Of a DNA stretch of 47,592 nt, positions 1 to 47,592 are shown one piece after another. Under the pieces are notes generated by a model that did not search any database, was not told the origin of the DNA, and worked only from the letters and a program-made list of their open reading frames with translations. Origin of the DNA: a virus; the IMG/VR virus record IMGVR_UViG_3300021964_000121, positions 1 through 47,592 of that record; one strand, 5' to 3'. The position numbers were made by a program, and so were the translations under genes. The first letter of the stretch is position 1. Every line of letters starts with the position of its first letter.

Positions 1-1
1 T

Positions 2-247
2 ATTTGTACTAGAGAATCTGGTGTTGGAAATAAGATATATGTCAATGGTAAAATAGACAATACTTCAGATAGTACTCAATTGAATATCACATCTTCTGCC
101 ATTGAAACTAGAGTTGGATTTACCACTGACCACATTCTACAAAACTTTAGAGGAAAAATTTCTGTGGTCAGAATTTATGGTAAGAACCTTACTGAAAAAG
201 AGGTTAAGAAAAATTACAACGCCCAGCTGGGGCGTTTCAACCCTTGA
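2..247 (+). CDS. LamG/concanavalin-like virion protein, C-terminal end (partial)
   Basis: This is the tail end of a gene that begins before the window; the frame is open from base 2 to the TGA at 245-247 (81 residues). The closing part (RGKISVVRIYGKNLT, then KEVKKNYNA) has the typical end of a LamG/concanavalin A-like beta-sandwich, where the last strand is followed by a short helix ending in NYNA. Such domains bind sugars or proteins and occur in phage fibres and other virion proteins. The neighbouring giant fibre genes support a structural role, but the rest of the protein is not visible. The stop codon lies inside the -35 hexamer of the next promoter. Confidence 0.7.
   Translation: MCTRESGVGNKIYVNGKIDNTSDSTQLNITSSAIETRVGFTTDHILQNFRGKISVVRIYGKNLTEKEVKKNYNAQLGRFNP
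218..237 (+). terminator. Terminator-like hairpin at end of LamG gene
   Basis: AACGCCC (218-224) pairs with GGGCGTT (230-236) across a five-base loop, followed by a short T/C run. It overlaps the last codons of the upstream gene and sits just before the next promoter. The T tract is short, so it may be a weak terminator. Confidence 0.45.
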
Positions 248-272
248 CAGGGCACCCCAGATGCCCTATAAT
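244..272 (+). promoter_or_regulatory. Consensus sigma-70 promoter
   Basis: TTGACA (244-249), a 17-bp spacer and TATAAT (267-272) match the bacterial housekeeping promoter consensus exactly. The predicted start lies near 278, where the leader element GGTAATCAA begins. It would drive the 67-residue gene, the Phd-like gene and possibly the tRNAs early in infection using host polymerase. Confidence 0.85.
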
Positions 273-295
273 ATGTGGGTAATCAACGGAACACC

Positions 296-499
296 ATGAG
301 CAACACTGAATGCGTCCAAGGCATCGTGATCGACGTTTGCACTCGCTCCTTTCTTCTCCTGAGCGATGAAGGCAATGAAAAGATGGTTGAGTGTGAAACC
401 GTAAACGAGTTTATGAACGTTCTTGAAGTTGTAACTGCAAATCTTTCTGATGACCAGATCGAATATGCCGATCTTGCTATTCAAGGGGAAGAGTATTGA
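296..499 (+). CDS. Small hypothetical protein (67 aa)
   Basis: I do not recognise this 67-residue acidic protein (MSNTECVQGIVIDVC...). The ATG at 296 was chosen because an in-frame GTG at 275 would lie upstream of the predicted transcription start. The leader carries GGTAATCAA eleven bases from the -10 start, as at four other promoters in the window. The gene overlaps the next by one base (stop TGA 497-499, ATG 499-501), which suggests coupled translation with the Phd-like gene. Confidence 0.7.
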   Translation: MSNTECVQGIVIDVCTRSFLLLSDEGNEKMVECETVNEFMNVLEVVTANLSDDQIEYADLAIQGEEY

Positions 500-672
500 T
501 GGAAGTATTTACGGTTAGTGAATGGGAAGAGAACTTTGATTCTCTTCTCGAAAGGGTAGAGAAAGGAGAAACAATAGGTATTATGGGAGATGATGGTAAA
601 GCAGCGGTTATGATGCCTTATGATGATGAACTCGTCCGAATATACACGGAGAATAACAACGAAGCTCAGTAG
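499..672 (+). CDS. Phd/YefM-like antitoxin-fold protein
   Basis: The 57-residue product reads like a short Phd/YefM N-terminal DNA-binding domain: a TVSEW start, then ENFDSLLERVEKGETIGIM, a DGKAAVMMP strand, and a short acidic tail. In that family this domain binds DNA as a dimer and a C-terminal tail neutralises a partner toxin. No toxin gene is adjacent: the upstream gene does not look like a Doc or RelE toxin and tRNA genes follow directly. It may be an orphan regulator or a decoy antitoxin against host toxin-antitoxin systems; both roles are inference. The family call rests on pattern only. Confidence 0.55.
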   Translation: MEVFTVSEWEENFDSLLERVEKGETIGIMGDDGKAAVMMPYDDELVRIYTENNNEAQ

Positions 673-682
673 TTCATCATCT

Positions 683-754
683 GGGAGTATAGCTTAATGG
701 TTAGAGCGGGCTCCTTATAAGGGCTTAGTCTGGGTTCAACTCCCAGTATTCCCA
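683..754 (+). tRNA. tRNA with UAU anticodon (predicted Ile, AUA codons)
   Basis: A full cloverleaf is visible: acceptor GGGAGTA/TATTCCC, D-stem GCTT/GAGC, anticodon stem GGCTC/GGGCT with loop CTTATAA (anticodon TAT at 716-718), T-arm CTGGG/CCCAG with loop TTCAACT, and A73. CCA is not encoded. Most bacteria read AUA with a lysidine-modified CAU tRNA, so a true UAU isoleucine tRNA is unusual. The anticodon stem contains two G-T pairs. Confidence 0.8.
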
Positions 755-758
755 TCGT

Positions 759-832
759 GCTGGTTTAGCTCTCTGGTCGAAAGCAGCGAACTCATAATTC
801 GCCTAAGGTGGGTTCGATCCCCACAACCAGCA
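759..832 (+). tRNA. tRNA with CAU anticodon (Met, or Ile2)
   Basis: Acceptor GCTGGTT/AACCAGC, anticodon stem GCGAA/TTCGC with loop CTCATAA (anticodon CAT at 793-795), T-arm GTGGG/CCCAC with TTCGATC, and A73; CCA is not encoded. The D-stem has one mismatch. From sequence alone, elongator Met cannot be separated from a lysidine-modified Ile2 tRNA; the CTCATAA loop resembles elongator Met. Confidence 0.82.
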
Positions 833-841
833 CTACAATTT

Positions 842-926
842 GGGAGCGTGGCGGAATCGGTAGACGCACCTGACTTAAAATCAGTTGGGCATTGTGCCCG
901 TGGGAGTTCAAGTCTCCCCGTTCCTA
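842..926 (+). tRNA. tRNA-Leu (UAA)
   Basis: A class II tRNA of about 85 nt with a long variable arm (GGGC/GCCC), anticodon loop CTTAAAA giving TAA at 876-878, and T-arm GGGAG/CTCCC. It reads UUA, a codon expected to be commoner in AT-rich phage structural genes than in the host. The first acceptor pair is a G-T wobble and CCA is not encoded. Confidence 0.85.
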
Positions 927-938
927 TGAAAAATAAAT

Positions 939-957
939 AACATTAAACTATAATGTT
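939..957 (+). repeat. Perfect 7-bp inverted repeat before small gene
   Basis: AACATTA (939-945) and TAATGTT (951-957) flank a five-base loop and end directly at the ATG at 958. It could be an RNA hairpin that limits translation of the next gene or an operator dyad. There is no Shine-Dalgarno sequence here. Confidence 0.45.
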
Positions 958-1263
958 ATGTCGTATACCATTACAACGAAGCACTGTTGGTATGACAATG
1001 AAAGAATAATCGTAAAGATGTACTTTTTCGAACAAATACCCTTTACGTTCGATGAGATGCCCGATGGTCATCTTTACGATAGAGATTTAGTAGAAGAAGC
1101 AAATAAAAATAAGTCTTATGAGATAGATGATGTGTATCGTGGTTCCAACTATATGATTCAAGAATCAATGCACCCTTGTTTTGATGACATTGAGATTGAG
1201 AATCCAAAAGATTTACCACCAGATTTAATTCCGTTTTATGACGAGGAAGATTTTATTGGGTGA
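958..1263 (+). CDS. Hypothetical acidic protein (101 aa)
   Basis: This gene lies between the tRNA cluster and the giant fibre genes. The product is acidic, with aromatic residues spread through it and a strongly acidic C-terminus (PFYDEEDFIG). I see no signal peptide, membrane segment or recognisable motif. It has no clear ribosome-binding site, and its start abuts the inverted repeat at 939-957. Function unknown. Confidence 0.65.
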   Translation: MSYTITTKHCWYDNERIIVKMYFFEQIPFTFDEMPDGHLYDRDLVEEANKNKSYEIDDVYRGSNYMIQESMHPCFDDIEIENPKDLPPDLIPFYDEEDFIG

Positions 1264-1269
1264 TAAATA
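1262..1269 (+). promoter_or_regulatory. Possible T4-like late promoter (GATAAATA)
   Basis: GATAAATA differs by one base from the T4 late element TATAAATA and lies 33 bp before the ATG of the giant virion gene, similar to the spacing of the exact element ahead of gp25. It overlaps a stop codon context rich in AATAAA, so chance is possible. Confidence 0.35.
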
Positions 1270-1301
1270 AAACATAGAAATATTTTGGTCCATATAATCC
1301 G

Positions 1302-4300
1302 ATGCCTCTTAATAAGCTAGAGAATTTTATCAAGAACTATGAAGGTAGAATTCTATATGTTAATTCCAATGACCTCGATGCAACTGATAGCATAACCAAT
1401 CAGGGTAATTCACTCACCAAACCCTTTAAGACGATTCAGAGGGCACTGATTGAAGCGGCAAGATTTTCGTTCTTAGTTGGAAATAATAATGATAATAATG
1501 CAAGAACCACAATTCTTGTATTTCCTGGTGAGCACGTAATTGATAACAGACCTGGTTATGGTATTCGTAAAACAGGAACTGCACTTGCCGAAGCAGTTGC
1601 ACCAAATGGAAATATTACTTCACCAGCATCGGATGAATTTACATTAAATCTCGAATCAAATTTCGATTTAACGCAAGAAGACAATATTCTCTACAAGTTT
1701 AATAGTGTTGAGGGTGGTGTTATCATTCCTCGTGGTACTTCTATTGTTGGTCTTGACTTAAGAAAGACACGTATTAGACCAAGATACGTTCCAAACCCAA
1801 CTGACCCAGATGTACCCAATAGTGCAATCTTTAGATTAACTGGTCTTTGTTATTTCTGGCAATTCAGTTTCTTTGATGCTGATGAGAATAGTCTTGTTTA
1901 TACCAATGATAGAATCTTTACTTCTGGATCAGGAAATCTATCAAAACCAACTTTCTCACACCATAAACTGACTTGTTTCGAATATGCTGATGGTGTAAAT
2001 GTTCCTGGCGGTTATAATGAAACCGACCTGGACATGTATTATGCGAAACTATCAAATGCCTTCAATGAAGGTTCTGGTAGACAAATTCCTACTGCACAGA
2101 AATTCCCACTTGCTCCAGAAGCATTTGCAAAAGAAAGACCAGAATGGGAAATTGTTGGTGCATTTGCTGCAGATCCAGTTAATATTTCCGATATTCAATC
2201 TGGTGATGGAGCAACACCTTCACCAACAATTACAGTCACCACCATTGAAGACCATGAACTAAATGTCGGAACTCCCGTCAAGATTCGTGGTATTGATGTA
2301 GACGATTATAATATCTCAACAACTGTTGCAGAAGTAATTGGACCAAAGCAATTTACATATCTGCTACCATTTGTAAGAAATGACCTTCCTGCAGACCCAT
2401 CGGGTTCGGGAACAGTCACAATTGAAACCGATACGGTTAAGGGTGCATCTCCATATATCTTCAATATCTCACTACGTTCCGTATGGGGTATGAACGGTAT
2501 GCTTGCCGATGGTAGAAAGGCAGACGGTTTCCGTTCAATGGTTGTTGCACAGTTTACCGCTGTTTCACTGCAAAAAGATGACCGTGCATTTGTTAAATAT
2601 AATCCAATCACCAGAACATATAATGGTATCCCAATTACCAAGGTAACTGGTGCCGAACTATCATCTGGGTCTGCATCAACCAACTCAGATACAGTATATC
2701 ACCTAGACCAACAGGCAGTCTATAGAAGTGGATGGCAATCTGGTCACGTTCAGATTAAGAACGATTCAATTCTACAGATTGTTTCGGTATTCGCAATTGG
2801 TTTCAATAAGCATTTTAGTGCAGAATCTGGTGCTGATGCTTCTATTACAAACTCCAACTCAAACTTCGGTCAAATTGCACTGGTTGCCGATGGATTTAAG
2901 AAAGATGCATTTGATAAGGATGATGCTGGTTATATCACAAATATCATTACACCAAAATATGTACCAAGAACTGAAACAAATGTTGATTACATTGCACTTG
3001 ATGTTGGTCTAACCACTTCCGTTGGTATCACAAGTCATCTCTATCTGTTTGGATTTGATAGTGAAGATAACGTACCACCAAATCTAATCTCTGGTTACAG
3101 AGTTGGTGCAAGACAAGACGATAAGATTTATCTGGATTTACCAGATTCTGCATCGGTTGATATTGCAAGTGCCGATATCTTGATGACTGATAGTGAAGTC
3201 ACATCAGCACAAGTATCGCCAACTGGTTCAAATTCATCATCTAAAGAGTTCGAAGTTATTAGTCTAACCTCTGCCCCAAATTATGATACTCTGACATTTG
3301 GATTAAATCATAACTTCAGAACAGGTGAAAAAGTAATCATTATCAGTGATGATGCAGATTTACCAGAAGGTCTAGAACCAAACAGAACTTACTTTGTAAT
3401 TACAACTGCAACTCCAACACAAATTAAGTTGGCATCCACGTTTGCCAATGCTTCGAATGATCTTCCACTAAAATTATATGGTGGAAGTAACTTACGTGTT
3501 ATCTCTAGAGTTTCTGACCGTGATTCTGGAGAAATTGGTTCACCCATACAATTTGACCCGAATAACAACAACTGGTTCCTATATGTAAATCAGAACAACG
3601 AGATTTATAATCAACTGAATACACTAGGTGTTGCTGGATTTGGTGAACCAAGAACCGATGTCACATTCTTCAAGAGAATTCCAGATAATAGAAGTATTGA
3701 CGAAAAGATTTATAAGGTTCGTTATGTAATTCCAAAAGAAACTCCAGGTGGAAAAGACCCACAAGAAGGATTTGTTTTCCAAGAATCTAGCACAACTGGT
3801 GCAATTACCGATTCTGATTTTACATTATCAACCATTGGTGCAAGTGATGTTAAGTACAATAGAAATCCAAGATTTATCAGTACTTGTTCACAACTATCTG
3901 GAACGGTCACTGTTGTTACAGAATTACCACATGATCTGAATCTTGGTGATCGTGTTCTGATTAAAAATGTCAAGTCCTCAACTAATCTTGCAGGACTGGG
4001 TGTTACTGGATATAATGGCGATTTCGTAGTTAATAGTGTTATTGATAGATTAACATTTACATATTCGACGGAAGATAGAGACGGTGTTACACACAATGTT
4101 GGTATCTTCTCTGGTCCATCAGTAAGAGATACAAATCTACCAAGATTTGAAAGAAATGACTTCGAATCAAATCTGTATATTTACAGAAGAGATATTATTC
4201 AACCATATGAAGAAAACATTTCTGATGGTATCTACCACATCTATCTTCTGAATGCTTCAAACGCAATCACCGAAGAATTTACAGACCACGAGTACGAACA

Positions 4301-7300
4301 AAATGTTGTTGATCTTTATCCACAGCAAGATAGAGACAATGTTGAGGATAATCCAAACGCCGCAAAATCATTTGCCAAGAGATTCCCACTCGGTGAGGTT
4401 AATACAAATGATCTAAGAAAGAGTATCACCAGAGAAACGGTTGATATTACAATTAAGAAGTTTGGCGTAACTCCAGAAGTTTCATCAGTTTCTCCAACAT
4501 CCGTTGGTGTTGCGACAATTACAACTAAGTTGGACCACGGTTTCAATGGTATCGTTACATATGATTCTCTGACTGCTGGTAGTGGATTCGGTGATGGTTC
4601 TTACTTCAATGTAAGACTTTTCAATGAGAATACTTTTACAACCTGGAATGGTGCCACAGCACATATCGTAGTTTCTGGTGGTTCAATTTCATCCGTTGAA
4701 ATTGCATCCTCTGGTTCTGGTTATCAGAATGGTGCAACACTATACTTTGAAGGTTTTGTTGGTGCATCAATCACCATAAATTCTGCTGGTATTTCTTCAC
4801 CAGTTAATAATGCACTTCAGGTTACTGGTCTTGGAACAGTCACCGATGGACTATACAGAATTCATGCAATTCCTTCCAGAAATGAGATTGCGATTGCAAA
4901 AACTGCTGGTGATCCAGATATTTTTGAAAATCAAGTTGTATTTAATATTGGTCCTTCTGCATCGATTGGAACTCGTTTGTATGATGCAACCGCAGGAATC
5001 ACAACAATCACAACCAACACGGCACATGGTCTAGTTGCTGGTAATAGATTCAGAGTTCTTGATAGTTCTGATAATAATATTGGTGATTTTATTGTTAAGG
5101 ATTCCGTTGGTATTATGACCTTCACGGTTTCCAGTGAAGTTGGTTCTAGTGCAGATCGTATTCTGAAAGATGGTTTTAATGCCAATGACCTTTCATCAGA
5201 TATTGATGGCGAAAATCTAGGTTCAAGAGGAATCACTTTCTATGATAATGAATCTGGTATTCTCGTCAATCAATTAACAACTGCATCATCTGGTGGTATT
5301 ACTAATTTTGCAATCACGGCATACTCTGAGCAAGGAACCGTTGGTGTAGGAACTACCGCAAGATTCCCACTTGGTAGTTACATTAAGGTTAATAATGAGA
5401 TTATGAGAGTCGCAAGTAGCACTCTCACTGGTTCTGGCTCTAATGAAATCTCTGCAATTCGTGCAACTCTTGGAACACAGAAACAGAATCATGCGCCAAA
5501 TTCAGTCATTAAGAAGATTAGACCTCTTGCCGCAGAACTTCGTAGACCATCTATTCTCCGTGCTTCTGGACATACCTTCGAATATCTTGGTTATGGTCCT
5601 GGTAACTATTCAACCAGTTTACCACAGGTTCAGGTCAGAACACTAACCGAGAGAGAAGACTTCCTTGCACAGGCACAAGAAAAATCTGCTGGTCAGGTTG
5701 TTTATACTGGTATGAATAGCGATGGAGACTTCTTCATCGGTAATACCAAGTATTCTGCTTCTTCTGGTAAGCAACAAACATTTGATATTCCCATCCCAAC
5801 CATTACTGGTCAGGACCCCTCAAGACTTTCTGTTGTATTTGATGAAGTTATCGTTAAGGAAAGAATCCTTGTTGAGGGTGGCAAATCAAACCAGATTCTA
5901 TCCCAGTTCGATGGACCAGTTACATTCAATGAAAATGTTGTTATTAATGATGAACTAAAACTTACAGATAATCTTGTTACAACTGGTCTCATTCAACAAA
6001 AGAATGATACTCAGTCCGATTCATGTACCACTGGTGCAATTACCGTTGCTGGTGGTATGGGCATTCAGAAGAATGTCAATATTTGTGGTGACTTGAATGT
6101 TGCTGGTATTACCACATTCAACGGAACCGTCATTTTCAATACTTCTCTCACGGCAGACAGCACCGAGGGTGCAAAACTTGGTGAGCAAGGTCTTGAATGG
6201 GCAGAAGGATGGATTGGTGGTATCGGTATTGCAACCGAAGGTGTTGCTGGTGGAACCGAAGCAGCAGACAGAACCATTCGTGGTGTAACTGGTGATCTAA
6301 TTCTTGGTGTAAGAAATGAAATTGATACCGCACAGGGTGCCGTTGGATATGGTACTGAAGTTAGGGTGGAAGATAACCTAAGAGTTAATCTTGATACTTA
6401 TCTCGATCGTAATCTCTTGGTTGCTGGTATCGCAACATTCCAAGGTTTACTTGATGCTAATGCTGGTGCAACAATCGACAATATCCAAATTGGAATCACT
6501 AATGACAATGAGATTGACACGGCAACGGGTAATCTAACGATTGATTCTGCTGGTGGAACAACGACCATCGATGATAACTTAACAATTACTGGAATTTCCA
6601 ACTTTAACTCAGTTACCACATTTGGTGACCTGATTATCGTAAATACTGGAATTGTTCCCGATATTGATGAAGGTGCCTTTATTGGTGTTTCGACATTACC
6701 ATTCTCCGAAGCACACATCGGTGAAATTAGAATTGCCAATGGAACATCGGACAACACTATTGATACAGCAACTGGTCAACTTATTCTTGATTCCAGTGCA
6801 GGAACCGTAAGAGTTGCCGATATTCTTGATGTTGACAGTAATTTGAATGTTGATGGTACATCACAATTTGATGGTGCCGTTAATATGGACACCTCACTTG
6901 AGGTTGACAATGTAACCATTGATGGTAATACGGTTTCAACTAATACTGGTAATCTAGTTCTTGATTCCACTGGTGGATTGCTCGATATCAATGATAATGT
7001 TGATATCTCTGGAACACTAACCGTAGCGGGTGAAACAAACATCAATGATACTTTGAATGTTTCTGGTACATCAGAATTCTTTAAGGTTAGAGATGGTTCT
7101 AATGTTGATAAGTTTACGGTTGATACTGATAATGGTAATACCGTAATCAAGGGAACCCTGAGTGTAGAAGGCAATACAACAATTGGTAATGCCTCTGGTG
7201 ATTCACATACATTTAATGGTTCTGTTGACTTCAATCACACTGTCAATATTGATGGAACGGTTAATCTGGAGAATACACTAACTTCAGAGCACATTGTTCC

Positions 7301-7868
7301 TGATGGGGATAGTACCTGGAATATCGGAACCGATTCCGTTAGATACGCAACCATTTTTGCGGATGTATTTAATGGTCAGGTAACTGGTTCCGATAAGATT
7401 AAAACAGTTTCAACATCCACTAATGCAAATCACTTTATTACCTTCGTAGATTCTAACAATTCTACGGCAACGAATGAAACTTTATTTACCGATGCTGGTA
7501 TTTTCTACAATCCAAGTACAAATAACTTCTCCGTAACGGGTGATATTACGGCATTTGCTTCTGATGATAGATTGAAGACGAATAGAATTGGACTTGTTAA
7601 TGCTCTCGAAAAGACTTTAACTCTGAATGGTTTTACATATAACTTCAATGAACTTGCTGGTGAACTTGGTTTCAATACCGAAATAGATTATGTTGGTGTT
7701 TCTGCACAAGAAGTTCAGAGTGTTCTACCCGAAGCGGTTCGCCCAGCACCTGTGGGTAGTGATTACATCACTGTTCAATATGAAAAACTTGTTCCACTTC
7801 TCATTGAAGCAATCAAGGAATTGAACGCTAAAATCGAGAATCTAGAGGAAAAGTTATCCGATAAATAA
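1302..7868 (+). CDS. Giant virion/tail-fibre protein with C-terminal S74 chaperone
   Basis: At 2188 residues this is a typical cyanomyovirus tail-fibre or virion protein. The N-terminus (YVNSNDLDATDSITNQGNS, then PFKTIQRALIEAARFSF) resembles the beta-helix-like start of cyanophage structural proteins. The middle holds repeats of a strand-rich unit that includes a D/NHG(F/L)..G..V pattern. Residues about 1500-2050 form collagen-like or fibre repeats of the type DANAGATIDNIQIGI. From Ser2087 the sequence SDDRLK begins an S74 intramolecular chaperone; Ser2087 and Lys2092 match the S/K dyad spacing of endosialidase-type autocleavage, which would release about 102 residues ending in YEKLVPLLIEAIKEL and a coiled coil. 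Likely role: host recognition or tail structure. Confidence 0.85.
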   Translation: MPLNKLENFIKNYEGRILYVNSNDLDATDSITNQGNSLTKPFKTIQRALIEAARFSFLVGNNNDNNARTTILVFPGEHVIDNRPGYGIRKTGTALAEAVAPNGNITSPASDEFTLNLESNFDLTQEDNILYKFNSVEGGVIIPRGTSIVGLDLRKTRIRPRYVPNPTDPDVPNSAIFRLTGLCYFWQFSFFDADENSLVYTNDRIFTSGSGNLSKPTFSHHKLTCFEYADGVNVPGGYNETDLDMYYAKLSNAFNEGSGRQIPTAQKFPLAPEAFAKERPEWEIVGAFAADPVNISDIQSGDGATPSPTITVTTIEDHELNVGTPVKIRGIDVDDYNISTTVAEVIGPKQFTYLLPFVRNDLPADPSGSGTVTIETDTVKGASPYIFNISLRSVWGMNGMLADGRKADGFRSMVVAQFTAVSLQKDDRAFVKYNPITRTYNGIPITKVTGAELSSGSASTNSDTVYHLDQQAVYRSGWQSGHVQIKNDSILQIVSVFAIGFNKHFSAESGADASITNSNSNFGQIALVADGFKKDAFDKDDAGYITNIITPKYVPRTETNVDYIALDVGLTTSVGITSHLYLFGFDSEDNVPPNLISGYRVGARQDDKIYLDLPDSASVDIASADILMTDSEVTSAQVSPTGSNSSSKEFEVISLTSAPNYDTLTFGLNHNFRTGEKVIIISDDADLPEGLEPNRTYFVITTATPTQIKLASTFANASNDLPLKLYGGSNLRVISRVSDRDSGEIGSPIQFDPNNNNWFLYVNQNNEIYNQLNTLGVAGFGEPRTDVTFFKRIPDNRSIDEKIYKVRYVIPKETPGGKDPQEGFVFQESSTTGAITDSDFTLSTIGASDVKYNRNPRFISTCSQLSGTVTVVTELPHDLNLGDRVLIKNVKSSTNLAGLGVTGYNGDFVVNSVIDRLTFTYSTEDRDGVTHNVGIFSGPSVRDTNLPRFERNDFESNLYIYRRDIIQPYEENISDGIYHIYLLNASNAITEEFTDHEYEQNVVDLYPQQDRDNVEDNPNAAKSFAKRFPLGEVNTNDLRKSITRETVDITIKKFGVTPEVSSVSPTSVGVATITTKLDHGFNGIVTYDSLTAGSGFGDGSYFNVRLFNENTFTTWNGATAHIVVSGGSISSVEIASSGSGYQNGATLYFEGFVGASITINSAGISSPVNNALQVTGLGTVTDGLYRIHAIPSRNEIAIAKTAGDPDIFENQVVFNIGPSASIGTRLYDATAGITTITTNTAHGLVAGNRFRVLDSSDNNIGDFIVKDSVGIMTFTVSSEVGSSADRILKDGFNANDLSSDIDGENLGSRGITFYDNESGILVNQLTTASSGGITNFAITAYSEQGTVGVGTTARFPLGSYIKVNNEIMRVASSTLTGSGSNEISAIRATLGTQKQNHAPNSVIKKIRPLAAELRRPSILRASGHTFEYLGYGPGNYSTSLPQVQVRTLTEREDFLAQAQEKSAGQVVYTGMNSDGDFFIGNTKYSASSGKQQTFDIPIPTITGQDPSRLSVVFDEVIVKERILVEGGKSNQILSQFDGPVTFNENVVINDELKLTDNLVTTGLIQQKNDTQSDSCTTGAITVAGGMGIQKNVNICGDLNVAGITTFNGTVIFNTSLTADSTEGAKLGEQGLEWAEGWIGGIGIATEGVAGGTEAADRTIRGVTGDLILGVRNEIDTAQGAVGYGTEVRVEDNLRVNLDTYLDRNLLVAGIATFQGLLDANAGATIDNIQIGITNDNEIDTATGNLTIDSAGGTTTIDDNLTITGISNFNSVTTFGDLIIVNTGIVPDIDEGAFIGVSTLPFSEAHIGEIRIANGTSDNTIDTATGQLILDSSAGTVRVADILDVDSNLNVDGTSQFDGAVNMDTSLEVDNVTIDGNTVSTNTGNLVLDSTGGLLDINDNVDISGTLTVAGETNINDTLNVSGTSEFFKVRDGSNVDKFTVDTDNGNTVIKGTLSVEGNTTIGNASGDSHTFNGSVDFNHTVNIDGTVNLENTLTSEHIVPDGDSTWNIGTDSVRYATIFADVFNGQVTGSDKIKTVSTSTNANHFITFVDSNNSTATNETLFTDAGIFYNPSTNNFSVTGDITAFASDDRLKTNRIGLVNALEKTLTLNGFTYNFNELAGELGFNTEIDYVGVSAQEVQSVLPEAVRPAPVGSDYITVQYEKLVPLLIEAIKELNAKIENLEEKLSDK
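7860..7867 (+). promoter_or_regulatory. Possible late promoter (GATAAATA)
   Basis: The same GATAAATA string as at 1262 lies at the end of the preceding gene, 18 bp before the next ATG at 7885. The spacing is short for a late promoter, so support is weak. No Shine-Dalgarno is obvious in the gap. Confidence 0.25.
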
Positions 7869-7884
7869 CTAAAAAAGTATAAGA

Positions 7885-10800
7885 ATGTCCAATTATAATA
7901 AGTCATTTAATTTTAGGAATGGCGTCCAGGTTGATACTGATGATCTGATTGTCAGAGGCAGCCTGGTTGGTATTGGAACGACAATTCCGCGAGCAGATTT
8001 AGATGTTCGCGGAACTGTTGATGTCACTGGTATCATTACTACCAGTGCTTTGTTCGTATCTGGAATCTCGACATTCACTGATGAGATTCATATTGGGGCA
8101 GGAATTACAATATCTCCACAGTTAGGAATTATCAGTGCAACCTTTAGAGGTGATGCATCTCAGTTAGATAATCTTCCCACTTCACAATGGGTTGATGTTG
8201 ATCCTGGTCTTGGGTATACCAGTATCTACAATGTTGGTCCCGTTGGAGTGGGGACCACAAATCCATTACATACCTTCCAAGTTGGTGGTAGTCCAGATAA
8301 TCCACTACATGCTGGTGTTGGTATTGATTCGACTCGCGGAAATATTAAAACAACAGGTATCGTAACCGCAGCATCATTTGTTGGTTCTGGTGCTGGCATT
8401 ACTGCAATTAATGCTAGTAATATCAATGATGGAACTCTGAATAGTGCAAGATTCCCAGCAATTATTGATGGTCGTACCGAAGTAGGAACAGTAAATCTCG
8501 TTGCTAGTGGAGTTGGTACTGTTTCGACTATTAATGCAACCACGGGAACGGTTACAAATCTGAATGCAACGAATGTAAATGTAACTGGTATCACAACACT
8601 CGGAGTTACCACATTTACTGGTGGAGTTAACTTTGGTTCGGATCTTCTGTTTGGAGACAATATTGTTTTAAGAATTGGTGATGCCACCAATGGTGATTTA
8701 AGACTCTATCACAATGGTTCTGATAGTTATATTCAAGATAGTGGTGATGGCAATCTAATCTTACGTGGTGATGATGCCATTATTCTTGAGCAAACTGATG
8801 GTTCCGAAAAGTATGCTCAGTTTAATAAAGCGGGTTCGGTAGAACTTTACTATGATAATTCTAAAAAGTTCGAAACTCTTGGTTACGGTGCAACAGTAAC
8901 AGGTGAACTTAAAGTTTCCAATAATGCAACAGTTCTTGGAGTCTCGACACTCACCAGTATTTCTGCTTCTGATGCAACAATTGGTGTTGCAACTGTTACC
9001 GAATTGTCCGTAACAGAATTTTCTGTCCAGAATGTTACAACCACTGGAGTATCAACCTTCTCCGCAGCAATTGATGCTAATGCTGGTGCAACCATTGATA
9101 ATATCCAGATTGGTATTGCCAATGATAATGAAATTGATACTGTTTCTGGTGGCATTACAATCGATTCTAACAGTGGTCAAACCACTGTGGATGATAATCT
9201 ATCGGTAACGGGTGTTGCCACCGTTACGGGCACCGTAACACTGACTGGTGGTGCAGAACCAGATACTGATTTAGGTTCTGCTCTTGGTTCAAACAGCAAG
9301 TATTTCTCTGCTGCCTATATCAATCAAATCAATGTTGGTGTTGCTGGAACTAATGAAATTTCAACCAGAGAAGGAACTCTGGTTTTGGATTCTGAGCAAG
9401 GAACTGTTGTTATTGATGACAATCTCAGTGTTACTGGAGTATCAACATTCGCTGATGTTCAGTTAGTAAATGAAATTGTTCCAGACACTGACCAAGGTTC
9501 TTCTGTTGGATCATCATCACTGAGATTTGCAGAATTGTATGTTGATAACATCAGAATTGGTGTTGGTTCAGACCAAGAAATTATTGCAAATACTGGTAAT
9601 CTTGAACTTAAGGCACCAAGCGGAACAGTTAATATCACAAACTTCAATCCAGTTGGTGTTGTTACCTTCAATGGTGATATTCTTCCAGATGCAGATAAGA
9701 CATTAGACCTTGGTTCTGCATCTGAAGCATATGCACAGGCACACGTTGATGAAATCAGAATCGGTAATTCTGCGAATACTATTGACACTAGAAGTGGAGA
9801 TTTGATTCTTGATTCATTTACAAATAATGTAAATCTAGATTCAAATGTTCAGGTATCCAACCGTCTAAGTGCTCAGGAAGACTTATATGTTGGTGCTGGG
9901 GGAACTGGATTCTCGGTTCTTGGAACCGATCAAAATGTTGGTATCGGAACATCCATACCAACAAGTGCCGTTCAGGTTATCAAATATAGTGCTGCAGATG
10001 TTCAATTAGTTTCAACAAATGCAACTTCATCACTGACTCTATCGAGATCAATTGGTATTACTAATGATTCTGCATCCGTTTCATATAATGGAACAGACCT
10101 TGAAATCAACAACAAGGATGCTGGTGGCAACATTAGTGTTAATCTTGCAACTGGTACTGGTATTAATACTTCATCAGACTTCAAGGTCACACAGGGTGGA
10201 AATGATTTACTCGTTGTAAGTCATGAAGGATTTACTGGCATTAACAAGGCAGTACCAACCAAGGCACTAGACATTACTGGAGATTTGCTTGTATCTCAGG
10301 ATGCAAAGGTTGTTGGTGTTCTTACCGTTGGAACTGGTGGAAATGAAGTTACTCTTGGAAGTGGACTTGTTTCTTTCGATGCAAATATAAACGGAAATGT
10401 CAACTCAACTGGAGTCAGTACATTTACGACAATTACTGCTCAAGATTTTGATACGGACGACATCAAAGTAACGGTTGGTGTCGCAACATTCATGGCAGGT
10501 GCAACGCTGGGAACAGATACAGCATCAGATTTAGACGTTTCTAATTTATTGCTTACTGTTGAGGGTTCGGCAGTTATTAAAAACAATCTCACAATCTATG
10601 AAGAATCTGGTTCTTCCATTGGTGTTGGAACAACTGCCATTCCTGGTGATGGTAGAACTGGATACGGAAATCTGAGACCTATTGACTATGGAAGATCATT
10701 TGTAAGAGGAAACATCGGTGTTCTTGGAGATACTTCTGGAACCGCAATCTTTGTTCCTGGTCTACATGATAAATCATCTGGAACCGTCAAATATATTGAT

Positions 10801-11268
10801 ACGAGAAGTATTGATGATCACACATACCAATTCAGTGTTGGTGTTAATACTCACATTCCTCGTTCTTGCATGGACTTGGGTGGTTCATCAAGTCCACTGA
10901 TTCTACCATCAATTAATGCAACTGCACTTGGTAAACTTGTTAATACTCCAAGTGATGCAACAATTAATGATACATCACTTCCTGCTGGCAGCGGACAACA
11001 AGTTCTTGGTGCTCTGTATTATGACAGTGTTGATTCTTGTGCAAGACTTGGTATTTCTACCAATAACTCATCGAATAGTTTTGTAAGAATTGTCCATGTC
11101 AGCACAAGTGGTTCTATTGAAGCAATAGCATTCCCACAAGTTAATAATACACAACAAACAACCCTTGCCAATGATGCCAATATTCCTCTTGGTTCTGTTG
11201 TGTTCAATACAACTGCGGCAACATTAAGAGTCAAAACTAGTTCTGGAACCTTTACCGACCTTCACTAA
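7885..11268 (+). CDS. Tail-fibre-like virion protein (1127 aa)
   Basis: The product starts MSNYNKSFNFRNGVQVDTDD and is built from repeated fibre modules: strands ending in GVSTF or GIGTT, DANAGATIDNIQIGI units, and IVPDTDQGSSVGSSSLRF-type units. One of these units is nearly the same as one in the preceding 2188-residue protein. No S74 chaperone domain is present at its C-terminus, which instead ends with a compact segment after about residue 900. It is most likely a trimeric fibre or a fibre-associated virion protein. The gene follows its neighbour by 16 bp and probably shares its late transcript. Confidence 0.8.
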   Translation: MSNYNKSFNFRNGVQVDTDDLIVRGSLVGIGTTIPRADLDVRGTVDVTGIITTSALFVSGISTFTDEIHIGAGITISPQLGIISATFRGDASQLDNLPTSQWVDVDPGLGYTSIYNVGPVGVGTTNPLHTFQVGGSPDNPLHAGVGIDSTRGNIKTTGIVTAASFVGSGAGITAINASNINDGTLNSARFPAIIDGRTEVGTVNLVASGVGTVSTINATTGTVTNLNATNVNVTGITTLGVTTFTGGVNFGSDLLFGDNIVLRIGDATNGDLRLYHNGSDSYIQDSGDGNLILRGDDAIILEQTDGSEKYAQFNKAGSVELYYDNSKKFETLGYGATVTGELKVSNNATVLGVSTLTSISASDATIGVATVTELSVTEFSVQNVTTTGVSTFSAAIDANAGATIDNIQIGIANDNEIDTVSGGITIDSNSGQTTVDDNLSVTGVATVTGTVTLTGGAEPDTDLGSALGSNSKYFSAAYINQINVGVAGTNEISTREGTLVLDSEQGTVVIDDNLSVTGVSTFADVQLVNEIVPDTDQGSSVGSSSLRFAELYVDNIRIGVGSDQEIIANTGNLELKAPSGTVNITNFNPVGVVTFNGDILPDADKTLDLGSASEAYAQAHVDEIRIGNSANTIDTRSGDLILDSFTNNVNLDSNVQVSNRLSAQEDLYVGAGGTGFSVLGTDQNVGIGTSIPTSAVQVIKYSAADVQLVSTNATSSLTLSRSIGITNDSASVSYNGTDLEINNKDAGGNISVNLATGTGINTSSDFKVTQGGNDLLVVSHEGFTGINKAVPTKALDITGDLLVSQDAKVVGVLTVGTGGNEVTLGSGLVSFDANINGNVNSTGVSTFTTITAQDFDTDDIKVTVGVATFMAGATLGTDTASDLDVSNLLLTVEGSAVIKNNLTIYEESGSSIGVGTTAIPGDGRTGYGNLRPIDYGRSFVRGNIGVLGDTSGTAIFVPGLHDKSSGTVKYIDTRSIDDHTYQFSVGVNTHIPRSCMDLGGSSSPLILPSINATALGKLVNTPSDATINDTSLPAGSGQQVLGALYYDSVDSCARLGISTNNSSNSFVRIVHVSTSGSIEAIAFPQVNNTQQTTLANDANIPLGSVVFNTTAATLRVKTSSGTFTDLH

Positions 11269-11271
11269 GAC

Positions 11272-11300
11272 TTGACACATCCTTAGATTGTGAGTAGAAT
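11272..11300 (+). promoter_or_regulatory. Strong sigma-70 promoter for methyltransferase operon
   Basis: TTGACA (11272-11277), a 17-bp spacer and TAGAAT (11295-11300). It begins just after the stop of the fibre gene and lies 38 bp ahead of the methyltransferase ATG. It separates late structural genes from an early-type block. Confidence 0.8.
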
Positions 11301-11338
11301 ACCTTTGTTGAGGTCAAAGAGACAGCTCTACCTACATT

Positions 11339-12751
11339 ATGAAAATCTATCTACAAACCTGCCAGGAGTGGAAGGAACTCTATGATCTTGGCAGGAGACG
11401 TTTTGGATGTTTTGTTGGATACACGTCCCAGGATGATGTAGAACTTCGCTTTGCTAATAGGGATTACTCTCACTTCATTTCTCGTCCTCATGTTTATAAG
11501 GTATTTGATGTTCATCCTGAACTGACAGATCACTTTATTCATAGTGAGTTGGAGCAGGTAGGGTTCCAGAAATACAATAAAGTATCTGAACAGGGACGTT
11601 CTCCAGATTTCCTTGTTTCGGATTATGATGAACAGGAAGCACTTTCTATTATTGAAGGTGTTATTCATCGTATGAGTGAGTTCTTCTATCAATGTGAGAA
11701 AGATGGGACTCTAATTACTGCTAAGCAACGCAAGGAAGCACGGAATAAGTGTCAGGATTATCATCGTCAGGTTCGTCCTGCTTTGCTTAAATCATGGGCA
11801 GAAAACTTTGAAAATATCTCAAAAGATGCTAAACTACTTGTAACTGGTGATGCTCATGGTGGGTTTACTAGATATTTGGTAGATAATGGATACGAGAATA
11901 TTACTGTTGATGAAGAAATCCTGAGTCTTGCCCCTGTATATAAAGAAAAGATTACTGTAGATATGAGTCCCACTGGAAAATTTGATGCTATTCTTACCAA
12001 TCCTCCCTATAATGTTGGTAACAATCCTAACTATTACCTTAAGCATGTAAAGAAGCAGAAGGAATTGTTGAAGGATGGTGGGCACTATCTTGTAATTATT
12101 CCCAATCGTTTTCTTGCTCCGTTCTCTCAGGCAGCAAAAACTCTTCGTGGATGGTTACGTTTCCATAAAGTGTATCCGAGTTTGAACCACTTCTTCCCTG
12201 GTGTTGCTACATCTATTGGTGGATTTTATGCCACTAAGGAAGAGATGGAAGAGTTCAATGAGTGTGATTTTGAATACCTAAAAGAGGGTATTACCATTCG
12301 CCAATCTCTAGAAACTCCTACTGCTATTGTTGACCCCTCTCTTATTCGAACTGAGATCATCAGTAAAGTCCTCAACTCAGATTTTGGTAAATTGATTGAG
12401 TCTAATGGTGAGAATTTCCTTTATATCGATAGTGTATGGGAAAGGTATCGTGAGTCGACTCCAAAGGGTGGTGAGAAAACTCTTATCTGTCGTGTGAATG
12501 AAACTAACATTCATGGTACTAAGTGGGTGATGGATAATGTAAAGCAGGCAGAAGATAATGCTTGGTTCCTTTCTCGCTCTCGCCTTGGTCGTTTTGTTAT
12601 GTATTGCTTTGCCAATGCTGCTCAGGTTAATCTAGGTTTGATCCGTCACATGCCCAGGTTGGATAGTATTGAACAAACCAACGAATACGTGTATAATCTC
12701 TTTAATATCACTGAAGAAGAAGTACAACATATTGAAACTTATATGAAATGA
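11339..12751 (+). CDS. N6-adenine DNA methyltransferase (NPPY class)
   Basis: A 470-residue protein with the amino-methyltransferase motif IV DAILTNPPYN (NPPY at 221-224). Upstream, residues about 166-200 (LLVTGDAHGGFTRYL, then ITVDE) look like SAM-binding motifs I and II in a degenerate form: the usual D/E-x-F/x-G-x-G is replaced by GDAHGG. After motif IV come hydrophobic strands (GGHYLVIIPNRFL) and a C-terminal part (about 340-470) that could recognise DNA. The first 150 residues are an extra domain I do not recognise. It overlaps the next gene by 4 bp (ATGA), and that gene carries an intact motif I, so the two may act together. Likely role: protecting phage DNA from restriction, or modifying it. 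Confidence 0.75.
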   Translation: MKIYLQTCQEWKELYDLGRRRFGCFVGYTSQDDVELRFANRDYSHFISRPHVYKVFDVHPELTDHFIHSELEQVGFQKYNKVSEQGRSPDFLVSDYDEQEALSIIEGVIHRMSEFFYQCEKDGTLITAKQRKEARNKCQDYHRQVRPALLKSWAENFENISKDAKLLVTGDAHGGFTRYLVDNGYENITVDEEILSLAPVYKEKITVDMSPTGKFDAILTNPPYNVGNNPNYYLKHVKKQKELLKDGGHYLVIIPNRFLAPFSQAAKTLRGWLRFHKVYPSLNHFFPGVATSIGGFYATKEEMEEFNECDFEYLKEGITIRQSLETPTAIVDPSLIRTEIISKVLNSDFGKLIESNGENFLYIDSVWERYRESTPKGGEKTLICRVNETNIHGTKWVMDNVKQAEDNAWFLSRSRLGRFVMYCFANAAQVNLGLIRHMPRLDSIEQTNEYVYNLFNITEEEVQHIETYMK

Positions 12752-13158
12752 GTAAAAACAAACACAATTCTAATCTTGGATCGGAGATTGAAAGATCTGA
12801 TGATAGAATCAATGAAACGGGAGAAGTTTTTACTCCAGTAGAATTGGTTCAATATATCCTGGAACAGTTCCCCAAAGAGATGCTTCAGGATCCTAATTCT
12901 ACTTTCTTGGATAACTCTGCTGGTAACGGCAATTTGTTACTGGCTCTGAAAGAAGTTCTTCTGGAGTATCACTCGGAAGAACATATTGTGAATAATATGC
13001 TCTATGCTGTAGAGTTCATGGAAGATAATCATAAAGAGTTGTGTCAAAGGATCGGTGTTTCGGCAGATCATCCACACTATGTTAATGCTGATGCGTTAGA
13101 ATATCACTATCAATTCAACGGAGCACCAGTACAGATGACGCTGGACCAATTCTTCTAG
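12748..13158 (+). CDS. Standalone SAM-binding domain of a DNA methyltransferase
   Basis: The 136-residue product has the start of a type I/II N6-adenine methyltransferase: GEVFTPVELV (residues 25-34, motif X), FLDNSAGNGNLL (53-64, motif I), an acidic motif II in YAVEFM, and NADALEYHY where motif III falls. It stops just where the catalytic NPPY motif would be expected. Either it is a truncated remnant, or it supplies SAM binding to the upstream NPPY protein, whose own motif I is degenerate. The ATGA overlap supports co-expression. The operator dyad of the next promoter overlaps its 3' end. Confidence 0.7.
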   Translation: MSKNKHNSNLGSEIERSDDRINETGEVFTPVELVQYILEQFPKEMLQDPNSTFLDNSAGNGNLLLALKEVLLEYHSEEHIVNNMLYAVEFMEDNHKELCQRIGVSADHPHYVNADALEYHYQFNGAPVQMTLDQFF

Positions 13159-13199
13159 TGGCACAGAGGGTTCCTTCGGGAATCCCTTTCTGCTATAAT
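13146..13199 (+). promoter_or_regulatory. Cassette promoter: dyad, hairpin, TATAAT
   Basis: The dyad-related 20-mer CCAATTCTTCTAGTGGCACA (13146-13165), then 28 bp, then TATAAT (13194-13199). The gap contains the UUCG-loop hairpin listed separately and no good -35. It drives the helicase gene. Confidence 0.7.
13168..13190 (+). terminator. UUCG-loop terminator inside promoter
   Basis: GGGTTCC (13168-13174), loop TTCG, GGAATCC (13179-13185) with one G-T pair, then CTTTCT. It ends the methyltransferase transcript only a few bases before the -10 of the helicase promoter. Confidence 0.7.
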
Positions 13200-13223
13200 A
13201 GTCCCATACGCGATGAGGAAGTG

Positions 13224-14393
13224 ATGCAACTCCGCCCCCACCAGCAAGATGCTCTGACCGCTATGCTGGCGCACGACAAAGGGCAGGTCATCATCCCCAC
13301 GGGTGGTGGCAAGACCATGTGTATGATTAAAGATTCTCTTGAGTATCTGGATGCCTGTGATCGTGGTATCGTGGTTGTGGTTGCTCCCCGTATTCTGCTT
13401 GCCGAGCAACTCTCTGCCGAGTTCCTTGAGTTTCACACTGATGTTGCCGTGATGCACGTTCACAGCGGTGAGACTCATCACTTCAGCAGCACTCGCCCCG
13501 CTGTGATTCGTCACTGGAGTGAGCAAGCATATCGTAAGCAACTAATCTTTACCACCTATCATTCTCTTCCCCGTCTCATGGAGGCAGAGATTGATGTTGA
13601 TTGCATTTACTTTGATGAAGCGCACAATTCAGTCCAACGTAACTTTTTCCCTGCTACGGAGCACTTCTCTTCTACTGCTACTCGCTGCTATTTCTTCACT
13701 GCTACTCCTAAGCACTCTGTTACTGTTTCCAAACCTGGGATGAATGACCCTGAGGTTTATGGCAACGTAATCTGCAACGTTCCTGCTCCCAAACTGGTGG
13801 AGGAAGGTTACATCCTGCCGCCCAAGGTTGTTGTCAAGCAACTGGACATGGTTCAGGACAAGCAGATGATTGCCGACCGTGATTCTCAGAACCTGCTGGA
13901 CACCATCGATGAGAATTCCTTGGATAAGATTCTCATCTGTGCTCGTTCTACCAAGCAGATTGTCAAACTGCTGAGCGAATCTGACTTCCGTAAGGAACTG
14001 GCGGAGCGTGGTTATTCCTGCATGTATATCACCAGCAAGACTGGTGCCATTATTGATGGGCAGAAGGTCAACCGTGAGGTATTCTTTGACACTCTGAATG
14101 CCTGGGGTAAGGATTCCTCTAAGAAGTTCGTGGTTCTCCATCACAGCATCCTGTCTGAAGGCATCAACGTCAGCGGTCTTGAGGCAGTGCTGTTCATGCG
14201 GAACATGGACTATATCGGTATCTCTCAGAGCATCGGGCGTGTCATCCGCCTAGGAGGCGCTGCAAAGACGTTCGGACTGGTGTGCGTGCCCGTTTACGAT
14301 AAGGTAGGCATCAGCACCGCCAAGAGCGTTCAGGCGGTGGTAGACACCGTTTTCAATCAGGGTTTGCCTGCCGTTTCAGTGGTCCGCCGCTGA
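13224..14393 (+). CDS. SF2 DNA/RNA helicase (DEAH-box)
   Basis: A 389-residue superfamily 2 helicase. RPHQQDAL (Q-like motif) comes at residues 4-11, Walker A PTGGGKT at 25-31, DEAH at 131-134, TATP (motif III) at 159-162, and QSIGRVIR (motif VI) at 335-342. The ATG at 13224 was chosen because the -10 at 13194 lies inside the longer open frame and GAGGA sits just upstream. It is shorter than T4 UvsW and could serve recombination, replication restart or RNA remodelling. Placement after two methyltransferase genes resembles restriction or defence loci, but no nuclease domain is seen in it, so I infer a phage replication or repair role. Confidence 0.85.
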   Translation: MQLRPHQQDALTAMLAHDKGQVIIPTGGGKTMCMIKDSLEYLDACDRGIVVVVAPRILLAEQLSAEFLEFHTDVAVMHVHSGETHHFSSTRPAVIRHWSEQAYRKQLIFTTYHSLPRLMEAEIDVDCIYFDEAHNSVQRNFFPATEHFSSTATRCYFFTATPKHSVTVSKPGMNDPEVYGNVICNVPAPKLVEEGYILPPKVVVKQLDMVQDKQMIADRDSQNLLDTIDENSLDKILICARSTKQIVKLLSESDFRKELAERGYSCMYITSKTGAIIDGQKVNREVFFDTLNAWGKDSSKKFVVLHHSILSEGINVSGLEAVLFMRNMDYIGISQSIGRVIRLGGAAKTFGLVCVPVYDKVGISTAKSVQAVVDTVFNQGLPAVSVVRR

Positions 14394-14438
14394 TACTGGC
14401 ACACTCGCCACAATTCCCTCCCATTTCTCCAGTATAAT
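14384..14438 (+). promoter_or_regulatory. Cassette promoter with GGTAATC leader
   Basis: ATACTGGCACA at the end of the dyad region (14384-14403), 29 bp, then TATAAT (14433-14438). GGTAATCAA begins at 14444, eleven bases from the hexamer start. No terminator hairpin is obvious in this copy. Confidence 0.65.
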
Positions 14439-14463
14439 TACTAGGTAATCAAAGAAAACCACC

Positions 14464-14604
14464 ATGATCTGCGAAGTGAAACTCTACGTTGCTGGTAAAG
14501 TTTTTGTTGAAAAGGTTCATGCCCGTGACTATCAGGATGCTCGTCAAGTTGCCCTTGCTCGTAATCCTAACGCTAAGGTTGTGAGTGTGACTGCTGTTTT
14601 TTGA
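14464..14604 (+). CDS. Small hypothetical protein (46 aa)
   Basis: The product MICEVKLYVAGKVFVEKVHA... has two strands and a helix (RDYQDARQVALARNP), and ends in a strand, as in many small phage regulators, but I cannot name it. It is the first gene after a cassette promoter. Its stop overlaps the next start by one base (TGATG). Confidence 0.65.
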   Translation: MICEVKLYVAGKVFVEKVHARDYQDARQVALARNPNAKVVSVTAVF

Positions 14605-14858
14605 TGGGTAAGTTTCTCAAACCCCACATCGATCGACCTGGTATTCTTGAACCCACACCAGGAGATCCGCAAGGTTTCGTTACAAACGATGGAATGTGGG
14701 CAGCAATTCCCTTTGCTGGCAAGAAAAAAGGGTTTGCAATTATACATAATGGCAAACACGTAGGAGAGTTTAAGACTTACAAACAATCTGTTGACTTTAT
14801 CAAGAAACAGATTAAAATCCAGAAAAAGCAAACGTCAACTCTTGAGGAGTTCCTATGA
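14604..14858 (+). CDS. Hypothetical protein (84 aa)
   Basis: The ATG at 14604 overlaps the previous stop. The sequence has a Gly/Pro-rich N-terminal half, then GFAIIHNGKHVGEFKTYKQS and a Lys-rich C-terminal helix. Function unknown. It overlaps the next gene by 4 bp. Confidence 0.65.
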   Translation: MGKFLKPHIDRPGILEPTPGDPQGFVTNDGMWAAIPFAGKKKGFAIIHNGKHVGEFKTYKQSVDFIKKQIKIQKKQTSTLEEFL

Positions 14859-15034
14859 CTGATAAACACGAAAAGCGCCGTGATGCACTTGGTCTGTTTT
14901 ATGAAAGTGTTCTCAAACCAGATTCAGAATTGCGGCAATGTGCTCACAATCAGCAGTGTTTTCATGAGTTGATGGAATGGCGAGAAGAAATCATTAGGTA
15001 TTTGGATGAGCGTAGGAACCAGGAGTTTCACTGA
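14855..15034 (+). CDS. Hypothetical helical protein (59 aa)
   Basis: An ATGA-overlap gene with a charged, helix-rich product containing two cysteines (RQCAHNQQCFHELMEW). No known motif. It shares one base with the next start (TGATG). Confidence 0.65.
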   Translation: MTDKHEKRRDALGLFYESVLKPDSELRQCAHNQQCFHELMEWREEIIRYLDERRNQEFH

Positions 15035-15279
15035 TGGACTCCCACTACATAATATTCTCACTGTTCGCAGTGGCAGCGTATTTCATCGTAACTGATGAGA
15101 GCGTTGCCGCTGCGTTTTTTTATGTCACAAAGTTAGTAAAAGCATACACACAACGCCAGTGGTGGTGGTTTTTACACAATCCACGCAATCCTGTGGTAAA
15201 ATATCTCATATACCGTCGTTCTCTTAAACTGGCAGAAGAGATGATGGCAAAAATAAATACAGATAAAGAGAAAGAATAG
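15034..15279 (+). CDS. Small membrane protein (81 aa)
   Basis: The N-terminus (YIIFSLFAVAAYFIV, residues 5-19) is a membrane helix or signal anchor; a second moderately hydrophobic stretch (SVAAAFFYVTKLV) follows. The C-terminal part is basic, then acidic. It sits in a tightly overlapping run of small genes. Probable inner-membrane or thylakoid-associated peptide; function unknown. Confidence 0.65.
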   Translation: MDSHYIIFSLFAVAAYFIVTDESVAAAFFYVTKLVKAYTQRQWWWFLHNPRNPVVKYLIYRRSLKLAEEMMAKINTDKEKE

Positions 15280-15280
15280 T

Positions 15281-15598
15281 ATGCTTTCTACACAATACAG
15301 ACTTAGACTTGAGTTCATTTGTAAGTGTATTGCGAATGGAGAAGAAGTCAAACTTGAGGATATGATCTGGGCAGAAAAACTTGGTAAAGCAAATACCACT
15401 GCCAGAGAAATGCTCAAGAAAGCAAGAGGACGTGCTGCCAATCCTGATATGGTAGAAGGTAGTATGGACGATTTTATGAATAAGATGGGATTGGGTGACC
15501 CTGACCCATCAAATCATCGCACTGGTTTTGGTAGTGCTGATGAGATTGTAGACTGGTTTAATGAAGACCGCCCTGACGATTGGAGGCAACGTGACTGA
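15281..15598 (+). CDS. Conserved-type cyanophage hypothetical protein (105 aa)
   Basis: The sequence starts with helices (YRLRLEFICKCIANGEEVKLED) and ends in an acidic, Asp/Gly-rich tail. I recall similar proteins in T4-like cyanophage small-gene clusters, but no function is known to me. It overlaps the next gene by 8 bp. Confidence 0.65.
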   Translation: MLSTQYRLRLEFICKCIANGEEVKLEDMIWAEKLGKANTTAREMLKKARGRAANPDMVEGSMDDFMNKMGLGDPDPSNHRTGFGSADEIVDWFNEDRPDDWRQRD

Positions 15599-15821
15599 GG
15601 TTGATTATCAAGTTATTGATAAAGATGGAAAAGTCCATAACTATATCTGGGATGACAAACAGAGTAAAATGGTAGAAGGTAAAAGGGAAAAGAGTGTTCC
15701 CTGGTGGAGACTTCATCAAATTGCGAAAGAATTGGGTGGTGAAATAAACAGTTATATCATTCAAGATAGTCGTGGTAATGTCACCAGAAAAATCTCAATC
15801 GAATACAAGGAGGAAGAATGA
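15591..15821 (+). CDS. Hypothetical protein, GTG start (76 aa)
   Basis: GTG at 15591 is preferred over an ATG at 15561 because GGAGG stands five bases ahead of it and it reduces the overlap with the upstream gene. The product (VTEVDYQVIDKDGKVHNYIW...) is a small mixed alpha-beta protein. Function unknown. Confidence 0.6.
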   Translation: MTEVDYQVIDKDGKVHNYIWDDKQSKMVEGKREKSVPWWRLHQIAKELGGEINSYIIQDSRGNVTRKISIEYKEEE

Positions 15822-16054
15822 CCGCAGTAATCTATTCTAACGGAAGTCAAGAATGTGAGAGAATGACATCTCTCTTGAAGACCCTTGGTGGTGAGTTCCT
15901 TGAATATAAACTAGGTGAACATTTCACTCAAAGGGGATTTGAAGCAGAGTTTGGTAAAGATGCCGAATACCCGCAAATCAACATTGGGTTTAGGCACATT
16001 GGTAGTATGAAAGAAACTCTCAACTTTATGAAAGAGCAGGGAATGTTTGTATGA
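15818..16054 (+). CDS. Glutaredoxin-like protein
   Basis: The 78-residue protein has a glutaredoxin layout: strand TAVIYSN, the active-site region GSQEC, a helix, then YPQINIG with the cis-proline loop, then HIG and a final helix. The usual CPxC is reduced to a single Cys13, a form I associate with cyanophage glutaredoxins. A single cysteine could still support monothiol chemistry or protein partnering, for example around ribonucleotide reductase; that role is inferred. It is joined to both neighbours by ATGA overlaps. Confidence 0.75.
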   Translation: MTAVIYSNGSQECERMTSLLKTLGGEFLEYKLGEHFTQRGFEAEFGKDAEYPQINIGFRHIGSMKETLNFMKEQGMFV

Positions 16055-16251
16055 CTTACGATGAGTTTGTTAGTAAGAACCCAGAATACTACATGGATAT
16101 GGTGCGTCTTATTGATATCAAACTCAAACATCGTATGGAGTTGACTGAGGAAGAGAAAGAAATAAATGGTTACATTGTAGAAGTTCAGGAAAGAAATAAG
16201 ATAAATGAATTAAGAAACAAATTCCAAAAGTGTTGGGAGATAGATGAATGA
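16051..16251 (+). CDS. Hypothetical helical protein (66 aa)
   Basis: A charged all-helical product (DEFVSKNPEYYMDMVRLIDIKL..., then EEEKEINGYIVEVQ). It overlaps both neighbours by 4 bp. No recognisable motif. Confidence 0.6.
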   Translation: MTYDEFVSKNPEYYMDMVRLIDIKLKHRMELTEEEKEINGYIVEVQERNKINELRNKFQKCWEIDE

Positions 16252-16457
16252 ACCCAATAATCCTAATCGGTTGCTTCACACCATTGGCGTTGATTTGGAT
16301 TATTATGAAATTAAGTGTGTGGATTGCTGCTGTCAACGAAGAGCAAACTTATGTCAGAGAAGAATCACTCAAACCACACGGACCCTATGTGGCAGATGCA
16401 TATGCAGACGTTGATGAAGAGGAAGAGGAATATGGAAGTAAAACAGATTATAGATGA
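16248..16457 (+). CDS. Single-pass membrane protein (69 aa)
   Basis: Residues 3-28 (PIILIGCFTPLALIWIIMKL and following) form one membrane helix, followed by an acidic cytoplasm-like tail with a run of Glu. It resembles other one-pass peptides in this cluster. Function unknown. Confidence 0.65.
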   Translation: MNPIILIGCFTPLALIWIIMKLSVWIAAVNEEQTYVREESLKPHGPYVADAYADVDEEEEEYGSKTDYR

Positions 16458-16578
16458 TGCCCTGTTTGAGTGGTATTCTGAACGTGGTTTAGAAGTTCCA
16501 CAATGGCAGATGCAGCGGAATCCAGAGTGGTGGATAAGTTATCTTAATGATTTGGGTATTGACCCACAGAACCCATAG
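16432..16578 (+). CDS. Hypothetical protein (48 aa)
   Basis: The ATG at 16432 has GAGGAA upstream; longer in-frame starts overlap the membrane-protein gene too far. The product contains EVPQWQMQRNPEWWISYLND, a tryptophan-rich helix. Its 3' end contains the -35 of the next promoter. Confidence 0.55.
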   Translation: MEVKQIIDDALFEWYSERGLEVPQWQMQRNPEWWISYLNDLGIDPQNP

Positions 16579-16587
16579 TGCTATAAT
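16559..16587 (+). promoter_or_regulatory. Sigma-70 promoter within the small-gene run
   Basis: TTGACC (16559-16564), 17-bp spacer, TATAAT (16582-16587). Unlike the cassette promoters it has a near-perfect -35 and no upstream dyad. Confidence 0.8.
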
Positions 16588-16609
16588 ACCTGCATAGAAA
16601 CACCTTATT

Positions 16610-16801
16610 ATGGACTACCGACCCTATTCACCAGAGTGGCACAGGAAACGCTACCTGAAAGAAGCGTTGGATAAGTATTTTGATGATTATGTCGATACGG
16701 ATGTGATTCGTGCTGACATTCTGGATATTCTTTCGGAGCGTTCTGAACAAGCATATGCAGAATTTACCCGTATCAATAAACTTGAACAGTCGTTTCAATG
16801 A
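16610..16801 (+). CDS. Hypothetical protein (63 aa)
   Basis: First gene after the 16.56-kb promoter. Product MDYRPYSPEWHRKRYLKEAL... is helical and charged. No motif recognised. It overlaps the next gene by 4 bp. Confidence 0.65.
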   Translation: MDYRPYSPEWHRKRYLKEALDKYFDDYVDTDVIRADILDILSERSEQAYAEFTRINKLEQSFQ

Positions 16802-17010
16802 CACAACTTATTTCTCCTGACGATCCTCAATACTTTGAGCAATCATCGTATGAGTCTTATGATCGACATAACTACAAGATTGTATCAAAAACTGGTGAGA
16901 GTGTTGTAGTTGACAACTGGGAAACTGCACAACTAACTTGGTTTCAAAAAAACGGATTTCTATCACATATTGAAGTGTTAGATAAAAAGGAAGTAAAAGG
17001 ATTCAAATGA
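16798..17010 (+). CDS. Hypothetical protein (70 aa)
   Basis: The first part is disordered-looking (SPDDPQYFEQSSYES), followed by a small domain NYKIVSKTGESVVVDNWETA. Function unknown. ATGACA overlap with the upstream gene. Confidence 0.6.
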   Translation: MTQLISPDDPQYFEQSSYESYDRHNYKIVSKTGESVVVDNWETAQLTWFQKNGFLSHIEVLDKKEVKGFK

Positions 17011-17016
17011 TTAGTA

Positions 17017-17481
17017 ATGCCACCAAGGAAGAAAACTACTACAACTCCGAAAGCGAAGGCAAAGACATCAAAGACGCCTACATCGAAGCAACCTGCGAAG
17101 AAACCTTCGGTAAAGAAAACTGCCACGAAGAAACCTACGACGAAAACTTCTGGCAAGACTACCACAACAACACCGCCGAAAAGAAAAACAACAAGCACTC
17201 AGATAAAAGTAAAGCAATCAGCAGACGTCTCAAAGAAATCTACAAAGAACGCAACAAAATCTACGACCAGGAAGAAACCTGAACCCAAACCCACATTCAA
17301 ACGCAAAGAACTAACTCCTGAGCAAATGTTCCCTTACGAAACGTTCACCTATCGCCTAGAGTATCAAGATGGAACAGAACATCGAGTCTGCCACTTCCAA
17401 TGTGAAGAGCACAGAACAAAACACATTGAGCGATACAAACTCAAAAAAGGAACATACTATATTGACACCCCCAGTTCCTAA
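17017..17481 (+). CDS. Lys/Thr/Pro-rich histone-H1-like protein with C-terminal domain
   Basis: The 154-residue product has a low-complexity first two thirds made of KKTTTTPKAK, KKPSVKK and KKPTTKT-like blocks, as in histone H1-like tails, and a folded C-terminal part (FPYETFTYRLEYQDGTEHRV, with CHFQC). The basic tail should bind nucleic acid; the C-terminal part may fix it to a target. The start is uncertain: a stronger ribosome site (AAGGA) precedes an ATG at 17007 in another frame. The C-terminal domain continues past the end of that frame, which is why I prefer this one. Confidence 0.6.
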   Translation: MPPRKKTTTTPKAKAKTSKTPTSKQPAKKPSVKKTATKKPTTKTSGKTTTTTPPKRKTTSTQIKVKQSADVSKKSTKNATKSTTRKKPEPKPTFKRKELTPEQMFPYETFTYRLEYQDGTEHRVCHFQCEEHRTKHIERYKLKKGTYYIDTPSS

Positions 17482-17482
17482 T

Positions 17483-17593
17483 GTGATTATGTTGGGGTTG
17501 TTTTTTCTGGCAACTATTGGTATAATCATATTTGGATACATACACGGTGATATGCATTTTGCCAAAGTATTGGAGACCCTAAAAAATGACTAA
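17483..17593 (+). CDS. Tiny single-pass membrane peptide
   Basis: With GTG at 17483 the peptide is 36 residues: one membrane helix (MLGLFFLATIGIIIFGYI) followed by a short charged tail. An in-frame ATG at 17369 would give 74 residues but would overlap the preceding gene by 113 bp. Start uncertain; function unknown. Confidence 0.5.
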   Translation: MIMLGLFFLATIGIIIFGYIHGDMHFAKVLETLKND

Positions 17594-17798
17594 AAAAACT
17601 TTTACAGGAAAAGGTGGAGAAACTTGGGAGTGGGAAGAAACTCCTGAGACCATTGAAGCACTCAAACAACTCCACAAAACTGTGGTCAATAATAGAGTCA
17701 ATCGTCCCCACGATTACCAAGGTCCTCTCTATGCACCACATCCTGATATTAAAAAACTTGAAGAGGATGCTGCACCAGATTATGGAGTTGGTAAATGA
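17586..17798 (+). CDS. Hypothetical protein (70 aa)
   Basis: Product MTKKTFTGKGGETWEWEETP... has a short Gly/Trp-rich start and a helix, then a proline-rich stretch (PLYAPHPDIKKLEE). It overlaps both neighbours slightly. Function unknown. Confidence 0.65.
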   Translation: MTKKTFTGKGGETWEWEETPETIEALKQLHKTVVNNRVNRPHDYQGPLYAPHPDIKKLEEDAAPDYGVGK

Positions 17799-18049
17799 AA
17801 GAACAACCAATAACAGTAGAAGACTACGAAAAGTACGGTAAAGAGTTCTTTGATAAGTATTTTTACATTGCAAAAGAACTTGGTGAAGGTGCAAAAGCAG
17901 AAGATATCCTAAAAATTATGGAGTCTCTTGCTATGGTTGTACTAAAAAAACGCTCCGAAGAGAGTGGTAAAATCGGACCCTTTGGTTTTATTAGAGAAAA
18001 CAATGACGGAACAGAACAATCAGCAACAAACACCGAAGGAACACCCTGA
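17795..18049 (+). CDS. Hypothetical helical protein (84 aa)
   Basis: Two amphipathic helices (TVEDYEKYGKEFFDKYFYIA; KAEDILKIMESLAMVVLKKR) followed by a Gly-rich tail. It overlaps the next gene by 47 bp. No known motif. Confidence 0.6.
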   Translation: MKEQPITVEDYEKYGKEFFDKYFYIAKELGEGAKAEDILKIMESLAMVVLKKRSEESGKIGPFGFIRENNDGTEQSATNTEGTP

Positions 18050-18269
18050 AATTGCAGAACACGAATGGATTGATAATTGTTTTCGTGTTTATGAAACACA
18101 ATATGGTTTGTGGCATAGTGCAATGAAAGATGGTCGTGAATTGATTACTGCATTGACAAAAGATGTTTGTATTCAAATGACCAGATTTTACTTGAAAGGT
18201 GAGCAAGAAGGATGGTCTTCTGATACCAGTCGTGTTGTGAATGATGGAGTAGTTGGTGGTAAGTTATGA
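18003..18269 (+). CDS. Hypothetical protein (88 aa)
   Basis: The ATG at 18003 begins a Gln-rich leader then a folded part (EHEWIDNCFRVYETQYGLWH). The overlap with the previous gene is unusually long, so either start could be internal. Function unknown. Confidence 0.6.
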   Translation: MTEQNNQQQTPKEHPEIAEHEWIDNCFRVYETQYGLWHSAMKDGRELITALTKDVCIQMTRFYLKGEQEGWSSDTSRVVNDGVVGGKL

Positions 18270-18517
18270 TTCGTGCTGTTCGCATATGGTTATGGGGTAT
18301 TGTTGCAGAACTAGAGTATATTCTCTATCCATGGAAATCCTCTACTCCACCAGACTGGGTGAGACCCGAGCATAAAATAGAACCAGATTATGAACAGAAT
18401 CTAAACTACGACTGGTTGAAGTCACATGATGATAAAATTGCTAAACTTCAAACAGAAATGATCTGGGTCATACAAGAAATTCACAAACTCAATGTGGAGT
18501 TAAAAACTCATGACTAA
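18266..18517 (+). CDS. Hypothetical protein (83 aa), possibly membrane-attached
   Basis: The N-terminus (IRAVRIWLWGIVAELEYILY) is an amphipathic or weak membrane helix; the C-terminal half is a coiled-coil-like helix (KIAKLQTEMIWVIQEIHKLN). ATGA overlap with the previous gene. Confidence 0.6.
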   Translation: MIRAVRIWLWGIVAELEYILYPWKSSTPPDWVRPEHKIEPDYEQNLNYDWLKSHDDKIAKLQTEMIWVIQEIHKLNVELKTHD

Positions 18518-18722
18518 ATCAAATCCTTATTGGTTTTTTCAGAAGTGGGGAGTAGAACCCGAAGAATCTATCATGGAAAAACTTGAACAACTTGAAGAAC
18601 GTATTAAACTTCTTGAAGATGCAAATGTCGAACAAACTAACTCTCTTTATGAGTGTTGGAATTCTTTAGATGCTCGAATAGATATTTTGATCGAAAAAAT
18701 TAGGAGTATTGGTGATGTATGA
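18510..18722 (+). CDS. Coiled-coil hypothetical protein (70 aa)
   Basis: After a short Trp/Phe-rich start (YWFFQKWG) the sequence shows heptads (MEKLEQLEERIKLLEDANVE), indicating a dimeric coiled coil. Function unknown. Confidence 0.6.
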   Translation: MTKSNPYWFFQKWGVEPEESIMEKLEQLEERIKLLEDANVEQTNSLYECWNSLDARIDILIEKIRSIGDV

Positions 18723-18894
18723 AGAACTCGATTGCTTCGAAACAGCATTAAAACACTTTGGCACAAGAGTTGATGTAATTATTGCTATGGAAATGGCAAA
18801 AAAACTTTCATCAGAGGAAGCATATCAACGTATCAAAGAAGAACTCAAAGAAGTTAAAAAGTGTCGTAAACAATTTAAGAAAGATGGATGCTGA
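18715..18894 (+). CDS. Hypothetical protein (59 aa)
   Basis: AGGAG lies about eight bases before the ATG at 18715. The product has an N-terminal helical domain and a basic Lys-rich end (KEVKKCRKQFKKDG). Overlaps its neighbours by 8 and 11 bp. Confidence 0.6.
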   Translation: MYEELDCFETALKHFGTRVDVIIAMEMAKKLSSEEAYQRIKEELKEVKKCRKQFKKDGC

Positions 18895-19045
18895 TACTCT
18901 TAAAATAACACAAAATGAGGACGGGTCATTCACAATGGACTGGGACCCACAAGACCCAAGATGGTCCTGGATGAACCAGTTGACACAGAAGGAAATTCAG
19001 AGTATCATGGAGCAAGCAATCAAGGATTACCTCGATGACTTCTGA
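18884..19045 (+). CDS. Hypothetical protein (53 aa)
   Basis: Product MDADTLKITQNEDGSFTMDW... has a strand pair followed by an aromatic loop (DPRWSWM) and a C-terminal helix. I recall this pattern in cyanophage small genes, without a function. Confidence 0.6.
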   Translation: MDADTLKITQNEDGSFTMDWDPQDPRWSWMNQLTQKEIQSIMEQAIKDYLDDF

Positions 19046-19574
19046 GTATTTGAGTTCTGATTTTTCCTACAAGAAGTATTCTCTTGAACAACTTGATAAC
19101 TGGGTGAATGATGCTCTAAACTGTGAGGATCTTACACCACAAGACATCTATGACACCATTGTAAAGTGCGTGGATGAGAGTGTAGAGTGTCACAAGAAGT
19201 ATCTCACTAAGAGTGTAGAACTTCTTTCCCTTCTCAAGGGTCATCGTGAAGTTGACTTTGGTGTTGGAAACGATGAACCGTGGGAATATGATGCAGCAGG
19301 TGGAAAGTTTCCTAGACCAACTAAAAAAGACTGGGTTGATTTCTGGGAGGAAACATATTATCCAGAAGAGCATAGTAAAGAACAAGTTCGTGAGTTTGAA
19401 GCAAAAGAAAGAGATTACGAAGCACTCCGTGCCAAACTTGATGCAGGACACGAAAAGTCAAAGTATTACTTTGAGTATGATAGGAATGATTTGAATCGAG
19501 AAAATCCTTTTAAAGATAAAGAACTAGAAGAAATCCGCAAAGAAGGCGGTTTTGAGTGGACTCCTGGAACCTAA
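19035..19574 (+). CDS. Hypothetical protein (179 aa)
   Basis: One of the larger products of the cluster. The first 70 residues are helical (LEQLDNWVNDALNCEDLTPQ...), followed by an acidic region rich in Asp, Glu, Tyr and Trp (GVGNDEPWEYDAAGGKFPRP). No enzyme motif is visible. It shares its last base with the next start (TAATG). Confidence 0.65.
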   Translation: MTSEYLSSDFSYKKYSLEQLDNWVNDALNCEDLTPQDIYDTIVKCVDESVECHKKYLTKSVELLSLLKGHREVDFGVGNDEPWEYDAAGGKFPRPTKKDWVDFWEETYYPEEHSKEQVREFEAKERDYEALRAKLDAGHEKSKYYFEYDRNDLNRENPFKDKELEEIRKEGGFEWTPGT

Positions 19575-19765
19575 TGTATACTATTAAACTTCTTGCACCT
19601 CTTGCCGCATCTTTGTGCATGGGAAACTTTATTGAAAAGCAGGGTGAACTCTGCAATGTTAGACAAACACCTACACCTGTGATAAAATACTATGAATCTG
19701 GTAAATCCTGCTATGTAAACGGGATATTCTACCGTAATTGTGAGGAAGTAAATGGCACTATCTAA
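19574..19765 (+). CDS. Small exported or membrane-anchored Cys-containing peptide
   Basis: The first 20 residues (MYTIKLLAPLAASLCMGNF) are hydrophobic like a signal peptide or anchor; the rest has three more cysteines (ELCNV, KSCYV, RNCEE). The position before Cys15 is Leu, so it does not fit a lipobox. Possibly a periplasmic or thylakoid-lumen peptide; function unknown. Confidence 0.55.
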   Translation: MYTIKLLAPLAASLCMGNFIEKQGELCNVRQTPTPVIKYYESGKSCYVNGIFYRNCEEVNGTI

Positions 19766-19976
19766 ATCTGTTGAAGAATCTCTGAAAGAAGCAGAACAAT
19801 CGCTTCGTAATGCACTTGCATTTGCAGCACGTCAAGAACGTCCAATGGTTTGTAGTGTCATTGCTGATATGATTCAAAAAATTGACACTGTAATCCACAC
19901 TGATGCACTTTTGGACAAACTTGAAAACCGTGAACCTGGAAGCAGTGGATTCTTTGGAAACTTTACTGAGGAATAA
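19752..19976 (+). CDS. Conserved-type cyanophage hypothetical protein (74 aa)
   Basis: GAGGAA precedes the ATG. The product is helical (VEESLKEAEQSLRNALAFAA, then RQERPMVCSVIADMIQKI), with a Gly/Phe-rich tail. I recall similar helical proteins in cyanomyoviruses; function unknown. Confidence 0.65.
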   Translation: MALSKSVEESLKEAEQSLRNALAFAARQERPMVCSVIADMIQKIDTVIHTDALLDKLENREPGSSGFFGNFTEE

Positions 19977-20024
19977 GAACTGTAACTCAATTCTAAAAAA
20001 ATAATTAAGTATCCTAGATATTAC

Positions 20025-20040
20025 GTTAGCAGATGCTAAC
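20025..20040 (+). repeat. Dyad GTTAGCA-GA-TGCTAAC
   Basis: A perfect 7-bp inverted repeat with a two-base centre, too tight for a normal RNA hairpin loop and better suited to a DNA operator. It lies 25 bp before the ATG of the 51-residue gene. Confidence 0.5.
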
Positions 20041-20064
20041 ATTGGGACATATCAAAAGAGACCA

Positions 20065-20220
20065 ATGACTCTTCCATCACAAGGCAAAAAACTCACACAA
20101 AATGAGATTGAAAGCATCACTATTGCAGTGAATGATGTTGGTATCCGTGCTATCCATCCAGAAAAAATGGAAGCATTTGCCGAATATCTTGTGGCAAAAA
20201 TGAAAGAGCAAAATAAATAA
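20065..20220 (+). CDS. Hypothetical protein (51 aa)
   Basis: Product MTLPSQGKKLTQNEIESITI... is a short helix-turn-helix-like chain, then AIHPEKMEAFAEYLVAKM. No firm family. It lies between an operator-like dyad and cp12. Confidence 0.6.
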   Translation: MTLPSQGKKLTQNEIESITIAVNDVGIRAIHPEKMEAFAEYLVAKMKEQNK

Positions 20221-20241
20221 GTATTATCACGTTACAAAACA

Positions 20242-20469
20242 ATGGAAAGTATCGAAAAGCATATTGAAAAGGATAAAGAAATCCTTCAAGACCCAACAAC
20301 CTCCCCACAACAACGTCGTCACATCGAAGGTGAATTAGAAGAACTGGAAGCATACGCAGAAAATCACAAAAAAGAGATTGCAGCAGGTGACCATCACGAT
20401 CCCTCTCCACTTGAACTCTATTGTGATGCCAATCCTGAAGCACCAGAGTGTTTAGTTTACGATGATTGA
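20242..20469 (+). CDS. cp12: CP12-like Calvin-cycle inhibitor
   Basis: This 75-residue protein ends in the CP12 signature: LELYCDANPEAPECLVYDD, with the C-terminal cysteine pair at 61 and 70. In cyanobacteria CP12 bridges GAPDH and phosphoribulokinase under oxidising conditions and shuts down carbon fixation. Phage copies are thought to redirect carbon to the pentose phosphate pathway and nucleotide synthesis. The N-terminal cysteine pair of plant CP12 is absent; the first 50 residues are a charged helix-turn-helix. It is the last gene before a strong terminator. This is the clearest marker that the host is a cyanobacterium. Confidence 0.92.
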   Translation: MESIEKHIEKDKEILQDPTTSPQQRRHIEGELEELEAYAENHKKEIAAGDHHDPSPLELYCDANPEAPECLVYDD

Positions 20470-20470
20470 A

Positions 20471-20525
20471 CCAGTTTGATAAGTGGCACACGGGGCGGCA
20501 ACGCCCCTTTTTTATGCTCTATAAT
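20471..20525 (+). promoter_or_regulatory. Cassette promoter ahead of nuclease-methylase pair
   Basis: CCAGTTTGATAAGTGGCACA (20471-20490), 29 bp, TATAAT (20520-20525), and AGTAATCGA starting eleven bases from the hexamer start. The -35 region is occupied by a terminator hairpin. Confidence 0.75.
20492..20513 (+). terminator. Intrinsic terminator after cp12, inside next promoter
   Basis: GGGGCG, loop GCAA (GNRA type), CGCCCC, then TTTTTT. A textbook terminator whose T run ends six bases before the -10 of the following gene. Confidence 0.9.
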
Positions 20526-20548
20526 ACCTAAGTAATCGAGAGAAGACA

Positions 20549-20953
20549 ATGTCCAGAGACACCACCACTGGAACCAACTATGAAACTGAGGTTGAAAATC
20601 TTCTAGAAAGTTATAGTGACCATTCTGTTAGATCTCAGGTAATGGTTGGTAAAAAACGTAATGGTGGTAAACACTATGTTGATATACTTTTGAATGATAA
20701 TGAGTTGATTAGTTTGAAGTATCAGCGAGTTCAGGGTACTGCAGAAGAGAAGATTCCGTTTGAGTTTATGAAACTCCAACATGCTATTGATGACCATGGA
20801 TATAAATCTGCAACCATTGTTCTAGCAGGACCAGATAAAGCATGGAAATGGAAAGACTACTATCTTTCTGAAGAGTTTCGTGCTAAAATGTCCAGTATCT
20901 ACCCTGACGTTCGTATCATCACCCACGAACAGTTTGTTTCGGAGTATCTTTGA
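20549..20953 (+). CDS. PD-(D/E)XK-type nuclease
   Basis: The 134-residue product has the layout of a small restriction-type nuclease: an N-terminal acidic helix (NYETEVENLLE), then KHYVDILL with Asp45, then LISLKYQ with Lys57, followed by GTAEEKIPFEFMKLQHAI, a block I associate with type II endonuclease-like proteins. The usual second acidic residue (E/D-x-K) is Ser55 here, so the acid may come from elsewhere. It is linked by TGATG to a Dam-type methylase, which looks like a compact restriction-modification pair or a host-DNA degradation enzyme with phage protection. Target unknown. Confidence 0.65.
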   Translation: MSRDTTTGTNYETEVENLLESYSDHSVRSQVMVGKKRNGGKHYVDILLNDNELISLKYQRVQGTAEEKIPFEFMKLQHAIDDHGYKSATIVLAGPDKAWKWKDYYLSEEFRAKMSSIYPDVRIITHEQFVSEYL

Positions 20954-21459
20954 TGACCTCAACTGCACTAAAAGCACTGACTGCTACTACTGGCAATCGT
21001 ACTGATTGTTGGAATACTCCAGTGGAATTTGTTGGGGATGTTGTTAAGTTTTTTGGTGGAGAGATTGATACTGACCCGTGTTGTAATGATGTTGATAATC
21101 CTAATGTACCCGCAAAGACACTCTATACCGAAGAGACAAATGGTTTAGCACATCCATGGATGGGTAAGGTTTTTATGAATCACCCATATTCTAATAGTAA
21201 AGAGTGGGTGCCCTATGCTGCACACCAATACGAATGTGGAAATGCCGAAGAAATGGTTCTTCTAATCAAATTGGACGTTTCTACAAAATGGTGGAACTCT
21301 GTGGCAAAATATCCTTGGATTGCCGTCAACAAACGTCTAAAGTTCGGTTCTGGTAAAGGTGCGGCACCATTTCAATCTGCCATTGTATATCTTGGTAAGG
21401 ATATTGAGCGATTCAAGAGTGTATTTGGTAAGTACGGGCAACTCTATGCACCAGTTTGA
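20953..21459 (+). CDS. Phage Dam-type N6-adenine methyltransferase
   Basis: The 168-residue product matches the phage N-6-adenine methylase pattern: CWNTPVEFV start, IDTDPCC, then ETNGLAHPWMGKVFMNHPYS and later SAIVYLG. The catalytic motif, normally DPPY or NPPY, is NHPY at 76-79, a substitution in the active site that may alter or abolish activity. The ATG at 20953 overlaps the upstream nuclease stop (TGATG). Possible roles: protecting phage DNA from its own partner nuclease or from the host. Confidence 0.8.
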   Translation: MTSTALKALTATTGNRTDCWNTPVEFVGDVVKFFGGEIDTDPCCNDVDNPNVPAKTLYTEETNGLAHPWMGKVFMNHPYSNSKEWVPYAAHQYECGNAEEMVLLIKLDVSTKWWNSVAKYPWIAVNKRLKFGSGKGAAPFQSAIVYLGKDIERFKSVFGKYGQLYAPV

Positions 21460-21505
21460 GAACTGGACCACGGGGCGGAAACGCCCCTTTTTCATGCCCT
21501 ATAAT
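21451..21505 (+). promoter_or_regulatory. Cassette promoter with perfect dyad
   Basis: CCAGTT-TGAG-AACTGG (21451-21466) is a perfect dyad, then ACCA, 29 bp, TATAAT (21500-21505). GGTAATCGA starts at 21511. Confidence 0.8.
21472..21492 (+). terminator. Intrinsic terminator after Dam gene, inside promoter
   Basis: GGGGCG, loop GAAA (GNRA), CGCCCC, TTTTT. It closely resembles the 20492 terminator, so the whole cassette may be a duplication. Confidence 0.9.
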
Positions 21506-21530
21506 AACTAGGTAATCGACAGACGCCCCA

Positions 21531-21944
21531 ATGGCAACTCGTGCTCGCATCGGTCTTGAACTCTCTGATGGTTCTGTGCTCTCCGTTTATCACCACTATG
21601 ATGGTTATCCTGAGTGGTTGGGTCGCATCCTGAAGACTCATTACAACGGAAAGTCTCCTGCTTCCGAACTGATTGACGGTGGTGATATGTCCTGCTGCTG
21701 GACTGATGACCGCTGGGATGACACTGGTGTGGTGGGAGTTTATGGTCCTCAATACTACTCTCAGCGTGGAGAAAATACTCCTCCTCGCCTTGATAATAAC
21801 CTTGGAGAATATCTACTCAAAGGTATTGGTGAGGAGTATCATTACATCTTCCGCGATGGTGAATGGGTGTGCTATAATATGCACGAATTTGATAACAAAC
21901 AACCCGAAGTTGCTGAAATCCCCACTGGAGCACTTGCAGTTTAA
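21531..21944 (+). CDS. Conserved phage hypothetical protein (137 aa)
   Basis: The start MATRARIGLELSDGSVLSVY followed by HHYDGYPEWLGRIL is the hallmark of a hypothetical family I recall in many phages and bacteria, with a conserved aromatic DGYPE turn. The rest includes SELIDGGDMSCCW and a C-terminal DGEWV strand. No activity is known to me. It has its own cassette promoter and GGTAATCGA leader. Confidence 0.75.
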   Translation: MATRARIGLELSDGSVLSVYHHYDGYPEWLGRILKTHYNGKSPASELIDGGDMSCCWTDDRWDDTGVVGVYGPQYYSQRGENTPPRLDNNLGEYLLKGIGEEYHYIFRDGEWVCYNMHEFDNKQPEVAEIPTGALAV

Positions 21945-21945
21945 T

Positions 21946-22000
21946 CCAGTTGAACAAGTGGCACAGGGCACCGTGACAGGTGCCTAGGATGCCCTATAAT
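21946..22000 (+). promoter_or_regulatory. Cassette promoter with partial -35
   Basis: CCAGTTGAACAAGTGGCACA (21946-21965), 29 bp, TATAAT (21995-22000). GTGACA (21973-21978) could act as -35 with a 16-bp spacer; it forms the loop of the hairpin GGCACC/GGTGCC (21967-21984). Confidence 0.75.
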
Positions 22001-22021
22001 ACTTTCATACGCAAGCAACCG

Positions 22022-22420
22022 ATGACTTCCACCTTCGCTGACTACTGCGCCACTCAAGACGCCAGGAACACCATCCAACTGAATGTTCGTAAGTGGACTC
22101 TGATGCTGTGTGATGCCCTTGTGGATAACTTCAAGTCCCGTAATCACGGCAAAGTCGGTGGTTACGATGCTCCTGTGTATAAGTTCTATCCTGAAGAAGG
22201 ACGTAAGTATTTCAAAATCATTATGGAGATTCCTAATGAGAACCGTGATCCTTCCCGTAGTGTTCACGCTTTCGTAGATAAGAAGACTGGTGAAGTGTAT
22301 AAGTCTGCTTCCTGGAAGTCTCCTGCCAAAGGTGTTCGTTATGACCTGCGACTGATTGAGCAGCGTGAATGGTTGCTGGAAAATGCAGATTGGGCAGGAG
22401 GTTACTTGTATGCCAAGTAA
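22022..22420 (+). CDS. Conserved cyanophage hypothetical protein (132 aa)
   Basis: ATG 22022 is the first in-frame start after the mapped -10. The product ends with HAFVDKKTGEVYKSASWKSP then KGVRYDL, which I recall from cyanophages; a protein-folding or DNA-associated role is possible but not shown. The C-terminal WAGGYLYAK overlaps the next gene. Confidence 0.75.
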   Translation: MTSTFADYCATQDARNTIQLNVRKWTLMLCDALVDNFKSRNHGKVGGYDAPVYKFYPEEGRKYFKIIMEIPNENRDPSRSVHAFVDKKTGEVYKSASWKSPAKGVRYDLRLIEQREWLLENADWAGGYLYAK

Positions 22421-22610
22421 GGAACAACTAATCGACGCACTCTACAATGAGTATGTGTTTCTCTGCCATGATGATTTCGACCCCGATGAAGATGCAACGC
22501 CCGAAGAATACCTGGAGATGCTGAAAGAAATGAGTTATGATGAACTGATGGAAGAAACAGCAACGGATGATATCTTCAGTATGGATGAGTTTATGAGTGC
22601 TTGGGGATGA
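22410..22610 (+). CDS. Acidic hypothetical protein (66 aa)
   Basis: AGGAGG stands upstream of the ATG. The product is strongly acidic and helical (HDDFDPDEDATPEEYLEMLK). Function unknown. Confidence 0.6.
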   Translation: MPSKEQLIDALYNEYVFLCHDDFDPDEDATPEEYLEMLKEMSYDELMEETATDDIFSMDEFMSAWG

Positions 22611-22668
22611 CTGCGACACATAAACTTATCTTCATTTCAAGTTTTGTTTGGTTTCTTCACTGGGGTTC

Positions 22669-23145
22669 ATGTCTTACATCATTGCTTCTGGATACGGTTA
22701 TTCTAAAATCCTATGTGAGAGTGTTGCCTCTTGGTTTGTAAATGAGTTCTTTCCACGACACAAACTTACAATTGATATTGTGCATCGTGGTCTGAAACGT
22801 GAAGGAGTTCATGGGTATTGTGATGTTGTGGGTGATACTCAACGCCCACGACATTTTCTTATAGAACTTGACACTTACATGGACAAGGAGTTGTATGTAA
22901 AAACTCTTTTTCATGAACTGACCCACATGGCACAGTGGATACGTGGTTCGCTGCGGCACCGTTATGGAAAATTGTGTTATTGTAAAACACCAGTGGAAAA
23001 TTGGGAGTATTGGTATCAACCACATGAAATTGAGGCACGGGAAGAGGAAGAAAGGTTATATGAATGGTACTTAATTGACAAACAGGGTGTGCCAGCTGGA
23101 GAGGTGGCACCCTTCTTCCCGAATCGCCTGAGGCAGGCAGTATAA
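22669..23145 (+). CDS. Zinc metallopeptidase-like protein (HExxH)
   Basis: A 158-residue protein with HELTH at 82-86, the zinc-binding and catalytic motif of gluzincin or SprT-like peptidases, in the context LFHELTHMAQW. A CYC pair follows, and then the acidic helix PHEIEAREEEERLYEWYL, which may provide the third zinc ligand. It starts at ATG 22669. Its 3' end contains the next cassette operator. Possible processing of phage or host protein; substrate unknown. Confidence 0.7.
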   Translation: MSYIIASGYGYSKILCESVASWFVNEFFPRHKLTIDIVHRGLKREGVHGYCDVVGDTQRPRHFLIELDTYMDKELYVKTLFHELTHMAQWIRGSLRHRYGKLCYCKTPVENWEYWYQPHEIEAREEEERLYEWYLIDKQGVPAGEVAPFFPNRLRQAV

Positions 23146-23146
23146 T
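23092..23146 (+). promoter_or_regulatory. Cassette promoter within metallopeptidase 3' end
   Basis: CCAGCTGGAGAGGTGGCACC (23092-23111), 29 bp, TATAAT (23141-23146), then GGTAATCGA at 23152. This copy is fully embedded in coding sequence up to 23145. Confidence 0.7.
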
Positions 23147-23169
23147 TACAAGGTAATCGAGAGACACCC

Positions 23170-23409
23170 ATGCAACTCCTGAACGCCGCCAAGCAAATTG
23201 ATTACTATCCCGTTTCCAGTGGCAAGCGTTTTGTTCGCCGTGTGACCTGGCATCCTGGATGTGAGCGGACTCAGATGGTTACCTTTGCCACCATCACCAA
23301 ATCCGATATGGTTTATGATGTGAATCAGTACATTGCAAACGGTGCCACGGTGACTGACTTCAACCTGGAAGCATATGCTGGTTCTGATTATTCTCCGATG
23401 GCGTGCTGA
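23170..23409 (+). CDS. Hypothetical protein (79 aa)
   Basis: Product MQLLNAAKQIDYYPVSSGKR... with an arginine-rich strand (FVRRVTW) and a C-terminal NLEAYAGSDYSPMAC. I recall similar cyanophage proteins but no role. It has its own promoter with GGTAATCGA leader. Confidence 0.65.
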   Translation: MQLLNAAKQIDYYPVSSGKRFVRRVTWHPGCERTQMVTFATITKSDMVYDVNQYIANGATVTDFNLEAYAGSDYSPMAC

Positions 23410-23448
23410 TTCTGCAAATCTCACATTAAATCTCCCGTTTTTCTCACA

Positions 23449-23739
23449 ATGCACTTCCAACATTCCAAAGAAACTGCTGTTCCTACTATGTCCTCCGCAC
23501 AATTTTCTGGCGTGTTCCTGACTGTTGAAAATCACGGTTGCATTTATACTATTTGCACCGAGGGTGAATTGTTCTATGCTCCAATGTATCAGAACGGAAC
23601 TGTGAACTTCGAAGAGTTTGATATGGTAGATTTCTGGGAATCCGATGTTGATGCAGAAGAACTGGAGGAGATTCAGGCAGCACTGATTGATATGATGCAG
23701 CGTGCTGGACTGTACTTTAAGCAACCCATGACAGTGTGA
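23449..23739 (+). CDS. Hypothetical protein (96 aa)
   Basis: Beta-rich first half (FSGVFLTVENHGCIYTICTE) and a helical second half (DAEELEEIQAALIDMMQRA). An in-frame Met14 is an alternative start. Function unknown. Confidence 0.6.
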   Translation: MHFQHSKETAVPTMSSAQFSGVFLTVENHGCIYTICTEGELFYAPMYQNGTVNFEEFDMVDFWESDVDAEELEEIQAALIDMMQRAGLYFKQPMTV

Positions 23740-23785
23740 GAAGTGGCACAGGGCACCTGGAAACGCTCTCTGGGTGCTCTATAAT
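23731..23785 (+). promoter_or_regulatory. Cassette promoter for 46-aa gene
   Basis: ACAGTGTGAGAAGTGGCACA (23731-23750), 29 bp, TATAAT (23780-23785). The gap forms the hairpin GGGCACC/GGTGCTC (23751-23757 with 23773-23779). Confidence 0.7.
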
Positions 23786-23818
23786 AAGGACATCAACGGG
23801 GGGGAAACCCAGACTGCC

Positions 23819-23959
23819 ATGTTCACTAAGGAAGACCATGAGTTTATTGACTTTCTGTTCGGTAAACTCACCTGTCTCACTGATACTGAGATGATTGATT
23901 TGCAGGATGATGATACCTGCTGTGACCACATTCTTTTCACTCAACTGGAACTTTTTTAA
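23819..23959 (+). CDS. Hypothetical protein (46 aa)
   Basis: The ATG at 23819 follows the promoter. The product is acidic and helical (KEDHEFIDFLFGKLTCLT...), with a vicinal Cys pair (DTCCDH). It overlaps the next start. Confidence 0.55.
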   Translation: MFTKEDHEFIDFLFGKLTCLTDTEMIDLQDDDTCCDHILFTQLELF

Positions 23960-24165
23960 TGATGCCGCTCTCCCCTAAAACAGTCAGTAAGATTGCTGAT
24001 GCACTCAAACCAGAAGTGATTGAGTACATTTATATGAGTGAAAAGTTTACAGAGTGTATGCAGCAGTTGGTTATGGATGCCATCGATGATAAGATGGGAA
24101 AAATGGACGATGATTTGATGTTTGACCTTGGTATGCTATTATTTGAGAGGATTGAATTCAAATGA
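23959..24165 (+). CDS. Hypothetical helical protein (68 aa)
   Basis: Product MMPLSPKTVSKIADALKPEV... is all helical with a Met-rich core. The overlapping TAATGATG gives two candidate starts. Function unknown. Confidence 0.6.
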   Translation: MMPLSPKTVSKIADALKPEVIEYIYMSEKFTECMQQLVMDAIDDKMGKMDDDLMFDLGMLLFERIEFK

Positions 24166-24308
24166 CTGATTTTGAACAAAGTATCATTGAACTCTCAAAA
24201 CGCAAAATGAACTTACTGAAAGAGGTTCAGCAAATCAATCTACAAATTATGTTTTTAAGACAACAAGAGGAAAATGACAGAAACAGAAATCACGCTGAAT
24301 GTTCATGA
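24162..24308 (+). CDS. Coiled-coil hypothetical protein (48 aa)
   Basis: A short coiled coil (IIELSKRKMNLLKEVQQINL) with an Asn/Arg-rich tail. It overlaps the next gene by 35 bp and the previous by 4 bp. Confidence 0.5.
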   Translation: MTDFEQSIIELSKRKMNLLKEVQQINLQIMFLRQQEENDRNRNHAECS

Positions 24309-24483
24309 GATTGGAGTACTGCTCTCCGCACTTCAATTAGTTGATGGAAGAGACGAACACCTAATTGCCCGTGAATATGGAAGTGTTCCAACATTGTATA
24401 GCAAACTTTATACAATTTGGGAGCAAATGGACCAGACCGAAACCAAACTCAAGTATGAACCAATCATTGAACCTTCCTTCTGA
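24274..24483 (+). CDS. Hypothetical protein (69 aa)
   Basis: Product MTETEITLNVHEIGVLLSAL... with GAGGAA upstream of the ATG. Helical; function unknown. Confidence 0.6.
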   Translation: MTETEITLNVHEIGVLLSALQLVDGRDEHLIAREYGSVPTLYSKLYTIWEQMDQTETKLKYEPIIEPSF

Positions 24484-24499
24484 AAACATTTCCTGGATT

Positions 24500-24670
24500 A
24501 TGAACACTTCTTATGCGGTGACACCAGCAACAAATCCAGTTCTTTGGTATCAGTGGTATGAAATTGTAAAGGAGGACGCACCCGAATGTTTGGACACTTT
24601 CATTGAAAATACCGCATCCAAGATGGAAATTACCGTCGATTACTTGATGGATGAGTTTTTGAATGACTGA
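24500..24670 (+). CDS. Hypothetical protein (56 aa)
   Basis: The ATG at 24500 begins MNTSYAVTPATNPVLWYQWY. The C-terminal half is an acidic helix. The start is uncertain because the frame extends upstream. Confidence 0.5.
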   Translation: MNTSYAVTPATNPVLWYQWYEIVKEDAPECLDTFIENTASKMEITVDYLMDEFLND

Positions 24671-24842
24671 GGAAGCAAAATTGGTTATTGCACTTCAACA
24701 GGTGAACAACCTTGTTTCTCTATTGAAGGGCAACCAGTATGAGAACTTTATCTGTGGTAAGTTAATCAGTCTTCAAATTGAACTACAGAGACAATTATCT
24801 CTCTTGACAAAGACTAACTATTACAATACAATTAAAGAGTAA
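24663..24842 (+). CDS. Hypothetical helical protein (59 aa)
   Basis: The product MTEEAKLVIALQQVNNLVSLL... is a helix pair. It overlaps the previous gene by 8 bp. No motif recognised. Confidence 0.55.
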   Translation: MTEEAKLVIALQQVNNLVSLLKGNQYENFICGKLISLQIELQRQLSLLTKTNYYNTIKE

Positions 24843-24855
24843 TTTGTACAAAACA

Positions 24856-25095
24856 ATGGCAGAAAAGTTCTTTTACATCGTTGAGCACTTCGTTCCATTT
24901 CCACAATCAGAATACGGTGGACTATGGAATGTAATTGCCGAGAGCGATAATGAGTGTTTTGACCTTATCACGGCACAAGACCAAGAATTTAATGTTCAGT
25001 TCTATCCAGAATTGAGGCACAACATTCAGAATGCCCGTGTTTATGCACTTGCAGACGAAGTTCAATCTGGTATTGTTGAGGAGTTTACTACTTGA
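24856..25095 (+). CDS. Hypothetical protein (79 aa)
   Basis: Product MAEKFFYIVEHFVPFPQSEY... contains a strand-rich first half and a helical end. Function unknown. Confidence 0.6.
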   Translation: MAEKFFYIVEHFVPFPQSEYGGLWNVIAESDNECFDLITAQDQEFNVQFYPELRHNIQNARVYALADEVQSGIVEEFTT

Positions 25096-25098
25096 ATC

Positions 25099-25263
25099 AT
25101 GGAAAAATTATATAAAGTTATGGAACTCACCACTCAAGGTTGGGCAGTTCCAGATACAAATTTTACTAAATTAACCAAAGAGCAGGCAAAACAAAGGATT
25201 GATTATCTTTTGAATGAAGGTATTAGTCCCGATAGGATTAAAGCATTTGTCGACAATGACTGA
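25099..25263 (+). CDS. Hypothetical protein (54 aa)
   Basis: Product MEKLYKVMELTTQGWAVPDT... followed by TKEQAKQRIDYLLNEGISPDR, a common phage small-gene pattern. It overlaps the next gene by 8 bp. Confidence 0.6.
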   Translation: MEKLYKVMELTTQGWAVPDTNFTKLTKEQAKQRIDYLLNEGISPDRIKAFVDND

Positions 25264-25555
25264 ACTGCCTCATGATTTCCCACACACTGCGCCGAAGAAT
25301 TACCGCTATGAGGTTGTTCAATCAAAAAGTAACCTTATATCAATTTGGACTGTTTATCAGCCTGGGTTTACTTACAATGGTCACGATGAATCTCATTGTA
25401 TCTGGGGATTCTACAACACCAAGAAAAGAACCTACTACGCTCCAATCAATTCAACGAAAGTAGGGAAAGAGGTTGATGTTAATTCAACCACTCCCTATAC
25501 TGCAATGCCACTCAATCTTAATCCTCTAATGCAATGTCTTATGTCCCAAAATTAA
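25256..25555 (+). CDS. Conserved cyanophage hypothetical protein (99 aa)
   Basis: The C-terminal block WGFYNTKKRTYYAPINSTKV, with a TTPYTAMPLNLNPL end, matches a family I remember from several cyanomyoviruses. Beta-rich; role unknown. Confidence 0.7.
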   Translation: MTELPHDFPHTAPKNYRYEVVQSKSNLISIWTVYQPGFTYNGHDESHCIWGFYNTKKRTYYAPINSTKVGKEVDVNSTTPYTAMPLNLNPLMQCLMSQN

Positions 25556-25812
25556 ATGATTATGTAAAGTGGAAAAATGACTATACCAATCTTGAGGGAT
25601 GGGTATACTTTGTAAATAAAGAATATATCACGATTGAGATTGGTGTCAGAGATAAATGTGATGAAAACATTCGTGACTGTCCCATTCATAAAAAAACACA
25701 CTGCCTGGTTGTATGTTATCCACAGTACTGGCACGAATTGGAGTATGTGAAGTGTAGAGACCCAGAAGAACAATATAAATCACAACAATATCGCTATAGT
25801 GATCCACAATGA
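25534..25812 (+). CDS. Hypothetical SH3-like protein (92 aa)
   Basis: Begins MSYVPKLNDYVKWKNDYTNL, typical of small barrel domains, followed by GWVYFVNKEYITIEIGV. It has four cysteines in CDENIRDC and HCLVVC. Overlaps the upstream gene by 22 bp. Function unknown. Confidence 0.6.
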   Translation: MSYVPKLNDYVKWKNDYTNLEGWVYFVNKEYITIEIGVRDKCDENIRDCPIHKKTHCLVVCYPQYWHELEYVKCRDPEEQYKSQQYRYSDPQ

Positions 25813-26459
25813 GTAGATATAAAACACCATTATTTCCAATCACAATCTTTCATGGACGTGTGGACAATAACAGGGCAATCAAAGAACTGGTATTTCCACT
25901 AATTGAAAAGCACAAGAATACGAATCCTCCAGAGGGTTGGTTGACTAATAAACTCATTACTTCGTTTGGTGATGACCAGATAAATAATGAGTTTTTGGGT
26001 GATGGTGAAATTGGAACGGAATTGAAGAATCAATATGTTGCCGCAATGGGAACATTTTTCAATAATTCTTTCGGATGTGATATCACGGACATGTGGTATA
26101 ATACCTATGTGAATGGTGAATATCAAGAAGCACATACACACTTCGGTAACTATAAGAGACCCAATCACTATGCCTGTGTTCATTTTTTGAATTTCAATCA
26201 TGAGATTCATGAACCACTAACATTTTTGGATCCGATGCGTCACATGAGAGCAACATCTCATGAATTCACTGGTTTTTCTGGATACAGTGATAATTACAAG
26301 GTGAATGCAAGAGAGGGTGATTTAATCATGTTCCCAGTCTATTTGGAACACGAAGTCCGTAGTGCTCCACCGACACCAGACTATCCGAGAATCACCATTT
26401 CATTTAACATTAGAATCACCGAGTTCGGAGAAGAGGTAAAGGAGAATGAATCAGACTGA
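25809..26459 (+). CDS. Putative 2OG-Fe(II) oxygenase
   Basis: The 216-residue protein fits the putative 2OG-Fe(II) oxygenase family of phages: WYNTYVNGEYQEAHTHFGNY with His109/His111, REGDLIMFPVYLEHEV with His181, and Arg194 in RITISFNI for 2-oxoglutarate binding. Such enzymes hydroxylate proteins or DNA bases. It heads a block of three such enzymes around a glycine-rich adhesin gene, and its substrate may be that protein (inference). Confidence 0.75.
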   Translation: MSRYKTPLFPITIFHGRVDNNRAIKELVFPLIEKHKNTNPPEGWLTNKLITSFGDDQINNEFLGDGEIGTELKNQYVAAMGTFFNNSFGCDITDMWYNTYVNGEYQEAHTHFGNYKRPNHYACVHFLNFNHEIHEPLTFLDPMRHMRATSHEFTGFSGYSDNYKVNAREGDLIMFPVYLEHEVRSAPPTPDYPRITISFNIRITEFGEEVKENESD

Positions 26460-26955
26460 TCCAATCAGAGTATCCGATGGTTATTTTACTCAGAGACAAC
26501 ACAAATTCATATTGAAATACTGTGAAGAGTGTTCGTACAGATATGGTGAGGTTGATAGTAGTAGTACTCCTCCGACTGGTCTGATTCATGAAATACCAAC
26601 GACGGAAGAAATTTATCCATTGATTGAAAGAAGAATTGAGAAGTCAATGGGTCCAGACGTCAATAAGTACGAACTCTATCGGATGTACGTGAATTGTTTC
26701 GCACCTTCCGAAAATCCTTATTTTCATGTGGACGGTGAAGAGGGTGATTTAACATTTCTGTACTATCCCAATATGAACTGGGAACCGAATGATGGTGGAG
26801 AGACACAGATTTATATTGGTGACCGAATTCATGGTATTCCACCAATACCGAATCGAATGATACTATTCGATGCCTCACTACTACACCGTGCCACGACATT
26901 CCGTAATTCCCATCGTTTCACGATTGCAGTCAAGTACACATTGGTGAATAAATAA
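26446..26955 (+). CDS. 2OG-Fe(II) oxygenase (prolyl-4-hydroxylase type)
   Basis: A 169-residue double-stranded beta-helix enzyme. Iron ligands: His94 and Asp96 in YFHVDGEEG, and His147 in LLHRATT; Arg157 would hold 2-oxoglutarate. The spacing fits the prolyl hydroxylase class. It overlaps the upstream oxygenase gene by 14 bp and is followed by the adhesin gene. Confidence 0.82.
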   Translation: MNQTDPIRVSDGYFTQRQHKFILKYCEECSYRYGEVDSSSTPPTGLIHEIPTTEEIYPLIERRIEKSMGPDVNKYELYRMYVNCFAPSENPYFHVDGEEGDLTFLYYPNMNWEPNDGGETQIYIGDRIHGIPPIPNRMILFDASLLHRATTFRNSHRFTIAVKYTLVNK

Positions 26956-26974
26956 AAAAAAGTGTATCATATAA

Positions 26975-28366
26975 ATGGCAGTCAATAGTACACAATCAAG
27001 TAATACGACTCTGAAGTTTGCATCTGGAGAAATCAAACTATCAGAGATCAAGAACTTTTTTGGTGGAAACAATAATGGTGTTAGTTTCTCAAAATACTAT
27101 CGAAAAACATCGACCAGTATTGCAACGAACGATTTCCACAAAGAATCAACTGGGCACTTTGTTCCAGACGCAACGGAGAATGCAACGGTTGCCACTTCTG
27201 GTACAATTTCATTCAGTGATTTCAGAGGAGACGGAGACAATGGTGTTCTGAAGAAATATATTATCGAACAGAGTGGTACGAATAGTAATCTGGATTTGGA
27301 TACGTCCAGTTTCTGGAATTCTAATTTAAATAAGAATGTTCCGAAGGTGGCAAACCTGAACGGAAGAATGAAGAGTGGTAGTGCTCCATCGACCAGTGAT
27401 GGTTCTGGATATAATCATGAGACTGGAGCGGCAGTAAGTTTCAATGCCGAGGCATATAATCTTGATATTGATGTGAACAGTGGTGTGAATAATCAGAGTG
27501 ATCCTGGCAATACAAGTAATGCACGTGGTATTTTCGGACAGGGTGGAGAAGGAGGAAATGTGAATTCACCCGATGGTAGTGCTGGTGGTACGGCACTCTA
27601 TGTCGAACAGAATTCGAATTTATCGAACAATAGTGCCATCATTCGTGTGAATGCATCGAACGGAAGAATCTATGCTGGTGGTGGTGGAGGAGTCGGAGGA
27701 AGAGCAGGAAGTGCTGGTTCGACTGCATCCTGTAGATTCTTCACAATTTCTGGTGGAAATACGGTGACCAATAGTGGATTCACGATTCGTGGAGAGAATT
27801 CCTGTTACAATTCTGCCAATAGTCACTGTGCATCATCCGTAACGGTTGGTGGTGTTGCTGGTAGTCCTTCTGGTATGGCGGGTGGAGGATGGAGAGGATC
27901 GTCATGTAATGGAAGTGGTGGACGTTCACGTTGTCGTGGAGGTGGACGATTCAGAGGTGATGCTGGAAACATGGGTTGTTATAGTACGATTACCAAGATT
28001 TGTCGTTATCAACACGTGTTCAGTGGAAATACTGGAAATGGAGGAACTGGAGGAGACGGAGGACGCGGAAAGGGTTCGAATAATTTGAATACCGATGTCG
28101 GAGTGAATAATGCGAACAATGGCAATTGTCCGAACTGTAATTCAATTAGTGGACAGTCGGTTGAGCACTATGCCGGAAATACATGTGGAAATGATGGTAC
28201 GAACGGAACGGCGGGTGCCGACTACGGTGCCTCTGCCGCTGGAAGTAATAATCGTTCGGCATATGCTGGTGGTGCTGGACATGCCGTATATTCGAATAGT
28301 AAGTCACAGGTATTCCTGACGAATTCGAGTAATAATAAGGGACTGATTAATAATGTTTCCACTTGA
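26975..28366 (+). CDS. Glycine-rich tail adhesin
   Basis: The 463-residue protein begins with a phage virion-type module (LKFASGEIKLSEIKNFFGGN, later TISFSDFRG) and continues with glycine-rich blocks (GGGGGVGGRAG, GGTGGDGGRGKG) and several cysteines. It resembles glycine-rich receptor-binding proteins such as the gp38-type adhesins of T4-like phages and cyanophage tail proteins. The Gly-rich core likely forms polyglycine sandwiches exposing variable loops. It lies between 2OG oxygenase genes, which may modify it. The first half also contains low-complexity Asn/Ser sequence. Confidence 0.75.
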   Translation: MAVNSTQSSNTTLKFASGEIKLSEIKNFFGGNNNGVSFSKYYRKTSTSIATNDFHKESTGHFVPDATENATVATSGTISFSDFRGDGDNGVLKKYIIEQSGTNSNLDLDTSSFWNSNLNKNVPKVANLNGRMKSGSAPSTSDGSGYNHETGAAVSFNAEAYNLDIDVNSGVNNQSDPGNTSNARGIFGQGGEGGNVNSPDGSAGGTALYVEQNSNLSNNSAIIRVNASNGRIYAGGGGGVGGRAGSAGSTASCRFFTISGGNTVTNSGFTIRGENSCYNSANSHCASSVTVGGVAGSPSGMAGGGWRGSSCNGSGGRSRCRGGGRFRGDAGNMGCYSTITKICRYQHVFSGNTGNGGTGGDGGRGKGSNNLNTDVGVNNANNGNCPNCNSISGQSVEHYAGNTCGNDGTNGTAGADYGASAAGSNNRSAYAGGAGHAVYSNSKSQVFLTNSSNNKGLINNVST

Positions 28367-28371
28367 CGATG

Positions 28372-28379
28372 TATAAATT
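28372..28379 (+). promoter_or_regulatory. Late-type promoter TATAAATT
   Basis: Seven of eight bases match T4 late TATAAATA. It lies just after the adhesin stop and 28 bp before the next ATG, a spacing close to that at gp25. Confidence 0.4.
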
Positions 28380-28406
28380 ATTATGATAGAATGAATTGAA
28401 AAAATC

Positions 28407-28712
28407 ATGAATGAGGAAGACCTGGCACGATTCACGTATGAATTCATACTTGAGTACATGAAATTCGATACACCGTCCTGGACACTGTTCGGGGAGGAAC
28501 AAAGGAGAAAAAAGATTTGTGAGGAATGTGATTACTTCAAACCAATTCGAAGGCAGTGTAAGGACTGTGGATGTCCGATTGATTCCAAGGTCAGTGAACC
28601 AATGGAAGAATGTCCACAGGGAAAATGGGCACAACACTATGAAAGTTTCAGGGTGACGAGTTATGAAAGAATCAGAGAAAAACTTAGAGAAAACGGAATC
28701 ACCCCGGGGTAG
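28407..28712 (+). CDS. Zinc-ribbon protein (paralogue 1)
   Basis: The 101-residue product has six cysteines at 38, 41, 51, 54, 56 and 69 (CEEC, CKDCGC, ECP) arranged as CxxC-x9-CxxCxC-x12-C, with GKW after the last one. This suggests a zinc-binding knuckle. The paralogue at 29267 has the same spacing. Role unknown; the pair brackets a 2OG oxygenase, so they may be chaperones or assembly factors of the adhesin. Confidence 0.7.
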   Translation: MNEEDLARFTYEFILEYMKFDTPSWTLFGEEQRRKKICEECDYFKPIRRQCKDCGCPIDSKVSEPMEECPQGKWAQHYESFRVTSYERIREKLRENGITPG

Positions 28713-29277
28713 GTACGAAGACTTCATCGGAGTCTATGATGGTGCCCTGGAACCAGAACTGTGTCGGGACATTATTGATACGTTCGATCACTATCACCGA
28801 ACGAATGCCGTATTCTGTGAGAATCAACAATTCGAGAATACGATTGCTGGTCGATTCGACTGGGCAATTGATTTATCACACATGTCTGGTACGATGGAGG
28901 GAATGGTCGAACGTGATGTGAATGAGGTGCTACATGATTGTTTGTCCGAGTACGTTCATACTCATGGACATCTGAAGAATTCGGTATTTTATAGTACGAC
29001 ACAGAAGGTACAGAAGACTCCCGCCGGTGGTGGTTATCACGTCTGGCACGATGAGAATACTTCTCTTGAACACTGTACCAGAAAGATTGTATGGATGATA
29101 TATTTGAATGATGATTTCGAGGGAGGAGAGACGGAGTTTTTATATTATCACAAAAGGATACAACCAAAGGCGGGAACATTATTATTATGGCCAGCGGGAC
29201 TGACACATGCACATCGAGGAGGACTTGTATTAAGGGGTATGAAGTACGTTGTTACGGGGTGGTTTAATGTCGGGTAA
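28663..29277 (+). CDS. 2OG-Fe(II) oxygenase (prolyl-4-hydroxylase type), second
   Basis: The 204-residue product has GGGYHVWHDEN (His126/His129 and Asp130), EGGETEFLYYHKRIQPKAGT and a distal His182 in LTHAHRGG, the core of a P4H-like phage oxygenase. The start at 28663 overlaps the zinc-ribbon gene by 50 bp; no better in-frame start was seen. It overlaps the second zinc-ribbon gene by 11 bp. Confidence 0.8.
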   Translation: MKESEKNLEKTESPRGRYEDFIGVYDGALEPELCRDIIDTFDHYHRTNAVFCENQQFENTIAGRFDWAIDLSHMSGTMEGMVERDVNEVLHDCLSEYVHTHGHLKNSVFYSTTQKVQKTPAGGGYHVWHDENTSLEHCTRKIVWMIYLNDDFEGGETEFLYYHKRIQPKAGTLLLWPAGLTHAHRGGLVLRGMKYVVTGWFNVG

Positions 29278-29521
29278 TCAGGAATTTCCATCACTTCCAG
29301 AACAGGGAAGAAATTTTGTGAATATGCTCAAGGACATTGGTATGGATACACTCAAGGGAAAGGAGTTATTCGTATCTGATTTTGAGCAACAGAGAAGGTA
29401 TGACATGTGCCAGGCATGTGAGTCTTTCGATCGAGTTCGAAAGAGATGTAAGGAGTGTGGTTGTTTCATGAAGCAAAAGACGGCATTCAGTGCATCCGAA
29501 TGTCCACTCAAAAAGTGGTAG
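29267..29521 (+). CDS. Zinc-ribbon protein (paralogue 2)
   Basis: 84 residues with cysteines at 48, 51, 61, 64, 66 and 79 (CQAC, CKECGC, ECP then KKW), identical spacing to the protein at 28407. The ATG at 29267 was chosen over an upstream non-ATG start. It ends one base before the oppositely oriented homing-endonuclease gene. Confidence 0.7.
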   Translation: MSGNQEFPSLPEQGRNFVNMLKDIGMDTLKGKELFVSDFEQQRRYDMCQACESFDRVRKRCKECGCFMKQKTAFSASECPLKKW

Positions 29522-29522
29522 A

Positions 29523-30251
29523 TTATCTGTAGAACCACATGTAACCTTTATAGGTGTAACGTCCATTACTCTTCAGTGCCTTATAAAGGTTGGACGAATT
29601 GTTATTCGGACAGATTTGTTTAATTGCCTGTGATATTGATTCGAAGTAGTACTCGTCCCATGTGATACGATGTACTGCCTTAATCTTCTTTTTCTTGGTT
29701 TTGTGTTCTAACATCTTCCATCTATAACCATATGCGGTTCTTCCCTTCTTGGCGGCATTTAATATGTTACTGTTCAGATTACGATTACCAGTAATATCTT
29801 CTGCCGCATCTCTTGCATTATCATATTCAATGGTTTCACCCGTTTCTATGTTCAGTCCCTGTAGTTTAATACCAGAGTGTTTACCATTACCTCTGTTCTC
29901 TGCCAGATAGAATCCCCAGTCTTTATCTCTTTCTATGATGGGTTCTTCTTCTACTTCTATTATATCTTCCTTCTCAATAATTTCTATATCACCATTGTAT
30001 TCTGGATTATATTGTTCTGTCCAGTACTGTTCTCTTTCATTTAATATACTTTCATGACAGTCATCTAATTCTTTAATCATGAAGTTGTGATTACCGTCTC
30101 TACGCATTGCCTTGTGTAGAGGTTCCTGACTCATACGCATTGCACTCTGTATGTGGTGTTGCCAGACTTTATTCTGGGATAAGAGTGATTGACCGATGTA
30201 TTTGTGTCCTGTGTTTCTATTGATGATGATGTAGATGATACCCTGGGACAT
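29523..30251 (-). CDS. GIY-YIG homing endonuclease
   Basis: The only minus-strand gene. It starts GIIYIIINRNTGHKYIGQS (residues 4-22), the GIY-YIG core, and Glu74 in NEREQYW fits the metal-binding glutamate. The C-terminal half has NUMOD-like repeats (GETIEYDNARDAAEDITG; RITWDEYYFESISQAI), which bind DNA in T4 mob/seg-type enzymes. It is free-standing, not in an intron: it lies tail to tail with the preceding gene and has a long regulatory region behind its start. It probably spreads by cutting phages that lack it at this locus. Confidence 0.88.
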   Translation of the reverse strand: MSQGIIYIIINRNTGHKYIGQSLLSQNKVWQHHIQSAMRMSQEPLHKAMRRDGNHNFMIKELDDCHESILNEREQYWTEQYNPEYNGDIEIIEKEDIIEVEEEPIIERDKDWGFYLAENRGNGKHSGIKLQGLNIETGETIEYDNARDAAEDITGNRNLNSNILNAAKKGRTAYGYRWKMLEHKTKKKKIKAVHRITWDEYYFESISQAIKQICPNNNSSNLYKALKSNGRYTYKGYMWFYR

Positions 30252-30342
30252 TAGTAGTGTATACTATTATTAATGTATTGTATATATCTTATAGTGTACT
30301 GTATATTATCATTTTTCTCAAGACTCCGGCAAATTCTTTATG

Positions 30343-30395
30343 ATTCTCAATAAGTAGTCGCTAATTGATAATAAATAAGTGGTTTTATTGAGAAT
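30343..30395. repeat. Inverted repeat ATTCTCAATAA / TTATTGAGAAT
   Basis: Arms 30343-30353 and 30385-30395 are perfect 11-bp inverted copies around a 31-nt centre. The same arms recur tightly spaced at 31161-31189 and in shortened form at 31464-31493. Confidence 0.6.
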
Positions 30396-30424
30396 AATAC
30401 CCTATAATACTCTCTAATACCTTC

Positions 30425-30488
30425 TAAAGCACCGTATCTTTATATTACCTTTTAATACCTCATAAAGTACTCATAAAGCACCGTGTCT
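30425..30488. repeat. Direct repeat TAAAGCACCGT(A/G)TCT
   Basis: Copies at 30425-30439 and 30474-30488, each preceded by TAATACCT some bases upstream. Function unknown. Confidence 0.5.
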
Positions 30489-30582
30489 GATGCAACCTTT
30501 GCCTGCGGATTATAACACGAGCGCCCATAAAAGTCAAGGGGCACGGCAGAAATTTCCCTGGTCCCACACAAATTTTATGAGA

Positions 30583-30803
30583 ATCTCGACGAGAATGTGT
30601 GCATAATGACATAATCTCGACGAGAATACATATATATTATTATGCATCTCGACGAGAATCAGGCATTATAGGGACTTGCGATCTCGACGAGAATACAGTA
30701 TAATCATATAGAATCATACAAAATCTCGACGAGAATTATGTACGACGACTACGATCTCGACTATTCATTCACACAAGATTACACATACGATCTCGACGAG
30801 ATG
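30583..30803. repeat. Array of 14-bp dyad ATCTCGACGAGAAT
   Basis: Exact copies start at 30583, 30614, 30646, 30681 and 30723; variants start at 30754 (ATCTCGACTATT) and 30790 (ATCTCGACGAGATG). Steps are 31, 32, 35, 42, 31 and 36 bp. The core TCTCG-A-CGAGA is a dyad. One copy lies between -35 and -10 of the 30.7-kb promoter, the next between that -10 and the ATG, and the last two are within the coding sequence. It looks like a protein-binding array or an iteron set. Confidence 0.75.
30676..30704 (+). promoter_or_regulatory. Promoter overlapped by a 14-bp dyad
   Basis: TTGCGA (30676-30681), 17-bp spacer, TATAAT (30699-30704). The fourth ATCTCGACGAGAAT copy (30681-30694) fills most of the spacer, so a bound protein would block or modify it. 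Confidence 0.6.
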
Positions 30804-30917
30804 TATGAATCATATATGCAATCATATGCACTAGACACACTAGATGCAGATGACGATGATGATTATGCACGAGATAATGACACATACGAGACGCTTGCAT
30901 ATCGGCACTACGCGTGA
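30738..30917 (+). CDS. Acidic Asp/Tyr-rich small protein (59 aa)
   Basis: The product MYDDYDLDYSFTQDYTYDLD... is extremely rich in Asp and Tyr, with a run of five Asp. Two of the 14-bp elements fall inside it and encode the repeated DLD. Strong negative charge is typical of DNA-mimic or inhibitor peptides, but that role is inference. It has no recognised homologue. The ATG follows the fifth dyad by one base. Confidence 0.55.
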   Translation: MYDDYDLDYSFTQDYTYDLDEMYESYMQSYALDTLDADDDDDYARDNDTYETLAYRHYA

Positions 30918-30923
30918 TATAAT
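30895..30923 (+). promoter_or_regulatory. Promoter for 54-aa gene
   Basis: TTGCAT (30895-30900), 17 bp, TATAAT (30918-30923), directly after the stop of the acidic gene. Confidence 0.55.
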
Positions 30924-30946
30924 CATACATATCGCACACGAGAGTC

Positions 30947-31111
30947 ATGCCCGCACACATGGTTGCACAGAAACGCCTGGTACGTGTCACACTAGACATC
31001 ATGTGTTATGATGACCTAGAACTAGAAGCATTAGACTGGAAAGAACTTCTAGAACTAGAAGGAGACGAAGAAATCGATATTAGCATCAAAGATTACTCAG
31101 ATATCTTTTAG
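30947..31111 (+). CDS. Small conserved-type protein (54 aa)
   Basis: The part KRLVRVTLDIMCYDDLELEA, followed by DWKELLELEGDEEIDISIKD, is a beta-alpha-beta peptide that I recall from cyanophages and cyanobacteria, with the conserved LDWK and LEGDE. A second ATG at 30959 is possible. Function unknown. Confidence 0.65.
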   Translation: MPAHMVAQKRLVRVTLDIMCYDDLELEALDWKELLELEGDEEIDISIKDYSDIF

Positions 31112-31114
31112 TGT

Positions 31115-31223
31115 GCCAGTACGACAATTGGCACGTTATCGAGATTATAATTAATATTTCATTCTCAATAATACTTTCTTATTGAGAATGGCAGCTGCCC
31201 CCTGTGCCAATTGTCGTACTGGC
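31115..31223. repeat. Nested inverted repeats (20-bp arms around a hairpin)
   Basis: Arm GCCAGTACGACAATTGGCAC (31115-31134) is exactly inverted at 31204-31223. Inside it lies a perfect 11-bp hairpin ATTCTCAATAA/TTATTGAGAAT (31161-31171, 31179-31189) with a 7-nt loop. A TATAAT occurs at 31146-31151. Large cruciform or RNA fold possible. Confidence 0.75.
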
Positions 31224-31267
31224 GCCAGGGGGTTTACGTATGGCGCGGAATGCCCTAATGTGTACAC

Positions 31268-31456
31268 ATGGTCAAAAACAACTCCGATTTGTTCTACTCT
31301 GCCCTTCAATCTCTGCCCCAGTTCGTTATGGAAACCGATGCCGATTGGGGCATGGTTTATGACTACATGGAATCCCAATGTGGTGATTTAAAAGATTATC
31401 ACTGGGAGGAAGTTGCCGAAGTGTATAAAGAATTCATGAACGATTCTAGATACTAA
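31268..31456 (+). CDS. Hypothetical protein (62 aa)
   Basis: Product MVKNNSDLFYSALQSLPQFV... is acidic and helical. The leader contains a weak promoter-like TTTACG-N17-TAATGT (31233-31261). Function unknown. Confidence 0.6.
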   Translation: MVKNNSDLFYSALQSLPQFVMETDADWGMVYDYMESQCGDLKDYHWEEVAEVYKEFMNDSRY

Positions 31457-31463
31457 CCGTTCT

Positions 31464-31493
31464 GATTCTCAAGTATTTTTATTATTGAGAATC
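31464..31493. repeat. Hairpin GATTCTCAA / TTGAGAATC
   Basis: Nine-base arms around a 12-nt A/T-rich loop, just after the previous gene. It is the third member of the ATTCTCAA inverted-repeat family and could also act as a weak terminator. Confidence 0.55.
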
Positions 31494-31586
31494 GCGGCTG
31501 ACCCTGTGCCAATGTTGGAACTGCACACCAAACCGCCACAGGGCACCAATTTCGTGTATTGTATTCAAGTGTTCGGGAATTGACCC

Positions 31587-31721
31587 ATGTTTGATGAACT
31601 CTGGTCCGAGATTGCTGATGCTCCTGGTGAAATCTTCGATGTCATTGAGTACAAAGAAGAATGGGAGAAAGATGACAAGTTTGATGTAGAAGGTTACATC
31701 AAAGGAAACACTGATTACTGA
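31587..31721 (+). CDS. Acidic small protein (44 aa)
   Basis: Product MFDELWSEIADAPGEIFDVI... is acidic. A TATTGT at 31557-31562 may be its -10. Function unknown. Confidence 0.55.
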   Translation: MFDELWSEIADAPGEIFDVIEYKEEWEKDDKFDVEGYIKGNTDY

Positions 31722-31741
31722 TACATTCTTAACTGAAACTC

Positions 31742-31915
31742 ATGAACCGTTCTGAACTGCAAGACGCTCTCATTCAGCAGATGTTGGATGACATGGACCT
31801 CAAGACGATGACGTGTCTTTGTTATGATTATCTGGATGAGGGTTATGATAAGTATTCGGATGCAGAGTTGACTGAAGAGTGTAAAGAATACTACCCCGAA
31901 TTGTTGGAGGAGTGA
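31742..31915 (+). CDS. Hypothetical protein (57 aa)
   Basis: Helical and acidic (MNRSELQDALIQQMLDDMDL), with two cysteines in TCLCYDY. No motif recognised. Confidence 0.55.
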   Translation: MNRSELQDALIQQMLDDMDLKTMTCLCYDYLDEGYDKYSDAELTEECKEYYPELLEE

Positions 31916-31926
31916 TACAAACCGTT

Positions 31927-31947
31927 CGGGAGTTCTTTATACTCCCG
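31927..31947 (+). terminator. Hairpin CGGGAGT / ACTCCCG
   Basis: A 7-bp perfect stem with loop TCTTTAT, after the 57-residue gene and before a cassette operator. There is no T run after it, so termination strength is uncertain. Confidence 0.45.
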
Positions 31948-31960
31948 TTCAGCTGCCCGA

Positions 31961-32017
31961 CCAGTTGGGAGAGTGGCACACTAGGGGTCGTGTTCGTGGT
32001 GACCCCGTGCCTATAAT
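31961..32017 (+). promoter_or_regulatory. Cassette promoter with TTCAGTTC leader
   Basis: CCAGTTGGGAGAGTGGCACA (31961-31980), 31 bp, TATAAT (32012-32017); TTCAGTTC begins nine bases from the hexamer start. The gap folds as GGGGTC/GACCCC (31984-31989 with 32001-32006). Confidence 0.75.
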
Positions 32018-32039
32018 GACTTCAGTTCGAAACGACCGC

Positions 32040-32276
32040 ATGACTGCCTACGCTTTCTACCGTGTTGAACTTGACCGCGCCGATGGTACGACTGCCGTTG
32101 AATTCCGCAAGCGTCGCAAGGCAACGACTGCCAAGGGCATGGATCGCCAGCACAACAACGTGGTCAACGCCGTCATTGAGGAGATTCGTTACTATCGGAT
32201 CGAAGGGTGGAAGCGCCTGACCGTGACCCGTGTGCCAGCGAGCGAAGTGACCGCTCCCTATGCTCGACTGGGGTGA
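32040..32276 (+). CDS. Hypothetical basic protein (78 aa)
   Basis: First ATG after the promoter. Product MTAYAFYRVELDRADGTTAV... is basic (EFRKRRKATTAKG) and beta-rich, perhaps nucleic-acid binding. GC-rich coding sequence unlike the structural genes. No Shine-Dalgarno. Confidence 0.6.
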   Translation: MTAYAFYRVELDRADGTTAVEFRKRRKATTAKGMDRQHNNVVNAVIEEIRYYRIEGWKRLTVTRVPASEVTAPYARLG

Positions 32277-32290
32277 CCCGTGCCTATAAT
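32235..32290 (+). promoter_or_regulatory. Cassette promoter, degenerate dyad
   Basis: CCAGCGAGCGAAGTGACCGC (32235-32254), 30 bp, TATAAT (32285-32290); leader TGAAGTTC at the same nine-base offset. It lies within the 3' end of the preceding gene. Confidence 0.6.
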
Positions 32291-32312
32291 GACTGAAGTT
32301 CAAACAAACCCC

Positions 32313-32504
32313 ATGCGTTACGAAATCCTGGTTCCCTCCGCAATGTATGACAGCGAGTCCGTGCTGGACCTGGACCGTGCCTACGACATCATGTACGACC
32401 TGGCAGAGGAGCACGGTTACGCTGAGATCCGCCGTGATGGCATGGTCATCGCTGACCGTTTCAGTGATACCATCAACGCCATTGCCGACTGCGTGTTCGG
32501 GTGA
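32313..32504 (+). CDS. Hypothetical protein (63 aa)
   Basis: ATG 32313 follows the promoter. The product MRYEILVPSAMYDSESVLDL... has a beta-alpha-beta layout, then GYAEIRRDGMVIADRF, resembling small conserved phage proteins. Function unknown. Confidence 0.6.
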   Translation: MRYEILVPSAMYDSESVLDLDRAYDIMYDLAEEHGYAEIRRDGMVIADRFSDTINAIADCVFG

Positions 32505-32558
32505 CCAGTTGGGGTAGTGTCACACATTTTTGGCACTGCCCCCAAAATGCCCTATTGT
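32505..32558 (+). promoter_or_regulatory. Cassette promoter with -35 and variant -10
   Basis: CCAGTTGGGGTAGTGTCACA (32505-32524), 28 bp, TATTGT (32553-32558). TTGGCA (32530-32535) gives a 17-bp spacer. TTCAGTTC starts at 32562. Confidence 0.7.
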
Positions 32559-32586
32559 AGTTTCAGTTCAAACAACCCCGCTTCTC

Positions 32587-32934
32587 ATGCGTAAGATCGA
32601 ACAGCAAATGAACAACGCCATTTCTAACAACCTGAACTGGCAATGTGACAACACCGCCGTCGCTTACAACCCCGAAACTAACGAGTCGACAGTGTTCCTT
32701 CACGGTAACAAAATCGCCGTGGTTGGTGATGACTTCGTTCAAATCTTTGACGGTGGTTATCAGTCAAAGACCACCAAATCCCGCCTGAATGCTATTCTTT
32801 CGGAGCACGGAATCAAGGGCGAATGTGTATTTCAAAGGAACTTCAATTGGTTTGTTCATAAGTTCATCGGACAGGCAGGAACTTCTCCCGTTTATAATGA
32901 GTTCGAATTTCAAGATGGGTTCATGTTTGCATAA
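32587..32934 (+). CDS. Conserved phage hypothetical protein (115 aa)
   Basis: The product contains STVFLHGNKIAVVGDDFVQI, then KTTKSRLNAILSEHG and VFQRNFNWFV, a pattern I recall from many phage hypothetical proteins. Beta-rich then helical. Function unknown. It is followed by a strong terminator. Confidence 0.7.
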   Translation: MRKIEQQMNNAISNNLNWQCDNTAVAYNPETNESTVFLHGNKIAVVGDDFVQIFDGGYQSKTTKSRLNAILSEHGIKGECVFQRNFNWFVHKFIGQAGTSPVYNEFEFQDGFMFA

Positions 32935-32943
32935 CAAATAGGG

Positions 32944-32966
32944 GGGGCATTCGTGCCCCTTTCTTT
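32944..32966 (+). terminator. UUCG-loop intrinsic terminator
   Basis: GGGGCA, loop TTCG, TGCCCC and then TTTCTTT. Strong stem and T-rich tail. Confidence 0.88.
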
Positions 32967-32973
32967 ATACTCA

Positions 32974-32989
32974 GGTCGGCTGCCCGACC
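32974..32989 (+). repeat. Hairpin GGTCGG / CCGACC in duplicated leader
   Basis: Perfect 6-bp stem with loop CTGC. It belongs to a longer direct repeat shared with 31933-31969 (TTCTTTATACTC and GCTGCCCGACCAGTTGGG), pointing to duplication of the cassette. Confidence 0.6.
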
Positions 32990-33043
32990 AGTTGGGGGAC
33001 TGTCCACTGTGCCCCTGGAATCGCCCCACCCCGTGCCTATAAT
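32988..33043 (+). promoter_or_regulatory. Cassette promoter giving a nearly leaderless mRNA
   Basis: CCAGTTGGGGGACTGTCCAC (32988-33007), 30 bp, TATAAT (33038-33043). The ATG at 33050 lies seven bases after the hexamer, about where transcription should begin. Confidence 0.7.
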
Positions 33044-33049
33044 AGGACC

Positions 33050-33967
33050 ATGCAAAACAAACACATCGAACACCCCGAAGACACCATCCTGACGGGTGAC
33101 CTGAATGCCCTGGATTGGTTCGAAGCACGTGGTCACCTAAGCGTGAAGATTGACGGTGCTCCCGCTGTAGTTTGGGGACGCAATCCTGCCACGGGTAATC
33201 AATTCGTGGGCACCAAAAGTGTCTTCAATAAAGTTAAAATCAAGATTAACGAAACTCATGCGGACATTGACAAGAACCATGTGGGCGAAGTTGCAGAAAT
33301 TCTGCACGCTTGTCTTGATTGGTTGCCTACTACAGACGGCATTTTCCAAGGCGATTTTATCGGATTTGGTGGGTCTGATGAATACCGTCCAAATACAATC
33401 ACCTATAAGTTTCCGACAGTAATTGACCAGAACATCATCATTGCTCCACATACTTACTATGAGGCAAATGATGACCTCCGTGATAGTTGGGCACTGCCTA
33501 TGTTGTTCACCATTACTGACACTGCCTACTGTAAGTTTGTGAAACCCAAGGCACGTATCTTCTCTGGTGATTACATCAACTGTGCTGGTGACTTCGGTGA
33601 CCTTTCCGAACCGATTCAGTTTGCTAGACAAATGGCACAAATGGTCACCTTTGTTGATGAGAAGAAAGCGAAGGAACTTAAGAAGCAATTGAATGCATGT
33701 ATCAGGGAGAATCGCCCTGTAGTTAATGCTGATTTTGATTGTGATCCTAACCTGCTTGGGTTATGGGCACTGGTCAAATCTATCAAAGATGATGCACTCT
33801 ATCTCTGCCGTAATGATGGACCCGAAGCATACATCGGACAGGACAGGATTGACTCCGAAGGTTATGTCTACTCTAATGAGTTTGGCACAATGAAACTGGT
33901 CAATCGTAAGCAGTTCAGTTATGCTAACTTCAACAATGCTAAGTTTAACAAAGAGGTGTGCCAGTGA
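33050..33967 (+). CDS. Ligase-like nucleotidyltransferase (KxDG)
   Basis: The 305-residue protein has the signature of covalent nucleotidyltransferases (DNA/RNA ligases and capping enzymes): motif I KIDG (33-36) in HLSVKIDGAPAVVWG, a motif III-like GIFQGDF (97-103), motif IV EGYVY (270-274) and motif V-like MKLVN (Lys282). In the ligase family the motif I lysine forms the AMP-enzyme intermediate. I recall a related phage family of unknown function (DUF6267-like). A role in RNA repair or nucleic-acid sealing is inferred. The ATG lies at the predicted transcription start. Confidence 0.72.
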   Translation: MQNKHIEHPEDTILTGDLNALDWFEARGHLSVKIDGAPAVVWGRNPATGNQFVGTKSVFNKVKIKINETHADIDKNHVGEVAEILHACLDWLPTTDGIFQGDFIGFGGSDEYRPNTITYKFPTVIDQNIIIAPHTYYEANDDLRDSWALPMLFTITDTAYCKFVKPKARIFSGDYINCAGDFGDLSEPIQFARQMAQMVTFVDEKKAKELKKQLNACIRENRPVVNADFDCDPNLLGLWALVKSIKDDALYLCRNDGPEAYIGQDRIDSEGYVYSNEFGTMKLVNRKQFSYANFNNAKFNKEVCQ

Positions 33968-34016
33968 GCGCACTGTCCACTCATGCCCCCTGGGTGCCAC
34001 TCCGTGCCCCTATAAT
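33961..34016 (+). promoter_or_regulatory. Cassette promoter with TTCAGTTC leader
   Basis: CCAGTGAGCGCACTGTCCAC (33961-33980), 30 bp, TATAAT (34011-34016), TTCAGTTC at 34020. The operator overlaps the stop of the preceding gene. Confidence 0.75.
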
Positions 34017-34044
34017 GACTTCAGTTCAAACGAAACGACAGACC

Positions 34045-34293
34045 ATGAACGGTTGGGCAAACTACGAAACCTGGAATGCCTCCCTGTGGATCGGAAACGA
34101 TGAGTTCCTGTACAACACCGCAAAGGCATGTGTTGAGTTCTGTGCCCCATGGGAGACCCCCTGGACTAAGTTCGTGCGCTGCATGACCGAAGGGCAGATC
34201 GGTCGCCACCTGGAAACCACAGGCGATGGGGTGGCATGGAACGACCCCGCCATCGATGCCCAGGAGATGGAGGAGATGATGGCAGACCTCTGA
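34045..34293 (+). CDS. Conserved hypothetical protein (MNGWANYETWN family, 82 aa)
   Basis: The N-terminus MNGWANYETWNASLWIGND is a strongly conserved signature that I associate with a phage and cyanobacterial family (DUF7249-like). The rest is helical and acidic. Function unknown. The coding sequence is GC-rich. Confidence 0.78.
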   Translation: MNGWANYETWNASLWIGNDEFLYNTAKACVEFCAPWETPWTKFVRCMTEGQIGRHLETTGDGVAWNDPAIDAQEMEEMMADL

Positions 34294-34339
34294 CCCTCTC
34301 CTCCCCCTTTCCTTTCAAACCACAAACCAACATCCTACC

Positions 34340-34507
34340 ATGACCCGCGACCTTGCCACCGCTCTCCTGAACCGTGCCGCTGACGGTGCCCAACTCCTGG
34401 AAATCCTGGACAGCATTGCCGCCGACCTGGAAACCCAGGGCATTGAGGAGTGCGCCGCCCATTATGCTGCCATCTCTGCCCCCACCGCCGAACCTATCCA
34501 GTTCTGA
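34340..34507 (+). CDS. Small conserved-type protein (55 aa)
   Basis: Product MTRDLATALLNRAADGAQLL, then EILDSIAADL; I recall similar short proteins starting MTxDLAxxLL in cyanobacteria and their phages. A 60-base stretch at 34321-34380 is 37/60 G+C. Its last codons contain the next operator. Confidence 0.65.
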   Translation: MTRDLATALLNRAADGAQLLEILDSIAADLETQGIEECAAHYAAISAPTAEPIQF

Positions 34508-34553
34508 TACTGGACACCTTTCCCCCTTCGGGGGTGCCTCCTGCCCCTATAAT
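34498..34553 (+). promoter_or_regulatory. Cassette promoter with perfect half-sites
   Basis: CCAGT-TCTGAT-ACTGG (34498-34513) then ACAC, 30 bp, TATAAT (34548-34553), TTCAGTTC at 34557. The gap has the small hairpin CCCC-TTCG-GGGG (34523-34534). Confidence 0.75.
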
Positions 34554-34577
34554 AACTTCAGTTCACAAGCGAACCCA

Positions 34578-34760
34578 ATGACCACCACCACCATCAACGG
34601 CGTTCAATTCAAGGTCACCCGCCTGCCCATCGCTCATGGTGCTAAGGCAAACCGTTGGGCAGACCGTATCAAGGGCGGTTCCTCCCGTGTTCGCACTGGG
34701 GCAGGTTCCCGCTCCGTTCACCAGAGCACCAAGGCGAGCGCCCTGGCAGACGTTCGCTGA
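34578..34760 (+). CDS. Basic small protein (60 aa)
   Basis: Product MTTTTINGVQFKVTRLPIAH... has a short beta part and a basic Arg/Ser-rich tail (GGSSRVRTGAGSRSVHQ). Possible nucleic-acid binding. Function unknown. Confidence 0.6.
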   Translation: MTTTTINGVQFKVTRLPIAHGAKANRWADRIKGGSSRVRTGAGSRSVHQSTKASALADVR

Positions 34761-34788
34761 CGCCATTCGTTCGTGACGGCAGCAGTGG

Positions 34789-34808
34789 GGGGCGTTGGTG
34801 CCCCCTTA
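34789..34808 (+). terminator. Terminator-like hairpin ending the GC-rich block
   Basis: GGGGGC-GTTGGT-GCCCCC followed by TT. It lies before an AT-rich stretch (34850-34926). The T tail is short. Confidence 0.55.
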
Positions 34809-34926
34809 AGCGCGGGCGCGATGGGGGCGGTTATAAAAACGCATAACTACCCTAACCTACAAAGTGTTACGAAAGGCAGCTAAATTTACAAGGCATCATA
34901 AATTTTTTTTTCGCTATATAAAAACA

Positions 34927-35124
34927 ATGGAAAAGATTGATGAAATGCAAAAAAATCCGGAGGAAAATTTCACGACCGTAGAAGTCGATCCAGTGACTGG
35001 AGAGTACTTTATTACGATACCAGAATGGGTACTGAACGAGTACGGATGGTACGAGGGCACGGAAATTAATATGGAGGTAGAAGGTGATTGTATTATCATC
35101 ACCGAGGTAACCGAGAGCAATTGA
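34927..35124 (+). CDS. AbrB/MazE-like swapped-hairpin protein
   Basis: The 65-residue product contains TVEVDPVTGEYFITIPEWVL, then NEYGWYEGTEINMEV and a final strand, the pattern of an AbrB/SpoVT or MazE DNA-binding domain (strand, G-x-x-x-IP, helix with Gly-W, x-E-G). It could be a regulator or an antitoxin-like orphan. No toxin lies beside it. The start at 34927 is the first ATG after an AT-rich gap. Confidence 0.6.
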   Translation: MEKIDEMQKNPEENFTTVEVDPVTGEYFITIPEWVLNEYGWYEGTEINMEVEGDCIIITEVTESN

Positions 35125-35149
35125 CAAGTACTACATAGTACTGTATGAT
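35121..35149 (+). promoter_or_regulatory. Sigma-70 promoter with an NtcA-like box
   Basis: TTGACA (35121-35126), 17 bp, TATGAT (35144-35149), for the glycosyltransferase gene. GTACTACATAGTAC (35128-35141) is an exact GTA-N8-TAC NtcA motif, and fills the spacer, a position more suited to repression than activation. Confidence 0.7.
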
Positions 35150-35172
35150 ATCTGATGTAACTACACTTTCTT

Positions 35173-35928
35173 ATGGCTAAAGGATTCACCGTAAAGGCAA
35201 AAACGCCCGTGAGAGAAACAACTCAAGAATGGGACTACGATCGTGCAAGAGAACTTGTAAAAGGCAAAAGCATTGTATTTTGCCTACCTGGTAGAGGAGT
35301 CTCTTATACGTATCTAAAAAACTTTGTACAATTGTGCTTTGATTTGGTACAGGCAGGAGCAAGTATCCAAATCTCGCAAGATTATAGTTCAATGGTAAAT
35401 TTTGCACGATGCAAGTGTCTGGGTGCAAATGTACTGAGAGGACCCGACCAGAAACCATGGGACGGTAAACTAAAATACGATTATCAATTATGGATTGATA
35501 GTGATATCGTGTTTAACTCAGAGAAATTCTGGCAATTGGTTCTAATGGAGAAGGACATTGCCGCTGGTTGGTACTGTACCGAAGACGGTCAGACAACATC
35601 CGTTGCACACTGGTTGGAAGAGGACGATTTCCGAAGCAATGGTGGCGTAATGAATCACGAAACTCTTGAGAGTATCGCAAAGAGGCGGAAACCCTTCACG
35701 GTGGACTACACGGGTTTTGGATGGCTTCTGATTAAACACGGAGTGTTTGAGGATGAAGGTATCAAGTACCCATGGTTCGCACCGAAGATGCAAGTCTTTG
35801 AATCTGGTGAGGTACAGGACATGTGCGGAGAAGACGTATCCTTCTGTCTGGACGCCATTGCGGCAGGTTTTGAGATTTGGTGCGATCCTCGTATTAGAGT
35901 CGGGCACGAAAAAACTCGTGTAATTTGA
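35173..35928 (+). CDS. Glycosyltransferase (GT-A fold)
   Basis: The 251-residue protein shows SIVFCLPGRGVSYTYLKNFV, a strand-DxD region LWIDSDIVFNS (Asp109 and Asp111) for nucleotide-sugar and metal binding, TGFGWLLI, and GEDVSFCLDAIAAGF with the typical ED motif, then GHEKTRVI. This fits a small GT-A enzyme common in cyanophages. It could glycosylate virion protein or DNA bases; the acceptor is unknown. Confidence 0.8.
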   Translation: MAKGFTVKAKTPVRETTQEWDYDRARELVKGKSIVFCLPGRGVSYTYLKNFVQLCFDLVQAGASIQISQDYSSMVNFARCKCLGANVLRGPDQKPWDGKLKYDYQLWIDSDIVFNSEKFWQLVLMEKDIAAGWYCTEDGQTTSVAHWLEEDDFRSNGGVMNHETLESIAKRRKPFTVDYTGFGWLLIKHGVFEDEGIKYPWFAPKMQVFESGEVQDMCGEDVSFCLDAIAAGFEIWCDPRIRVGHEKTRVI

Positions 35929-36113
35929 TGGACACCTATACTGTTTTACGAAATGGTAAAGTCATCTTCAAGGGTCTTTCCGAAGAAGAGTACATGAATC
36001 TTATGGAAGACTTTGCCATTGAATATTACAAGACTGGAAAACCCAAAGCGGGTGAAATTGAAACAATTATTATTGGAGAAAACGGAAAATGGCAAAAGCA
36101 AAAACGGGTCTGA
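35928..36113 (+). CDS. Hypothetical protein (61 aa)
   Basis: TGATG overlap with the glycosyltransferase gene. Product MDTYTVLRNGKVIFKGLSEE... is a strand-turn-strand-helix peptide, common in cyanophages (dTYtVlrnGkviF). Function unknown. Overlaps the next gene by 25 bp. Confidence 0.65.
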   Translation: MDTYTVLRNGKVIFKGLSEEEYMNLMEDFAIEYYKTGKPKAGEIETIIIGENGKWQKQKRV

Positions 36114-36238
36114 ACAAGAGTGGTTATGTGGCAGGAAAGCCAAAGAAAACACGACAGGGTTGTGGTAATGGAACCAAGTACGCCGCGTCGTCTCGTAATA
36201 ATGCCCGTAAACCTTATCGTGGGCAAGGAAGAGGTTAA
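36089..36238 (+). CDS. Very basic small protein (49 aa)
   Basis: Product MAKAKTGLNKSGYVAGKPKK then TRQGCGNGTKYAASSRNNAR has about one third Lys/Arg/Gly. I recall such short basic proteins beside cyanophage structural genes; a nucleic-acid or capsid role is possible but not shown. GGAAA precedes the ATG. Confidence 0.6.
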   Translation: MAKAKTGLNKSGYVAGKPKKTRQGCGNGTKYAASSRNNARKPYRGQGRG

Positions 36239-36266
36239 ATAGGTTAAAGAATGACCTTCACATCTC

Positions 36267-36932
36267 ATGAGTTGTTTAATCACCAATCTACCTTCGGTTG
36301 AGGTATGGGTTCGTAAAGAATATCTAACCGACCATCAAAGTGGATGGGGTGAATTCGTCAAGGGCGTCTGGGTATCGGCAAAATCGATACCTGGGCGTGC
36401 TTTTTATTTTGAGACGTATCTACCCGAATATGCGGCAATGTATGATAAATTGCCCATCAGTGCCTTTTTATCACGTCCAGAGACACCAGACCCAGACATG
36501 AACCTACCAAATCTACAGTTCTGGAACTGTATGGACTATGGTGTCGTAAGTATTGATAAAAAATTCATTGGTTCGATGGACTTCGAGTGTTATACACGTG
36601 ATCACGGTATTCAAAAGGGTACATATGTCTGTACAATCGATAATTATCACCGTGATCCAGACATGGTCGACTGGGCAACGAGTGAAAATCCCGCCGAACA
36701 CAAATCACATAACCTTATTGAACTGAAAAATGGTCAATATGCACTGTATCCAAACAATAGACTTCGTATTTTTGATAATAGTCTGACACCGAAGGAACCA
36801 AAAATGCCAGATTTTAAGGTTTCGACTCAATATTATCAGGTCGAGAGTGGATATGAGCGTCTTGGAATGGGACGTGAGGAAGAATATCACTGGAAAACGG
36901 CAAAGGAGCGTGAAGAAGAGGAAAATAAATAG
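36267..36932 (+). CDS. Conserved T4-like cyanophage protein, probable structural
   Basis: The 221-residue product starts SCLITNLPSVEVWVRKEYL and includes SIPGRAFYFETYLPEYAAMY, which I recall as highly conserved among cyanomyoviruses in the block ahead of gene 25. Location suggests a virion or assembly role, but no function is established to my knowledge. Confidence 0.7.
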   Translation: MSCLITNLPSVEVWVRKEYLTDHQSGWGEFVKGVWVSAKSIPGRAFYFETYLPEYAAMYDKLPISAFLSRPETPDPDMNLPNLQFWNCMDYGVVSIDKKFIGSMDFECYTRDHGIQKGTYVCTIDNYHRDPDMVDWATSENPAEHKSHNLIELKNGQYALYPNNRLRIFDNSLTPKEPKMPDFKVSTQYYQVESGYERLGMGREEEYHWKTAKEREEEENK

Positions 36933-36962
36933 AAAAAAGGGATAGCAACCCCTCTAAAAGTT

Positions 36963-36981
36963 CTGATTTCATGTAAATCAG
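36963..36981 (+). promoter_or_regulatory. Hairpin bearing the ribosome site of the 98-aa gene
   Basis: CTGATTT (36963-36969) pairs with AAATCAG (36975-36981); AGGAG directly follows and overlaps the stem base. This could control translation of the gene at 36990. Confidence 0.45.
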
Positions 36982-36989
36982 GAGCTAAA

Positions 36990-37286
36990 ATGGGACAATC
37001 ACCTGTCGATAGAGACGAGAACTACATGAGGGAGATGTGGGGGACCACAAAACTCGTTACTGACTACTACAAGGAACAAGAAATGAGTGCAAATCACGAT
37101 TTTTTAGACAATTTGGCAAATCATCAACATCAAAAGATGCTTCGTGAAATCGCAAATGATGATATCACACCCAAAAAGCACGATTTTGTTCAACAAAACG
37201 AACTTCATGAGAAAATTCGTAATGATGAAGACTATGATGATTGGGAATATGGTACTGAACCGTACTATGGTAAGATTTCTGGCTAG
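36990..37286 (+). CDS. Hypothetical protein (98 aa)
   Basis: Product MGQSPVDRDENYMREMWGTT, acidic and His-rich (ANHQHQKMLREIANDD). AGGAG lies upstream. It precedes gp25 and may be part of the late structural block. Function unknown. Confidence 0.6.
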   Translation: MGQSPVDRDENYMREMWGTTKLVTDYYKEQEMSANHDFLDNLANHQHQKMLREIANDDITPKKHDFVQQNELHEKIRNDEDYDDWEYGTEPYYGKISG

Positions 37287-37289
37287 GGG

Positions 37290-37297
37290 TATAAATA
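37290..37297 (+). promoter_or_regulatory. T4-like late promoter TATAAATA
   Basis: Exact T4 late consensus, 35 bp before the gp25 start. It predicts sigma-gp55-type late expression of the baseplate genes. Confidence 0.75.
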
Positions 37298-37324
37298 AAA
37301 ACAAGTATAATACCTATCTAAATC

Positions 37325-37723
37325 GTGGTTCAGAGGATATCCAGAGCATTTAAGGATATTAGTCTATCATTCGATAGGCATCCAGTGACTAATGATATTC
37401 TCGTTTTGAAAAATGCCGATGCGATTAAAAAATCTGTTCGTAATATCGTTCAGACAATTCCCAGTGAAAGGTTTTTTAACCCCATTTTTGGTTCGGAAGT
37501 AAAGAATAGTCTATTCGAGTTTGTTGATTTCGGTACTGCATCCTTACTTGAGAATCAAATTCTAATCGCAATCGAAAACTATGAACCAAGAGTAGATAAT
37601 GTTCAGGTTGATGTCGATCCAAGAGCAGATCAGAATGCTTTTGAGATTACAATCTCATTCAATATTGTTGGACAAGAGGTTCCACCTCAACAATTTTCAT
37701 TCATCCTAGAGGCAACCAGATAA
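37325..37723 (+). CDS. 25: Baseplate wedge subunit gp25
   Basis: 132 residues, the same length as T4 gp25. It has the gp25-like core: FDRHPVTNDILVLKNADAIK, SVRNIVQTIPSERFFNPIFG, NYEPRVDNVQVDVDP and IVGQEVPPQQFSFILEATR. gp25 (lysozyme-like fold) lies in the inner wedge and links to the sheath. It starts at GTG 37325, downstream of an exact late promoter, and is 4 bp from gp6. Confidence 0.92.
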   Translation: MVQRISRAFKDISLSFDRHPVTNDILVLKNADAIKKSVRNIVQTIPSERFFNPIFGSEVKNSLFEFVDFGTASLLENQILIAIENYEPRVDNVQVDVDPRADQNAFEITISFNIVGQEVPPQQFSFILEATR

Positions 37724-37727
37724 AATA

Positions 37728-39590
37728 ATGCCTTTTACTAAATTTACAAATCTAGATTTTGACCAGATAAAGACTTCTATCAAAGATTATCTCCGTGCAA
37801 ATTCCGATTTCACGGATTTTGACTTTGAGGGGTCTAATTTTTCTGTTTTAATCGATACGCTAGCATATAATACTTACATCACGGCATTTAACTCAAATAT
37901 GGTTGTGAATGAATCCTTTTTGGATTCTGCAACCTTAAGAGAAAATGTCGTTTCTCTGGCAAGAAATATTGGTTATATACCCCGTTCTAAGAGTGCCGCA
38001 AAGGCAAAGATATCATTCACCATTGATACTTCTTCATCGGCATCACAGTTGATTCTAAAGGCAGGTCTGGTGTGTGTCGGTGCAGTGGACAATTCACAAT
38101 ATACATTCACGATACCTGGTGATGTAACGGCAAATATTGTCAATAATCAGGCATCATTCACAGATCTTGAGGTTTATCAAGGAACATTTTTGACGAAAGA
38201 ATTCGTTGTTGATAATTCACAAGACCAAAGATTTATTCTAAACAATTCGAATATTGATACTTCGACGATTGTCGTAAGAGTCGGTACTCGCGAATACAAG
38301 CAGATTGATAATATCATTACAATCAATAAAGACTCTGAAATCTATTTGATTCAAGAAGTTGCCGATGAGAAATATGAACTTCTCTTTGGTGATGGTGTCA
38401 TCGGTAAAAAGATTCCAACTGGTGAGACAATCACCGTAACTTATATTGTTACGGACGGTCCTGATGGAAATGGTCCTTCTCTATTCTCATATGCTGGAAC
38501 AACGACTGATAGTAATGGAATTTTAATCGCACCATCAAGTGCAGTATCAGTAACAACGACTCAGGCATCCACCGGAGGAGGCGACATAGAGGCAATAGAC
38601 TCTATTAAGTACTTTGCACCCAGAGTGTATTCTTCACAGTACCGTGCCGTGACTGCACGTGACTATGAGGCAATTATACCACAGATATTCCCGAGCACTG
38701 AATCCGTATCCGTTGTTGGTGGAGAAGAGTTAGATCCACCAGAATTTGGAAAGGTTATTATCAGCATTAAACCAAAGAATGGATTTTCAATATCTGATTT
38801 TGCAAAAAATCAAATCCTTAATGATTTAAAACAGTACACCGTATCTGGTGTTAAGCAAGAACTTACGGATCTAAAACTACTATTTGTTGAGATTGATAGT
38901 GATATTTACTATGATGCATCCAAAATTACTGACATTGCATCACTTAGAACCAATGTGATTACTACACTATCCAAACATTCAAAAACCACCGATATGAATA
39001 AGTTTGGTGGAAGATTCAAATATAGTAAAGTACAACAAATTATTGATAATGTTGATACTTCAATTATCTCTAATATCACTAGAGTGAAGATGAGGAGAAA
39101 TATCAACTGCATTACAAATACATTTGCACAGTACGAAATCTGTTTTGGCAATCGTTTTCATAAGACGTTAACGGGATACAATATCAAGAGTACTGGATTT
39201 AAAGTTGCTGGTGAATCGGAAACTGTGTACTTCTTGGATGTTCCTTCGGCAGACAGTGATATTGGTATCTTGTCAATCGTCAAACCAACTTTGGATCCAG
39301 ATACATTCGAGGTTGTTAAAAAGTCTATTGGAACTGTGGATTATAGGAAGGGAGAAATTATTATCAATACAATTAATATCATATCCACAGATCTTCCCGA
39401 TAATATTATTGAGATTCAGGCAATACCAGAATCAAATGATGTTATCGGTCTAAGAGATTTATATTTGGTCTTTGACGTCACCAAAAGCACTATAAATATG
39501 GTAAAGGATACAATTGTCTCCGGAGAACAAATTTCTGGAGTCAATTTCCCAGTGAAATCAAGTTATTCAAACGGCAAAATAACAAGGTAA
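37728..39590 (+). CDS. 6: Baseplate wedge subunit gp6
   Basis: The 620-residue product begins FTNLDFDQIKTSIKDYLRAN and DFEGSNFSVLIDTLAYNTYI, the typical start of T4-type gp6, with the gp6/J-like middle (SSQYRAVTARDYEAIIPQIF). gp6 forms the ring that connects wedges around the hub. It follows gp25 as in other cyanomyoviruses. Confidence 0.92.
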   Translation: MPFTKFTNLDFDQIKTSIKDYLRANSDFTDFDFEGSNFSVLIDTLAYNTYITAFNSNMVVNESFLDSATLRENVVSLARNIGYIPRSKSAAKAKISFTIDTSSSASQLILKAGLVCVGAVDNSQYTFTIPGDVTANIVNNQASFTDLEVYQGTFLTKEFVVDNSQDQRFILNNSNIDTSTIVVRVGTREYKQIDNIITINKDSEIYLIQEVADEKYELLFGDGVIGKKIPTGETITVTYIVTDGPDGNGPSLFSYAGTTTDSNGILIAPSSAVSVTTTQASTGGGDIEAIDSIKYFAPRVYSSQYRAVTARDYEAIIPQIFPSTESVSVVGGEELDPPEFGKVIISIKPKNGFSISDFAKNQILNDLKQYTVSGVKQELTDLKLLFVEIDSDIYYDASKITDIASLRTNVITTLSKHSKTTDMNKFGGRFKYSKVQQIIDNVDTSIISNITRVKMRRNINCITNTFAQYEICFGNRFHKTLTGYNIKSTGFKVAGESETVYFLDVPSADSDIGILSIVKPTLDPDTFEVVKKSIGTVDYRKGEIIINTINIISTDLPDNIIEIQAIPESNDVIGLRDLYLVFDVTKSTINMVKDTIVSGEQISGVNFPVKSSYSNGKITR

Positions 39591-39602
39591 TAGAGAGGAA
39601 AT

Positions 39603-42600
39603 ATGATTACAACTGGTTTTGATGCTCGGGTAAAAGTCCAACAAGTCATTGATAATCAATTACCAGAATTTTTACTATCCGAAAGTCCTAAATCTGTAGA
39701 TTTCCTGAAGCAATATTATGTTTCACAGGAATTTCAGGGAGGACCGATTGATCTTGTCGAAAACTTAGACCAGTATCTAAGTCTGAATAATCTTACGCCA
39801 GATATTCTCAATGATCACGTAACGATTACATCTGACGTAACGTCATCGGATACAACCATCAATGTAACAACAACTAATGGTTTTCCAAAACAGTATGGTC
39901 TTGTAAAACTTGGTGATGAGGTCATCAGTTACACGGGCATTACAACAAATACATTCACTGGTTGTATTCGTGGTTTTAGTGGAATCACGTCATATAGAGA
40001 TACCTTAAATCCAGAAGAACTAGTATTTACTTCATCGACCGCAGAATCACATTCTAGCGGCGAACAAATCATAAATTTGAGTTCATTATTTTTAAAGGAA
40101 TTTTATCGCAAACTAAAGTATTTACTTGCACCTGGATTCGAGGAAGTTGATTTTGTAAGTAATCTAGACGTTAATAATTTTATAAAACAGATTCGTAATT
40201 TTTACCAAAGTAAAGGTACGGAAGAGGCATTTAGAATTCTGTTTGCAATTCTTTATGATCAGGTTCCAAAAGTTATAAACCTTGAAGATTTCTTATTAAA
40301 ACCATCAAGTGCAGAATTCATCCGCAGAAGAGTCCTCGTAACAGAGGTAATTTCTGGTGATCCTAATAATCTGGTTGGTCAGATGATCAGCAACTTTACA
40401 GATACTGCAACTGGTCCAGTATCCGAAGTTGAGATTATTACAAGAAATAATAAAACCTTTTATAAGATTCAACTTTTCTCTGGATATAATGAAAGAAGTC
40501 TGATTGAAGGAACTTTTAATATTACACCAAATAGTTTAGTAGCAGATAATGTCTCTGTAGGTTCTTCAGTAATTACTGTTGATAGTACGGTTGGTTTTGG
40601 TCAAACTGGTATTCTCACAGTGGGTGATAATGTAATTGAATATACTGATAAGAGTGTAAATCAGTTTTTTGGATGTAATGGAGTAACAAATACAATTTCT
40701 GCAAAGGATTTAGTTTATTCGAATACAGATACAATTTATGGTTATGAAAATGGTGATACCTCTAAGAGAGTTGTTCTTAGAGTTACTGGCGTTATGTCAG
40801 ATATTGAAGATAAAGAACAATATGATCTTCTTTTTGAAGATGATTTAATATCAGTAAAAAATCTTGGCGAAAGTATTAGAAATAATAATGAAAATTATAA
40901 ACAATTTGCTTTTAACACCTGGATTTATAATACAAGAACAAGATACGAAATTAGTAGTTTTAATAACAACACCGTAACATTATTCGAAACTCCAGATAAA
41001 TCAAGTTTAAAGGTCGGAGATATTGTTGATATTCTCGATAGAAATGCCGAGAACATTGTTGTTGCAGATGCAACTGTCAACGTTGTTAATCTAAAAGATG
41101 TTCAATTAAACAAGAATGTTACCGTAGCATCTAATAGACAATTAAGTATAAGAAAGAAATTTGATTATACGACATCAAGTGGTGTTCAATTAGAATCAAA
41201 TCAAATTTTATCAAACGTTCAAAATACTTATCTTGAAAAAGATGAGAGTATGTATGTTGCATCAAACTCTCTTCCAGAATATCAGATAACAAAAAATATA
41301 TCAAAGACTTCTGTTGCGATAACACCTTCAACTAATCTCAATGATGTCTATCAAGGATTTGTTTCGACTACCGGAAAATATTCAATTTTATCATTTGCAA
41401 ATGATGTTCCATTCATAACTGGTGATGCCGTAATTTATAGTGGCAATAATGATCCTATTGTTGGTTTAGTATTTGGTAGAACATACTATGTTGAAGTCAT
41501 TAGAGATACTAATCCAGTAAGAAAAAATAGAATTAAACTGTTTAATGCACGATCTTTTATTGGAACATCTCAACAAGTTGAATTTGATAGAACCGTTTTC
41601 ACATCCAATACTGAACACGTATTTACTTTAAAGCAACACTACGAGAGAAATTTAAAAGCTAAAAAATCACTAACAAAAATACCTCTGATTCCAAATATTC
41701 AATCTGGAACAGATACACCAACAATTCCAGGACCAACTGGAGTTTTAATTAATGGTGTTGAAATACACAACTATAAATCAAATGATAGAGTTTATTATGG
41801 TCCCCTTGAGAGCATTAAAGTTCTAAATGGTGGAACAAATTACGATGTAATTAATCCACCCACAATTAGTGTTTCAAGTCCCTCCGTAAGCAGCGGAACC
41901 ACTGCACATGCTCAAGCAGTTGTTCGTGGATCTGTTAAAGAAGTTTTAGTTGATCCACAAAACTTCAATATTAATAGGGTATTATCAACTGTTGTAACTG
42001 GTGGTAATGGAAGTGGTGCTACTCTTGAAACAGTAATATCACGTCAATTTAGAGATATTGAATTTAATGCATCAAGAGTTGGTGTTGCCGCGACTGGTGG
42101 TATTGATATCACCAACGATACTCTAACCTTTGAAGATTTTCATAGTCTTATTGATGGGCAAAGAATCGTCTATAGTTCAAATGGCAATGAACCACTAGGA
42201 ATTGGTTCTTTTGATGGTTCAAATACATCTCAAGATGAGTTTTTATCTAACGGTGGTATTTACTATCCACAGATTATCAATACAAAATCCGTTTATCTAT
42301 ACAGAAGTCTTGAGGACTACACTGCTGGTATTAATACTGTTGGTTTTACCACTGTTAATACTGGAGGTATTCATAAGTTTAGAACCTATGATGAACAGAA
42401 CGTGATTTCTGAAATTAAAGTCATAAATCCTGGTTCTGGATATGAAAATAGAAAACTAAGAGTAAAACCAACAGGAATTTCTACGATTTATGATACTATT
42501 AATTTCATAAATCATGGATTTAATGATGGTGATTTAATTAATTATTCTTTTGAAACTTCTGCCGTTTCTGGTCTTTCAAGTACATCTCAATATAGAATCT

Positions 42601-45600
42601 TAAAACTTGATGATTCCAAGTTCCAACTTGCTGAAGCAGTTGGTGCAGCAACAACAGATTATGAAAGAAGAAATTATGTAAGTTTTGGTTCAACTAGTGG
42701 TGAAGGATATCAAATATTTGAATATCCACCAATTGAAGTTGTAATTAATGCAGAACTGACTGCTGGTTCTAGTGGAGCAGCTAGTACTATTATTGCAACT
42801 CCAATAGTTAGGGGAGAAATTATTGATACCTATGTTTATGAGAGTGGTTCTGATTATGGTTCCAATATTCTAAACTTCCACAGAAACCCAGTTGTTACTG
42901 TTAAAACTGGACAGAGTGGACAGTTAAAAGCAATTATTAAGAGAGGAAGACTCATTGCCGTTAATGTTTTAAATGGCGGAGTATTCTACGATGCTGCTCC
43001 AGATTTAGAAGTCGTTGGTGATGGTGTTGGTGCAAAATTAAGAGCAGTTGTTAAAAATGGAAAAATAGTCGATGTCATCATCATTAATGAAGGAACTGGA
43101 TATGTTGAAGGTTCAACCACTATTAAAGTAAAACCACCTGGAAGAAATGTTGTCTTAGAATCAAACGTCAGATATTTAAATGTAAATAATCTGAAGAGAT
43201 TCTCGGATGAATTACTAGTAGAGTACGAAGATGATCTTTCTTATGCAGTTGTTGGATACTCAACTGATCGTGATGGAACTTCTTTCTTAGATTCAAATAC
43301 GGAAGACGAGCACTCTAAAGTTATTGGATGGGCAAATGATGGTAATCCAATTTATGGTCCATATGGATTCTCCGATCCAAAAGATGATAACTCACCAACA
43401 AAACGTTTAGAAACTGGTTATATTGAAGATGCAAGTAATATTAAAAATAGACCATCATTGGACACTTTTGAATTAGGTTATTTTGTAGAGGATTATAGGT
43501 TTAATGATAGCGGAGACTTGGATATTCATAATGGAAGATATGCAAAAACTCCAGAATTTCCAAATGGTGTATATGCATACTATGTTGGTGTTTCAACAAA
43601 TACAACGACAGGAAAGTTAGATCCAAAATTCCCATATTTTATTGGCGATACTTATAGGTCAAAAGTTTCCAATATAATTCTTGATCAAACATTTGATTTC
43701 AACAATTCATCTCTTGTTAGAAATACTTTCCCACATAGAACTGGAAAACCATATTCTGGAAGTGACTTCTTATTTGAGTCAAACTCCCCAATTAATCAAA
43801 CTACAAAAGTTGAATCTGTAACAAAGGGTTCTGTAGACGGTTTTGTTATTTTAAACTCTGGGCAAGATTATAAAGTAGGAAACTCGTTAGAGTTTAATGT
43901 TGGTTCTTCTGGTGGAGGTGGTTCTGAAGCGGAAGTTTCAAAAATTGAAGGTAAAAATATTTTATCTTTAAGTACTCAATATGTTAAGTATGAAGATTCT
44001 GTAGTAACTAGAGAAAATAATGATCAAATAAGAGTTCATACAAATGAAATACATGAACTTTTAGATGGTGATAGAGTTCAGGTATCTGGAATTTCTACAT
44101 TTGTCAATAAACTGACAGATTCACATGTCATTGGCATTAGCTCTTACTTTACACGTTTGACTGATATTGTAGAAGCAAACTCTGGTGTAACAACGGATAT
44201 CTACATCTCATCAATAATTCCAACTGTTGGTAGTGGAAGTTCTATTGGAATTGGAACTGAAATTTGTTCTGTACTAAATGTATTTGCAGAAGAAAATGTT
44301 TTGCGTGTTAGAAGAGGTGTTCCTGGAATTGGACATACATTTGCAGATATAGTTGAGTTAAAGAATGATTCATTCTTAATACCATTAAAATCTGATTATC
44401 TAGATTCAACTAAAAACTATAAAATTTATTTCAATCCCAATGAATCTCTTGGTGTTGGTATTCAAACTGGAACAGATGTAGATATTAATTACTACGTTGG
44501 AAAGTCACTAAAGAACGTTTCTGTACCCGCACAATCAATTTATATTCCCAATCATCCATTTAAAACAAATCAAGAAGTTCAATTTAGAATTCCAGGCGGA
44601 TTTAATGGTCTTACAGTAAGAACTGAAGTTGGTAGTAACCAATTTACAATACCAGTAAATGGAACAGACCAGACTCTTTATATTATTAATAAAGGAAAGG
44701 ATTATATTGGAATTACTACACAAGTTGGTTTGACTACCTCTACCGATGGTTTATTCTTTATAAACACTGTTCCATTAACAAATAGTCCAGAATATTCATT
44801 TGAAACTAAATTCAATGAAGTAACTGCAGATATTCAGAAAATTAAAACTCAAGTTTCGGTATCAACGTACCATAATCTTTCTACAGGTGATACCATTGAG
44901 TTGGATGTTAAACCATCTTTAAATATTGGTGTCGGTTCTTCAGATAGTGTAAACATCAAATACAATTCAATTTACAAGAAAATTCTTGTTAATACAGTTG
45001 GATTTGGTTCAGATAAAATCGATACTTTAGAAAATTCGATTAATATCAACAACCATGGTTACTTAACCGGTGAAAAGGTATTTTATGACTCATCAGATTT
45101 GGTAGCAAGTGGATTGTCAACCAGTGGATATTTTATCTATCGTGTTGATGATAATAACTTCAAGTTATCAAAAACTTATAATGACACTACTTCGAATCCA
45201 CCAATTATTGTTAGTATTGCAAGCACTGGTGGTGCTGGACATGAAATTAGCCTATTAAATCCAAAGATTAACGTAGTTAAAAATAATAATATTGTTTTCA
45301 ATGTTTCCGACACTTCTCTTAGTGACTATCAGTTTAAGTTCTACTACGATAGAAAGTTAAGTAATGAGTTTGTTTCTACTGGTTCAACAACAACATTCTC
45401 TGTTGTAGAAAATGTTTTAACTAGTGGAATTTCTTCCTCATATACTATCACTTATAATAATAATCTTCCCACAAGACTATACTATTCTTTTGAAAAAGAT
45501 GGTTCTTCAATTCAACCAGATACAGATGTTTTAAATTATTCCGAAATAGAATACATTGGCAGCAAGTATACTGGTTCTTACAAAGTTTTTGGAATAGGTG

Positions 45601-47592
45601 CAACGACATTTAATATTTCACCATCAGTTGTTCCAGAAAGATTGTCATATAGTTTAACCGAGGTTGATACACTAAAATATAAAACTAACTCAAGAACCGC
45701 ATCAGGACCTATTGCAAACATTAATGTTGTTTCTCCAGGATCAAATTATTCTAGACTACCAGTTATTAGTGGTCTTTCTGCTGGAACCGCTGATAGTGTT
45801 GGATCAAATGCCATTATTAGACCAACAACGTCTACTATTGGTAAACTAAGTAATTTTAGAATTGTTAATGAAGGTTTTGAATACGCTTCTGATAAAACAC
45901 TGAGACCAAAAGCAAATATATCATCATTACTTACTTTAACTGGAACCGATAAGATTGAATCAATTCAAGTGCTTGATGGTGGTAGAAATTATCTTTCTCC
46001 ACCAGATTTGATTATTGTAAATACATATACCAATGAAAAGATTAATCCAGACCTTTATAGTTTGGAGTCACAATTTGCTGGAAATACAATAATTAGTATC
46101 AATATAGTCTCAGAACCAAGAGGATTGGATTCTGTTAAGCATAAAATAGTTCCGATTAGAAATAGTAATGGTATTCAAGTAGAAAGAATTCTTGATTATA
46201 GTAGTGGTACGGTAACTTTAGAATTGAGCACTCCTCCAATTGATGGGTTTATTACTCCACCATTTGCAGAGGGAGATAAAATTTTTGTTGAAGGACTACA
46301 AAAACAGTCTGTAACTGACACTTTGGGTAATGTATCTTTTCCTGGTGATGGATTTAATTCTGAAGACCATGGATATCAGTATTTTACAGTAACAGAGTAC
46401 ACAAATTCAAACCCAGCTATTCTTAAATATAATATTTCCGAATATACAGATGATGCTGGAACTCCTGTAGAAATTCAAACTTCTTTCACATCTGTTATCA
46501 AAGAAGAAAATCTTCCCGTATTTGAAATTAGTCAAGTTCCTGGTCTATTTTTCTTGGGAGAGAAACTAGCGGTACAAAATGCAACCGTAGATTTAGAAAC
46601 CACAGTTGTTGAACAAAATCTTATTAAGGTGGATGGTGATTATGATATCAAAGTTGGTGATGTAATCAAGGGTGTTAACTCTGGAATTTTTGGTACTGTT
46701 GAATCTGTAAAAGAATATGATGGAAGATTTTCTGTCGATTATTCCAGTAAGAAAAGATTTGGGTGGAAAAATGATACTGGTAAACTAAACGATAGTTTAC
46801 AAGTAACTCCAGATAATGATTATTATCAAAATCTTTCTTATACTATTAAGAGTCCACAAGAATTTGAATCAATTCAAGAGGATGTAAGTAGACATATTCA
46901 TCCATCTGGAATGAAAAACTTTGCTGACACTGAGGTCATCTCGAAGGCGAACATTGGTGTTGGTATATCAGATTCATTTGTATCACCAGTTTTGGATTTT
47001 ATTTCTGAAAGAAGAGTTGACACAATTAACGTATTTGATTTGGTTCAGGACTATGAGGCAACAGCAGATTCTTCCAGATTCATAATCTTTAAAAATAAGA
47101 GACTTGCAGATTACATTGAGTGTAGAACAAATCGTGTTCTTCAGATTGATGACATCAGTGGAAGATTCTCAAGTTCAGAATTTAACAAGGATAGATTTGT
47201 TGAAGCGATTGAATATCCAATTACAGATTTTTATAGCAGATTCTTGATTCAAATTAGTGATGAAAATAAACAAAGTTCCCAGGTTAGTGAAGTTGTAGTT
47301 TTAAATGACTATAACAACACATATACTTTGAGTAAGGTTGATTTATTCACGGACGTTAAACTTGGAGATTTTTCTGGAGATTTTGCTGCTAGTGGTGATA
47401 CTACATTGAGATTTGATCCCGTAGATGCAGATAACTTTAATTATAATTTAAAAGTTTACCGAGAATCTTTTACTCCAGCAAATGTTGGTTCTGGATTTAC
47501 TGAATTTGGATTTGTTAGATTAGATAGCAGAACAAACAAGGTTGGTCCTGCAAATGGTAGTGGTTTGGTGGGATTCAAGACGGATGTTTTTG
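39603..47592 (+). CDS. Giant baseplate/virion protein, partial (more than 2663 aa)
   Basis: The frame from ATG 39603 (GAGG upstream) stayed open at every point I translated and runs off the window. The N-terminus (SVDFLKQYYVSQEF, then FIKQIRNFYQSKGTEEAFRI) resembles the large cyanophage protein next to gp6, in the position of T4 gp7. Many repeats of N/DHG(F/Y)..G..V and GxxYxxxP type follow, as in the 2188-residue fibre protein. GWANDGNPIYGPYGF (about residues 1242-1256) is a YHYH-type motif. It probably forms the outer baseplate or attached fibres (VrlC-like, inferred). Confidence 0.78.
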   Translation, partial: MITTGFDARVKVQQVIDNQLPEFLLSESPKSVDFLKQYYVSQEFQGGPIDLVENLDQYLSLNNLTPDILNDHVTITSDVTSSDTTINVTTTNGFPKQYGLVKLGDEVISYTGITTNTFTGCIRGFSGITSYRDTLNPEELVFTSSTAESHSSGEQIINLSSLFLKEFYRKLKYLLAPGFEEVDFVSNLDVNNFIKQIRNFYQSKGTEEAFRILFAILYDQVPKVINLEDFLLKPSSAEFIRRRVLVTEVISGDPNNLVGQMISNFTDTATGPVSEVEIITRNNKTFYKIQLFSGYNERSLIEGTFNITPNSLVADNVSVGSSVITVDSTVGFGQTGILTVGDNVIEYTDKSVNQFFGCNGVTNTISAKDLVYSNTDTIYGYENGDTSKRVVLRVTGVMSDIEDKEQYDLLFEDDLISVKNLGESIRNNNENYKQFAFNTWIYNTRTRYEISSFNNNTVTLFETPDKSSLKVGDIVDILDRNAENIVVADATVNVVNLKDVQLNKNVTVASNRQLSIRKKFDYTTSSGVQLESNQILSNVQNTYLEKDESMYVASNSLPEYQITKNISKTSVAITPSTNLNDVYQGFVSTTGKYSILSFANDVPFITGDAVIYSGNNDPIVGLVFGRTYYVEVIRDTNPVRKNRIKLFNARSFIGTSQQVEFDRTVFTSNTEHVFTLKQHYERNLKAKKSLTKIPLIPNIQSGTDTPTIPGPTGVLINGVEIHNYKSNDRVYYGPLESIKVLNGGTNYDVINPPTISVSSPSVSSGTTAHAQAVVRGSVKEVLVDPQNFNINRVLSTVVTGGNGSGATLETVISRQFRDIEFNASRVGVAATGGIDITNDTLTFEDFHSLIDGQRIVYSSNGNEPLGIGSFDGSNTSQDEFLSNGGIYYPQIINTKSVYLYRSLEDYTAGINTVGFTTVNTGGIHKFRTYDEQNVISEIKVINPGSGYENRKLRVKPTGISTIYDTINFINHGFNDGDLINYSFETSAVSGLSSTSQYRILKLDDSKFQLAEAVGAATTDYERRNYVSFGSTSGEGYQIFEYPPIEVVINAELTAGSSGAASTIIATPIVRGEIIDTYVYESGSDYGSNILNFHRNPVVTVKTGQSGQLKAIIKRGRLIAVNVLNGGVFYDAAPDLEVVGDGVGAKLRAVVKNGKIVDVIIINEGTGYVEGSTTIKVKPPGRNVVLESNVRYLNVNNLKRFSDELLVEYEDDLSYAVVGYSTDRDGTSFLDSNTEDEHSKVIGWANDGNPIYGPYGFSDPKDDNSPTKRLETGYIEDASNIKNRPSLDTFELGYFVEDYRFNDSGDLDIHNGRYAKTPEFPNGVYAYYVGVSTNTTTGKLDPKFPYFIGDTYRSKVSNIILDQTFDFNNSSLVRNTFPHRTGKPYSGSDFLFESNSPINQTTKVESVTKGSVDGFVILNSGQDYKVGNSLEFNVGSSGGGGSEAEVSKIEGKNILSLSTQYVKYEDSVVTRENNDQIRVHTNEIHELLDGDRVQVSGISTFVNKLTDSHVIGISSYFTRLTDIVEANSGVTTDIYISSIIPTVGSGSSIGIGTEICSVLNVFAEENVLRVRRGVPGIGHTFADIVELKNDSFLIPLKSDYLDSTKNYKIYFNPNESLGVGIQTGTDVDINYYVGKSLKNVSVPAQSIYIPNHPFKTNQEVQFRIPGGFNGLTVRTEVGSNQFTIPVNGTDQTLYIINKGKDYIGITTQVGLTTSTDGLFFINTVPLTNSPEYSFETKFNEVTADIQKIKTQVSVSTYHNLSTGDTIELDVKPSLNIGVGSSDSVNIKYNSIYKKILVNTVGFGSDKIDTLENSININNHGYLTGEKVFYDSSDLVASGLSTSGYFIYRVDDNNFKLSKTYNDTTSNPPIIVSIASTGGAGHEISLLNPKINVVKNNNIVFNVSDTSLSDYQFKFYYDRKLSNEFVSTGSTTTFSVVENVLTSGISSSYTITYNNNLPTRLYYSFEKDGSSIQPDTDVLNYSEIEYIGSKYTGSYKVFGIGATTFNISPSVVPERLSYSLTEVDTLKYKTNSRTASGPIANINVVSPGSNYSRLPVISGLSAGTADSVGSNAIIRPTTSTIGKLSNFRIVNEGFEYASDKTLRPKANISSLLTLTGTDKIESIQVLDGGRNYLSPPDLIIVNTYTNEKINPDLYSLESQFAGNTIISINIVSEPRGLDSVKHKIVPIRNSNGIQVERILDYSSGTVTLELSTPPIDGFITPPFAEGDKIFVEGLQKQSVTDTLGNVSFPGDGFNSEDHGYQYFTVTEYTNSNPAILKYNISEYTDDAGTPVEIQTSFTSVIKEENLPVFEISQVPGLFFLGEKLAVQNATVDLETTVVEQNLIKVDGDYDIKVGDVIKGVNSGIFGTVESVKEYDGRFSVDYSSKKRFGWKNDTGKLNDSLQVTPDNDYYQNLSYTIKSPQEFESIQEDVSRHIHPSGMKNFADTEVISKANIGVGISDSFVSPVLDFISERRVDTINVFDLVQDYEATADSSRFIIFKNKRLADYIECRTNRVLQIDDISGRFSSSEFNKDRFVEAIEYPITDFYSRFLIQISDENKQSSQVSEVVVLNDYNNTYTLSKVDLFTDVKLGDFSGDFAASGDTTLRFDPVDADNFNYNLKVYRESFTPANVGSGFTEFGFVRLDSRTNKVGPANGSGLVGFKTDVF

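Follow-up and report, generated by a model that had tools for sequence, protein, structure and literature searches.

The middle promoters of T4 combine a MotA box with a -10 element and work with AsiA, a DNA-bound factor replacing the -35 contact beside an ordinary -10. The PeSL composites of T4-like phages (Arbiol 2010, Comeau 2014; via PMC4503421) are reported to consist of a stem-loop and an early promoter standing together before shuffling small genes. In cyanobacterial promoters of the CRP/NtcA type, a two-fold symmetric site lies at a set distance upstream of the -10. According to a 2010 review, neither motA nor asi is present in cyanomyoviruses, and it is unclear how their early and middle transcription work (PMC2984593).

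We analysed a 47,592-bp IMG/VR virus fragment (the window, meaning the whole stretch of DNA studied here) from a T4-like cyanophage; among named records, Synechococcus phage S-SKS1 and other cyanomyoviruses come nearest to it. The same 24-bp palindrome, placed about 29 bp ahead of the minimal promoters of many unrelated small genes in marine cyanobacterial viruses, looks like a common switch for an activator protein, probably in use early during infection. A first-pass annotation of the window had listed thirteen 20-mers, 28-31 bp before a -10 hexamer, six of them at 29 and four at 30. We recovered all thirteen, and counting the bases between 20-mer and -10 hexamer again gave the same values: 28 bp for the copies starting at 13146 and 32505, 29 bp at 14384, 20471, 21451, 21946, 23092 and 23731, 30 bp at 32235, 32988, 33961 and 34498, and 31 bp at 31961. 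The hexamer is TATAAT in 12 of the 13 and TATTGT at 32505. These cassettes, a weaker copy missing from that list and a partial palindrome are, with gaps in bp:

13142-13199, plus strand: palindrome 13142-13165, gap 28, TATAAT 13194-13199; ATG of a helicase gene at 13224.
14380-14438, plus strand: palindrome 14380-14403, overlapping the end of the helicase gene, gap 29, TATAAT 14433-14438; ATG at 14464.
20467-20525, plus strand: palindrome 20467-20490, gap 29, TATAAT 20520-20525; ATG of a PD-(D/E)XK nuclease-like gene at 20549; the spacer has a GGGGCG/CGCCCC hairpin and a T run.
21447-21505, plus strand: palindrome 21447-21470, containing the stop codon of a Dam-like gene, gap 29, TATAAT 21500-21505; ATG at 21531; hairpin in the spacer.
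21942-22000, plus strand: palindrome 21942-21965, gap 29, TATAAT 21995-22000; ATG of a DUF7717 gene at 22022.
23088-23146, plus strand: palindrome 23088-23111, gap 29, TATAAT 23141-23146; ATG at 23170.
23727-23785, plus strand: palindrome 23727-23750, with the stop codon of the preceding gene inside it, gap 29, TATAAT 23780-23785; ATG at 23819.
31203-31226, minus strand: partial palindrome, gap 29, TATTAT; it forms an arm of a perfect 20-nt inverted repeat, and its role is uncertain.
31505-31562, plus strand: weaker copy TGTGCCAATGTTGGAACTGCACAC at 31505-31528, gap 28, TATTGT 31557-31562; ATG at 31588.
31957-32017, plus strand: palindrome 31957-31980, gap 31, TATAAT 32012-32017; ATG at 32040.
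32231-32290, plus strand: palindrome 32231-32254 with a degenerate 3' arm, gap 30, TATAAT 32285-32290; ATG at 32313.
32501-32558, plus strand: palindrome 32501-32524, gap 28, TATTGT 32553-32558; ATG at 32587.
32984-33043, plus strand: palindrome 32984-33007, gap 30, TATAAT 33038-33043; ATG at 33050.
33957-34016, plus strand: palindrome 33957-33980, gap 30, TATAAT 34011-34016; ATG at 34045.
34494-34553, plus strand: palindrome 34494-34517, gap 30, TATAAT 34548-34553; ATG at 34578.

The inverted repeat at 31115-31223 (GCCAGTACGACAATTGGCAC / GTGCCAATTGTCGTACTGGC, arms 69 nt apart, the first at 31115-31134) has arms that resemble the palindrome, and it encloses a second inverted repeat, CATTCTCAATAA/TTATTGAGAATG. 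The window also has, at 30583-30814, a stretch with few ORFs and six copies of ATCTCGACGAGA(AT), a 14-bp near-palindrome repeated 31-67 bp apart, possibly an operator or iteron array. Three consecutive tRNA genes, for Ile (tat), Met (cat) and Leu (taa), lie at 682-927; an Rfam search of the window returned tRNAs only.

The element had initially been described as a dyad plus CAC. The dyad is real, and a logo of 170 distinct IMG/VR sites, 112 of them at gap 29, shows that TGTG is conserved upstream of it, so that CAC is not an addition but, with its mirror TGTG, the outer arms of one larger palindrome. The full element spans 24 bp, TGTGMCASTT-N4-AASTGKCACA, and its centre lies about 41.5 bp before the -10. 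It shares with T4 middle promoters the proposed replacement of the -35 contact by a DNA-bound factor beside an ordinary -10. Yet the T4 MotA site is a 9-bp box near -30, whereas the conserved cyanophage site is a 24-bp palindrome that ends 28-31 bp before the -10 and is centred near -53; the cassette has no MotA box at about -30, in agreement with the earlier view that the two are distinct. The cassette resembles the PeSL composites in that a stem-loop may stand with a promoter, probably an early one, ahead of small genes, and the S-PM2 stem-loop at 11369-11391 noted in PMC4503421 falls inside a palindrome cassette at 11347. The difference is that the operator palindrome is the most constant part of the cyanophage cassette, the hairpin being found in only about half of the sites. 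The two-fold symmetric site upstream of the -10 at a set distance recalls CRP/NtcA-type promoters, but the palindrome has another sequence, with 10-bp halves around N4 and a centre near -53, and the 170-site consensus departs from the NtcA core GTA-N8-TAC and the CRP core TGTGA-N6-TCACA in both sequence and half-site spacing.

The spacing is as characteristic as the palindrome. In the window, a two-block score, at a threshold recovering 9 of the 13 listed copies, found nine sites at gaps of 28-31 bp, far above the Markov shuffles (none) and the 11 other spacings (mean 0.2). Across IMG/VR, a scan with the core as first described, its gap deliberately left wide (15-45 bp), found at least 119 loci; the distinct sites among the matches listed fell at gaps of 28 (10 sites), 29 (65), 30 (33) and 31 (7). 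When only the 5' half (TGTGCCAGTT) was used to pick sites, their distances to TATAAT peaked where predicted, three neighbouring bins holding 10, 25 and 6 sites and other bins about 2-3 each; the 3' half AASTGKCACA re-emerged. With the palindrome alone, no -10 being demanded, 23 TATWNT matches lay at +28 to +31 among 68 sites, against 0.6 expected. These three separate scans support the architecture of palindrome plus fixed spacing. Other distances out to 120 were almost empty in IMG/VR, except for a small group at 39-41, about one helical turn farther out, that carries TTGACA. Since these sites look like one promoter family, the argument from helical phase is only suggestive.

One locus with the longer gap (L009, 532-781) and three similar ones (L010, L101 and L113) have a TTGACA/TATAAT promoter with the palindrome ahead of it at gap 40. 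Downstream comes a conserved stretch, ATAAGAGATTYGGGGTARGATCTA, with no evident ORF, and after this stretch a second palindrome promoter. The gap-40 promoter may drive a non-coding RNA, and an Rfam search of L009 gave no match.

Activation usually has this layout, a two-fold symmetric site set at a constant distance ahead of a -10 that mostly lacks a good -35, and we read the palindrome promoters as activator-dependent. Our main reading, to which we give a probability of about 0.78, is that the 13-14 copies make up one regulon, specific to T4-like cyanophages and most likely early, in which a dimeric protein on the palindrome would bring the host RNA polymerase to the -10, the protein itself being likelier phage-encoded. 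A dimeric sequence-specific DNA-binding protein would occupy the 24 bp, whose centre lies about 53 bp before the start site. Polymerase carrying the primary sigma factor would thereby be recruited to a -10 for which a good -35 is mostly lacking. A palindrome beside a promoter would also fit a repressor that closes these genes later in infection. This is improbable, for about 29 bp lie between the site and the -10, it overlaps neither the -35 nor the -10, and the tightly fixed distance and mostly poor -35 are what activation usually looks like. The four promoters previously singled out for a normal -35 and no dyad (244, 11272, 16559 and 35121) indeed show no recognisable palindrome within 60 bp upstream, and the sequence backs a separate promoter class with a dimer-type operator at a fixed distance from the -10. 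The accompanying remark that most copies have no -35 describes a tendency only: the -35 is usually poor, but 36% of 112 sites from the isolates and the window match TTGACA at four or more of six positions (13% in shuffles), and 19 sites match at five or more. The partial TTGACA kept by about a third of the sites suggests that some of these promoters may not need the activator.

In the same isolate and window sites, 48% of the spacers fold at -6 kcal/mol or lower (mean z of -1.5), and 22% have a run of four T. The upstream stop codon is often within the palindrome (for example, at copies 21451 and 23731), or the palindrome comes just after it. A terminator-like hairpin is often nested in the spacer, which would place terminator and promoter in one cassette of about 60 bp. 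These features could instead mean that palindrome and hairpin together form an RNA element, a tandem terminator or processing site that stands before promoters by chance. We consider this very improbable: the distance from palindrome to -10 is the same with or without a hairpin in the spacer, and a hairpin made by the palindrome itself is unlikely because its pair 4/13 is mostly G.G, pairing being feasible there in no more than 19% of the IMG/VR sites and 29% of those in isolates.

Promoter blocks are on average 64% identical between window copies, compared with 37-39% in the flanks, and among the 13 genes preceded by a cassette in the window, the 12 downstream proteins compared have no mutual similarity. 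They include the helicase, the PD-(D/E)XK nuclease and DUF7717; most others are small and uncharacterised. In 12 of 13 window copies, the start codon comes 27-39 nt downstream of the first base of the -10. At copy 32988 the ATG of a 305-aa gene follows the start of the -10 by only 12 nt, roughly at the expected transcription start, and this transcript may for that reason be leaderless. The palindrome layout precedes DUF7717 in 9 of 11 genomes, with diverged spacers; about eight of these reach or exceed the 99th percentile of random stretches. All four copies of TGTATTCTATA in Syn9 carry the palindrome.

The strict palindrome pattern occurs in 14 of 15 cyanomyovirus records, namely the window and 13 isolates: S-SKS1, Syn9, P-SSM2, P-SSM4, S-PM2, P-HM2, P-TIM40, the freshwater S-CRM01, S-RSM4, Bellamy, S-SCSM1, S-RIM32 and Syn1. 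The reversed control pattern gave zero matches in every record tested, and the strict pattern had no match in T4, RB49, KVP40, the pelagiphage HTVC008M, Ma-LMM01, the cyanopodoviruses P-SSP7 and Syn5, or the cyanosiphovirus S-CBS2. The lone non-matching cyanomyovirus, S-TIM5, a phage of Synechococcus WH 8102, has its own altered version, ASTGGCCCA, whose strict pattern was found in no other record tested; near 163.7-171 kb, about six of these variant sites are paired with a -10-like hexamer, the gap being 30 in most of them. A strict scan of 84,980 cellular genomes for the motif plus TATAAT gave 6 scattered matches, none cyanobacterial, where by our own arithmetic chance would give on the order of ten. 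As judged from these records, the class is specific to T4-like cyanophages.

This distribution bears on the origin of the activator. Early genes require a factor present at entry, and the phages might have adopted the site of a picocyanobacterial transcription factor, which could turn these genes on without any phage protein. Among conserved phage proteins we also found no universal DNA-binding candidate, which fits a host factor too. Against it stand the lack of cyanobacterial matches in the strict cellular scan and the use of a different operator by S-TIM5 in WH 8102, and we regard a host activator as unlikely. Because there is no cellular enrichment and the operator is changed in S-TIM5, a phage-encoded regulator is favoured, and we think it probable that the activator is of phage origin. 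Should the class be early, the first transcripts would precede any newly made phage protein, and the factor needed at entry would more readily be a host or virion protein; a phage-encoded activator would have to be made at once or carried in the virion. More tentatively, and at somewhat less than even odds, we envisage a phage-encoded activator of an unrecognised family, perhaps virion-delivered or immediate-early, with a regulon common to T4-like cyanophages, an operator specificity that switched in the S-TIM5 lineage and a terminator between operator and -10.

Among conserved phage proteins, we found no small family with a recognisable DNA-binding domain that is in all carriers and missing from non-carriers. 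The "transcriptional regulator" phrog_385 (Syn9 gp230) was rejected as the activator: it has no recognised DNA-binding domain, and a diverged copy is present in HTVC008M, which lacks the motif. DUF7717, gp136, gp58, gp96 and gp187 were set aside as well, each being absent from some carrier or without recognisable DNA-binding features. A sigma-54 reading of TGGCAC was discarded by eye from the sequence, as no second element lies at the right spacing.

The sites cluster in small-gene regions, at 46-53 kb in Syn9, 49-55 kb in P-TIM40 and 2-23 kb in S-PM2. Those of Syn9 include sites near 46.3, 48.6, 51.0 and 53.0 kb, with TATTCT as the hexamer. From transcriptomes of Syn9 and P-TIM40, Doron et al. 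in 2016 reportedly described a novel element that controls early genes and is conserved among T4-like cyanophages, middle genes having host-like promoters. The palindrome cassette is found in the small-gene region of both. We consider it likely that it is that early element, a match made on phages, gene region and conservation rather than on the letters of the motif. The first-pass annotation had proposed a middle-type regulon; given that the sites cluster among small uncharacterised genes and that the novel element is said to belong to early genes, we find no support for this label, and the class most likely drives early genes rather than middle ones. If the two elements are identical, the window probably adds a further member to that class, and the full architecture (the 24-bp extent and the nested hairpin), the distribution and the S-TIM5 variant may be what our analysis adds, unless already published.

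With a precise operator, a fixed spacing and a known distribution, it becomes testable how early and middle transcription are ordered in T4-like cyanophages, which have neither MotA nor AsiA. The activator could be fished for with the 24-bp palindrome as bait, and the specificity change that occurs naturally in S-TIM5 could serve to confirm it. The motif also flags genes of the regulon in metagenomic phage contigs.
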